Origin: Nymphaea colorata | Lineage: Eukaryota; Streptophyta; Magnoliopsida; Nymphaeales; Nymphaeaceae | Direction: 5' to 3' | DNA length: 64,000 bases | Assembly (NCBI RefSeq): GCF_008831285.2 | Contig: NC_045149.1 | Location: 22,884,535 to 22,948,534, forward strand | Translations under genes and position numbers: made by a program | The notes under the pieces: model-generated | Seen by the model: the letters and a program-made list of their open reading frames with translations, nothing else | What the model was told of the DNA's origin: nothing | Database searches by the model: none | In this document: positions 1 to 64,000 of the stretch, piece after piece | Layout: each line of letters opens with the position of its first letter | How positions within the stretch are numbered: the stretch's first letter is position 1

Positions 1-223
1 CTCTTGATCTTAAAGTTGGAAAAACTACTTTCCCACCTTACATACCATGATTTGTTTGAACATGGTGGAAATCCAACCTGCCTTCATACTAGCCGCCGTT
101 CCACCCAACTAAGTCAAACTCGTTAGGGCGCATAGGAGAGTTGACCCTTCTATAATATATATATTTTTTCTAACATATAGTGCCCATTTGAGATACATAT
201 CGTTGCCATCCACTATGTCATGC

Positions 224-393
224 ACAATGTGAATTTCAAATGAAAGGGCACTCTTTTGATGCATATTGCGTACCTAATATTGGTTTACGTGTCAACTGAA
301 AGTGCAATTAATAGGTCATGTTTGACACACTCTAGCATGCCATGTTTGTGTTTGAGATAGATAATGAGTCAGAAACTGAACCTCCTATTCACT
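224..393 (+). repeat. Dispersed repeat, copy 1 (inverted partner at 45.6 kb)
   Basis: About 170 bp that recur in reverse complement at 45557-45722 with roughly 85-90% identity by eye. Shared words include GCGTACCTAATATTGG and TTACGTGTCAAC. The match runs from ACAATGTGAATTTCAAATG to CCTCCTATTCACT. The family is unknown; it could be a solo LTR fragment or a non-autonomous DNA element. No clear terminal repeats or target duplications were seen. Confidence 0.7.
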
Positions 394-439
394 AAAATTA
401 TCAATACTCATGTTCCAAATCTCTAAACTAAACCTCATG

Positions 440-672
440 GGTGAGAGAGAGGGTCAATCCCACCGCCCGAAGCGAAGCCTGAAGGCCCCCCATTCCCCCT
501 GCCTCCGATGTCCTGAGTTGCGTCGATGTTAGTGATAGAATGAGACATTCTTTCAACTTGGATACCGCGCTCTATCGCCTTAAGACACAATAACATAACA
601 TCCACGGGAATCGAACTAGAGACCTGCCTTTTACAAACCTCTAGCCCGACCAGCTACATTATGCCCCTTGAA
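440..672 (-). mobile_element. tRNA-derived SINE-like element
   Basis: Read on the minus strand, the sequence begins near 670 with an A-box-like stretch (TAGCTGGTCGG). About 45 bases later comes a good RNA polymerase III B box, AGTTCGATTCC. The spacing fits a tRNA-derived SINE head. The body runs about 180 bp further, towards 440. No poly(A) tail or target duplication was found, so the 3' limit is a guess. A degenerate tRNA pseudogene is the alternative. Confidence 0.45.
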
Positions 673-791
673 GCTATACGAGCGTACTTAAACTCAAAAT
701 AAATTGCTTATTTATATATTAGTATTTTCATAATCAATTAGTAATTTAAATATTAGTTTTTCTTTAAGAAAGCCTTTGACAGATAGAATAT

Positions 792-859
792 GATGTGAGT
801 GTTTCATGATTCTGCTCTGAGCCTTAGAATAAATTCATGATTCATGATACACTCACATC
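792..859. repeat. Imperfect inverted repeat (hairpin)
   Basis: GATGTGAGTGTTTCATGATT at the left pairs with ATGATACACTCACATC at the right. This gives a stem of about 17 bp with one or two mismatches around a loop of about 30 nt. It lies in intergenic DNA and may be the remnant of a small foldback element. Confidence 0.6.
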
Positions 860-956
860 CAATCTATAGGATTAGTGTTCCTCATCTCCACTAGAAAACA
901 AGTAAATATTATTTTGAATGTATTCAAGAATCTTAGTTTACAAATTTTAGATTAAA

Positions 957-1052
957 ATTTTATCAATGCTAAATGAAGATCGCATAAAATTCTTAACTTG
1001 TTTAACGTTTTATCAATGCAAAATCAAGATCACACAAAAGTCTTAACTTGAT
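957..1052 (+). repeat. Two-copy tandem repeat, period about 50 bp
   Basis: The words TTTTATCAATGC, GAAGATC/CAAGATC and TCTTAACTTG recur 50 bases apart with a few substitutions. There is no coding content. Confidence 0.6.
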
Positions 1053-1880
1053 GAACAGTAAATTTTAATAAATGAGCAATTAGGCACAAGGGCATGCTGG
1101 GTGTCGGGTTCCAACCGTCCATCCACCTGCATGTTCGGCCCCTTCGACATTGCATGAGGATTGTTGCTGTTTTTTTTTTCATTTTTCATTTTTGCCCTTA
1201 AGCCACCTTTATCATGCAAGGTCATTTTAATATTTTTAAACTTTGAAAACACATTTTCAAACTCAAACATATGATCACCTTCAATTAAGCACATGCAAAC
1301 ACATTTAGAAAATTGAATCATTTAAAAACAAAACTTATTAAATAGAGCCCATGTACAATATCAGAGCTACTTAAGTACTATCAAAAGTAGGAAGAAGAAG
1401 AAGTTGTATCTTAAAAAGAGGAAGAGGAAGAGTTAGGTGACATTTTGAACTCTTTTATGGACAGTATTATTCTGTTATTTATAAAAATTTTATTAATTTT
1501 TAATAAGTTCTCTTTAAAATTTGAAATTTAAACTTAGAGTTCTAAATATGTACAAGTTTTTCGCCAGTGCTATTATTTTATAGAAAAAATAAACAAAAAA
1601 ATAACACATACAAACGCCATTTTGTTAAAACGAGAAAGTAGAAGACATTGTAGAATATGCTTAAGCTGGGAGGGGCTAATTTGAAAGGAAAATACATGAA
1701 ATTGACGCGTGGACATATTTGTCCTTGTTTCTTTGCTTAAGGACGCAATGGTAATTGCTCGTTTCACCCCCCTCGTACTTAAAGGCGCGATGGCGGTGTC
1801 AGCAGCATCAAGAGCGAAAGGCGGAAGGTGGCGAATCGTTGCTGCCTTCTCTCTTTCTCCCTGATTTATTTTAAAAGCCG
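1053..1880. other. Upstream intergenic stretch of the CBL gene
   Basis: No gene was seen here. The short reading frames have no recognisable domains. The stretch becomes richer in GC and pyrimidines after about 1790, as expected on approach to the CBL promoter. TTATTTTAAAAG near 1866 is a possible TATA-like region. Confidence 0.4.
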
Positions 1881-1884
1881 AAAT

Positions 1885-2062
1885 CTCGCTTTCCCTTTTG
1901 AGTTTGAATCCAAGGAGGAGGGAGAAAATTTTTTGGCCCGGGAATCTCGATCCATGGCCTGCTGATTTCTCTCTTTAGAAATGTAAAAGAAAAACTGCGG
2001 GTCGAAGCAGTCGCGTCGCCGACGAGTCCTGTTCGGAGTCCATCATCGTCTTCTTCTTGTCG
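1885..2062 (+). other. Probable non-coding 5' exon of the CBL gene
   Basis: A pyrimidine-rich leader ends at a good donor (CG|GTGAGC, GT at 2063). The next plausible acceptor is TTTAACAG at 2739-2746. That would join the leader to an exon starting at 2747, which carries the start codon at 2835. A 5'-UTR intron would make this an untranslated first exon. The transcription start is a guess. Confidence 0.4.
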
Positions 2063-2834
2063 GTGAGCCTTTCCCACCGTCTTGTTTTAGCTTAGCGTAT
2101 CATTTCGAGTAGTTCCTTGGGCGGATTGGTCGTCTCGGTTACGAGGAGACCTGGTGTGCGAGGGTGTGGGTTTTCGGGTTGTCTTGTAAGTGTCGCTTGC
2201 TTCTCGTTTCTTTCTTGTTTCGTAACAAACTGTGTTAGCTTTTGTGAATTTTAGGTTTTCATCATACATTGTCCGTTCGGTTGGTAGTTTTCTTTGAACG
2301 GGGTGTTCAGTACTTCTGTCTTTTGTTCTTTTGTTACTCATTCGGTCCGCATTAATCAGGCTCGAAACGTGTTCATCATTTGGTTTCGGTTGCGGGGTTT
2401 CATTTCGTAGATCTTCCTTTTTCTTCCAAGAATTTTAAGTTTATCTTTTTAGTGCTTCTTACGTGAGCCTAGTCGATATAATTTTCGTGGTTGCTTTCGT
2501 GTATTGGCTTAATTGTTGCCGGAAAATATTTGTGGTTGAATTTTATTTAAAACTGCAGTGAGTATAATCATTACAGTTTTCTCTTTTTTTTTTTTTTTGT
2601 TGATTCTTAGGTGGATTTTTTTTGGACTGACTCTACGTGATCTTCGTTGATTGGTTTTTTCGTGATGATGGTAAGATGATTTCTTGCTTCGTTCGGAAAC
2701 TCTCGTTCTCTTTTATCATCTGACTGTTTGCTGTTCTGTTTAACAGGTGGAGATGTTTTTGGGGCATTTTCATGTTATCTACGTCTGTTGGCCGCTTCGA
2801 GTTATTTAGGCTCTAAGTCACTTCTTTACGCCAA

Positions 2835-5800
2835 ATGGGTTGCTTCCAATCAACGGTTAGGAGACAATTTCCAGGATATGAAGACCCCACGGTTCTGGCG
2901 GCACAAACAGCTTGTGAGTTTATTCTGAGCGATGTTTTCCTTCCTTTTATTAATTTCATGGCTTATTTGGTCTTCTTTGTTTTTCATATGAAAATGGTCT
3001 TTGACCCCGCGCTATAGATTTGTCGTGAGGTGCTTCCTACCTATGTGACCAGTTCCATCTATAGAGTGAAAATGAAATCGTAAGTTTAGGGGGTTCTAAT
3101 GACCCCGTGCGGTGCAAGAAATTAAAGGTTTTGGTCCCAGGCATTAAATATGGTAGTTAGATTGAATTACTGAATTCAAAGAATGACGCTGCCTTACCTA
3201 AACCCCATTAATAGCAGGAACAAAAGAATAGCACCTAATTTGTTATCTGCTTTCTGATTGGAGTGATTCAGATTCAGCGTCTATAGTTTGTCTGTCCAGT
3301 TGATCATGCAACTTAATAGAACTGAAAAGTATGTGATTTTCTTAGCTCAATAACCCTAAATTAGGATAAATTTATTCAAAGGATTCAGATGGTTCACATC
3401 ATAAAGCGTTGTGTATAATCTTGTGGCTTTGCAGTTTAGACCTAATGAAAAAAATAGTAAGAAGGAATAAGCAATGTTTGTTGAACTAGATGAACCTGGA
3501 GTTGATATCAGCTTTGGAGAAGTGTTCTATGTCTGTACAACAACGATGTATCAAATCCGTAAGGACCACTTATGAAGTTTCTTCTTTAGGTTTTGGGCCA
3601 GTGTTAGATCAGTGCTCGTACAGAAGTCAAGAGAAGTGTTTGTATAATTGTCACTTGAGGTGCAGGAAGTCTGTTTTTCATAATGGCCGCAGGACCCATT
3701 TTATAATATTGGCCATATGATTATTCCGTTAATCCTTGTATGCTTAATGCTTTAATTATGTTGTTTTGATTAAAACAATTAATGTACCCTATTGTTGTTT
3801 GTATATATTTTAGTTGGATATTGTGATCCATTACTAATCGGTCTTGTCATGTCATTGTCTATGGTATGAGGGGATTATTTTTATTTATCTGTCCAACTAT
3901 AATGATATGCTTCCTACTCAAATTGTTGTTTATTTTGTTTTCTTCTGTTTTGCTAGATGCGGATATTTTACTTAGATTACCTTTGATGCACGTGAACAAT
4001 ATGGTGAATGCATTCAGTATGAGGGAATAGCAACTGACAAGCATGCAACTTACCATTCACTTTATAATATCTCCATGTACTGCTAGTTTAAATTATGATA
4101 ATCCTAATGCAGTTTGTCACAACGATTTTCATTGAGATTATCCTTTGGTGAAAGCAATACTTTCTTAGTACGCTTGATTGGCTTGTGAGATGTAGGATTG
4201 CTTGTAAACAAAGAACTTAACAAAACACGAACTAGTATGTTGGTGCACTTTACTATAGAGAAGATGACATTACAATATTACATCTTTCATAAACTGATAT
4301 GCACTTCCATGTAAATGGGAAATCTAAGGGGTTGTGCCCTCATATTGAATATTGCTGTCTGACAAAGCCACGACAATGTTTAAATCATGTTCTGGGATGT
4401 GTAAGTCGAAAGCAATAAGGGGGTGTTAGTCGAAAATAATAATGGGGCTACCAAATATATGAGAGAACAGGATTAATTGGAAGTTGGTAACACATATTTG
4501 CGCTTATTTTCAGGTCTGTTTCCTGTTTTTCATTTTGTTTTTATGATGAACGAATGGAAAATAATACTCTTTTTCTTGTTATTTACAGTATCAATTTCTC
4601 TGGAAGCTTAGATGGAAGCATATCACCTATGACCGATATTTTGAAAATTCCATGATATTATCATCATTTTCAAGCTGGCTGGAAACCCAAACGAAAATTT
4701 GAGCATGAATGTTGCCATTATTAACATGAGATAATCCTGTAGCTTTCTGTTGTTTTCTAAAGAACCCACGTTCATATTTTTAAGCACGTTATTTCTTTCT
4801 TTTAGCTTCTTCTATGTTTTCAATCCTTTGTGCTTGTTTCTTTAGAATTTTCTTATGACAAAAATACTAGAAAAAGTAGTATTTTGTGAATGTATGACCT
4901 GTTTTCATATTATTTGCATGTTAAACTTTTTTATTTATCTTGGAAAAAGAAATCCTGAAACAAATCTTGCCTAGAAATTGCCAATGACAATATTTGTCTG
5001 CTGTTAGAAGTCCATGTTTTCACATGAAAATGCTTTTTCTTTTAGGTGTTGCTCCAAAATTCTCTACATTTGGTATTTTTTATTTCAGTGGATTTCCTTG
5101 TTCGGTATTTTTTATTTCAGTGGATTTCCTTTTGCAACTTTTCTCTGTGACTTGTGCCTGATGCCTTGCTGGTGATAGCTGATGTTTCATGTTCTTGTTC
5201 ACAGTCAGTGTTAGTGAAGTGGAGGCTCTTTTTGAGCTGTTTAAGAGTATCAGTAGTTCTGTTGTTGATGATGGATTAATAAACAAGGTAATCCACCAGC
5301 ACTTACGCCATCTTATTTGGACATTTTGCTTTCTCTTATATGCATCTTTTACTAATCATGCATTTGGAAATTCTGAATCGCATGTTTCATGTGATCTTAC
5401 CTGTTTGAGTACTGTTAACTTCATTTTTACGCTTTTGTCTCTGGAGCATTTATACCTTTTGTATCCTTGGATGCTTAGAAAGGCATTGTGGATAATGTCA
5501 GAAAGATTCTTGAAAGACTAGAGATATGGCCATGGGTAAGGTTGTATGTACTACATAAGCATGTCCCTTGCGTTATTGGGATCTCAGTGGTCTAACCTTA
5601 ATAAAGGATCAAATATGATATGCTCTGTCCAAGTGATGTTGACAGTTTAATGTAACTAGGGTGCTCAATCTGCTTCATTGGTTGGTCTGAGACTCTGAAG
5701 AGATATGTTTATGAGCCCATCAGCAAGAAATCTAAAATCATGTCAGTATCCACATGATTCCACAAATGTTTGCTTAGAAGTTGTGAAGTGGAACTGCTTC

Positions 5801-8800
5801 ACATCCTCAAATTAATAACCTTTGTGCTAGTCTAACATGTGTCCTCGGTCCTTCTAGTCAGGTGGTTCACTTTATCAGAGGTTGCTTCTCTTTTCTTTTC
5901 CAAAACATTTTCCCTGGTTTGGTGTTTGTGTGGTGCCATTTAGTTCTTCAGAGGTCTGCATAATCATTCTACAATATTCTTTTGTCCTGTTTAGCTATAA
6001 GCAACTAGGCTGATCTCTTGATAAATGTTTCTTTTACATTACCTTATTTGTGTTTGAATGTAGGAAGAGCTCCATTTAGCTCTCTTCAAGAACAGAAAGA
6101 AGGAGAACCTATTTGCAAACCGGGTAACCTTGAATGTCACTTTAATTTGTTTAATTCAAATTTTATTGCAACAATTGTCATCCATGCTTGATAAATATTC
6201 TGCACATTTTACACACTTTGTCTCCCTTTTTGTGTGGGTGTGGGTGTGTGCTTTGAATGCTCCTGTCCCACTTTTTCTTGTTGATTAGTTACGTCTAGTG
6301 CGTTTCTTTCCTTGTACTGTCCTATGTTCTGAGGTATAGTTGCATTGTCTGGAACAGATCTTTGACCTGTTTGACGTGAAGCAGAAGGGGCTCATTGATT
6401 TTGGTGACTTTGTTCGCTCTCTCAGTGTCTTTCACCCAAATGCATCAGAACAGGATAAGATAGACTGTATGTTGATCGCACGTCTTGATACATCTGTATC
6501 TTTCTTATTGTGCCACTGCTGCATTTTTGTGTCCCATTTTATTTTCAGCTTCAGAACTCTTTAACTTGTTTTTATCATGTTGCAGTTTCATTTAGACTTT
6601 ATGATTTGGATGGTAGTGGCTTCATCGAGCGGCAAGAGGTAAAACAGAAGTTTTGGATTTGCAATTGACTGAATGCTGTTTTTTGAAATAACTTAAGACT
6701 ATCGATTTTGTTCGTAATGCTTCTTGTATGTTCCTGCCCCTCTTTTCCAAATTTGGTACAAAGGAATAAATTTGTATTGATGAATATGTGATGCCTGACC
6801 TCTTGACTGCAAAAGCTTTAGAAAATGAAAGTGCAAATCTTTTATGCCCGATGGTATGTATTGAATATGATAAGAAATTCTTCCCCTTACGTTCTTGTTT
6901 ATCAGAATATGTACCTATTAGTTGGTTTATATTCGTACTTTCTTTTACACTTACTGCACTAATTTCACTACATCCATCCTTTATTCGGCAAGCAGATCGA
7001 TCTTACCAATGAGTAGCTACTATTTTTGTAGAGGACCTAATTCTTTTAACATGGGCCCTGAAAACCGCTAAAGCAATGGCAATGAAATAGGAGTGTCAGA
7101 AAAAGGAAGTTGGCTTTGAAGTACAACCTTGTACTTTGTGTTAGCTTCCTTTTCAGTAAATGATAATGAAATTAAAGGGTGAAGAATGTCTCTTTCAGGA
7201 ATATGAAACTTTTATGCCAGAATGCCAAATTTCCTACTTTTTTGCTTTGCTTCTGTATTGAAGTATGTCTTTGGAACAAATTTTTGTGTAAGGTGTCATC
7301 AGTTATCCATTCTGCTGTGTACAGCTCTTTACATTTACATGATTCATCTTCTTTTGCAGGTTAAGCGAATGTTGATTGCCCTTCTATGTGAATCAGAAAT
7401 GCGATTATCTGATGAGACAATTGAAGTAATACTTGACAAGGTAAGCTTCTTTCTGTTATATTATCCGGTCATAAACTGCTCTATTAGAGTTAAGGAATTG
7501 CATAATTGCATTTTTGTCCATATGTAAGAGTTTGGAATGGATAGCTGATCCATATTCATTTCACGTGTGCAAGTTGATCAAAATGGCAAATGTTGACTGA
7601 TTGATTTTTGCAGTAAAGAAGCATCCGGATCCTGTTTATCAATTTTCCCTGTATTCTAGTTGAAATGGTTTTGTATTCAACTGTGTTATAGGTTTATTCA
7701 GTGCTTTAATGTAGTAATTGCTACCACCTAGTCAGTTTAAGCTTTCAAGCTACAAACACAATAACAAATTTAAAACTATTTGGAGCTCCATCTTGCATAA
7801 GCTTTTCCGTTTTTCTTTCTGGGCTTCTCACTGCAATTATGTTGAACAGTTCAATAATATATCACTGTCACTCTTAAAATTGCCAGACATTTTTGGAAGC
7901 TGATGTCAACCAAGATGGGAAGATTGATAAATGTGAGTGGCAGAACTTTGTCTCTCGGAACCCATCACTGATGAAAATCATGAATCTTCCTTACCTCAAG
8001 TAAGTATTTCTTCCTAGTTTAGTCATGGCTACATCCTGGTTTTGTGTGCTTGTTTTCTTGCGTTTGCACAAATATGTGTATTTCTATATTCAAGTGGCTC
8101 TCATCGTTCTTGCTTAGCATGATATAACAGTTTGTTCATGGTTGTGATGTCGTATGTGTTATGTATGTGGCGATGAACTTTCTTCAATTTGGTGGAATAA
8201 AAAATGTATGGAGGATGCAAAGTATTGATTTGATAATGTTTAGAAATTTTAAAAAATTGCAGCACCATAATCAAGAGATCTTGATCAAACCTTGGGTTTA
8301 CGGGTATGCTGTTGTCTCCAAATAATTGCCTTGAGGTAAATGCCATGGTATAGATGAATCAGAATCTGCTAAGAACTGATTAGTAGGATTAGTAGGTACT
8401 AGATATGTCGAACTTGAAGAACATGCCCAATCAAAGCTGCTTAAAACTATTCTGTCAAACAAAACAGAGATTTTCTGTCAGAAACAAGTACTAGGTCAAA
8501 GGGAACCATTGGAAGAAGCATCTTGTCTTTCTGAAAGCATTTTTTCCCTTTTTTTCAATTGGCAAACATGGTTAGGCAGATCTTAGCAGATTCTGTTGAT
8601 AACCTCACCTGAGTTAATCTCACCTGATTGTTGAATTCTTGACCCCCTTGAACTTAAATTGTCTCAAACCCAACCACCTATCTATTAGCCAAGTGCATGG
8701 AGCTGACTACTAAGTTACAAGGGTACTAGGGTGATGGAGTTCCCTTATCTGGGTTATAATATCACAGACCAGAATTTGGATATGGAAACCAGTCCTTGAA

Positions 8801-9169
8801 CAGTAAAAACTGTTATTTAGCAAACAAAACTTTGATGCACGTCAGCACTAATTCAACAGGTACTATGGGATGCGCTTTGTCTCACTCTCATCTTATAATT
8901 TTTTGCATTCCAAAATCTATGCATTAGATTGTTACTGATAGTGCATAACTAGAATCTTTGAGGAATGGTGATGCTAGGAAGAATTTTAACCGTCTGATGC
9001 TCTTGGAATAGAGCTAAAAGACCATTTCTTTCATGCTCAGAATTCTTTAAGTTCCTTTTCTTACCCTTTAGCTTCTTTTGACTGATATTTTTCTTTCTCA
9101 TGCAGGGATATAACCACTACCTTTCCAAATTTTGTGTTCAATTCTGAAGTTGATGAAATTGCAACATGA
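2835..9169 (+). CDS. CBL1: Calcineurin B-like calcium sensor, CBL1/CBL9 type
   Basis: Coding exons: 2835-2913, 5205-5287, 6064-6123, 6358-6466, 6586-6638, 7360-7440, 7887-7999 and 9106-9169. All introns are GT-AG and phases agree, giving 213 aa, the length of Arabidopsis CBL1. The family binds Ca2+ through EF-hands and recruits CIPK kinases to membranes. The start MGCFQS is a dual-acylation signal (Gly2 myristoylation, Cys3 palmitoylation), pointing to the plasma membrane. An atypical first EF-hand lies around [14 protein letters not shown]. Later loops contain [22 protein letters not shown] and [12 protein letters not shown]. The tail reads [18 protein letters not shown]1 and CBL9 end almost identically (SEVDEIAT) but have FPSF. 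The Ser that CIPKs phosphorylate (residue 201) is therefore Asn here. Exon 2 to 3 spans a 2.3-kb intron. The family call is secure; CBL1 versus CBL9 cannot be resolved. Confidence 0.95.
5072..5131 (+). repeat. 28-bp direct duplication with duplicated acceptor-like site
   Basis: A 28-bp word containing TTTATTTCAGTGG occurs perfectly at 5072-5099 and 5104-5131, inside the CBL intron that ends at 5204. Each copy carries a TTTCAG acceptor-like string. The true acceptor, TTCACAG at 5198-5204, is the one that keeps phase and family sequence. Confidence 0.85.
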
Positions 9170-9400
9170 GTATTATGCAAAAGCTACTTTCAAGTGTATA
9201 CTCTTATTTTTTTCCCCCTTTTCACAAAAGAGAGAATGGCTTGGAGGGAGTGAGAGAGAGGGAGGGAAAAGTTTTCCGATTTATTGATTCGTAATATTTT
9301 GTGATTCTGGGTGGCAAGTGATTGTATTCTGTAACAAGATTGTCAAGGGTTCTGTAATTGATCAGTTCTTATTGTAAATGTTTTTAGAAGTTCAGTGTGT
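9170..9400 (+). other. Probable 3' UTR of the CBL gene
   Basis: Continues from the TGA at 9167-9169. It contains a purine-rich GAGAGAGGGAGGG stretch near 9250 and T-rich or TGTAA-type sequence near 9330-9385, typical of plant poly(A) regions. The exact end cannot be placed. Confidence 0.35.
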
Positions 9401-11975
9401 TCAAACCATGGCCATGAAGATGAAAGTTTCTGAACTACATCCGCCCAAGCCTTTGTTCTCTTGGATTACTTGAAGATGTACCCTGTGCTACTTGCCCACA
9501 AGGACTCTTAATATCTGGCTGATGAAGCTTCCAACTTAAAGCGGCCTATTCTTAGATACCTTCGATGTGTTTGCCATGACATGGAAGCAGTAGAAAGAGT
9601 TCTCACAGAAGGGGAATGGGTACTTGGGGTTTTGCAGTGTAGGACAACCATAACTGGATGTGGTAAATATGGAGCCTATTGCCTGCTCCTATGATGCTAA
9701 AACCGTGTAAAAAACATGTTCAGTCTGGAAAATTTTCTTTTAACTAGTTTTGATGTATAGGCTTCTATGATTTTTTTTTTTCAGGCGTGTTGTTCCCAAT
9801 CTCCCCTCCGCCTGTTTTCCTTTTTTCAGCTACCTTCATGCTACAAGCATTGTTGATCCGACTGATTGAAGTCTTCTTCTTTCCTAGACTAGAGGGTTGG
9901 GAAAAGGGGTCGTCTTTCTTTCGTTGCCAGCAATTCGTATTTCCTAGTGCTTTTTTAAAATAGGCCTTTAATGGTCAACACTGGTATTTTTAAAATTGGC
10001 CTATCAAAATGATCCGCCCAAATGCGTGTGACAAATCAGGTGCTGTAAATTTATGCGTAAGTGAATATGTACGCCGGAGGCAGGTTTCACTTGTACAATG
10101 GTTCACAGCATTGAGATCGACTCAAGGTCCAAACATATAGGCCTGTCAAGCGATGACTTGCAGCAGGAGACGAAGAGTAAGAGAGACATGAGGGAGATGG
10201 GAGAAATAAGCAGCGGAAGAGACAAAAGAAAGAAAGGGAGTATGCCGGGAGGTGATTTTCCCGAATTTATTGACCAAAAAACGTATTTACAGAGGCAAAA
10301 AAAAAAAGAATGGGAGAATGCAAAGCAAGAGTAAAGATAAAAGTTTGTGCGCCTGTGTCATCTTCAGTCTGTCTTCTTTTCGTTTTATGAACTTTTTGGG
10401 AAAATATGTTAGGGCCAGATGTCTATTTTGTATAAGTGGGTCCATACATATATGTGTTGTTTATAATGAAAATAAACAGTCTAGTAGTGTTTTATGTGGT
10501 TTGTTCTAGTATTATAAACATCTCTTCTGCCTATTGTGCATTAAAAAAATTGAATTAAAATGTGAAATGTGACAGTGTTGGTATCAGTTCTCTTTGATTG
10601 GCCCACCACTTGGGCTGTATATTTCAAGAGTGACTAGAAGATATTTGTTCTGCATACCAGAAATCCTCAAATTTAGCAGGTTTAACTACTTCCGGTGCAT
10701 ATGTGATGGTGGAGTGGCACCTAGCAGGTTCAAGTATTTGATTTTGGTCACGCAACGAGGCCCACCTGTAATGCCAAGGATCAGCCATAAGGTCATTTAC
10801 ATACTTGAGACATATTTGAGAATCATTGTTCTTCTCAATAGGCCTGTTCTTTGAAAAACTCCATGCAAGCTTTGACTACCATACTTCACAACAACAATGC
10901 AGTTGGAAAAGATTGAATGCTGTGATAGATTTGAAGGCTTGGCATCATTCAGTAGATCTACAAGTACAGAAACTTAGAGACCGGTGGGTAACAAAGCTAT
11001 AGATTGGGGGGAGCACGTAAAAGAAATTGAGTTAAAGTAGCAAAGGGAGGAGCATGTAAACGAGGCATGCTCATTTTGTTCCTAAGAATAATGTTAAAAA
11101 TCAAATATTTGTTGGGGACTTGTATATTCGTCAAAAATTGAACCTGCCAAACTCATGAAAAAAAATGTGTTTATATGTGTGTGTGTTTGGGTGGGGGGTG
11201 GAGCGCACACACACATACATCTGGTATCATCAGTAACACTGGGAGTGAGATGATCATTGGAAAAAATGCCTGGAAAGGGTTTTCGTATGTAAATAAAGAG
11301 TTTGGTCTGACCTAAGTGTCGACTATATATGTAGCGTCGAATGGTTAAAAATTAGTTTGCTAAAACAGTTAATATATGATAGTGATATATGACAACAGTT
11401 TATGATGCGGTTATAATGCTTTTACCGTAATTTTTAACCTGCATCTAGCGTATTTGAATCTTCATAACAAACATTCATACACAATCTTTTTTAGGACATG
11501 AGTATGATTTGCTTTCCAGTGAATGGCCCGGCCAACATTTAAAGTTGGTCAAACCTCGCGGTGGAAAGCTTAGCTCTAGCCGACAGGCTACCTGTGAGAG
11601 AGGCTGCGAAACAGCAGTTGCCAAGCGCGAAAGAAATGGCTTTCACCAGCCACTTGATCGTTTCTCGATTCAGATTGTGGCGCAACGATCTCAAGGAAGT
11701 TGGCCTACGAAAAGAGTTATCCACAGCGTCTTGAGATGCCTTCTGTGCTGACTTTGCGGGGATGGAGGCTCCGCCAACCTTGGCACTGATCGACGGCGGG
11801 AGAGAGTTGCATGTCGGAAGACAATGTGAATGTATGCCAAAAAAAAAAAAAAAAAGGAGCGGTTTAACTTTTCAGTTTTCATTTTTCAACAAAAACAAAA
11901 AGTGACATTTTAGTTATTAACCATACTGGCGCAAAACAAAGTGTGCATCGGCAACCGTGCGTATAACCAGCTGTA
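9401..11975. other. Intergenic DNA without a supportable gene
   Basis: A few frames of 60-86 codons occur (for example 10098-10334, Lys/Arg-rich). None shows a domain, a splice pattern or a family match I recognise. A short (GT)n/(CA)n pair flanks G-rich sequence at 11175-11215. Confidence 0.4.
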
Positions 11976-11983
11976 ATCGAAAG

Positions 11984-12294
11984 TAGACCTGGGCAACGGG
12001 CTGGGCCGGCCGGCCTAGTAAAACCCGGCTCAGGTCCCCGTCCAATAGCCCGGGTCCCGGCCTTGGGCCCAATTCGGTTCAGCCCGTTTGGTAATCAAAT
12101 TTATTTTTTTATTATAAAATAATTTTTTAGTAATATAAAATATATTTTTAATAATAAAATACATATTATTAAATTTTAAAAAATTTAAAAATTTATATTT
12201 TAAATTATAAACGGACTGGATCGAGCTGAGCCGGGTCACATCAGGCCCTGGCCCGAACCCGGGTACCCGATGGGTACTTGGCTGCCTAGGTCTA
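11984..12294. mobile_element. hAT-like MITE with GC-rich ends, copy 1
   Basis: Terminal inverted repeats are TAGACCTGGGCA (left) and TGCCTAGGTCTA (right), 11 of 12 matching. They are flanked by 8-bp direct repeats ATCGAAAG (11976-11983) and ATCTAAAG (12295-12302), 7 of 8 matching. Both ends are rich in GGGCCGG and CCCGG words around an AT-rich centre. An 8-bp target duplication with short TIRs is typical of hAT transposons. There is no transposase, so it is non-autonomous. Relatives lie at 52631 and 60764. Confidence 0.8.
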
Positions 12295-12399
12295 ATCTAA
12301 AGCAACTTTGGTGAGGGCAGCAATGAAGGGATCCCTGATCAGATATTGAGTGTCTTCACCCTGCGATCAAGCATGCCATTCATGGCCGCAACTATTTAA

Positions 12400-12575
12400 G
12401 TCTCATTCTCTAGGAATTTTTCTCTAGACTAACTAAACTATAGTTTCAAATTTTTAACAGGTATTAAAATATAATTTTTAAAAGGCAAATGAAAATGTAT
12501 TAAAATTGCATGTAGTTTTTTTTCTTTTCTTTTTTTTTCGGTCGGAAAATTTGAGGAGGGCCATGGCCCCTGGTT
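12400..12575. mobile_element. Fragment of the GGCGGAGCC MITE family
   Basis: The words ACTATAGTTTCAAATTTTTAAC and GAGGAGGGCCATGGCCCCTG match the interior and right part of the MITEs at 19236 and 21207. No clean ends or target duplications were seen, so this is a remnant. Confidence 0.4.
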
Positions 12576-12595
12576 GCTCGTTCTCCATGGAGGCC

Positions 12596-12882
12596 GTCTT
12601 TGGTGAAGCTCCAAGTGGGTTCATTGAAATGACTTTAAATATGAACCATCGTCTTTGGTGAAGCTCCAAGTGGGTTCATTGAAATGACTTTAAATATGAA
12701 CCATGTAGGAGAAAATACTCCTAGCCTAAGTGGGTTCTTTGGAATCATGAAAATACAAACCATGTAAGACATTAAAATGGTCTAAATCCAAGTGGTCCTT
12801 TGGAACCATGGAAAATGAGAACCATGTAAGAGAAAATAGTACGACACCGAGTCGTGTTCTGGAATCATGAAAAATATGAAAC
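12596..12882 (+). repeat. Degenerate tandem repeat array, unit about 55-60 bp
   Basis: Two essentially identical 55-bp units start at 12596 and 12651 (key words CTCCAAGTGGGTTCATTG and AATATGAACCAT). About three more diverged units follow, each with a version of AAGTGGGTTCTTTGGAATCATG and AACCATGTAAGA. There is no coding signal. Confidence 0.75.

Positions 12883-12883
<1 letters not shown>

Positions 12884-12926
<43 letters not shown>
12884..12926 (+). repeat. (GA)n microsatellite
   Basis: A nearly perfect run of AG/GA dinucleotides of about 40 bases, with one GGG interruption, just after the tandem array. Confidence 0.9.
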
Positions 12927-12927
<1 letters not shown>

Positions 12928-13306
12928 CTATCCAAAATCGTGAGTTCTAACTTATAATTAACTATTGGAAGTAAAAATGCGGCGAACTTGATGTTTCAGT
13001 ATCTTTATTAAAAAGCTTCAAATGCATCTGAATATGTCATTGCTGCTTATGATCGATAGCCACAAACTATTCCAACTACGATTCCTCAACTCGTAGGCAT
13101 TAAATGAATCCTACAATAAGATATACAAAAAAATGTGCACAAAACTTGCAGTTAAGATCTATATCACTTTATTCTTTCCAAGTAGGAGATAGGGCAACAG
13201 TTATTTGCTTATTATTAGATCTCACATTGAGATCTTTGAATTGGCAGCTTCTTTAACATAAAAATCTAGTGTTATAAACAACTGATTCTTCACCATATGT
13301 GTTGCA

Positions 13307-13813
13307 CTAGATCTGCTTGAACTCCACAATCTGCCTGAAGTTCTCCCAGGGCTTGACCCATATCATGGCTTCAAACTGCTCTATTTCTCCTTTGTTGTCA
13401 ACCGCCTCAATGACCAAGTAGTATATGATTCCTTCCACCACTTGAGTCCTTGCAGATACGACCCTCGAGAACTTGATTGGTGCTGCAGGCGTCTACAAGA
13501 ACACGATAATGATCAATGAAGTCTTCTCATGATCACCCTTAGCCTTAGGAAGAAGATTTGCTGAAAGGATAAACGATTTTCTGGAAAGAAGATCAATTAC
13601 CTGCTGGCAGAATTGTTCAACTGCAAATATAGCAAGCTGTATGATTTCCACGTCATGAGTGGGATCGTCGCCGTCGCTACCGGAGTCAGAAATTCCTCCA
13701 GGAGTATCCATCGCGGTGGTAGTATCTGGATGGAAAACCAAGAGCATTAAGTACGTGAGCACGACCATCTTGAGAAGAAACTGCAACCATTTTCCCTTCC
13801 ACATTGGAACCAT
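13307..13813 (-). CDS. Phytocystatin (secreted cysteine protease inhibitor)
   Basis: Two exons: 13601-13813 and 13307-13492 (minus), joined in phase 0 (donor GTAATT, acceptor TTCTTGTAG), giving 132 aa. Cystatins inhibit papain-like proteases with an N-terminal Gly and two hairpin loops. Visible parts are a hydrophobic signal-peptide-like N terminus (LLKMVVLTYLMLLVF, ending near TTTA), a GG pair, and the plant cystatin helix signature IQLAIFAVEQF, where the usual Arg of LARFAV is Ile. The inhibitory loop QVVEG fits QxVxG, and the second-loop Trp is in KPWENF. I chose the ATG at 13813: it has a strong context (A at -3, G at +4) and starts directly at the signal peptide. Upstream in-frame ATGs at 13852 and 13933 are weaker, and the latter would translate a (CT)n repeat. 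A secretory-pathway or vacuolar role against endogenous or pest proteases is inferred from the family. Confidence 0.9.
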
Positions 13814-13874
13814 TTTCCTCTCTCTAGCTTGCCACGAAGAATTGCTTCTCATAGGATTTTTATAAGCTAAGAGA

Positions 13875-13878
<4 letters not shown>

Positions 13879-13912
<34 letters not shown>
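13879..13912. repeat. (CT)n microsatellite in the cystatin leader
   Basis: About 17 CT units on the plus strand, i.e. (GA)n in the cystatin sense, starting about 65 bp upstream of the chosen start codon. GA-rich tracts are common in plant 5' leaders and promoters. Confidence 0.9.
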
Positions 13913-13915
<3 letters not shown>

Positions 13916-13937
13916 ACCGCAATACTTTCTCATGAAA

Positions 13938-13945
13938 CATGCATG
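13938..13945. promoter_or_regulatory. RY element (CATGCATG) upstream of the cystatin
   Basis: A perfect CATGCATG lies about 125 bp upstream of the cystatin start. The RY motif is the known binding site of the B3 factors ABI3, FUS3 and LEC2 in seed genes, and several phytocystatins are seed-expressed. It is palindromic and 8 bp, so chance occurrence is possible. It may also fall within the transcribed leader. Confidence 0.35.
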
Positions 13946-14189
13946 AGCATTAGAGTCCTTACCAGCAACGAAATCTCTCTTTCTTGTATATTTTGAATGT
14001 CAAGGGCCTAGTGCTTGTGTTACTATTTCCCCAACAAGTTCCAAGGAAAATTCGGATGGAGCTCTCTTTAGAACAGTGACCGAAACTCTATGTCTGCCCC
14101 AAAGACACATAATATTACTTGGTTTAGAATATGTTCATTTGTGATTTAAAGCAGATCATGGACAGTATGTTAAGATAATAGATTATCAT

Positions 14190-14473
14190 TGAAAAAGGAA
14201 GGAGAAATGAAAAGAAGATGACTCAAAAATTAACGTGGTTCAGAATTCAAATTTGAATTCAGTCCAACGTTTTCAATTGGATCACAACCTTCGCTCCTTT
14301 TGTTCAACGTCATCCTTAAATCTCTCATTTCTATCAAGATTCGTTTTTTCTTTCTTGCCTGATATGTATCCTTGCAATATTGGTGGCACCTGATTTTATG
14401 GAATGATGAGCTGCTATGTTACCATGTTCTGAGACGTTAGCTCTCCTTACCTAATTAGTTCCCCTTTAATATT
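14190..14473 (-). repeat. 3' LTR of the copia element
   Basis: Shares with the right-hand LTR the words GAAAAGAAGATGACTCAAAA, TTCAAATTTGAATTCAGTCC, CTTTTGTTCAACGTCATCC and TTCCCCTTTAATATT. It is shorter than the other LTR. The last shared 15 bases look like the polypurine tract, so the inner limit may be 14458. It lies about 380 bp upstream of the cystatin start, in the same orientation. Confidence 0.75.
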
Positions 14474-17400
14474 GTTGACGTAAGCCAAGGTAAGCGAAGG
14501 TAGCGAATAAGGAATGTGAGCTGGTGCTGAGGTAGTGGTTTGGTAAACATATCAGCGAGCTGACCTTCGATTGTCACAAATTGTGTGTTCATATTGCCCA
14601 GCGCAGCTTGCTCTCGAACGAAATGATAATCAAGTTCCCAATGTTTCATATGTGAATGAAATACTGGCTTGATAGTGGTATGTAATGCCGAAATATTATC
14701 ACTCAATAGAATAGGTGCTTTGGAGAGATAGACGCCAAAATAAATGTAAGCCACTGAATTTCAGCAGCAGCCCCAGCGAGAGCCCTATATGACGAGCGGG
14801 CAACAGTTGGTTGCTTCTTTGAACTCCAAGATATACAATTTGGACCAAGAAATGTACAATAGCCGGAGGTTGATCACGAGTATTCGGGCAGCCAGCCCAG
14901 TCTGCATCAGAATAAGCCTTGAGAGTCAAATATTGGGATTTGTAAAACTGAATGCCACATTGACACGTGCCACGAACATATCGGAGAATCCGTTTCAAGA
15001 GCTGGAAATGTTTCATCATTGGAGCATGGATGAATTGGCATGCAAAGTTGACTGCATATGAGAGATCTGGCCATGTAAGGGTCAGATATTGTAATGCCAG
15101 ATATTGTAATGCCCCTGCTAGACTTTGATATGTTATAGCATCTGAACAAGGAGGATCAGCTTGTGCAGAAGATTTTGATAGGGCAGTAATAGGTGTGGTC
15201 ACCGTTTTACAATGTTGCATTTGTGCTCGAGAAATAATATCTTGAGCATATTTAGACTCATGCATGAATAGGCCAGCAGAAGTGCGTACAACTTGAATTC
15301 CCAAGAAATGATGCAGATCACCTAGATCATTCATAGCAAATTGTTGTATGACAGTCGTTAGAAAAGATGATATGAATGAATGAGAATTACTCGTAAGAAT
15401 AATATCATCAATGTACAATAACAAAATAGTGACAGATTTGTCATGTCTGCGAATGAAAAGAGAGGGATCGGTGACGCTAGCAATGAAATCCATAGAAAAC
15501 AGGATGTGAGCAAATCTGTCATACCATGCCTGAAGAGCTTGTTTTAATCCATAGAGAGCTTGATTCAAACATGATGTGGCTTGGATGGATCCTTAAATCC
15601 AGGAGGCTGCTCAATATACACTAGCTCATGTAAATGACCATTCAGAAATGCATTCTTGACATTTAATTGTTTGAAAGGCTAATCAAATGCAAGGGCGAGA
15701 CTAAGAACAATTCTTATAGTAGCAGATTTTACCACTGGAGAGAAAGTTTCCAAGAAATCCAGACCTTGAACTTGACTATATCCTTGTGCTACAAGTTGGG
15801 CCTTAAGACGTTCAAGCTGTTTGTCACCTTACAGTTTGGTTTTGAAGACCCATCGGTTGCCAATCACATACATATCTGGTGTAGGAGGCACAAGATCCCA
15901 AGTGTGATTTCCCTATAAAGCAGCCATTTCCTCTTTCATAGCTTGATGTCACCCTAGGTGCTTGAGAGCAAGAGTATAATGTGACGGTTCGATTGGAATG
16001 GGTGAGACAGTAAATACATACTTAGGATTAGGTTTGACAATGTCTGATTTGGATCGAGTAGTCATAGAATAAGTGGAAAGAGAGGGATTCGGGTTAGGGA
16101 GAGTGAGAGGGGAAGGTAATGGTATTGATGAAGGTGGCGGTGAAGGAGGTTCTTCGAATGGCGGTGAAGGAGGATCTTCGAGATTGTGCATTTGGGCTAG
16201 ACGTTGAGATTCATGATGATAGTTAGTGGACGAGTCTAAAAATGATACAGAATCAGCATTGGAGGTGATGGTTCTAGGAGTTGGCATGGTATTTTGGTAA
16301 GGAAAAATGGTTTTGTCGAATATGACATGGTGTGAGATGTATACACGTCCAGTGGGAAGATACAGACATCAATATCCTTTATGATGGTATATCCGAGAAA
16401 CACACATGGTAGAGACTTGCGCTCAAATTTATGATTAGTATATCCTCTAAGATAAGGATAGCATCTAGATCCAAAAGTGTGAAGACAAGAATAATCAGGT
16501 TGTTTCTTGAAAAGCAGTTCATATGGACTTTGCATGTGTAAAATTTGTGAGGGAAGTCTGTTGATAAGCCATACTGCAGTGGAGAAAGCCTCGACCTAAT
16601 ATTGAGTTAGAAGATAGCTATGAAACAACATAGCAAGTCTCAATTCAGTAACCGACCTATGCTTGCGTTCCACCGTTCCATTTTGTTTGGGTGTCTTAGG
16701 ACAAGACTTTTGATGTTTGATGTCATTCTCCTTTAAGTAATCCATGAGAACCAAACTATTAAACTCACCTTCCTCATCACTTTGAAATACCTTGACCTTC
16801 GCATCAAATTGAGTTTGAATCATTTTATGAAATTCAAGAAACTTGGCAAAAATTCAGATTTTCTTTTCAAAGGATAAATTCAGGAATATCTAGAGAATTG
16901 ATCCACAAATAAAGCATAATATTTGATATTCTGACAAGAAACAATAAGAGTTGGTCCCCATAAATCACAGTGAACTTTAGCAAATAATGAATCACACTCA
17001 TCTTCAACAGAAATAAAAGGGAGTCGGCACGCCTTCCCCATCTGACAACTAGAACAAGTAGAATGTTTAGGCACACTTTCTGTCATAGCAATCAAATTAT
17101 TTGCAGTCATGAACTCTAATATTTTATGTTGTTGATGCCCTAGACGTCCGTGTCAAACTTCAAAGGGAGCTGATCGAAATCTCGTTGAAAAGAACACGTT
17201 CTTTGGTTTTGGCTTGAGGGCACACAGATCACCTTCTCTGGACCCTGTTGCAGTCACTTCCTTGGTCTCCTTGTCCTTAATAGCAAAGAAATTGGAAGAG
17301 AATTCAAATATGTAAGGCATAGAAGAAGTAAGTTGAATGACAGAAATAAGATTTTTTTTAATATCAGGCACTACAAACACGTTGTCGAGAACAATCGTTT

Positions 17401-18821
17401 GGTTCCCTATATGAATGTCAGCAACTCTGATATGTGTAATATCAAGATATTGGCTATTTCCTACCATAATTTTTTTTGTTTTTCTATATGGAATACAGCT
17501 TTTGAGTTTACCTGGATCATCGATCACACGAGAGCTTGCTCTGGTGCTAGGGAACCAATCTTGATAAGTAGGATGAGCAATTTTCATAGCAGCAAATGCT
17601 TGTGGCATATCACGTGGCTGATAAGTATGATCAAATCTGTGATAACATTTAAATGCACTGTAATTATTTAGGCCACAAATCTGACACGGTACCTTAGGTT
17701 TATTTGTTTCTCCATTGGACGATCCTTGTTGATTTCGTGTCTGGGTTGCAGGATTGAACCCATGTCCCTTAGAGTTGAACCGACTATTGTTGTTATTGAT
17801 ATTGCGCCCATTATTGTTGTATCGTTTTTTGTTGGTTTGATTGTTGGATTGTTGTGTGAAGAAGACCATTTGGTTGTTCAACTCCAGCATATAAGTCCTT
17901 CATCGTTTCATGTCCTTGAAGTAGTGACACTGCATCAAGATATGAGGGAACCTTCGGCTTGAGGATAGAAGTCATGAACAACTCATATCCTAGTTCGAGA
18001 CCATTAACAAGCCAAAAAACTTTGTTGTCATCCTCAAGAGGCTTCCCAATCACTGCAAGTTCATCAAATATGGCCTTAAAACCAGTAACATATTCAGTCA
18101 TAGGTTTATCTTGTTTGCGGTGGAGTTGTAGCTTTCTTGTCAGCATGATTTTTTTGTCCTTTGACTCACGAGCGAATGCTCTTGTCAAGGTTTTCCATAC
18201 TTGTTCAGAGGTTTCAAGTCCCACGACAAGTCCAAGGACTTTTTCTGTGAGAGACCCAATGAGCCATCCTCTTAGAAGATAGTCTTATTTTTTCCAAGCA
18301 GAATAATCAAGGTTTGGTCGTCTCACAATTTCACCATTCTCAATGGATTCAATGGTAGAAGATGGCATGAGAATCGTTCCATCAATAAACCCAAGCAGAT
18401 CTTGGCTTTCTATGAGACCAAGAATTTGCGTTTTCCATAACAAGAAATTTTTGTGTGACAGTTTGATTGAAACAAAATTAGCCACATTCACGGTGAAGGG
18501 ATAGGGGTACTTAGCTGCAGATGTCGACATGTTGAAGACCTGCGACACTTGTAAATCATGTTTCTCTTCAAAGGATTGTCCAAAAAATCTGAAAATTTGT
18601 CCAAAAATAGTATACACTTGCCTGAATCCAACGCCACCTAGCTCGACCTCTGAATCGCCTCCAATCAAAAAAGTGCCCTAGAGAAAGTCACACCTGGAAG
18701 ACCCTTTCTGGCGAGTTTGCATGGGGCGACCTCCTTTGACAGTAGCTGTGGCACTTGTAAAATGTCGGCTTCTCGACGAGCTGACCAATTTCCGGTGAAA
18801 GCTTCTACAGCTCTGATACCA

Positions 18822-19184
18822 TGAAAAAAAGAAGGAGAAAGGAAAAGAAGATGACTCAAAAATTAATGTGGTTCGGAAAAATCCTACTCCACAAAAAGAA
18901 GGAGAAAGGAAAAGAAGATGACTCAAAAATTAAAGTGGTTCAAAAAAATCCTACTCCACAACTCAGTCATCAAATCTTTGATGATTGGTTCCCTTACTCA
19001 AATACGATTTTATACATAGTTTGGATGAATTCAAATTTGAATTCAGTCCACCGTTTTCAATTGGATTACAATCTCTTGCCTTGATTCTCTCCTTTTGTTC
19101 AACGTCATCCTTACCATGTTCTGAGACATTAGTACTGGCTGGTGGTGCATTATCTCCTTGCCTGATTCATTCCCCTTTAATATT
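18822..19184 (-). repeat. 5' LTR of the copia element
   Basis: Begins next to the tRNA-Met primer binding site. It contains an internal tandem duplication of about 67 bp (the word GAAGGAGAAAGGAAAAGAAG starts at 18831 and again at 18898) that the other LTR lacks. The outer limit is uncertain because a polypurine-like 15-mer follows this LTR too. Confidence 0.7.
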
Positions 19185-19235
19185 TCTGATTTCTGATTTG
19201 GAGACGTTAAGATTGTTGATTGCTGATTGCTGATT

Positions 19236-19387
19236 TGGGCCAAACTATAGTTTCAAAATTTTAACAGAAATTTTCAAATTTTTTATATATATTGAATTAG
19301 AATTTTTTAGATTTACATATAAATTTTTAAAGTTTATAAATTATGAGGAGGCCAAGGCCCCTGTCGGCCCCCTTCTCTCCACCCCTG
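19236..19387. mobile_element. Partial MITE of the GGCGGAGCC family
   Basis: Carries GGGCCAAACTATAGTTTC, the AT-rich core and the right end GGCCCCTGTCGGCCCCCTTC...CCACCCCTGC. These are shared with the fuller copy at 21207-21405. The left terminus is missing where the copia LTR begins. Confidence 0.55.
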
Positions 19388-20271
19388 CCTACATGTTATG
19401 TTGGAGATTTGAGTTTCACATCAATGGCAAAGCCAGAAGCTTTTAGCTGAGGAGCACTAATTTAATGTGGTTATGACCGAGGCAGAATACTTAATAACTT
19501 TGAGCTAGATCCAGGGAGGCATGTTCTCACGAAACATTAGAACAACTATTGTTCCATTAATCTACTCCAATCATTAAGACAAATTCATGGACTCACATAG
19601 TATTTGTGCTTCTTGAATTGATTCCTTGTGGCTGAAGGCAAGGCCATTGCGGGAAACATGTGGGTCTTTGTAGGCAGATTTTTACACCTAGCTTCTCAGC
19701 CACTGACTCAAATGATATATGCATAAAAAACTAGTGAATGAGATGAACTGAACTGCCTTCGCGGCCTGCTCCATCATCAACATGTAGTTAAAACATATCA
19801 ATTAAAAATGAACCTTTCCTTCTCATTGTCACCATATGGTTAGGGGAGGAGTCAGAAATTTTGTTCCATACAACACTAAATATATGGTTAACAAATTTTT
19901 AATTGATCATGAGACAATGACCCAGATCTTGTAGGGCTATCCCATATAACTAGACCCAAGTTTACCCTAACACTAAATTAAGCTTTCAAACAGTGGGCTA
20001 TGTGGGGCATATGCCCTAGGGAGACCCCACCGACCTGCCGCAGCCCCTGCATATGGCCAGTGCTCATATGATTATGTGAAGGGATGTAAAAGTTGGTTCA
20101 CTTCTTTTTCAAGCTTCCTCATGAAAAAATTTGGCTTAGTTGCATCCATGGGACCATTGTTCATAGTATCACTGTGTATCGGTGTGTATCAATCTGTACT
20201 AGTCTTCGACTTGCATATTTGCCCCTCATTGAAATGAGCAGGGGCTGATAAATATTTTACAGACCTGCCGA
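19388..20271 (+). repeat. Tandem duplication, copy 1 (about 0.88 kb)
   Basis: Closely matches 20354-21206 in order and content. Shared words include ATGTTATGTTGGAGATTTGA, GAAGCTTTTAGCTGAGGAGC, ATGCCCTAGG/ATGTCTCATGG, and CATCCATGGGACCATTGTT. The identity looks like 85-90%. There is no intact reading frame. MITE copies bound each unit. Confidence 0.85.
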
Positions 20272-20353
20272 CAGGGGCGGAGCTAGGAATTTTTTAAGTT
20301 TTTAAAATATGAGGAGGCCAAGGCCCCTGCCGGCCCCCTTCCATCCACCCTTG
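20272..20353. mobile_element. Internally deleted MITE of the GGCGGAGCC family
   Basis: Starts CAGGGGCGGAGCTAGG and ends CCACCCTTG, with most of the AT-rich core missing. It sits exactly at the junction between the two duplicated units. Confidence 0.6.
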
Positions 20354-21206
20354 CCAAAATGTTATGTTGGAGATTTGAGTTTCACGTTAGTGGTAGAGTC
20401 GGAAGCTTTTAGCTGAGGAGCACTAGTTTAATTTGGTTAGGCCCCAAGGCAGAATACTTAATAAGTTTGACCTGGATCTAGGGAGGCACAATCTCATGAA
20501 GCTTTAGAACAACTATTGTTTCATTAATCTACTTTAATATTTAAGACAAATTCATGGAACACTCATATGGTGTTTGTCCTTCTTAAAATGATTCATCATG
20601 GCCGAAGCCAGGCCATTGCGGGAAACAGGTGGGTCTTTGTAGTAGATTTTTACACCTAGCTGCTCAGCCATTGACTCAAATGATATATGCATAGAAAGAC
20701 TAGTGAATGAGATTTACTGAACTGCCTTCACGACCCGTTCCATATGGTTAGAGGAAGAGCCAGAAATTTTCTTCCAAAGATACTAAATATATGGTTAACA
20801 AATTTTCAATTGACCATAGAGCAATAACCCAGATCTCGTGAGGCTGTTCCATATAACTAGACCCAAACTTACCCTAACTTAATTAAGCTTTCAAACAGTG
20901 GGCTCTGTGGGGCATATGTCTCATGGAGACCCCACTTATGACCTGCCGCAGCGCCTGCATATATATGGCCAGTGCTCATGAGATTATGTGAAGGGATATA
21001 AAAGTTGGTTCCTAAGTTGAACTTAAATTGGTTCACTTCTTTTTCGAGCTTTCTCATGGCAAAATTTGGCTTAGTTGCATCCATGGGACCATTGTTGATA
21101 GTATCACTGTGTCTTGCTGTGTACCAATCTGTATCCGCCTTCGACTTGCATCTCTACCCCTCCATTAAATGAGCATGGGCTGATAAAAATTCTGCAGACC
21201 TGCTGC
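20354..21206 (+). repeat. Tandem duplication, copy 2 (about 0.85 kb)
   Basis: Second unit of the duplication that begins at 19388. Small indels and substitutions separate the copies; for example, copy 1 has an extra stretch around the ATCAACATGTAGTTAAAAC region. Confidence 0.85.
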
Positions 21207-21405
21207 CAAGGGCGGAGCCATGAATTTTTTTATCGCAGGAGCCAAACTCTAGTTTCAAGATTTTAACGGGGCCGAAATAAAGATTTTCAATTTTTTATTT
21301 ATATACTAAACTAATTTTTTTTAGATTTATATATAAATTTTTTAAGTTTTTAAAATCTGAGGGGGGGAACGCCCCTGTCAGCCCCCCTTTCCCTCCACCC
21401 CTGCT
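21207..21405. mobile_element. MITE of the GGCGGAGCC family, near full length
   Basis: Left end CAAGGGCGGAGCCATG and right end CCACCCCTG are imperfect inverted repeats around an AT-rich core. It closes the tandem duplication on the right. The target duplication is unclear (GCTGCC against CTTGCC). Confidence 0.6.
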
Positions 21406-23100
21406 TGCCGGCTGATTTTGTTACAGTGTGTAATGTGTTTTTAATAAACTAATAATACATACATAAAAATTCTATACATTTAGAAAAAGAATTGTCGGAG
21501 TTGACACAGTAGATTGACCTTGTGTTGGTTGCCGGTCGCTTTTTTTCGAATTTCGATGCATCAAATTTTTTTGTCTTGGTCACCGATGCACAAGTTGAAG
21601 CATGGCAAGACACTGAAAGTACTTTAGAAAACGGAGGGTTGGGTAATGGCCTCAGACTTCAGCATTATGGTGGGTCTCTTCCGCTCACCCAAAAAGAACA
21701 AAATCATGATATTTTGAAAAGATCATCATGCATGATCCCCTTATTCCTGTTATCGGTACGAAAACACAATTTTATTAGAACTGCGTTAGAAATGTAAGAA
21801 ATTCATAACTGAATGGTGTCCATTTAATCCATAGACCAGTTGCAAATGGATCGGATTGGAAGGTTGGATTAAAATCAGATCCCCTGCAATTGGAAAACCG
21901 TAAACAATATCCGGCCCATGCTGCTGCTAGAGGACTGCCAATGAAACAAAACGAGAAGCATGCGAGAGAGACTGGTGGAAGACAATAGAAGAATACTTAA
22001 TCTTACATTGGCCCATTAAGGTACAAGTACAACATACACGGCTGGACCGAGCCATGATTAGCCCAGATCCGCACCTGGCTTATAAAGCAACAAAACTGAG
22101 TTCAAATGTGAATCTGTGTAGATCCTAGAAATTGGAGTTAGATCTGAATCTAAATCTATTGTAGTAATAAGGCCAAAGCTCGGAGGCTAGAAAAGAATTT
22201 TGTGTACCCAAAAAAGTAAATGGTTCAGATGTTCATAAGACAAATTAAAAGAAAAACAGTCTTTGTCCCTGAGAGGCTTGGTGGAACTGTCGAGACATGG
22301 CCTCGCAGGCAACCAGTTCTTGTTTTGAATTTTTGGGGTGTCAACTCTTTATGTTGCTTGACGCATGAAAAGAGACCTTGTACCCAAAAGGACAAGGGGT
22401 TAGGTGAAGGCTTGGGCTCTCATCTAGGTAGTAGGATGAAATACTCCTCCTATTCCTCCAAAAACAGTCTTTAACAAATCCAATCCTGATCAATTGAAAT
22501 GGAAATGAATATTAGTTTGGACCCCCTTATAACATCCATATGATTTGAAGACCCAATGATTAGGCTACAATGTCATAACCCTGGGTTGAGACCACTGAAC
22601 TGTAAAGCCCCAACTTACCCATCTGAAAAAAAAAAAAAAGGAGGGAGGGGAGAGGAAAAAAAAAAGTAGGGAGGGAAGAGAGAAAGATGCCTCAAGGAGG
22701 ATGAGCAAGGAGGATGAGCTGGACATGTTATGGAGTGCTTCTCTAGTTCAACCTCAAGGGGTTGTGCTCCTGCATTGTAAAAGGGGGGTAAATCCTATGT
22801 GCAGTTAAAGCACGTGGAATCTCACCGACCCAACTCTGAACCCTAAAACAATGAGCACTTATTCCGGTAGTGGGATTAATCCTCCTGCCCACCCAAGAAA
22901 GGGAGAGACAGCCATATGCCCAATTGCATACTTGGTAAGGACTCAATTGTCAGTATACGGATGAAAGCTATCATGGTTAGGCGACACATGAAGTGAAATG
23001 AGTAGTGCCCTAATCGCCAATCTCTACCCTCATTCCTAACTGGATCCTAAAACTGCCAACCATAGATGCTGCTAGACGGGCCCAATCCAAATCCAGCAAG
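21406..23100. other. Intergenic DNA without a supportable gene
   Basis: The longest frame (21522-21797, 91 codons) has no domain I recognise and no splice context. There are two A-rich runs near 22627 and 22658. CCTGGGTTGAGACC near 22580 is only loosely B-box-like. Confidence 0.4.
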
Positions 23101-23108
23101 GCCACACT

Positions 23109-23269
23109 CAGTGGCAGACCTAGGTGTTGAGCTTGGCTACCGTGACCCACATCATTTAGTTGATTTACATATTAGTGCCGCTATATAATTTAATTTATTT
23201 TTTATTAATACCCTTTGAATATAAGATTTCGTTCTTAAGCAATAAATAAAATTTCTGGCTCCGCCACTA
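23109..23269. mobile_element. hAT-like MITE of the GGCGGAGCC family, 161 bp
   Basis: Left end CAGTGGCAGACCTAGG; right end, reversed, TAGTGGCGGAGCCAGA. Flanks are 8-bp direct repeats GCCACACT (23101-23108) and ACCACACT (23270-23277), 7 of 8 matching. Confidence 0.75.
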
Positions 23270-23277
23270 ACCACACT

Positions 23278-24360
23278 TCATCATTCTACTTATCATAAAA
23301 AATTGACTTTCTTTCATGCATGAGTTAAATGTAATGTAAATTTAACTTTCTCTCATAATGTAATATGAATTTGCCAATGTTAATCTGAACATTTACCTAA
23401 ATATTTGTGCATGTGTTGGCATGCTGATCACAGGAGCACTCGTTTTACGTGCACTCCTATCACGTGGTTGGATGGATTCTTGTGACAATGTGCGTGAACA
23501 TCGCTTTGCGTACACTGGGGCCATGTGTAGGGACATACTTGTTTGACTGCGTGCATGTGCAGCAGTGTGTGAATGCCGCGACTTTTAGACATGGCCGAGT
23601 CACGGATCAGCAACAGTTTCAAGTAGGACCACTGCTCACTTGCTTTGAGCTCACTCTTGTTGATTACTCCCCATGTTGGGGATCTTGTTCTTTCAACAAT
23701 TTGGGGGGACAAGCAAGAATGATGGCAAAGAGCAGGACAGATACCTCTTTGTCATCATTTTACTTTCACAATTTACAAAAATGATGGCAGATCATGTGCC
23801 TTCACACTGCTCAACCACCCACAAGTTTGAGTCAGTGGGAGATCTTACAAGCTCAAACAAAACCTACCCACTGCCATGGCTTGCCTTCTCTTTTCCTTTT
23901 TCCCCTCTTTTCATGTGATGACTGTGATAAAGAAGACCCTTGTACCACTTGGTGCAGTTGGTGAAATCCATTAATGTCCCACATGCAGATCTTAGTACTG
24001 GATTTTAACCTTGAGAACAGGAATGCCTCTTACGGATTTTGAACAATGGGCCTCCTGTGTCAGGTCATAGGGCCAAGTACTCCTATGGACTGTCATGCAA
24101 CAAAGGAACAGGAGTATCGAGAATGACCAACGAAGACAACTCATGCCCTGATGAAGGACGGAGACAACTCATGGCCTGGAGAGAGGAAACGACATATACT
24201 AACCAGGTTGAGAGTATCAACTTGGCAAAGTGGTACAATGTAATTTTCCGAAAAAGTAAAACAAAAAAAGAAAACATTCTGAAAGAATTTGATGACATTA
24301 AGTTAAAAAGGAAAAAAACACGACCTTGGCATTAATTACTCATTCATTTAGAGCTTACAA
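23278..24360. other. Intergenic DNA downstream of the ROP gene
   Basis: Overlapping frames of about 100 codons occur on both strands around 23450-23780 and 24040-24335. They show no family signature or consistent splice structure, and I do not call them genes. Confidence 0.35.
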
Positions 24361-24554
24361 GCAGGATATGTCTCAGAGCAAAAGGAAATTATTTGAAAAA
24401 AAAAAAAAAAAGAATCTTCATATAGATTTTGTAGATCCAAGCACATAACGCCTACAATAGTTAATATTAGAGCCATACTGAAGGACTGCTGATTAATCCA
24501 GGGAAAAGCACAAGCATTAAAGTTAACTGATTATATCATCCATCCTCGACCAAC
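24361..24554 (-). other. Probable 3' UTR of the ROP gene
   Basis: Follows the TAG at 24555-24557 on the minus strand. An A-run at about 24397-24411 (plus) reads as a T-run in the mRNA sense. No decisive poly(A) signal was seen. Confidence 0.3.
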
Positions 24555-27500
24555 CTAGAGAATACGGCAAAACCTTTGGCGTTTCCTCTGTTTCATTGGC
24601 TTTGGTGGCTGAAGAACTGCTCTTATAGCAGCATCAAATACACTTTTAACATTCTGCAGCCAAACAAATTTCACATAATTATGCCCTGCAAAATTTTTAG
24701 CCAACAAAACAATGCACCAATTATCTCATTAATCCATTTCTCTACAATGAGCATTGGGCATACTCCTCTTATGAACAACAATGGCTATCACATATTAGAA
24801 TGAGCTTTTAATGTTTGAAAGTTGCCTCTTTTACCATGCATTGTTTACCAGTTCTTATGCGTGCCTCTCTATAATGCAAGACACACAGACACACACACAA
24901 ATGCTCCTTGGAGAATTAGAAACTATGTCAGCAACAGTAGTACCTGTTGAGTCTTGGAGCTGCACTCAATGTATGCCACTGCACCTATATTCTTCTTGAG
25001 CTCCTCACCCTAAGACAAAATTGCAATCTGGTGAGCAAATAAGATAGCACAATCAGGGGACAAGCATCAGCAGATCTCATCACATAGTAGACTCATGACA
25101 TAATTTTGCAACTGAGGAATAGCTGGCAAGATGACTGTGATAAAGATTGTAACAACCCGACCCTCGAGCCCCTGGTTCGGCGGATCCCAACCCGCCTCCT
25201 AGCAGTCACTGTATGTAAGACTAGTCCCTGGCTTGGAGCAGCTGATGGTTACTCAAGCTACTAATTTACTTAAAGCAGCTCATGATGGTCAAATAATGAC
25301 TGAAAACAGACACCCATTCAGGCTGAAGAATTCACGCAGTCAATCAATAGGAGTTGTTAGAATCTGCAACCAGGTACACAATTTTTCGACAGATGTTTCC
25401 AGCTTTACAATGGGATTCTTGTTTTGGTATTGGCTGCCAGAGCTGAGAATGCAAACTCTCAAGTTGGCTTATGAAGATTTCAAACACTAACCTGCACTGT
25501 AGAGATAGTAGCTGCACCAGGATGATCAATAAGGAACTGCTTATCATCTCTTAGGTCTGTTCATCCACATAAGTCAAGGTATCAAATGGTCATTAATGCT
25601 TCAGCTTGAGAACCTATTTCTTCAAGAATCGCCAAATATTACTCAAATTTCCTGACTCATCAAATGTATGTTATTTAAACTTTTATCAGGATATCACTGC
25701 ATCTAAGCGAAAGTATTTAAAGACATTTTTTATGATATCATATCCATGCAACACAAGCCATGTTTGAAAAAGTATCAGGTTTAGACATGTTCGTATTACA
25801 AAGAAAAATATATATATGAATTCATGTCATTCAAATTAAGCTATTGAAACTGTCAAATTTAGTCGAATGTCTATTTGGTTGGAAGCTTAGAACATCAAGG
25901 TAACAAGAATTTTGATGCCTCACACAATGAGAAATCTTCCAACCTAGCAAAGAAACTGCACCTTTCCGTGAAGAAACAAAAGGGAAACAGAAGTTTGAGT
26001 AGGACAATGAAGTCCTGGGTTTCTATGGTTAGATAATAGCCGTAAATGAATCTCCAGTTTGTGCAGGCATCAACATTAGTTCTCCAGCAACATTCTATAC
26101 CCAACATTCTGGGAAACTGCTCAACGGAAAAGGAAATAGTAGAACCTTGCTTGGTGCCCACCAAAACAATTGGAACCGTTGGAGCGTAATGCCTCAGCTC
26201 AGGAACCCACTGCTCACAGCAAGAAGGAAGAGAGGGAGAAAAAGGAAAAAGACTTTAAGAATAGCACTTACCTTTAGAAGGGGAAAAAAAGGAAACGAAA
26301 TTCATAACAACTTCATAATACCTTCTTCATCACATTCTCAAAACTTGGACGACTGATGAGAGAGAAAGCAAGAAGAAAGACATCCGCTCCTCTGTAACTA
26401 AGTGGCCTGAGCCGATTATAGTCTTCTTGGCCTTCATCATGAAGTTCAACGCATTTCATTCAGTTTCATTGCAATGAGAAATAGAAAAATCAAGAAAACG
26501 AAGGAGCAAAAGAGTACAGGCTCTTGGACTAGGTCCAAGCGAACAGCAAAAAAGAAGATGTTAAAGACAACTACTTTGCACAACAAACTGGATTATTGGA
26601 ACGAAAGAGACAACAACTACCAAGGGGGAAGCTACGGTAAATTTGCAACGTCAGAGAAGTGGTCCTATCTTTGGTCTACAAAGACATCTAGTAGAGGCAG
26701 TTGCCTAGTCACTGGTGCCTGATCCTTCACTAAAAAGCAGGACTTGAGAGAGGAAAAAGAACAGAGTAAGATCCCATTTCTCCTTGTATATGTCTTGAAG
26801 AAATGTAAATTTTACCTAATGATTAAGAAAACAAAATTAAATTGCTCTTGTCAGTTGCAACAGGAACTCTAGACTTACAAAATTAACCAGAAAAGAGGGA
26901 TAAGCTAGGAGACCGTCCTGCTCCATAACCGGATACCACAAAATCATCTTTGATTTTTCTGAATGAGTGGAGAACTAGTGACAAGGGAAGAAGAAACACC
27001 TCAATGCAAAACTTCTTCCAACAGCAAGTTCTTACTTCTCGATTCACCATTAAATTCGTTAAACTATCTTCTGTTTTCATGTGAAAACCATAAACAGATG
27101 GTGTTTCCACCAATCTCCACACTGCAGAGCCGCAAGCCAAGAAACGAAGTACGAACCATCTTCCAAAGCAAGAGAACTAACATACTTTTTATCACCTATT
27201 TGAACAGCCAAAAAAAAAACAAGAACAATTTGCATGGTGCTGTCCAACGTTCGACATAATACTTTCAAGTTTTTTTTTAGATTAATTTGATACCCAAAAG
27301 ACTCAAAAAAAAAATCCATCCTTTCCAAGCACAGTCATAGTCCATTAAATAGTTTAGAATAAGAACACACTGTGATCAAGCAATAGCAACAAACAGCCTG
27401 AACAAACAAGAGGACGATCGCCACCTGCAGTGTCCCACAGACCCAAGTTCACAGTAAGCCCATCTACCACCACATTTGCACTGAAGTTGTCAAAGACGGT

Positions 27501-27795
27501 GGGTATATAATCCTGCAAAAGAGTCCTTTTAATTGCTTTCAAGAGACACAAAACGCTGAAAACACAACAAAGTAAAGAACTAGTTCCTTCCTCCAAAGTA
27601 CATTAGGAAATACTAACGGAGCACCAGCAAAATTAGCAACTTGCAGTATGGGCAACTATAGAGAGAGAAAAAGAGAGAGAGACGTACACTGGGAAAGGTG
27701 TTGCTCGTGTAGGAGATGAGAAGGCAAGTCTTGCCAACAGCTCCATCACCAACAGTCACACACTTTATGAACTTTGAATGGTTAGAGGTGGTCAT
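24555..27795 (-). CDS. ROP/RAC small GTPase (plant Rho), type I
   Basis: Exons (minus): 27688-27795, 27425-27512, 26322-26431, 26146-26209, 25492-25556, 24944-25009 and 24555-24653. Phases agree, giving 199 aa. ROPs are the plant Rho switches that control polar growth, actin and NADPH oxidase at the plasma membrane. All G boxes are present: P-loop GDGAVGKT, switch [11 protein letters not shown], switch II WDTAGQEDY, base recognition GTKQD (most family members have TKLD) and ECSSK. The C terminus is a basic stretch (MKQRKRQRF) followed by CRIL, a CxxL signal for geranylgeranylation. With seven exons this fits the type I ROPs rather than the palmitoylated type II. Two microsatellites lie within 190 bp upstream of the start. 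The subgroup cannot be fixed by eye. Confidence 0.95.
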
Positions 27796-27862
27796 CTGAT
27801 ATGTTGGGGGAGGAAAGGCACAGAGGGCCAGTATACCACTCTACCTAGAATCCCCAAAAAGC

Positions 27863-27864
<2 letters not shown>

Positions 27865-27911
<47 letters not shown>
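27865..27911. repeat. (CT)n microsatellite upstream of the ROP start
   Basis: About 23 CT units on the plus strand, (GA)n in the gene sense, about 70 bp upstream of the ATG and probably in the leader. Confidence 0.9.
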
Positions 27912-27914
<3 letters not shown>

Positions 27915-27932
27915 ATGTGCGTGTGTCCGAGT

Positions 27933-27950
27933 GTGGTTTGACAGCAGACG

Positions 27951-27984
<34 letters not shown>

Positions 27985-27998
27985 TTTGACAGCAGACG
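27933..27998 (+). repeat. (GT)n microsatellite within an 18-bp direct duplication
   Basis: GTGGTTTGACAGCAGACG occurs at 27933-27950 and again at 27981-27998. The space between is a run of about 15 GT units. The layout suggests repeat expansion by slippage or unequal exchange. Confidence 0.85.
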
Positions 27999-28211
27999 GA
28001 GCGTATGGAAGGAGGAATATGAAGGGAAAGCAAGCAGCTTTTCCCTCAATGGGTTTCTGAGACAGAGAGGAAAACGAGGAGTGGGAGAAGGGAATGAGTC
28101 ATCGTTTTCTTTTAAGCTGTCTGTGACAGGAAGGTGGAGGCAAAGAAATCCCCCATTTTTTCCTCTCATGCTGCAATGATAGCTCCCGCTTTTTCCAAAG
28201 CACACGCTGTT

Positions 28212-31019
28212 CCATGTTTTCCGGTCGCTGCGTGAATTTAAAGTTTTAACTTCGAAGCTCCCGTTAAATATCTTTATCTACCAAACCGAGTACCCGATTT
28301 TCAAATCCAAAATTCAAGGTTGTCATCATGGATTTCAAAACTTTGGATTTAAGATCGGATCTCTTTTCATCCGACCTTTTACCGTATATTTCAAATCTGT
28401 AAGAACCTAATCTGCAGTGATTTGAGATCACTACAGATTTCAAATCTGCAGTTTTCAAATCCGAACCCCCTCCCTCCTCTTCCATTTGTTTTCAAATCTA
28501 CACTTTTTACATTAAAGAGTGGATTTGAAATCCATGTTGAGGCAGAAGCTGAAATCCATAGTTTCATACGTCTGTGGATTTCAGCTATCACATATTTGAG
28601 ATTTCTTCGGATCTAAAATCTGTGGGGAATCAAACGTACCCTAAATTTTAGGGTTTTTTTATGTGTAATGTAGATTTTAAGATCCATCCTCAGACCTTAG
28701 ATCCAATATCATCAAAGGCCAGATCCAAAACTGCTGAAGACGTGCAGAGTATGATCCACATTAGTAATTGCCAATGGGATGTCAATGGTCTGGTGACATT
28801 TATTATGAAATTCAAGAATTCAATAAGAAACTTTATATCTGATTGACAACTGAATTTGAACTCGGTACCAGGATATGTGAATGGACCTAAAGCCAAAGAA
28901 TCCGACCATATCAAAAGATTTGGATTTAGTATTCGGGTGATCGAATATGGGATTAGCTGCATTGTTTCTGAATCCGATCTGTTTGCGTCTATTGATGTGA
29001 AATCCGCGCTTTATGGGACCCAGTGTTTGTTTAACTAATGGATTTTGGCAATATGGATTCCAGATCCATATTAAGTAGAAAAAAACCTCGTGGTCACCCC
29101 AGATCTGAGATCCCATGTAAACAATAATCTATTCAAATCCAGGACAGATTTAGTACACCAAGTCCGATCCAGTTGGATCTCATGTAACCGGGTCTAGTTT
29201 AAATTTCAGACTCAGACTAAAACCTAATATTTGCATAGTGTCGGATCTGGACTCAATTTCAGTATGTGCAGGCATTCAAATCTAATTAATAACTGGATTT
29301 TGTTTTCTTTATCGGACTCAAGTAAATGGACCATAATTCAAATCGAGAAATATATCCGAACCATTGACAATGGAAAGACACAGCCCCAACCCCACATTTA
29401 TCTGTACTTATGCTTGTGATTGTTTCTAGGAGGCCAAGTTTTGAATTTGTTTTCAGTTAATGTAACTTTTTGTAGATGAACATTTAGTCCATACTCAGAT
29501 AATTTCTATAAGAAATCTACTATTTTTTGGGACTGTACATTTAAAGTTTGTGAAAAATAAAGAAGACTCAAATTTTATAAACTTATTAAGATATACTTCA
29601 CATCATACCTTATTGAAATTCCATTATATAAGTTAATTTCGTATAATCAGCTCAGAACAACATTTTTTGCTGAAACATGTTTTCTCATACTTTGTTTCAA
29701 ATCATCTAAGTAGAATGATAAAACTACCAATTTGACAAAAAAGCCAAAGTTTGACTAAATCTGCATGAAATGTGATTTAGTGAATTTTAAGTGATCAAAT
29801 TCTGACATTTTAACATATTTATATCCATCTCTTATTGGAACAATGTCATGTTTGATTCAATTTTTAAACTTATTCATAAGATTATTGGGCGTCGTTCGGC
29901 CACAATAACACATTGTTATTGTCTCATGAATATGTGAGATAGATTTATTAAATACTTTTATTGCCAAAATACTCCTTAAAATATCAATTTATTCACATAA
30001 CTATCTGACCCAAATCTTGAATTCATTCAAACTAAAATATAATCTTATTCAATTTTAAAAATGTAGAGTTATTATGTTCCAAGCCTAAAGTAAATTCAAA
30101 ACAATGAGGACCCTGCTAAACTTAAAACCTTAATAAATACCCAAAAGAAAAAGGTTGAAGGATTAGTAAATTGCTGTTAACGGTTGAATTATTAACGAAC
30201 TAATATTAAAGTAATATATTTGTTTAAGGCACGCTGTCTTTGCTTGTGACACAAATCCAAAACTTATGCATCACATTTTTTGAATGATTCGGAAAATTTA
30301 TTTAAGGTGCCAATATTATTTTGTTGAAATCTGTTTGGATTTTTTTAATATATTATTTTTTACTTTACCAAATTTTGTGAGGCAACGAGTGAAATGGTAT
30401 GGTTTATAGATTGCTGATGTTTAGTCCACTCGGCAATAAGTTGATCTTGAAAAATCACTACCATTAATTGGTTTGAAACTAAATTAGTTAAATAAGTTAT
30501 TTCCATAAATTAACTGCAAAAATGAATCTAAAATATATAAAGAAAATATAAACAATCACAAAAATGTAATGTTTAGATTGGATCTAACACCATTAGATTT
30601 TAAAAACCTTATAAAATATAATGGTTTCATTTTACCTTCTAACAATTTCGGTAGAAAATTTTATGAATAAGAAAACCAATCATTTGAATGTCTTCCTTAT
30701 AAATTTTTTTATAATTTTTAATAAAAGACCAAACTCTCAAAATGGAGTGTTACGGTTTTTAGTATATAATAATACAATTCAGATTCAGTTGGTATATTTA
30801 AACATCAGATCCAAATTCAATTGTAAATTTAAAAGTTGAATTCATAGCAGATATGAATTTCGGATTTGAAATGATTTGCAGATATGATATAGATTTTTAT
30901 TTTATTCACATTTGGATCCTTTTGGAGAAATTCGGCTGAAATGTTAGGGGGCATCAATTTGTGAACCATCAAAAGCGTAACAGCGGCATTCTGTACTCTC
31001 TTTAATTTTCGATTTTAGG
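28212..31019. other. Gene-free AT-rich stretch between ROP and DXO1
   Basis: Between about 28290 and 29300 the words GATTTCAAATC, GGATTTGAAATCC and GATCCAAATC recur many times on both strands, which looks like an old, repeatedly decayed element. The rest is AT-rich and holds no gene I can support. Confidence 0.45.
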
Positions 31020-31264
31020 AACACTGGCGGCCCGCAACTGCAGTCTCTATCCTCCTCAACCGGAGCGTGCCAAATCGGTGCAGTTCGCGGGTTCACCTCT
31101 CTATCTCCCTCCGTTTCTCGATGAGGAGTGATCTGCTAGGGGTTTACTGATTCGGGCCAAGATTTTTCCGGTCTAAATTCGACTGGTTGCTTCTTATTGG
31201 GAGAAACTGTAGTGCAGGGCATCGCTAGATATCCCCTTCTTGTTTTGAAAATTTCTGATAGTAG

Positions 31265-34200
31265 ATGGATTTCTCGGAAATGGATTTGTTTGGTGAAGAA
31301 TCTGAACGCGAAAACGACGGAGGGGGGCAAAGCGGGTCATCTTCACCATCTTCATCATCGTCGTCATCGTCCTCTTCTTCTGGTGATAGAGAATCCGGGA
31401 GTGGCGAGAGCAGCAGCGGCGAGGAGGCCGACCGCCGTGGCGGCAGCGGCAGTGGCAGCGGCGGTAGTGAGAGTGAGGGTGAGGACGAGCAGGACGGGGA
31501 TCGGGATAGGGGGAGCCGAGGTGATGATGACGATGAGGAGGAGGAGGAGGAAGAGGAAGAGGTGGAGGAGAAGGACCTATTTGGCTCGGATAATGAGGAG
31601 TACTGTCGCACGAAGGCGACTAGCCCGTTCCAAGTGCCAAGTAACTTTCCGTCGCTCCATGAGTAGTGCTTTTTGGTACTAAACTATAGGTCATAGTTTG
31701 GCCTTTAGTCATCATCTTCTTCATACTGGTTTTTTGCAATTTTATTTGGACTATTCGCTAGTTTGATATTTACGTAGTTTCACGGCGTTTCGAATAGTTC
31801 CTCCTACATATCAAGATTTGCTCTAAAAATAATGCTGCACTCATGGTGATGATTATTCTCTTGTTCTGGCAACTGAAAGCGAAGCTGGAAAAATGTGGTA
31901 CATAATGTCAAATCCAGTGCAACCGGGCAAGGTTTTAAGAGTATTGCGGTTTCTAGAGTGCAAATTATGCCTCTAATCTAGCATTAGAAATAGTAATACG
32001 GACTGCGCTTTAGCTAGGTTTTATCTAAATACTGTTTGCTAGAGCAGGAAAGAAAAGGAGAGGTGGATATATTTATCAATGGATTCCGGAAGTGGCTAAT
32101 GCAAAAGGAGAGGGTGTAGAAACTCACGTAAGACGTTTGACCTACATGGCTACCGTAAGAAATATACGTTGCTACCATAAGAAAATATGCGTATATGGAA
32201 TTTCAGTCAAGAGGTCTGCAAATTCATTTTAAGGATATTGAAGGTTATTTGCATATGTATGAGATCAGTTATTTGTGTTCTCTGAAGGTTGTGATTTTAA
32301 ATTTTTTGCTTGTCTCTATATGGTCGTGCGTTTGTGATTGCCTGTGTCCTTGGAACCTGGGCATGTTCGTCTTGTGTTTGTACTTTGTAATGTGTATATG
32401 CTTACAGTTCATATGTCTGCTTATTTATGATAATATGTTTAGATGCATAAAATTTCTGTGAATATCAATATTCTCAAAGAATTTAGTATTGTAAAAACTG
32501 CAGCATGTCCAGTAATTCGGCAAACAAAAGGTCAAAATAGAGGGGGTTTTGGTCGTGGCCACCGCCAGTCTGGCCACGCAAGCGATGGTGTATTGCCTTC
32601 ACCTGTCCCTTGGCCTGGACACATTCAACAACGGCATAATCGTGGTGGTTTTGGATTTATAGCAAATGGGCGCTCCGATGAACGCTTTATTTCAGATTTG
32701 AAGCTTCCTAAGAGTGAAGAGACTTTGTCTCGAAAGTGTGTTGCGTTTCAGGAGGTAAAGAATACTATCCATATTTTGAAGGGTGAGATTGTATTTTTTT
32801 TATATAGAATTTCTGTATGCCTGATTATGTGGAACTTGCTCGATCAGCCTTGTGAACTTGCATGTTATAGCCGAGATGAAAGTGGAGAAGTCTACTTTGA
32901 TGATCGACGCCTGGTTAGTAATCCAGCATGTCATGCTGCCATACTTCAGTTACTCATGGTTGTTCAATGTCTTGGCTTTTGTAAGTCATAACATTTGTGT
33001 CTGCTTGTACATATTCATGAAAGACTATTCTAGCTTTTTTGTATTTGTTTTTGCTTCTACATTTCTAATTTGATGATGTCTTTAAAAATCCATGTAATAC
33101 TTGTTCCTGTTTATGTTGATACAAGTTACGAAGTTTTTCTTACAAGTTTGGTATGTTCTGCCAGAGATTGTTCAGACATGCCATTTTTCGAGAAGTTGGA
33201 ATTGATCTAAATGCAGGCTTTGAATCATTTATCAGTAAAAGAGGTAAGTTTGGGGTCTGTTCTTTTATTCTTGCTTGGGTTGCTAAATTTCTTGACGGTT
33301 AGAATTTTGCAGAATAATGAATATGTGCTGCATTATGTTAGTGAACTGATGCATCATTTTTCTTCCTTTCTGTACAAGGTTACTGTATTGTATCAAAGTA
33401 TTCTTTTGTTTGCATGTTTTTTGGCAGTCCTTGTGATCTGTTTATTCTCATGTAAGAACAACGGAATGTGAATGTGGATAGTCTATGTTGCATCACCTGT
33501 ATTGACTTTTTTCATGCATCTAAAATGTTGGTCCTACCAACAGTCATTTATCTTGGCGAGATCCCAATATTATGATTTTGTTGCAAGATATAGAGGAAAA
33601 GTATAAATGATAAAATTTTGTGACACAGAGAATTCAGAAATTCAAAATTGTTGTGACAGTATCTCAACAACTTCATGGTACTTTTATAAAACTTTCATTT
33701 ATTTTTTAATAAATAGCTTATTTTCTCCAATTTTCAATTTCTTTTCATGCTATCAGATTTTTAGATACCAAGATTTTCATGAGATTTATAAGAAACCTTT
33801 AATGTTTGCTTGAGGTAGATATAGAAGAGACTGATATTTATGATTACTGTACTACCATATATTCCTAGAGAATCCTTCTTTTCATCTCATATGGGAAAAG
33901 TCATGTTTCATACAAAAGGATGGATGTCCCTTTTCATTTGAAAGAGTGTGAGTATGCACCCATTTAGGTTCGTTCTTTCTTCAACTTTGCCTCTTTTGTA
34001 GCTAAGAACTAAGGCTTGCGTTGTGAATTTGATATTCCTTCATGAATTCCCATTTTGGTTGCTGCAAATACTTGAGAGTCAAGTTGATTCTACTGGCTTT
34101 TTAAGGATATGGTTGTCACGGGGGTTCAACTCTTTAAAAGAATGAAAAGGTTAAGCCTATTGAGACATGATGACATTGCACTTTTTTCTTTCATACTTCT

Positions 34201-37200
34201 CATTTCCTCTTGTTGTGCACTTTGGGTTCGTTAAGGCATAATATACACTTTTTAAGATGTGCTTTTGCAAGTCCTTTTTCCTTTCCCTGCTTGAGTTGAC
34301 AAAATATTAGGATAACTCTTCTTTCATTTGTTTGTGAGTCTTCTTACCTGATTGGTTGCGTCATTCTTTTATTTTCACAATTATCTTTGTATGTGGCTGC
34401 TTGCATGAGAACTGATTCATGTGGGAAATCTGTGTTTTTAATCCAGATCAGGAATCTCAAGGATTTGGCGATCTCCTTGCCTGTATAAGAGACAAGGGAA
34501 TTCATCTTCAGAATATTCATTTTGTAGTAAGTTGGTCACCTTTATCAAGTGCTTACCAATGTTATACGATACGTACGATACGGGGCCGATACGTACGATA
34601 CGATACGTATCTTTTACAAAATACGATATGATACACACCCCGTATCGTACGATACGGGCTGATTTCAAAAAATGGGGGCTGGAAACCCCCTTTTTGAGTT
34701 TTTTTTATAAAAACCCGGCCCTTCCTCATTTTTAACTTAGAGATTGTGCCACCGTGGAGGGAAATCATCGATTTTCAAAATGAAATCATCGATTAAACCA
34801 TGGATTTGTGCATGGGTGGTTGATTCTCGTTGGGAGGAAAGAAGTTTTTTTAAATCGTGAACATGAAAATGAAGAAGAAGATGGAGATGAGGATGAGAAT
34901 GAATATGATGAAGATTATGAATGAGAGTCGAGAGTGCTTTCATTTTATATGTATTGACATTGAACATTTTCACAATTTCATTATCATCTTCTGATGTAAT
35001 ACATAACATCTAAAACTTGTTTTTTGATGTGGTATCTCATAGACTTATGGACCTTATGACTTCTAAATCTATGTGTTTTTCATGAAGAACATATTATTCT
35101 TGTTTTTTACTGATTTTTTTGATTTTTTTTCCTATTTTTTCTGATTTATTAAAAAAAAAACGATACGGTTACGATACGTTACGATATTTTACGATACAGC
35201 GTATCTTAAAGCCAGACCGATACGGCTTACGATACGCTTTTTACAACATTGGTGCTTACCAAGAGATTTTGGACTTTGGAGCAGTTCAGAGCTCTTAGTG
35301 ACAGGGCTCCTTCTCAGCCTATTTTCACTTTTGTTTTTTTTTTGTTATTATATAAGCCATATGATAATATTGTGAAGTTATAGTGTCATACTTATTTAAG
35401 ATATTGGTACCTTTTTTTTCACATTCCAAGGCTGTTCTTTAATTCTGCATTCCTCTTTTTGTCACAGACTTTCAGAAATAACCTTAACAAGGTTAGTCTT
35501 CAGTTCATTCATGCTCTTCCTCAAACTTTGCAGTTTGTATTATCATTGCATTTTTCCCTATAATTATTCTATTTTTCTCTTCAAAAGAGCATTCTATGTT
35601 ACGTTTATCTTTCTTAGTTGGTCACACTCTCTGTTCACCTTTCTGTTCCATACTCATGATTTTCAGATACTAGGAACTATTTATAACAGATATGAGCCAT
35701 GGGAAATGGGAGTGCACAAGAGGAAAGGAGTTGTATACCTTGATGTTCATAAACTTCCTGAAAGGCCACAGAGTGAAATAGACCGACGAAGGTACTTATG
35801 AGTTTCACTTGTCTGTTCCTTCTAATTAGTTTTATGAAGTTACTATATTCTCTCTCTGAAGTACTGTCTTCCCTTTCTGATTTTTTGAAAGAGAACAAGT
35901 GAAACAATGGAAAGCATGTATTATCTTTTTCTAATATCAGATTTTGTCGTGGTACTTGCTCTAGCTTACATGTATTGTGGTAACTGGTAACTTCTGGTTT
36001 CTTTTGGGCTAAGAAGGGAAAAATCCTCTCCAGCAGAAACATATTAAATACAAAGGGCAATATTTAGCCGGGATATAACAGGATGTCCTGAACTATATTG
36101 GAATGGCATAACAGGATGTCCTGTGCTGCGAGTGATACTTCAGTGCACATCTTGCATGCAATTTGTGATCTGCAACTGCAATGCACAATACATAAATGCG
36201 GTAACTTTTTTTAACAGATCCAGTAGTTTAATGCTTTATGCAATTGATCGCACAGGAGACAATATAGTTTACCAGTAGCATTGACTAGTTATCTAAGTCA
36301 CATGGGTGCTTCAATAAGGTCCACGTATCTGTGTTGCCATGCCTGTACCTAAAGTAGGTACTTGGACACACTTGGGTACTTTTTAGCTTGAAGCTTACCC
36401 AACTACTTAATTTTGCCTGATTTAATTTTTTTCTACCTCAGTTTTCATTCTGTTTTTTAGAGTTATTATTCATTAACGTATAATTTATACCACTTGTTTA
36501 TTTAATGTTGCTTTCATTTTGATTTTTTGTAGTATTTTTCGTACATACATATACATATCTTTCCGTATCCCCCTCCCCGCTTTTTCTTAACTTATTGTGT
36601 CCATACCATATTTCCATACAGATACCCAAATCATACTCGTATCCCTGTGACTTAGCTAGTTATTATACAAAATTTCATGGTAATCACATGTGGTTAAAAA
36701 AATCCATTTTAGGAATATATTTGCTGCTTAAGTGGTCTGTGAATTTCTTTAGAAACATGAATATTCTGGTATGTATCAAAACATGTGTCGAGTTATGAAA
36801 ATGTATGCAATATATGTCTTAGTAATCAACCATACATAATTATATTTACTGGCTAAAATGCCTTTCCAACCTTTCTATTTGGTCTTTAAATATGAGTCAA
36901 ACTTAACCCAGTTTTCATTTTTTTGGGAAAGATTGTTTTGTCTGATAAAGTTAAAATATTGGAAATATCTCTTTCCTTTTGTTTTTCCCGAAAGTTAAAA
37001 TAGATAAGAGTTTGATGCTATCTCTCTGCCAATAAAAAAAAAAAACTACAGATTAGGATAAACAAGTAATTTCTCCTTGTCTGTGATTTGTACTACTACA
37101 TTTCCAAAGAAGCATTGATGCAGGTTATGTAAGAATATATTGAACATCACAATCGAAGATAGTTTTCATGATTCAAAAAGTTCTATAATAAAAGTGAAAT

Positions 37201-40200
37201 TTAGCGCCAAATTGTCAGTGATTTTAGTAGGCTCTGGTAATATAGTTTTAAAAGGGGCCAGGCTAAAAAGTTGGCCCAAGAATTTGGTGTCCAACAAGGA
37301 CTGTGTCACAAAGCCAAAATAGTGGGTTTTCTTCTCATGACCTGTATACAATTGGTTGTGTGCTTTTATACACATGCACAAACATGCATGTTTGCATCCA
37401 CATTGACATACATATAGGTATGTGTGCCTACACAGTGTACACACATACGGAATGTCATGTGTTTTCAATGTATTTCATCATTAAAATTCACTTTAAAATG
37501 CAAAATCTCTAAACCACAGGAGCTGAGACATGGATGGTTCTGGAAAGTGATATGGTGAATCATATAGGTGAACATTCAATTCTATATCTGCAACAAAAAA
37601 TAAGGTTTTGTTTTTAAAGTGGCTAACTTGTGTTGCATAAATGGAGTTGTCTGAATGCATAAGTTCTTGTTTTCTAGGTTTTGAAACTTCTACTGGATTA
37701 TTGACAGAGGTGAAGCTGCCTATTAGATATGTCCATGTGGCAAGGGTAGTGCCTGTGGACCGTTGCTGCTCACATATTTCATGATCCAAACGTTTTGCCT
37801 TTTATTGTATGTTGTGCACGAACAATCATCCTTGCTGAAAGCCTGAAAGTATGTTAGTTTCCAGGCAGGATGAGATTCTCTCTTTACTACTGTACACTTC
37901 TATTCTCATTTTGTTCCCATGCTTAGTTCCTATTTCTTAGTTTAAGAATGGTTGGCGGCATTAGCTTACAGGTGACTACAACTTGTGCAAATTATTAATG
38001 CTCTTTTCTTTCTTGTAGATGCTATTGGGGATATTCATTTGAAAGCATTGCCACGCAGGACCCTAAAGGGGCTGATTTTGATGAGCCCCAGCCAGTGGAC
38101 GCAAACGTTGAATTCTGTTCTATCATTAAAACCAAATTAGGTGCCCATCGCATTATTATGGGGGCTGAAATGGACTGCTGTGATGTCTCTGAAAGTGGAA
38201 AGAAGTATTATATAGAGCTGAAGACAAATCGGGAGGTTGGTTGAAAAGGCTAGTATTATCTTCATGTGATGCCTCAGCTAACAACTATTTATGTGGTTTT
38301 AGTTGGACTTCCATACTGAAGAGAGGTTCGAGAGGCAGAAACTGTTGAAATTCTGGGTATGCAACTCCTAAAGACATTATAGATATTTTTAAATGTTTTC
38401 CAACTTTTAGTATGAAAACTTTTGGTATTCATTCCTCTACACATGAAGAAATTTGCTTGTCTTAAGGGGTGGGGAGATGCGGTTATTTCTTAATTTCAGT
38501 CTTTCTCTTGCACTTGGAAAAGTTTTTCATTTTTTCCTGTATTTTTTTTGGCTTTTCCTTTTCTGAGAATACATAACGAGGTCGGCTCTTTTGTCTTGAG
38601 ATGTCTTTTTTATTTGGTTGAACTTTTTATTACAAACCCTTCACCATGTACAATCTTAAATCCCCTGAAAGACACCTTTACGTAGATCTGTGCTTATGCC
38701 ATCCTAACTCTTAGGTAGTCAAAATTGGAAGTGAACTGCAAGTTTGGTTTGTAAAAAAATATAATTAATAAATTATAAAAAAACAAAAGTAAGTTAGTCA
38801 ATGACTAAACCAACACGGTGAACTAGTCTATGAAATGGGCCCTACTGATTTTGTGCCCATGGATAGTTGACTGACTGCCGACTTGGTTGATTAGTTGAGT
38901 AGTTGATGGATTGACAACCAAGTTGTCACCTAGAGAGGAAATAGGGATCTCCTCTTATGCCTTTTATGTTCCTTATGGAAATTGCTAGCATTATTTCAGA
39001 TTTTTAGGACAACATTAAATGCATTTGTTGTGTACAGCCCTACGCTTGCCTTTAGCCAAATTGAGCTCAAGTTGGGCCAGCCCTGGCTACGCTTGACCCA
39101 TATGTTACTACTTACTTGGCTCGAGCATGAGTCAAGCTTTACAAGGTAACCTTGAGATCGACTGTGTTGGAGTTCGACCTTGACTTGTTTAAGCTTGTGT
39201 CACTATTCATACAGTGAATCTTAACCGAATAGAAACCCTCAGCTTCAACCTTAGGGAAAACAGCTAGGGAAGGCTATGGGGCGCAAAAGTCATTGGGCTT
39301 ACCAGCATCGTGCTGTCACAGCTGCGTACTGGTGGGTGGAGACATTAGTGGCCTCACTGGGCAGGACCACAGATAGTTTGTTTCTTTCACTATTCGCTGT
39401 ACCCATCAAAGGAGAAAATGAGAGAAGATAAAAAAAAATGTAAAATGTATAATGGGAATGAAGTAAAGTCACCAATGTTATCCGTATCGTACGATACCTA
39501 TCGTATAGGTCAAGAAAACCTATACGATATGTGTTTGAAACACGATACGCGTCCGTATCGTACGCGTATCGCCCGTATCGTGCGATACGGGGGCCGTATC
39601 GTACAATACGGGCGATACACCCCTGTATCGTACGATACGGGAGAAAACACATATTTCTTTATTTTTTAAAAGTTTAAACACTCCTCCCCCTCTCTCTTCT
39701 TGTATTTAAAGACTCCAATAGACGTAGGAGAGAGATTTTGCCCATTTTCATAAAAAATAACCAAGGATTCATCAATTTGGGAGATATTGTCGTTGAATCA
39801 GGAAAGATGATAACTATATGTTTTGAACTTATAAAATTATGATGTAATCTAAGTCCTAAAACTCCAAGTCCTAAGACTCTAAGTCCTAAGATTCTATAAA
39901 ATTTTCAAGTTTAAAATCGTGATGGATGCTTATATGTTATTCTTGAAGATTTGATTTCTTATTTTTGAATGTGTCATTGATACACATGAATGTTCCTTAT
40001 GTATGATGATCTTTTTTATATTTGAATACATTTTTCTTAATTTCTGATTTTTTGTTCGTTTTTTCAGATTTTTCTCTATTTTTTATGATTTTTAAATATT
40101 TTTTAAAATTAAAAAATTAATTTTACGATACGCTACGCTACGTTTGCGATACGTTACGATATGGCGTATAGGTCGGCCCGACCAATACGCGATACGCTAC

Positions 40201-43200
40201 GCCTTTTATAACATTGAAAGTCACTGTGAGTTGGCCATCTTCATACTATTGGGTGGCTCACCAGAGACAGGAGATTGGCTGGGAGGGGCCATGGAACCCA
40301 TGACCTAGGAGAGAAAGTTGAGTGAGGAGGGGGACATATAAGGAAAAAATAAGGGTCTTGGATAAAACTGGCGTTTTTGTAGAGACTATTTTGAAGTCTA
40401 ATCCGTATCTTTGCCTGACAATACATTGTACTGAAATTAATCCTGCTAATACCTGATGTGTAGCTTGGTCTGAATTCCTATCCTTTATATGTATATGTGT
40501 GTGTGTGTGTGTGTGAAACTGTGAGAGTGATTCTTGTAGTCATTTTCCTTGAGAGGAGCTTCCATCATGGTCCACCTAACCAGCTGATCTTTCTTAAGAG
40601 AAGAAGCAACCCAAAGAACTTGTGACATGCGCTCTTTGCTCAAATTATGATGTGAAAAGTGCTAGTACGAAATTAGGTTTATGTTTCGTTTTATGTTTCA
40701 AATGATATCTTATTTCATAGGAGAAAAATTCCTATCACCTAATTATCTTCAAAATCTGATGATGTTTTTCCGTTGTGGTGTATGATTATATCTGATGACA
40801 ATTTCGTATTAATTTTGGCAGATCCAATCATTCCTAGCTGGTGTACCTTTCATTGTCATTGGCTTCAGGTATATATGAGGAGTTATAAGCTGATTGATTC
40901 CAAATTGAGAGCACAGGATGTTCTGAAAACTGTTTGTAGTTTCTTGGTTTATCTAGTATGTATTACAGGTAACTACCCTACATGTGTCCTTAAGTGAGGT
41001 GTTGTGACTTGTCAATTCTGAGTTCTATAATATTGCTAACTCACCTCATGTTCAGAGCAGAAAATGATTAAAATAATACCGAGAATGTCTTTTGAAATGA
41101 AATATGGTTTAAAATGGGTATTGAATTGTTAATACAGCACAATGTTGAATTAAGGGCGTTAAGAAATGGTGCTGCATTGAAGTTGAAGGCATATAAAAAG
41201 TTTATATTGTGAGGTGATTTTTATGATTTTGTATTCTCCTTGGTGTAGCCACGGTTCTTGTATGAACAGTTGCATTTTGTTGGTTTGTTGACATATTGAA
41301 TACTTGGTAAGGGTGATCTTCAAAATTTAGTCATGTATTGGAAAATGCAGCTGCTTATGTTTGATAAGAAGGTTTGCATGAAGCAACAAGGTGAGCTTCT
41401 TCACAACCTTCCAAGAATTTGTGGTAAAAGCTTTTCAAAATGCTAGTGTTTTGCTGCTGTTCTATATATTTTTACATGTTAGTAACAGCAGGGAACTCCA
41501 TAAAATAGCATTATTCCCCTTCTACATCTGTGTCCATGTTATCCATCTTTGGGGCAAACTTCAAAAATTTGCTATTCATTTTTACGAGCTGTTTAAGGGA
41601 ACCTAGTAACATGTACATTGTCAAAGACATTGTGTATTGGCAATGAAAAGCACAAATCTGAAAATTGATACACAAATAAGTCTATCCAAGATTTATCAAA
41701 CTACTTCTATGACAATGACTTGTTGAAACTTTTGTTACTACTAGAGGATGGTAAGACATTTTTAGTGGGGAAAACTAAAAGTTGATGGATGAAATGCCAC
41801 CTTTCTTGAAATGTCAAGGGAAGTTCACACACTTGAAAGTAATGAAAGCTTTTCCGAGCATGACACCAGCTTAAGATGGTCAACAATTTATGTTAGAAAA
41901 CAACCTATATTCAAAAATTTGCTTTTCACTTTTATGAGCTGTTTAATGGGACCTAGTAACATGTACGTTGTCATAGACCTTGTGTATTGACAATGAAAAG
42001 CACAAAACTGAAAATTGATACACAAATAAGTCTAGCCAAGATTTGTCAAACTACTACTATGACAATGACTTGTTGAAACTTTTGTTACTACTAGAGGATG
42101 GTAAGACATTTTTAGTGGGGGAAACTAAAAGTATCTTTCTTGAAATATCAAGGGAAGTTCACACACTTGAAAGTAATCAAAGCTTTTCCGAACATGACCC
42201 CAGCTTAAGATAGTCAGCAATTTATGTTAGAAAACAACTTATCTTTAAGTTCAAAAGGATCTTTGTAGTTGTTGTTCTTTTGGCACATGGGTCAAAAACA
42301 GGCACCAGCTTGGCTTGGGGTGTGATGATTTGGTAGCGCTAGGACAGTATGTTTGTTAAATATGATTACTGCATAGGCTACAGCATGTGTAAAGCCTGAG
42401 GTTGGGGTGGTACAATTAGGGGGCTTTACCAAAGATGTTTCAGGTTTGAGTTTCCCTTTGAATTTGTAAAAAAAAAGGGTTTGAACCACAGTCAGTTATA
42501 AATTGGAAAGCACATGACCAAGGCTTGAAAATATAAGAAAATGTCAATAAAAAAATTTCTTGTACTGACACAACTCAGATGCTATCCATCCTGAAGTGGC
42601 CACAGTCCACACTACCATGTTCAAACGGATGTTGCCATACAAAGAGTGATCACTTTGAGATGGTTTCACTTTCTGCTTGAAACTAGTTCATGGATTAGGC
42701 ATTTGGGACTACTTTTTTCAAGTAATATGGACTCTGATTCGCTGTTTCTTGCAGGGATGATGCTGGACATCTTCTTCGTGTTGAGAGGCTTAGCACCAAG
42801 GATATCACTCAAAGGGTGAAGATGAAAAACTATTGGCAGGTAAAAATTCACTTGCTGGTAATGTGGGAATTGGAATCAGATATTGGGTGTCCTTAGTGTT
42901 CTGTTTCACTTTAATTCAAGTCTTCCCTCTCAACTTTGATGTCATCATAAATCCAAATTTAGGCAAAATAACCAGGTTAAGATTTATGTATTCTACACCT
43001 GTTTTCTTACCACTGAACAATGCTTTTATGAACATGTCAGGGAGGTGTCTGCTTGGCCTTTGCAGATGAGGTGTTGTGCTGGTTGTATGGAACCGTTAAA
43101 GAGAGTTGAGTATCATTTTGTTTTTGAGTAAGCGAACATCTGTATATGTTGGATTCAATCAATTATGCATGTAATTTGTCTTTGTTTTGTTTCAGATGAA

Positions 43201-43299
43201 GACTATATACTTCAGTTCTGCCATCCATTTACTCGGTTAGAGCTACTGCGAGCCCATTCATGCCCATCTGTAGTCACTAATCATGCGGAACAGCTTTAG
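31265..43299 (+). CDS. DXO1: DXO1: NAD-cap / decapping nuclease, plant type
   Basis: Thirteen coding exons: 31265-31640, 32504-32754, 32848-32913, 33165-33243, 34447-34526, 35468-35491, 35667-35791, 38019-38235, 38303-38356, 40822-40868, 42755-42839, 43041-43104 and 43196-43299. All are GT-AG and in phase, giving 523 aa. DXO/Rai1 enzymes remove non-canonical 5' caps, including NAD, and some degrade the RNA 5'-3'; the plant protein also supports cap methylation through its N-terminal extension. Catalytic residues are visible: E342 (GYSFE), E384 and D386 (GAEMD), E400 and K402 (ELKT) and Q426 (IQSFLAG). Residues 1-125 are low-complexity and acidic, with 11 Ser and 9 Glu in runs, typical of the plant-only extension. 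Residues around 135-150 are Gly/Arg-rich (GFGRGHRQ). One exon is only 24 bp. Introns hold three MITEs and a 350-bp duplication. Confidence 0.95.
34557..35251 (+). mobile_element. Palindrome-rich hAT-like element, copy A (DXO1 intron 5)
   Basis: Ends are CAATGTTATACG and, reversed, CAATGTTGTAAAA. The flanking direct repeats GTGCTTAC (34549-34556 and 35252-35259) are perfect 8-mers. The first 90 and last 90 bases are dense in CGATACG/CGTATCG words, including CGTATCGTACGATACG at the left end. The centre is AT-rich without a transposase frame. The same family is at 39473 and 59866. Confidence 0.85.
36293..36655. mobile_element. hAT-like MITE in DXO1 intron 7
   Basis: Left end CTAAGTCACATGGGTGC; right end, reversed, CTAAGTCACAGGGATAC. 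Flanked by perfect 8-bp direct repeats CTAGTTAT (36285-36292 and 36656-36663). The 363-bp body is AT-rich and non-coding. Confidence 0.85.
39473..40216 (+). mobile_element. Palindrome-rich hAT-like element, copy B (DXO1 intron 9)
   Basis: Ends are CAATGTTATCCG and, reversed, CAATGTTATAAAA. Perfect 8-bp direct repeats AAAGTCAC lie at 39465-39472 and 40217-40224. The left 170 bp contain at least five full or near-full copies of the palindrome CGTATCGTACGATACG. The right 90 bp carry half-sites (CGATACG, CGTTACG) and GTATAGGTCGGCC. The core is AT-rich. Same orientation as copies A and C. Confidence 0.9.
40494..40514 (+). repeat. (GT)n microsatellite in DXO1 intron 9
   Basis: About ten GT units shortly downstream of the copy B element. 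Confidence 0.85.
41561..42255 (+). repeat. Two-copy tandem duplication, period 350 bp (DXO1 intron 10)
   Basis: Copy 1 starts with TCAAAAATTTGC at 41561 and copy 2 at 41911. Shared words include GACCTAGTAACATGTAC/GAACCTAGTAACATGTAC, ACTACTAGAGGATGGTAAGA and AAGGGAAGTTCACACACTTG. Identity is over 90% by eye. Copy 2 lacks about 17 bases present in copy 1 (after ACTAAAAGT). Confidence 0.9.
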
Positions 43300-43780
43300 G
43301 TGTCTTGTGAAGCCATAGTTTTGAATGGATAGTTTCACAGTGGGATATTTATAACAAATGATTATAGGGTTCAAGTATTTGATCCGTATTTTGCAATCAA
43401 GATAGGTGTCATACTTTCTGAAAATACAAGTGAAATTACAGAATATGTGCAGAGAACGTACATGTGCTGTTGTATGATGAAAATTGTAATCTTCATATTT
43501 ATAGAATAATTGCTCTCCCAGGGATACAGTATCCTGGTTTTGCATGTTGATTTTTCTCATTTGTCAGGAATGACAACTTGTGATGTTCGTGCCGGACATG
43601 TCTTTCTTAGGGCTGTTCTGCTGCCATCAAGTGTAAATTCTCAAAGATGTCATGCAAATACAAACTGTTTATTGGTCTTTTTGTTCGGAATTATGATGTC
43701 TGCTCTCATCTTTGATCGGCTTCTGGATTGCAAGAACCTGACGTCCACCAGCTTCCGTTTTACTCTTTGATTCATCGGTC
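43300..43780 (+). other. Probable 3' UTR of DXO1 and the convergent gap
   Basis: Follows the TAG at 43297-43299. It is AT-rich and includes a small GATACAGTATC palindrome near 43522. The decayed coiled-coil gene begins on the opposite strand just beyond. Confidence 0.35.
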
Positions 43781-43802
43781 GTCTCCAATAATGGGTTCAT
43801 CT

Positions 43803-44260
43803 TTGCAACCTACAGCCGAAGTTGAGCATTTACTTCTGCTTTCTTTAATTTGCGTTTGAGGAGACGATATCCTTCCGGAGACCTGAGCAATTGTCCAGAG
43901 AGCTGTCTGTTCCGTTCTTGGAGGTCTTGTATTTTGATCGTTCCATTGCCGATCCCCTTGCGCTTGCTAACGCTCGCCCGGACCTTAGAAATAAGCGTCA
44001 TTCTGTACTTTCAAGTCGTGCAAATGCATCTCGATTTCAGATAGCTCATTCACAGCTCTGCTGCCATTATCTCTTTCTTCCCTTCCGAGGCTCTAACATC
44101 TCCATGTTCTTGCATGATGTGATACTTGCTGCAAGCTTTTTCCTCAGCCTCTGGTTATCTTCACACGTTGCCAAGTAATCGACTGTCGGAACAACTGATA
44201 CCATATAGTCTGCCTCCTGTTCGTCGTGGTTAATGGCCCTGTTTGCACCTTTCTGCATCA
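43803..44260 (-). pseudogene. Decayed coiled-coil gene related to the 54-kb gene
   Basis: On the minus strand, fragments in shifting frames match the intact protein at 54019-55354 in order. EDNQRLRKKLAAS matches DENQKARKELTAT, then EIMAAEL and NELSEIEMHLHDLKVQND match EIMAGEL and DEMEEIVADLKAQNE. Last, LQERNRQLSGQLLRSPEGY matches LQERNKVLSDQLLKSIESY. At least two frameshifts and one in-frame stop (TGA after the AAEL segment) separate these blocks, and no introns could explain them. The part covered corresponds to about residues 105-235 of the intact protein. Similarity is moderate (near half of residues), so this is an old paralogue or its remains rather than a fresh copy. There is no intron trace. 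Confidence 0.75.
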
Positions 44261-44570
44261 GACCTTTGCCAATTTAGCACTACCCTCCTGCTCAAGCCTG
44301 TACTCTTTCTCTCTCATCAACTTTACATGATCTGCCAGCCTCAAACCTGTTAGCAGCAATAGAATTTTGGATGCTAAGTTCCTTAATCAAGTTGATGATG
44401 CCAACAACTTTTCCGCATTTCTTAATGTCTTCCTGGTGTAAGCGCCCATACGTATCCATCCAATATCCATCTCAATGTCAGCTTTCCTTTCATATTCTCT
44501 GCTGTTGGGTATCAAAACGAAGTTGTGAGAAGGCGAGCTACTGTTGCTAATAATAATGCTGGAAATCGGA
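44261..44570 (-). pseudogene. Possible upstream continuation of the decayed gene
   Basis: On the minus strand, broken frames read like a charged helical protein (EYERKADIEMDIGW, INLIKELSIQNSIAANRFEAG, ADHVKLMREKEYRLEQEG), with frame changes between blocks. I do not see a match to the 54-kb protein in this part and cannot name a family. It may belong to the same dead gene or to a neighbour. Confidence 0.35.
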
Positions 44571-44876
44571 CCACGATAAGAGCTTTTTACCAGAGACTTA
44601 GCACCTCCCTAATTCCCTAATTTAAGTTGCTAAATATAAAACATTCAATTGCAAGTGTGCTGTTGTTATACTTAAAAGTTAAAGCGTGTTCTTGTCAAAA
44701 TGTTCACGACGTTTTTGGTTGTTTGGAGCAAGTGGGGAGTAGTCCATTTAGGACAAGTGCATGAAACTTGAGCTGTTGAAAGCAACGGAGTGGCGGAAAA
44801 GCTAGTCCATCTTGAGTGGCTGTTGGATTCCCGTTCTCTTTTGCCTCTCTGGACGCTCGTTGAGCATCCCTGTCAA

Positions 44877-45071
44877 CAAGGGCGGAGGGAGGGGGGGCTG
44901 CCTAGGCCGTGGCCCACCCCGAACTAGCGGAAAAAAAAAATTTACATTAGAAAAATAAAAAAAAATTAGTTATTCAATGTATTTTTTTTACTTAGGTTCA
45001 GTTTGGCCCTATCCAAATTTGAGGTTGGATTATTTAGCCTGTCCCTAAACAAAATCCTGGCTCCGCTCATG
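44877..45071. mobile_element. hAT-like MITE of the GGCGGAGCC family, 195 bp
   Basis: Ends are CAAGGGCGGAGGGAGG and, reversed, CATGAGCGGAGCCAGG. Perfect direct repeats CCTGTCAA flank it (44869-44876 and 45072-45079); the next base C also matches, so a 9-bp repeat is possible. The core is AT-rich and non-coding. Confidence 0.8.
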
Positions 45072-45080
45072 CCTGTCAAC

Positions 45081-45556
45081 TTCCAATGAAAGTCGCTCAT
45101 TTAGGTAGAGTGAAGGCTAATGGCCGCAGGCGAATGCTCGTATACTGAGGGCCTGTCAGGATCTCCGATATTTCATAGATCATTCAAGGGTAATGCTAAA
45201 GGTAATACTCTCTCTCTCTCTCTCTCCGCTTTTGCTGCCATATGCTTGGAGATCCACCGTGGGCATTGATTTCGATCTCAATGATCTTGAAAGTCAAGCC
45301 CAGCCCCCCTTAGCCAATCATTGGAGTTTTTGTTGGCAAATTGGACTAGTTGGTATCCAAATTGGTCCAGGCCCACCATATGTTTTCTTCCTTCAACTCG
45401 AGAATAGCGCCTCGAGGTGTATTTACTGTTTACATTTGTCTTATGTATGAAAGGCATATCTTTACAGGAAAAAGGCAGTTGCAAGACAGCAGGAGTGTTT
45501 CTTTCCATGGAACCCGTGACCGTGCATCAATCGCTGTTTTCTCCCATGGCAAATAA
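45081..45556. other. Intergenic DNA with a short (CT)n run
   Basis: No gene was seen. A (CT)n tract of about 9 units lies at 45209-45226. Short frames here lack family signatures. Confidence 0.35.
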
Positions 45557-45722
45557 GTGAATAGGAGGTTCAACTTGGACTTAGTATCTCAAACATGGCC
45601 TGTTAGAGTATGTCAAACATGACCTATTAATTGCACCTTCGGTTGACACGTAAACCAATATTAGGTACGTAATATGCGTCAAAAGAAGTGCCCAATCAAA
45701 TTTCATTTGAAATTCACATTGT
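45557..45722 (-). repeat. Dispersed repeat, copy 2 (inverted partner of 224-393)
   Basis: Reverse complement of the repeat near the start of the window. Shared words include CCAATATTAGGTACG and GTTGACACGTAAACC. Small indels distinguish the copies. Confidence 0.7.
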
Positions 45723-46449
45723 CCTGAGCCAATGGCCAAGGTATCACAGGGACATAAAACGTTGGCATGGCATAGAAACTAATCCAAGGGTTTGCCTTCA
45801 AGAATTTCACCAGTTCATGAATATCCATTAGAAGATAGTGACCTGAATAATAATACAATCATGATTACAGCCATATTATTATCATTGCTGCTGTTATTAT
45901 AAATGCTAGAGTAAGGTAATTGAATGGGAGGGGAATGTGAAGGGGGTTCAGCTGACGACCTTGATCAGGTCTCAACTCTGCCACTTTGTTGCCTGAGCCT
46001 TTTCATGGTGTCATCCTTATAAAGCCTGGGTGATCAGGGCTGTTGCTATAAAATGAAACCAAAAAGAGAACACAGAGAAGACCTGTCTTGGTTTATATGC
46101 AATGCACAGTAGAGATGCAAAGAAATGGAAAAGAATGCCAAATTTAAAGAACAAACTGCAAGATTCCGTACATTCAAATAGCACGCAGCCCTTGCTCTGT
46201 AGTAGAGAAAGCAGTTCAAGATAGGGAAGCTTGATATCCTTTTACCAGAACAAGACCCATCTAGAAATAGAATCAGACACTTTAAAGACTCTTCAAAGAG
46301 GTGTACACGCTAACAAAAAACAAACTCGTTGGTTTCCCAGGAGATTGGTCATGGAGTTTATCGTTATTATTTATTGTTTCTATACAAGGGTTTCCAATTA
46401 TAGTTTTATGGAACTAGACAGCTTCACCAAAATGTTTGCTTCTCCAACT

Positions 46450-49400
46450 TCATTGGAAGAATGACCTCTTCCTGTTGCGCTCCAATCGCTGTTCTCTCTG
46501 TGACCAAAGTAACAAGCAAATAAAGAACAATGAGGTTAACAACCAAGACAAAAGAAGTTTATAAAGGCAATTAAAAGTAACTGAGATGTATATTGTGGTT
46601 TTTGCAGTATACTGATCTTTGTAACTTTCTGTAGTTCATGTAAACTAACGCTAAACCAACTACATCGTAAGAGAGAAGGATGATCTTCGACTTAAACTAG
46701 GTTGCTAAGGAATGACAATAGACTGTGTCATGCCAGCAGCCCAGCATTTGCTACTATGGTTTCAATCATACACCTATAGCCTACGAATGCAAATGACTTG
46801 CAAATGCATCAGTAACTAGTTTGAGTCAGATTGGATTTAGATACGGCGCATCTGGCTACACACTTAACTCCTCAACCCTACCACAGTCAAATTTGAACTC
46901 CAGTGGAAAACCATTCAAGTAGCTGCATCCAATCTCCGCAAAGTCCCAATTGTTTCAAACTTGAAGAAAATCACTACTCACCCAACAAGATGAGAAACAA
47001 AATATATGTTTTTCCATATCATACACTTAGTTGGCCATAGTAGGTCGATCTTAATTGTTACGTTAAATGATGTGAAGAAACAAAAAAGTAGGTACATGAC
47101 AATGTGAACAAGAAGTGACTCTGCATTGGGTTGAATGAACAGTCACCTCCTTCTTCCTGCATTCTTTGTAAGCATCAAACTGTTGTTGGCACTTACTCTT
47201 GTCATAATTAAAATCATCTAAACCTGCAGTCCACACCCAAAAGATTGATTCAGACCTTCAGAGAGACGAATGTAAGTTAAAAAGCATAACAGAACAAGCT
47301 GTACTTATTACATAACTAGAAAAACTTGCACACTTTTCCTTTTTCAAGATGCATTCAAATCACCAGATTTTCAATGTTTGATGTCTTATTTACTTTGGTA
47401 TATAACTGTATCTGCATTTGAGACATCCCAAATCATATGCACCGTAGTTGCCAAAGTGGGTAGGGCTGGACACAGGAACTTGGACTGGAGCTTGAGAAAC
47501 CAAGCACTATCAATGTGTGATCAACTATACGCATATGGGAGACTTTCACTTGTAGGGATGGTAACACTTCAAAATGCTTTACCTAATTTAAGAAAGAAGC
47601 CAAAAATTGGAGATGCCTAAAGCTTGCTTTGGAAAGCCAACCATGAGCAGAACTCTCCAGTGCAACCACACGGCACATATGTCTGTGCATAAGAGCCTTA
47701 CAGCTTGTAGATATGCAAGCAGTAAAAATCTTTAAAGACTGCTTCAGTTCAAGGAAGATAACAGTTTTGTGATTATGATCTCCAGGAGACATAAAGTAGT
47801 CACTTGTTGGTCAGAAGGGTATGGTATAGCAATGAAGAACCACGTAATTAGGAACAAAATACCATTTAGTTGACAGCAGCTAACCAAATCATAATAATCT
47901 GAGCATCAACCAGGTCGTAACTTGGATCAAATTGAAGATGTCAGTGAATATATATCAAATCCATAAAATGCAATTGCCACAACCTCAAGAACACAAATTA
48001 TCTTTCGCGATTTAGAGTGAGCTAGAGCTTCCAAGATGAAGAGAATTGAAAGCACACAGATCACTCAATTTGTTGCATCTTAATGATAATAACATTAGTA
48101 AATGTTAGCCAGGCAACTTTAGGATGACAGATTTTCAGTAACAAAGTATCATTTTTTTAATTCAAAAAGATGGGAGGTAATAATTTTAGACTACTGTCTC
48201 TTCAAATGCTTTCGCCCTTCAATTGATGATGCAGAGAAGAGTTTTTGAGAACACGCACTCGGCCCCTTAGTCCCTGACTCAGTTCTTTCGGCTGACAAGT
48301 CAGTCACTTAGCCAGCACATTACTTATAAATTTTCAGCTGTTAAATCTCATTGGCAGTTCTCCAAAGTCATGGCATTAAAACAGAATTTACCAGTGGAAG
48401 GAGATAGTACAGCCAAAAATGGCAAAACATGCACATCATGACATGGATAAGGAAGGCAGCTTAACCATTGCAGGAAGCACGCTGAGAGAATAATGTAGCA
48501 GCTTTATGGTGTAAAGTGTAAACTGTAAAGTGATTGCTTGGCAAGAAAAAAAAAAGAGCATGCCATTGAGAAGCAAATCTATAAGAAATTATAGATACAA
48601 GAATAATAAAAGGGAATGAACGAATGTTGTTCAAGTTTGCATAACCAATAGCTCTCTGTAAGCTCCTCTGGCAGAATACTGCATAGTCAATAGATAAAGC
48701 AATACATCATCATAATTTTCTATGTACACCTGGTGGCCCTCCATTCCATAGGCTAGCTTCCATGGGAAAAACCACATCAAGCATCTCCTTTTGCTTCCCT
48801 TCAGATTTTGACTTCAGAAATTATGGAAAATTTTTCTCCTAGGAATTTAGTCCTTGGTTGCATGAATTTCAGGCTAGGAAGGTCATTATCCTGTTCAATT
48901 ATTGTCCATGGATATCTTGGCAGCTATGTGATTTTTAACATCAAAGGATCACTGACAGAAGTTTGTGATCTGACTTTAGACCCTCTGGATTATATTCGAC
49001 CAGGTTCCATCAAGCACAATGACATGAGAAATCCAAAATATTTACCACTAAATTCACTTGATTCGCAGAAGTTTAACGAATACGGAATGGTCTGCCTCTA
49101 GTATCATTTGGGTTATGAACATAAAAGAGAACCTACTACCTACCTAACAATATCATGGCAAAGGAATGTTGACATTGAGAAATTAGGGCTTCTCCAAGTT
49201 CCAAATGATAAGGTTCTTGACAAATCGACTAACCGATTTCCACGTAATGTAGCTTATACTATAGCATGAGAACTTGTGTCCCTGTTTAAGACACATGATT
49301 GTGGAGCTCCCATTTTTATTCCAACTTACAGGCATGTGCTCTAAGTCATTACCAGCTCAACCCCTTAAAATGAAAGTGGTTGCTATAAAGGGAATGGAAA

Positions 49401-50137
49401 TATAATACTGTAAAATACATTCACCTAGACTGGTCACAGATATTCCTTTTTTTTTCCTTCTCTAAAATTGGAGTTCTGGAAACTTCTAAGATTTTAGATT
49501 TGCCATTTGCCGAGTCAAACCCAAAAAATTTGACACAGCTAACTGCCTGCTTTTGCGTGTTACTCAGACATAATTGGGATCGACACAGGATACAGAGTGC
49601 ATAATTAATGTATGGGACAAGGAGTAAAAGGAAGAGTAGCCACACAGTTGGCAGCCAAAGTGTCACTTTGCTGCCTCTACGAAAACGGGGAGTTTTAGGA
49701 TTGAACACAAACGGAGACATCTAGCCAAGTCTTTTGCCAGTTCACAAGAAATAGCCGTCAAATGTGAAGGTTGTCAGGTAAATCTTTTCCAGGAAATGAG
49801 CATTATTTGGGGAGTCGGAGATGCTAGGAAAATTATCATACACCATGAACAATCTTTTACCACAAATCTATGTCAAACATAGAATTAGCAGAAATCAATT
49901 TCAGCACAAATAAGTAGGGGAAAACTAAAATTAGGTTAAGCATGATTCACGAGACAACCCATGTAAAAGCTGAACGGATCGACCACCACCCATTGATAAT
50001 ATAGCCCGCATATGCTCATGGAACCTTCCAATTGTAAAGGCACCCACCAAAGGTCAGAATAACGTCAACAGAAGGCTATCAACTATGTTTTCTCCAAGCG
50101 AACAAAAAATTTCACCAAATTACGGTCAGCAAAAAGA

Positions 50138-50168
<31 letters not shown>

Positions 50169-50262
50169 TCATACATTTGAGAGAAGCAGAGTATTCCGCG
50201 TAACAGTCGGAGTCCGATACCCTGGCAAGGCCCGGGACGGAGCTTGTAGAATTGGCAGCCAT
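46450..50262 (-). CDS. COX23: COX23-like twin CX9C (CHCH) protein
   Basis: Exons (minus): 50175-50262, 47147-47223 and 46450-46497. Phases agree and introns are GT-AG, giving 70 aa. The family sits in the mitochondrial intermembrane space, is imported and oxidised by Mia40, and helps assemble cytochrome c oxidase (Cox17/19/23 group). Two CX9C motifs are visible: CYAEYSASLKC, whose last Cys is split across the exon 1/2 junction, and CQQQFDAYKEC. They are joined by LDDFNYDKSK and followed by a basic tail (RKKEREQRLERNRKR). The ATG at 50262 has a good context. An in-frame ATG at 50322 would add 20 residues translated largely from the (GA)n leader, so I prefer the shorter form. Intron 1 is about 2.95 kb. 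COX19-like naming is an alternative. Confidence 0.88.
47224..50174 (-). other. Large intron 1 of the COX23-like gene
   Basis: No nested gene is supportable. A 97-codon plus-strand frame at 48808-49101 has no recognisable domain. The donor end of the intron is a (GA)n/(CT)n repeat. Confidence 0.5.
50141..50167. repeat. (GA)n microsatellite at the COX23 intron 1 donor
   Basis: About 13 GA units on the plus strand, (CT)n in the gene sense, starting about 8 bp inside intron 1. A matching (CT)n tract at 50264-50284 lies just upstream of the ATG, so the first coding exon is bracketed by opposite-sense dinucleotide runs. Confidence 0.9.
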
Positions 50263-50399
50263 GCCTCTCTCTCTCTCTCTTTCTCTGTTATATATGCAGA
50301 GGAAAAAAGATCCACAGCCCATAATCCATACAATATAAACCGGCTACTGAAGTACCGTTTGAACTTTTGGGGTGGACAACTCTTCCGATAAAGGGCTGC

Positions 50400-52620
50400 A
50401 GAGCTCCTTTCTCCAGACGAACCTGAACGGAGTCAGATGCATCCGTTAACTACATTGTCTGTTGATTTTACTATTAATTATTAAGAAGTGTAGAATCAAA
50501 CAAACTACGCCTCTTTAAACTTTGAAGCAATAGAAAATTCTCCAGTAAGCAATAATTTTTTCTCTTCATGTCGCAAATGAATGTACAAAATTTAATAAAT
50601 GTTTGGCACATTTGATTTGTTTTGAAAATCTTTTTCTCAGGTAAACTTTATCATATGATAATTTTCAAATCAATTTTTAAAGCTTCATAGAACACCATGA
50701 AAGTGTTTCCTAATAACAGTGTTCTTAATCTTCTAAGTTCCAACTTCCATGTACTCCGCTCTTAGTAGTTCGCCTATATCTTTTAAATAGGCAAGTTGGC
50801 GTCAAATATAGTTTTATTAATCACCAGGTTATTAAAATAAGTCCTGTTTTCCATGGTTTTCCCACGAAGAGAGTAGTAAAGTTAATTAAGATCAAAATTC
50901 CTTTAAAAACACTTTTCTAAATGATGTGTTTAAGGAAATTAAATAAAACGTTGCAAAAATACTCAAAGTTAGGGTAAATAACCAACTTTTAAAAGTTAAC
51001 AAATAAGTGCTTAATTTCGTAGAGAAATTCCGAAAGAGCTGCCTATTAATAAATAACTACTAATTTTTATTATAAAAATAAGAAATTACACCCCCCCCCC
51101 CCTTTAAAGTTAAAAATGCTAACGGCCGAGTGGTTTTTATGAAATATACTTTACCATTTTATATTAAAAATAATAATTTTTGTTAGCAAGCAGTTACTTG
51201 AAAAATTGTCCCAAAGTTGAGTCCCTATTTGTTAATTTTAAAAAATAAATGATGATTTTGCTATCTACACAAAAGTTATGCTCCTTTCTAGATTTTTTCA
51301 TAATATTCGTAATCTCTTAATTAAGTTCTATCATAAAATAGTGTTTTCTCTAGTTACACCTTTCAAAAACTGAGTAAAGAAAAGTCAGCCTTCTTTTTCT
51401 TTATCATGTTCTTGGTCACTCAAATTAACCTTTGAACAACCACACATGCCTTTAGTGTAATTTTCTTTAACTTTTTTTTAAGATCTTTATTAATTTAAAT
51501 ACTTATAATTCACCGAAAAGATACTGGTAACTCTTAATAGATTATCTTTCCTAACCAAATACCTTTTTCTCCCTATTGTTGAGTCAAGATGAGGCCAACT
51601 TGTAATCAGTGAAGATATAAATAAGAATCTTGCACCAAAAAGTTTGATGTATCATTATTATATATATGCAATACACATGCAAGTCCAAAGTACGTGTCCT
51701 AAAGATGATGATGATGATGGCGTAACTCAGTTCAATTCTCATGAGCGCTATATTTTTATGCCGCAAATGAGGTCAGTTCAATTCTCATGAGCGCTATGTT
51801 TTTATGCCGCAAATGAGGTGAAAGTGTTGTGGTAAGTGGTAAGGCACACACATTGAGCTCATTTTTCAACACCAATGCAGTCATGGACCTTAAAGGCAAA
51901 AGAAAAAAAGGAAAGCAGCGGAGGCAGCCTTTAATTCTTGCTTTGTTCATCGAAGTACTTTTTTTTAGTTATTTTATTTGTGTAATATTGTACACATTCC
52001 TTTCAAAGTTTTACAAGTCTAACTTTTTTGGAAAATAAATATCAGTCACAAAGGTAGCGTCTCTCGAGAAAAAAGTTATTTAAGGGGACTCATGTAATTG
52101 AAAGTCTAACCAATATGTAGGGATGTAAAACATCTTATTTTTATGTTTACTTAGGAAAAACCACGTTCGGTGTAAAAGCCCCAAGGCTATATTGTTATAC
52201 CTCCAAGGTTTTGGTTTGCTTCGGGACTCGGGTGAACCTATAGTATATCTTTCAACTTAAGTGTCACTTTTACGACTGTTTACAGCTCAGAGAAGTAACA
52301 CACCAGAAATTGAACTTGACTACGAGATTCGACTATAACCCCATAAGGGACCGTTTGAGGGTTTGGAATTTTGTTTCAAAAATGAAAATTACAAGATCAT
52401 AATTCCTCACCAAACTGGAATGAAATCAAAATTCCATGTTGCAGTTTCCTAATTTGGAAACAAAAAGACCCTGTTCAATAATTTCAATTTCTTAAAAAAT
52501 GAGCATTTTAATTCTAAATTTTGATGATTCTCAGTATATCAAACGTAGAAAGAAAGGCAAAGCATGGAGCTGCAAAAGAGAAGTGCATATGAAATTTCTT
52601 AAAATTGCATTGGAGTAGGT
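50400..52620. other. AT-rich intergenic DNA
   Basis: No gene was seen. It contains a C-run (51090-51101) and a 46-bp tandem duplication (51728-51819). Near 52345-52550 an AATTTTG/AAAATTC-rich stretch begins GGGACCGTTTGAGGG, a style often seen at MITE ends, but I could not find paired termini. Confidence 0.4.
51728..51819 (+). repeat. 46-bp tandem duplication
   Basis: The block beginning CAGTTCAATTCTCATGAGCG and ending CGCAAATGAGGT occurs twice in a row (51728 and 51774) with one substitution (ATATTTTT against ATGTTTTT). Confidence 0.9.
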
Positions 52621-52630
52621 GGGAGAAGAG

Positions 52631-52843
52631 TAGGTCTGGACATCGGGCGGACCCGACATCTGAAAATCAAGTTTCGGCTTGGTTCGATACTCAACACGAC
52701 CTGACTAAAATATAAAAACAATATTTTTAATAATAAAATGTATACCATTATTAAATAAAAATAATATTAAAAAATAAATTCAGGCTGACCCGGGCCGGAC
52801 CAGGCCAATCTTTTTTTGCCCGAACCTAGGCCCGATGCTCAGG
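52631..52843. mobile_element. hAT-like MITE with GC-rich ends, copy 2
   Basis: Left end TAGGTCTGGACATCGGGC resembles copy 1 at 11984. GC-rich ends with GACCCGGGCCGGACC surround an AT-rich centre. The right end (CCCGATGCTCAGG) is decayed and the target duplication is not clear, although AGGTGGGAGA occurs on both sides. Confidence 0.55.
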
Positions 52844-52859
52844 TGGGAGACATGGTTGT

Positions 52860-53900
52860 GGTTTCTCCATTTCTAACGGGTCTAATATTTTTGCTTCAAC
52901 CTAATTCTTTACATCGTTTATATGATTAGCTAATCTAAGTACGACACCTTTGCACTTCTATTAATGGATCTTGTGTTCACTAAATTTAGAATTTTTTTTT
53001 TACCCTTTTTTTTTCCTTTTCTTTTCAAAGGTTTGGTGGTTGGTTGGTTAAAGGCAAACAGGTATTAAAGCCATAACTAACAAACCTCTTTTAGAAGGGC
53101 TCACGAAAATAAGAATGGTGTTAAATTTCCATAGTACCCTCAACTATCTTTCTTTCCAACAAAACTGTCCCTTTTTTTCAAATCCACCAATTTTATTTTA
53201 TTTATTTACTTTTTGAAGTGGATGTGACAAGAGGATAAAACGAGGGTGAGCTGGCTTTTTAATGTGTTGAGTAGATTGACGAAATAATAACAAATAGCCC
53301 TTAAAACAATAGGGACACAAATGATTGAAAGTTTAAAATTGTGAGCAATAGCAAATGAACCAACATTGATAAGTTTATTTCCTACCATGTTGGTTCATTT
53401 GCTACCGCTAGTAGTTCAAGAAATCGATAAGTTTGATGGCATCATTAAAGTAATTTGTAACAATTAAAGTTTCATTTAAGGATGACCCAACGCCTGAAGT
53501 GTTTCATTTGCGCATTTCCTAAAGTTTAGGATGGCTTTGATCCCATGATCCCATTTTTGTTGTCTTTATTTTTTGTTAATAAATTTCAGAGGCAAACCCC
53601 CAACATTTTTGTTCTAGAAAGTCAGTTGCTTTTTTTTTTTTTGTTTACCACCCTAATCAACCGCTATTGAAAGCAAATCCGGGGTTTTAGCAATTTTTGA
53701 GGCCTTCAGGCATATTTTTTGTTATGGCTAAACTTTGGATGTGATTTTGATAATTCCTACTTTCTTGAACGGAGGAATATAACGGCTAGCGTTGGTTTTT
53801 CAAAAGGTCGAGATTTTTATTGTCGTTAACTTAATGCGTGGTACTTTTGTAATATGTGTAATAAGGTGGACGTTTTCATATTCGAGGGGCAGGGAAACTG
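52860..53900. other. Intergenic DNA upstream of the coiled-coil gene
   Basis: T-rich runs and short frames only; no gene is supportable. Sequence becomes GC-rich after about 53930, the probable promoter and leader of the next gene. Confidence 0.4.
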
Positions 53901-54018
53901 AAAAACGAATCCGGTCCCTTGTCTTGTCCTTTTTTACTGCGCCTTTTCCGAAATCCTTCCTTTTTACCGGCCTCGTCGTCCCAACTCCCTACCCTGATCG
54001 TTCGGCCACCCTGTGCTC

Positions 54019-55354
54019 ATGGACGGAATGGCGCCGGAGAATCCCCCCATGCGCCGAAAACCAGAAGCTCTGGTGTTAAGGGGTCTCCGTGCGAATTCTT
54101 CTCCGGAGCTTCTTCCTGTCTCTCCTCGGTTCCAATCTCAAGAAGACGACGCCCTAGAAGGTAAAAACCAAACAAGGATTGATTTCTGAAGGGAAAGAGG
54201 GAAAATGGGGTCAGATCTTGTTTTTCTCTTCCTCTTTTCTTCGGACACAATTCTATGCTTGGTAGGAAATACATTTTCGAAGTAAAAATGATAAATCTTT
54301 TCTTTTTTTTGCACTGCTTATCTTGAGTTTCATCAATAAGATTCTGAGACAAAATTAACTAAATTGCATGGAAGTTGTTGTTTTCCGATTTGGAAGATGG
54401 AAAGTGTCTCCGTTTTTTTTTGTCCAAATTAAGCAAAAAGAGGAGAAGAGGAGAAGAAAATCAGTTAGTTTCTGTAATTTTTCCTGAAGACGTTGCAAGA
54501 TGATCTGAAAAACGAAAAATCAGCGATTTGATTCGCCTCACTAAATTTGAGCTCTCTGTTGTCCGTAATCTTCAGTTATAACGGCGAACGCCAAAGCATT
54601 GCTCCGGCTTGTGGACAAGTTCACGTTCTCCGGTGATCTGAACACGAATGATAAGCGGAGCTGCGGCCGAGTCGCCCCGGTCTTAGCGCTAATGGACGAG
54701 GTCAAAGCACGGCTCGAGGCCCGGACGGCGCCGTCGCCGAGGGGCGACGAGAACCAGAAAGCGCGGAAGGAGCTCACCGCAACCCCTGCGGCGAGGAAGA
54801 GCCTAGAGAGGATGTTCTCGAGCCTCGGCAAGGAGAAGGAGATCATGGCCGGGGAATTGGCGCGGAAGGCCCGGGAGCTCGACGAGATGGAGGAAATCGT
54901 CGCCGATCTAAAGGCCCAAAACGAGAAGCTCCTCGCCAGAGTTCAAGCCCTAACCTCATCCGACCGGACGACCTCTGCCTCACCGCCGCCCCCTGCAGAC
55001 GGCGGTGGTACCGTACGCACGGCTGCTCTCCAGGAGCGCAACAAGGTGCTCTCTGATCAGCTCCTGAAATCGATTGAGAGCTACCGGTCGATGAAGCGGA
55101 AGTACAAGGACGCGCAGGAGGCTAACGCGGCGCTTCACGCCAGCGTTGGGGGGTACGACGAGATCCGATCGTGTATCGCCCGGATCCGCGCATCGCGCTC
55201 GCGTGACGGATGGTCGGCCGACTCCGCGGACTTTGAGAACATACTGGAGGCGATCGAACGGATATGCCGAAGATCGAACAGTCGGCACGATCGCAAGGCG
55301 AAGGAGGAGGCGGAAGAGGATAAGATGAAGAAGGCGGCGGCGGTCGTGGGTTGA
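54019..55354 (+). CDS. Plant coiled-coil protein of unknown function
   Basis: Two exons, 54019-54160 and 54576-55354 (donor GTAAAA, acceptor CTTCAG, phase 1), give 306 aa. The large second exon is open without an ATG at its 5' end, which is why an upstream exon is needed; MDGMAPENPP at 54019 supplies it in phase. Visible parts are a basic, Pro-rich N terminus (1-47) and a conserved-looking block LLRLVDKFTFSGD (55-67) with RVAPVLALMDEVKARLEAR. Two charged coiled-coil stretches follow at about residues 130-173 and 198-235, then a basic-acidic tail (RKAKEEAEEDKMKK). I recognise the pattern from unnamed plant proteins but know no function, and do not propose one. Exon 2 is much more GC-rich than its neighbours. 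A dead relative lies at 43.8 kb. It ends 476 bp before the PPR gene, on the same strand. Confidence 0.8.
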
Positions 55355-55830
55355 GCACCGCACCGGTTGAGGAGATACCGGCGATGACGCGACGCCGGAG
55401 AAAAAAGGAAAAAGGGGAGCGAGGTTTCATGGGGAACCCGGGAAACTCGAGAGCAGTGCGGCTTTTTTAGCCCGTGACTTGGCGCCAATTGTTGGTAGAA
55501 ATTGTCTGAACTACCCACGATAATTTTCGAAAATGTCGCTTACAAATTTTAAGTTTTTTGGGAAGGCTTTTCATTGTATGTCCGCCAGCGTATTTGCGCA
55601 TCTTAAATCTTAATACATTAGTGATACCTTCCATTTTCTGGTCCTTTCTGAATTCTTGAGGGTGTCATTGTCATTTAGATCAAAAAACATCTGGCACCTG
55701 CTTAGTGACAGTTCTACCCCTTTCCTCAAGCTCGCACCTTCGAAGCTCTCGCGCAGCTGCGCTGGTGCTCACGAACTTTTCAAATTTACTGATCAGTGCA
55801 TCCATGTACTTTGTGTATGCTCGGCCATGA

Positions 55831-57654
55831 ATGTTACCGTCGGCGTTCATCACCTTCAACTCATGTATGCGATCTTCAGGCTTTGCTCATTCTTCTGTTC
55901 CCAGTTTCCTCCGTAAACTTCATATGACTTCGAATGTTTCTATGCTTGAGAAGGCGTCTACAATCAAGTGCTTGCGTGAAATCCATGCTAGGATGATCAG
56001 AAACTCTGAGGTTGAAGACATTCTAACAGTGAGCAGGCTTGTCGCCCAGTGTACTCTTTCAGAATTTGGAAACATGGGTTATGCTAGATTGGTGTTTGAC
56101 CAAATAAAAAGACCAAACATTTTCATCTGGAATACCATGATAAGAGGCTATGCACAGAGTGACTGCCCGCATGAGGGTCTTGCTCTGTATGATGAGTTGC
56201 TGCAGAGAGGTTATGTCCCCAATAACTACACTTTCCCTTTTGTGCTCAAGGCCTGTGCTATGACTATGGACTTCAGTTTTGGGTCAAAGATTCATGGGGT
56301 CGTGTTAAAATTGGGGCTGCATGGATCTGATGCTTTCGTCCAAACCTCCCTTCTTAGCTTCTATGCTGCTTGTGGTTGTGTTGAAGACGCAAGCCAAGTG
56401 TTCGATGAAAGTCTGGAAAGAGATGTTACTTGTTGGAACGCCATGATCAATGGGTATGTTAAGGCTGGCCAGTGTCGCGATGCGGTTCAGGTGTTCAGAA
56501 GAATGCAGCTTGCGGGTCAGGTGAGGCCTGACCAGATCACAATGCTTGGTGTTCTTGCAGCTTGTGCTCAGCTGGGTGCGCTGGATTTGGGTAGATGGTT
56601 GCATATGTACATAGACAAAAATCAAATTAGATGCAATGCTAGTCTTAGCACTGCTCTTGTGGATATGTATGCAAAATGTGGTAGAATAAATGTTGCACTC
56701 AGTATGTTTAATGAGATGCCTGTTAAGGACGTGTTCTCGTGGAGTGTGATCATTGGTGGGCTTGCCATGCATGGTCTAGCTAATAAGGCTCTTAATATGT
56801 TCTCCGAGATGCTAAGGACAGGGGTGAATCCAGACTCAGTAACATTTACTGGAGTCTTATGTGCTTGCAGCCATGGAGGACTAGTGGAAGAAGGTCTGAA
56901 ACATCTTAGTTCTATGAGTAGCATGTACAATATCACGCCTACAATTGAGCACTATGGTTGCGTGGTTGATCTTTACAGTCGGTCAGGGCGTCTGGAGGAG
57001 GCATTGCATTTCATTGAGACAATTACAATGAAGCCAGATGTGGTTCTTTGGGGTTCTCTTTTTGTTGCTTGCCAGGCTCGCGGAAACACAGAGATTGGCA
57101 AGTTGGTTGCCCAAAGGATCCTGGAGTTGGATCCCTGCCATGGTGGTGCCTATGTCTTCTTATCAAATATTTATGCCTCTTCCAGTGAATGGGATGGAGT
57201 TCAACAAGTGAGGACCTTGATGAAGGATCAAGGAATCAGGAAATTTCCAGGTTGTAGCTTCATAGAAGTGGATGGTGTGGTTCATGAGTTTATATCTGGA
57301 GACACATCTCATCCTCAGATGGAGAACATTAAGATGATGATGGATGAGATTGCTAGGCTTCTACGCCTTGAAGGTTACACGCAAACTACCAAAGGAGTGT
57401 TATTTGATATAGAGGAGGAAGAAAAGGAGAATGCTCTTGCACAACATAGTGAGAAACTGGCAATTGCATTTGGTTTGCTCAGCACTAAGCCAGGGAGTAC
57501 CCTTCTTATTGTGAAGAACATCAGAGTATGTCCAGATTGCCACTCTGCAATGCAGTTGATCTCAAAGATATTCCATCGACTTATAATTGTCAGGGATCGG
57601 AACAGGTTTCATCATTTTAAGGAGGGGTCTTGTTCCTGTGGGGGGTACTGGTAA
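55831..57654 (+). CDS. DYW-class pentatricopeptide repeat protein
   Basis: A single open frame of 607 aa without introns, as usual for this class. PLS-type PPR proteins bind organellar RNA; the DYW domain is the cytidine deaminase of C-to-U RNA editing. Tandem PPR motifs run from about residue 60 to 430 (for example FIWNTMIRGYAQ, DVTCWNAMINGYVKAGQ, STALVDMYAKCGR, DVFSWSVIIGGLAMHG). E/E+ motifs follow, with the PG-box stretch FPGCSFIEVDGVVHEF, then the DYW domain. Zinc and catalytic residues are present: H539 and E541 of HSE, C567 and C570 of CPDC, and the terminal CSC. The protein ends CGGYW where the family ends CGDYW, so the D is replaced by G. The N terminus (first about 35 residues) is Ser/Arg-containing and could be a mitochondrial or plastid transit peptide. 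The next ATG in frame, MTSNVS, is an alternative start. Confidence 0.95.
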   Translation: MLPSAFITFNSCMRSSGFAHSSVPSFLRKLHMTSNVSMLEKASTIKCLREIHARMIRNSEVEDILTVSRLVAQCTLSEFGNMGYARLVFDQIKRPNIFIWNTMIRGYAQSDCPHEGLALYDELLQRGYVPNNYTFPFVLKACAMTMDFSFGSKIHGVVLKLGLHGSDAFVQTSLLSFYAACGCVEDASQVFDESLERDVTCWNAMINGYVKAGQCRDAVQVFRRMQLAGQVRPDQITMLGVLAACAQLGALDLGRWLHMYIDKNQIRCNASLSTALVDMYAKCGRINVALSMFNEMPVKDVFSWSVIIGGLAMHGLANKALNMFSEMLRTGVNPDSVTFTGVLCACSHGGLVEEGLKHLSSMSSMYNITPTIEHYGCVVDLYSRSGRLEEALHFIETITMKPDVVLWGSLFVACQARGNTEIGKLVAQRILELDPCHGGAYVFLSNIYASSSEWDGVQQVRTLMKDQGIRKFPGCSFIEVDGVVHEFISGDTSHPQMENIKMMMDEIARLLRLEGYTQTTKGVLFDIEEEEKENALAQHSEKLAIAFGLLSTKPGSTLLIVKNIRVCPDCHSAMQLISKIFHRLIIVRDRNRFHHFKEGSCSCGGYW

Positions 57655-59865
57655 AGTTCTTCACAACAAGATTCGCAACTAATTCAAGCAACTAAGAATC
57701 ATCTGTTCACTTCATCATTGCCAATTTACCACGTAACTAAAACTGTGCATGCATATGTCCGTGGGTGTGCATTAACAAGCCTTCTTAATGCGGAGCTAAA
57801 TTGCATTTTCAGTTGCCTGGACTGTTGAAAACATATGAGTTCAGAATCAGGTGAGGCCATCTTTCCATCAAACAGGCCTAAAACCTTAGCTCAAGGTCGC
57901 TCTGTCCAGTGTGACAGAACCCAGATTATCATTTTCTACAGGCACTCTGAAAAAAAAGAGGGTTGAGAAGATGGTTTTACTTTTACATGCAAAAGGCTAT
58001 AAGGTTTCTAGATTCAATTCAGACCCAAACACAACTCTGGCAGAAAACACTGACTTTCTGGCAGAAAATGTTGATCTACTGTGAGTGAACTTTGTCAAAT
58101 CCCTGGACATTCGATTCTGAGACGGTTGTGGTGCTTATGTAAATCTTATTTCATGGTCCATGAATGAGAAACGTGATCTGATTTCAGTTGGAAAGTCTGA
58201 GTGAATTATGTTCATTTGTGTCCTTGCGAACAAGCACCATTACCAGGCATGGTTTCTTTAAAACTTTAAACACAAGGGCGCGTACTTACTCGTGGAACGC
58301 TATGATTAACTAAATGGCTGTCACTGATTGGTATGCTAGTCAAACTACGAAGAATATCGAGAGACCAGTTCTGTCGCCAGCAAAAGCTCCGGTTAAGACC
58401 TTCAAGTTGAAGGAGGACAGGGTATCATGTATGGCACCTAAGAGAGAGAGAGAGAAGAAACAGTAAACAACTGTTCTTTAGTTCCTACCCTGTGGGAATA
58501 GTCACTACATGCTTAGGCGTCTCTTAGAGGACGGGGAACTTGGCAATAACAGATCATAACAATTAAAAGTGGGAACAGTAAACCAGAGGTTGAGTTTTCA
58601 GATACACATATTTCATTACAGTATCTTAAAGAACAAGACAAATATGAACTCACTTGATTTTCTTTTTCTGAATGTATTTATAGATGGTAGGAGAATTTCG
58701 TTGAAAGAGCAGTTCACAATCGTCTGGTTTTTGAGACCTTCCTCAGGTGATAAGGGATCTTACATATTAGATTATTCCATTTCCCCCCCTATTGCATAGC
58801 ACACCCTACTTGAAATTTAAACTCCCCAGCATTCAACTAGCTGCCCTTGGGATCTCAAAATTTGGATTGTTTAATAAAATTTGTTCATCCACACGTGGTC
58901 TACATGATTTACCAGAAAATAAGAAACCTGGTATTTTTATTCTTTGTGTAAATAATCTGTTATTAATCTTCAAGTTTTAGCATTTTGTGACCATAAAATC
59001 TGACATTCGAAAACATTGAACTTTGGGCATTTGACGATTGATTCATATTAATCATATACCACATCTACTTAGTCAAAAATTGGCAAAACCTACCTACAAA
59101 TACTTGTACCTTAGCTTGCAGACAACGCCTAGAAGAAGATTAGCACCAGCACATGAGAAAGAAGGTGATACACCAACCAACTGATGAAACAGGATTCGAT
59201 TTTACCAGAGCTTGAATTCTTCCTCTCTTTTGCAGAAAACATTTTATGTGATTATTTGATGAAGACTTGCACATTCTTTTGGTAGGTCCTGAATAAGCCC
59301 TTGATGGAGACACCTGCAACCCAATTGCAGAATTCTATGTATGACAACTGTGAATGCTTATTATTCATGACAGCTAGTTAGAGATGATGAATTTTTTTAT
59401 GCTAAGTTACAGTTAACAACAGTTGAACATCATCAAACTCTGCTTCAATTATAACCCAACTCACATGCGTACAGGTACTAGTTTAGGTACAGGTCGGGGG
59501 ACAGGTGCAGGTATGACAATTTTGCAAAATCAGATTACTAGGCATGGTAGAGTGTATTTGTAAACATAATATATATATATATAATCTACAAAAAAATCAA
59601 AATTAAAGAAAAATGAGCAGAAAATGTAGAAAGTGGGTGGAAGGAAAATAAAAAAAAAGAACTCAAATTAAAAAAAAAACAGCTTTTATATAGCCATAAC
59701 AAGCTGTACCCACATACCTATGTCATTGTACCTACATACCGATATGGGCATAGTTGGTAAACTTGAGAATCAGACTTGGATTGATAGATGTTGGTTGATG
59801 GGTTATTGAGTCGACTAGTCGTAAACCATTATAGTATTTTTTTATTGTAATCTTGTAGTGTAACC
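57655..59865. other. Gene-free stretch downstream of the PPR gene
   Basis: The first few hundred bases are probably PPR 3' UTR. Near 59455-59755 GTACAGGTAC-type words at the left and ATACCTATGTCATTGTACC at the right hint at a further inverted-repeat element, but no target duplication was found. No gene was seen. Confidence 0.4.
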
Positions 59866-60533
59866 TAGTGTTATCCGTATCACCGATGCACTTGTCTATC
59901 GTAGGTATATCTCCTGTATCATGCGACACAGAGCCTGTATTGTGTGATACAATCGATACATTCTTGTATCATACGATACAAGAATAAAATGAATTTCTTC
60001 TTATTCTTTTTACAAAAAAACTTCTCGCTTCATCTTTCTAAATATATCTACAAGTTGTGAGAGGAGGAAGTTTTATTAGTTTTTCTACAAAAAAAATGCC
60101 CATTTATGTGATAAATCATTAAGAAGGTTTACTCATAGCCCCATGGGGATGATGAAACCTGAGTGATAATAATCATGATATATTATATGTTGTGAACTTG
60201 TAATGTAATTTAAAACACTTAAAATCGTCATCGATGCTTATTATGTTATCATGAATTTCTTATTTTTAATTTCTAAATATGTTGTTCATATAATATGACT
60301 TATGAATGATGTCATGAGTTTTTTTATATAGAACACATTTTTTTCGAAACTTTTTTTGCTTTTCTTGATTTTACCTATTTTTTAGAATTTGTTCTTTATT
60401 TTTTATATTTTTTTTAAAAATTATGAATTAAAAATTAATTTATGATATGTTACACTACATTTATGATACGTTACCATACACTGTATAGGTCGGCCTAACC
60501 GATTAACGTTATGATATGCCTTTTACAACATTA
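59866..60533 (+). mobile_element. Palindrome-rich hAT-like element, copy C
   Basis: Ends are TAGTGTTATCCG and, reversed, TAATGTTGTAAAA. Flanking 8-mers GTGTAACC (59858-59865) and ATGTAACC (60534-60541) match at 7 of 8. The GTATCRTRCGATACA words have lost many CpGs to TpG/CpA compared with copy B. The AT-rich core shares AAAATCGTCATCGATGCTTA-type sequence with copy B. This is the most decayed of the three copies. Confidence 0.85.
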
Positions 60534-60642
60534 ATGTAACCTGTTGTCTCCTACCAAGTAAAAATAAAGAGGAACATGATCTTTGTTATGATTTGTCAAC
60601 AACTCTAACAATGTCGGAGGTCATAAATTTGAAAACACATGT

Positions 60643-60645
<3 letters not shown>

Positions 60646-60720
<75 letters not shown>
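60646..60720. repeat. (TA)n microsatellite
   Basis: An uninterrupted run of about 37 TA units. Confidence 0.95.
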
Positions 60721-60721
<1 letters not shown>

Positions 60722-60763
60722 CGATCTGATGAGCTCCGCCTGCTCACCGAGTTGGTTAACAAT

Positions 60764-61093
60764 TAAGGTTGGGCACCGGGCCAGGCCACCACTGGGTACC
60801 TAGTACTTGGCCTGACTCGAGCCCAAGCCCAGGCCCAAGAAAAAGGGACCCGGGCCGGCACGACTCATTATCGGGCCAGCCCGGGGGGTCCCGATAAGCC
60901 CATAATTTTTTTTAATTTCTTTATTAATATATATATATTATAATTAATTGTATTTATATATTATTTTATATTTAAAATATATTTTTAAATTTAATCAAGT
61001 CGAGTCCAAGCTTAGATAAAGCTCAAGTTTTTCGAGCCAAGTCGAGCCTGAGCCTCGTTTTTAGATATGGGGCCGTCCCGATGCTCAGGCTTA
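60764..61093. mobile_element. hAT-like MITE with GC-rich ends, copy 3
   Basis: Left end TAAGGTTGGGCACCGGGCC; right end, reversed, TAAGCCTGAGCATCGGG. Flanking 8-mers TTAACAAT and CCAAGAAT match at 5 of 8, so the target duplication is decayed. GC-rich ends and an AT-rich centre as in copy 1. Confidence 0.65.
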
Positions 61094-62005
61094 CCAAGAA
61101 TGGATACCAGCATTTAAGCGTATCACACTTCTAGTCACTTAGATTATAATTCACGGGTGCCCAATTGATGTTGATGCTTGGATGACATGTGCCTACCATG
61201 ACCTGAGTTTTAAAACTAAAGTCGAGTTTGTTTGTCTTAGCTTTTCAAAGGAGAAGTCAAAAAAATTCAAAGCAACAGCCAGGTGAAGCAAGAAGTTTCT
61301 ACTGAAAGTCAGAAAATTTATATTTTCAGAATCTCTGGGGGCCCTTTGATATATATATATATATATAACCGAGTTTGAATGGTAATGTTTTTTACACAAA
61401 TTATGTATAAAATTGCTCATTTTAGAATTTGTTGAAACCTGTGTCGTAGAAAATATTTTTTTCTTACTAAAACATGAAAAAATATTAAAAATAAGTCAGC
61501 CGCAAAAAAGGGGTTAACGTGTTTGTTTTTTCAAAAAGGAAAAACAATAAAATGAAAAGCAATAGCTTTTTCTTGTGTTGTCCTTTTTCATTTTGTGTGT
61601 TTTTTTAATTTTTTTCGTATTTGTTTTACATTTTTTAGTTACCAAATTTCTATATTCACATTTTTCACATGTTTATTTTAGGATCTTTTCTTTTACCTTT
61701 TTAAAAAATTGCCAAGACTTTGTCAAAAAAAAACAACTCATTTCCATTATATCAAAGAAAAACCTCATCATTTAATATATGATAAAATCATATTTATGAT
61801 AATAGGAAAAATTATACATTCACAAACTTTTAAAAGGAACATTGCTCTCAACAGAGAAGCTGACGAGATTAAATGATTCGGTTCAGCTCGGGCTCAGCTT
61901 GAGCTTGGAACCGATGTAATTGGACATGAGTTGGAGCCTTACCCAACAAAAGTGTGTCCAACATAAGATCCAATATTTATATATAATCAGTCAGAACCTT
62001 TTTGG
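61094..62005. other. AT-rich intergenic DNA
   Basis: Contains a (TA)n run at 61347-61367 and poly-T-rich frames only. A short GAGCTCGGGCTCAGCTTGAGC-like stretch near 61880-61905 may be a remnant of the GC-rich MITE family. No gene was seen. Confidence 0.4.
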
Positions 62006-62181
62006 CACTAGCGAAGTTAATAATTTTTTTGTTTAGTTGGGGGCACTCATTCAAAATCTTTATTTTATTTGAAACACTTATTTGTATAATAATAAAATAT
62101 ATCAAAACATTAACATATATATTAAACTAATTTTGTGAGTATGATGTGGGCAACTGCCCACACCAATCGGCTCCGCTACTA
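62006..62181. mobile_element. MITE of the GGCGGAGCC family, reversed, 176 bp
   Basis: The right end reads GGCTCCGCTACTA, i.e. TAGTAGCGGAGCC reversed; the left end is CACTAGCGAAG. Flanks CTTTTTGG and CTTTTGGA are similar apart from one T, suggesting a worn 8-bp target duplication. The core is AT-rich. Confidence 0.6.
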
Positions 62182-62330
62182 CTTTTGGATATCAGATACA
62201 AAGTAAACTCACATTCTGATTTGGTTATGAAACTGCACTCTGAATTTAAATTTAACTATCAATCACATTCTTTTTTCTTTTTTTTTGGTCGATCTGGCTT
62301 TCAGGCCTTCAAATTTTGTTTAAAATTTTG

Positions 62331-62332
<2 letters not shown>

Positions 62333-62414
<82 letters not shown>
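62333..62414. repeat. (TA)n microsatellite
   Basis: An uninterrupted run of about 40 TA units. Confidence 0.95.
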
Positions 62415-62416
<2 letters not shown>

Positions 62417-64000
62417 CACTTGATTCAGTTTTAGCTCCAGTCTTTATCTCCGTCGTAATAGTCTCGTAAAATGTTCGTTAGGGAAAACGGGTCGGATCCG
62501 GTCACCTTGGATCCAGATCTATTCTTGTTCCTTTTTCTAAGCACAAAAAAATATTTTGGACGTTAAAATGTCACTTGAATTTGTAACCTACCATTTGTTC
62601 TATATTTAGTATTTATTTTTGCAACATGGACATGGTAAAACGAATAGAGAAATACAGTGAATAATTTTTACACGAAAAGTTTTCATTTATGGCCAATTTT
62701 CTGCCATAAATTTAATGATTAAGTTGCTTTTGAAATATTTTCCTGAATAAATGATGTACTTTTCATGAAATAGCAAGTTTTAAGAAAAACATAATCCTGA
62801 ATTGCACATAGACAAAATTTACCACGTACTTTTAATAAACAAGTTAACAAACACGCTAGGGTTTTGGACGAATGGTTCAATATAGACATGTAGCTTACAT
62901 GTTGAGACCTTGGGATTTGATCTTCTTAAATTTAAAGTTCTTGGTTTTTAACCTTAGTTAAGTAGATGAAAACACTAGTAGGGGGAAATTTTACCCTGTA
63001 TTTATTTCACCGGGTACTTTAACTGCCTTCTGTTTTTTCCCCTATTGGTAGACCCTTCCATGCACAACCCAGCAAAATCTGGGCGAATTTCTTTTTCAGA
63101 AAAATTTGTCGCGCCCTGTAACTAGGTAACTAAAAGCCTTAGTGTGTCAACTAAAATCATGCGGTGAAATTTGTCTATTTAAAATTTTATCTGGATACTT
63201 GTGCAAAAGGGAAAATGTCTTCCGTAAAACTTGAAGCCGAAACTTTTACGGATGTTTGATGGCCTTGCAAAAGTATTCAGGCGGAGTTTTCTTTATTGGG
63301 AACAAGTTTTTTACGACAAGAAAATCTAACTTAAAATTGAGAACTGAAACATTAAAAAAACCATAAGCCTTCTTGCATAAGGAGATTGCAAAGTTTTCAA
63401 TAATTTCTTTTTGCCAAAATAAAATTATTCTAAAAAATATGTTCTTGGAAAAAAGTTTTTAGTTTAGATTACCAAGCTTCCGCTTTGGTAAAATTATTCA
63501 ACTGCTCACAAAATAATCTTGAACTTAGTAAATATTATATCGAGGTAGCTAAAACAATATAATTTGATTTGGGTATTATCAGCATAATAAGGGAGGGGGA
63601 GTATGATATGTAATCCCCTTTTATTTTATAACATATAAACCATTGTGAGAATAATTCAATAAAGAAAATGTTTGGTATGGTTGTTTGGTAGTATGAACAC
63701 TGTAATTATTTCATGAATTTGATACATTCATGAAATATTAAGATAAATAAGACACTGAACATAAACCCATTTTGCAAAAGGGAATAAAAAACATAACCAA
63801 GCAACTTATCCATAAATAACCAGGTTTTGAGTATGTCACTTAACAAACAAAATATATTTTCAAAAGTTATTGAAAGCATGGTTTTTTTTCAAAACCAATC
63901 ATTTTCAAAACTAGATTAAATCCAAACGCTTTCTTAAAATAATTATAAAAAATATTAAAAAAAGAATATATCAATTGAACAAATATCAATTACCATATTG
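62415..64000. other. AT-rich gene-free end of the window
   Basis: Only short frames; no domain, RNA gene or element with paired termini was recognised. Confidence 0.45.

Follow-up and report, generated by a model that had tools for sequence, protein, structure and literature searches.

Elements in the window

The window, a 64,000-bp stretch of Nymphaea colorata contig NC_045149.1, carries three short elements of hAT type, A, B and C, whose coordinates, terminal inverted repeats (TIRs), target site duplications (TSDs) and end arrays are collected in Table 1. Besides, it contains Ty1/copia-like retrotransposon pieces (RVT_2, Pol_BBD) on the minus strand at 14699-18677, a 607-aa open frame for a DYW-class PPR protein at 55831-57654, in keeping with a plant genome, a 46-bp tandem duplication (97% alike) at 51727-51819 and a perfect (TA)37 microsatellite at 60647-60720, which lies 114 bp past element C.

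TIRs of the hAT superfamily start with YA(A/G)NG, and the window elements, their copies and the long elements described below have the ends CAATGTT, CAGTGTT, TAGTGTT and TAATGTT. In A, B and C the ends follow YARTGTTRT and the target duplications agree at 8/8, 8/8 and 7/8 positions, respectively. When the whole window was scanned for TIRs whose flanking 8-mers agree at 7 positions at least, exactly A, B and C were recovered, and 20 block-wise mononucleotide shuffles of the window gave zero TIR and TSD pairs; looser scans gave 3 additional pairs versus 1.65 per shuffle. The coordinates, ends and 8-bp duplications put forward in the first-pass annotation are thus confirmed, but its description of a three-copy family has to be given up. 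Pairwise identity among A, B and C is only 51-62%, so they represent separate subfamilies rather than copies of a single element, and the first look at the host genome gave 1273 candidates for B, 1073 for A and 800 for C (40 scored for each). The size in the window (668-744 bp), the high copy number and the ends common to the coding elements L108-L111 are features of MITE type. In a Pfam scan, the three reading frames submitted from A had no match. The segment 41444-47569 was considered as a further hAT member and rejected, as no hAT coding was seen by eye in its ORFs of at least 60 aa.

Table 1. Positions of the three elements, their target duplications and their end arrays in the window
Feature	Position	Strand	Description
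Element A	34557..35251	+	695 bp, non-autonomous hAT; TIR CAATGTTAT / CAATGTTGT
A left target duplication	34549..34556	.	GTGCTTAC; flank comparison
A right target duplication	35252..35259	.	GTGCTTAC; flank comparison
A left array	34566..34656	.	Mostly direct ACGATACG half-sites and the sole perfect palindrome of the window (34641-34656)
Remnant of transposase C-terminal acidic tail with stop codon	34859..34924	+	ORF resembles the C-terminal ORF of L108
A right array	35160..35236	+	Mostly direct half-sites
Element B	39473..40216	+	744 bp; TIR CAATGTTAT / CAATGTTAT
B left target duplication	39465..39472	.	AAAGTCAC; flank comparison
B right target duplication	40217..40224	.	AAAGTCAC; flank comparison
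B left array	39483..39639	.	One-mismatch palindromes at 39483, 39574, 39595 and 39624; strongly self-complementary
B right array	40125..40201	+	Direct half-sites
Element C	59866..60533	+	668 bp, most diverged of the three; TIR TAGTGTTAT / TAATGTTGT
C left target duplication	59858..59865	.	GTGTAACC; flank comparison
C right target duplication	60534..60541	.	ATGTAACC; 7/8 versus left GTGTAACC
C left array	59876..59980	.	CpG-decayed; the palindrome at 59965 reads TGTATCATACGATACA after three CpG-type transitions
C right array	60442..60518	+	CpG-decayed; several sites in the A/B register

Half-sites and palindromes in the window

The element ends had been described as packed with a 16-bp palindrome and its half-sites. 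For the half-sites this is true: the exact half-site (ACGATACG/CGTATCGT) occurs 16 times in the 2107 bp of the elements and 0 times in the remaining 61893 bp of the window, while there are 39 sites within the elements and 7 elsewhere at up to one mismatch, and 60 and 219 at up to two. For the palindrome, every one of the 9 matches at up to three mismatches falls within the elements (0.01 expected in the window), but the dense perfect palindrome is not borne out, since a single perfect instance exists in the window (in A), four matches with one mismatch lie in B, and the remaining four, the others of A and the best of C, have three mismatches. Nor are palindromes found at both ends; they are restricted to the left end, and the right ends consist mostly of one-way half-sites. 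Inside B, a 15-bp tandem repeat (TCTAAGTCCTAAGAC) lies at 39848-39896, which is present in the B consensus too.

Copies across the host genome

In the 408-Mb host genome there are 1198 exact 16-bp palindromes and 481 matches of the right-end pattern (260 forward, 221 reverse), and the reversed controls gave 0 for both. With right ends in both directions, the common orientation of A, B and C, which had been pointed out before, is a matter of chance. For B, 39 of the 40 scored places were given ends (all except L016) and in 34 of these 39 the two TSD copies agree at no fewer than 7 of the 8 positions (perfect in 28), while for A this is the case in 24 of 30 copies examined (perfect in 21), counts which take in the window copies and in which the ends are the best TIR/TSD combination within 40 bp of the predicted place, a choice favouring TSD discovery. 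In the first-pass annotation the family stood or fell with further copies that have matching ends and 8-bp duplications, and such copies are present. The target preference described for hAT elements is nTnnnnAn. Among the duplications, position 2 is T in 20 of 34 for B and 13 of 24 for A, and position 7 is A in 20 of 34 and 18 of 24, so the pattern appears as a preference only, and window B and C each match one of the two positions.

In other collections, the palindrome extended to an 18-mer was seen at 4 places in genome contigs, while viral contigs gave 0 matches for the 18-mer and 3 for the 16-mer; none of them is an array, and they were judged to be chance. At one of these loci (L004), two more half-sites lie kilobases away.

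Organisation of the left and right ends

For the consensus sequences we aligned the copies with a TSD score of at least 6 (B n=34, A n=27), and copy-to-consensus identity is 90-99% for B and 95-98% for A. At up to one mismatch, the left end of the B consensus contains 7 plus and 8 minus half-sites, which form four exact palindromes and a fifth with one mismatch, while its right end contains 9 plus and 0 minus half-sites (left-right orientation asymmetry p=0.009). The A consensus has 8 plus and 2 minus half-sites with one palindrome on the left, and its right end contains 6 plus and 1 minus half-sites (p=1). Counted in single aligned copies, exact palindromes number 0-5 in B (mean 2.3) and 0-1 in A.

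One may ask whether the palindromes act as a foldback, in which a left-end DNA or RNA hairpin feeds siRNA silencing or aids excision, with protein binding being secondary. The left 178 bp of B fold at -57.8 kcal/mol, compared with an average of -27.2 for 200 shuffles (z -9.1), and in 34 B copies with 1181 ungapped palindrome pairs, 6 double changes are still paired and 0 are unpaired, where 2.2 are expected under independence. However, we regard this role as unlikely, because folding is weaker at the right end (z -2.8), which nevertheless has the same half-sites in direct orientation, and because the left array of A, which has been recently mobile, is mostly direct repeats. Moreover, one-sided changes occur in 89 palindrome pairs, and the kinship of the copies can account for the six paired doubles.

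The reading we prefer is that a transposase docks on the half-sites. On the right, the A and B consensus sequences have sites in common at -92, -81/-82, -61, -35 and -23 from the tip, and window C at two mismatches retains those at -92, -61 and -23. Several steps between right-end sites are 10-11 bp, about one helical turn, to which the 5-bp period of the motif contributes. For ungapped right ends, the site columns are more alike than the rest in 9 of 9 A-like versus B-like pairs (p<0.05 in 5), although these pairs are not independent. The shared-versus-singleton constraint test gave mixed results, with p=0.018 in A and 0.83 in B for non-CpG columns, and p=0.49 in A and 0.043 in B for CpG columns.

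The 5-bp period, the deletions of at least 8 nt that recur within the arrays among copies and the mixed constraint test within subfamilies would also suit a (CGATA)n expansion of pentanucleotide type close to the tips, neutral and without function. Such an origin is highly improbable in our judgement, as the site positions are common to diverged elements at both ends and the right-end site columns are more conserved than adjacent ones despite their CpG richness.

Long coding relatives and their transposase

A profile search with DUF659 (PF04937) gave 150 scored hits, of which 27 fall within the region spanned by the 100 right ends listed. Within 3.5 kb, 7 of these 27 hits are followed by a right end on the same strand, at a distance of 1.7-2.2 kb (random counts average 0.05 and reach 2 at most), and the other 20 are without a right end among the matches listed for the exact pattern. 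In addition, of the 6 DUF659 hits in the part of C1 before 10.03 Mb, 4 are flanked on their N-terminal side by an exact palindrome no more than 2.5 kb away (random mean 0.04). Four of the seven hits with a nearby right end, chosen on that basis, gave the long elements L108-L111, which are 3369-3527 bp long, have the family ends and perfect 8-bp TSDs (4/4), and contain 2-5 left palindromes each at one mismatch.

L108 matches DUF659 with 201.3 bits, hATC with 52.7 bits and zf-BED with 18.7 bits, below the cut-off of 20.6, while L109 matches DUF659 with 182.3 bits, hATC with 48.8 bits and zf-BED with 28.3 bits, above the cut-off. In both elements the hATC match spans positions 23-84 of the 84 in the profile. 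The BED and hATC profiles were run on these two elements, through which both domains of a partner transposase are found, and L110 and L111 are assigned by their DUF659 match alone. A comparison of the 631-aa L108 frame with solved structures gave no match at E up to 1. The longer relative with the same ends and a hAT transposase, as the first-pass annotation had envisaged, thus exists in L108-L111, with DUF659 and hATC in L108 and L109.

Aligned to L108, the A consensus covers 1-93, 155-403, 3022-3131 and 3327-3527, the third piece being the acidic C-terminal tail. A is thus without about 2.6 kb of the gene and about 90 bp of the left array; positions 285-398 of window A align with L108 3011-3131, which contains the end of the L108 C-terminal ORF. 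B aligns to L111 1-293, 3042-3096 and 3105-3369. From these alignments, A and B are internal-deletion derivatives of elements of the L108-L111 type, and since the matched pieces are only about 69-86% identical, L108-L111 are relatives and not direct parents. The left palindromes start at 11, 31, 123, 144 and 173 in L108 and at 11, 31, 122, 143 and 172 in the B consensus, and agreement is partial for L110 (11, 31, 123, 152), L109 (11, 46, 137) and L111 (31, 142).

In L108 and L109 the left array is upstream of the transposase reading frame, which makes a promoter role possible beside binding. The half-sites might then be sites for transcription factors of the host, or stem from a satellite that was captured, and serve gene expression rather than transposition. 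We hold this to be quite unlikely, because half-sites are present at the right end as well, where their register is in part common to the subfamilies, and because exact half-sites are absent from the middle of the long elements (0 in 4/4) and confined to A, B and C in the window, while a satellite captured once leaves the matching arrays at both ends of diverged subfamilies unexplained.

Returning to half-sites as transposase docking sites, we found no exact half-site within 1.5 kb of the best 30 of 150 scored hATC loci; these loci are therefore not the partners, and other hATs in the genome do without the half-site. Eleven DUF659 (PF04937) hits have an identical score of 197.4 bits, and eight of these lie in open frames of 650 aa (C1:7701883 and C2:34093337 are examples), which suggests a recently amplified coding hAT. 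The hit at C1:7701883 has exact palindromes 1.2 kb upstream.

Recent jump of A and CpG decay

Element A has a twin at C12:22956032-22956726 (L048), 36 kb distant on the opposite strand, which is identical over 695 bp. The twin has its own 8-bp duplication (CATAATTA), and the 200-bp flanks of the two gave no BLAST match to each other, so A jumped recently and locally. Among the 40 scored for each, the nearest other copy is 97% identical for B and 78% for C.

CpG observed/expected is 1.6 in A, 2.0 in B and 1.13 in C. It had been claimed that CpG is lost from B to C, and this is indeed seen: of the 39 CpGs of B in the alignment, C has TG or CA at 21, versus 1 of 14 in the reverse direction. Averaged over copies, CpG columns are changed in 8-11% of cells versus 2.5-3.6% elsewhere, mostly by C>T or G>A. 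The decay appears to be of methylation type, which is well supported in kind, and methylation would be its cause. As for the age series that had been connected with it, the order A, B, C comes from nearest-copy identity alone, and CpG decay goes poorly with other divergence among copies, which speaks against a simple age series. The correlation between CpG change and other change among copies is r -0.10 in A and 0.32 in B; window B has a CpG change of 9.2% (above the mean of 7.9%) at a low other change of 0.6%; and A, despite its closest twin, has a lower CpG observed/expected than B.

A model for end recognition

With the copies, ends, duplications, long relatives with transposase domains, common site positions, CpG decay and the jump of A established, A, B and C are very probably non-autonomous hATs of three subfamilies, which a BED-DUF659-hATC transposase mobilises in trans by docking on half-sites that are paired at the left end. 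BED binding, the pairing in palindromes and the action in trans are what we infer from these data. In the proposed mechanism, the 3.4-3.5 kb hAT elements would encode the transposase acting in trans on A, B and C, and its BED zinc fingers would most likely bind the half-site ACGATACG. At the left end, where half-sites stand head to head as CGTATCGTACGATACG, two BED domains would dock per palindrome, while the right end would offer direct repeats, many at 10-11 bp spacing. Docking would carry the YARTGTT tips to the catalytic core, and cut-and-paste would yield the 8-bp duplications. Since A jumped recently with mostly direct left half-sites and one palindrome, the palindrome array is not required.

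More tentatively, and with clear doubt on our side, the ends could form an asymmetric code, in which a left ladder of 16-bp palindromes docks BED pairs and the right end presents single sites in approximately helical phase. As there are two CpGs per half-site, host CpG methylation could gate docking.

Comparison with known hAT elements

Tam3 of snapdragon is a hAT with many small end repeats, and methylation of these repeats affects transposase binding; its motif differs from the half-site here.

The model for the proposed mechanism is Hermes, the house fly hAT. There, BED domains bind a left-end quasi-palindrome cooperatively, the two ends differ in the placement of their sites, RE-STR1 to STR5 all point in one direction, and right-end sites were not BED-bound in the structure (PMC10368747). 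Hermes thus has paired BED sites on the left and one-direction sites on the right, as proposed here, but its pairs are a single one close to the tip and another deep in the element, whereas here there are up to 5 palindromes with about 15 left half-sites, and the transposase is of DUF659 type, unlike that of Hermes.

Maize Ac/Ds has an 8-bp TSD, a short TIR, internally deleted non-autonomous copies and, within 200 bp of the tips, several short subterminal repeats (AAACGG) to which the transposase binds; for wild-type transposition, Ac requires 200 bp at each of its ends (PMC3260210). The TSD, the short TIR, the subterminal repeats and the deleted copies are alike here, while the half-site ACGATACG differs from AAACGG in being CpG-rich and palindrome-paired at the left end. 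Herves and Tag1 also have short subterminal motifs bound by transposase unequally between the ends, but the motifs are CG/AATTCAT in Herves and AAACCC/TGACCC in Tag1, and the word "palindrome" is absent from that text (PMC3143072). Short hATs are also among the actively transposing plant MITEs, such as rice nDart1, dTok and nDaiZ, listed in a review with 0 occurrences of "subterminal" or "palindrom-" (PMC12595863).

Literature searches with the 16-mer gave nothing, shorter motif strings matched unrelated papers only, and the TIR letters retrieved nothing on hAT. Titles and abstract openings on DUF659 hATs and on water-lily genomes mention no such family, which may already be catalogued in repeat libraries such as Repbase.

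To our knowledge, the discrimination between ends by hAT transposases and the need for 100-200 bp per end are known in detail for few elements, Hermes included. This family supplies hundreds of natural copies with varied arrays in one genome, including the mobile A with one palindrome, and it also has relatives whose transposase frames are long and open, and an element that jumped recently, so that the effects of site number, pairing, spacing and CpG methylation become directly testable. If the asymmetric code were true, CpG decay would permanently switch off old copies.
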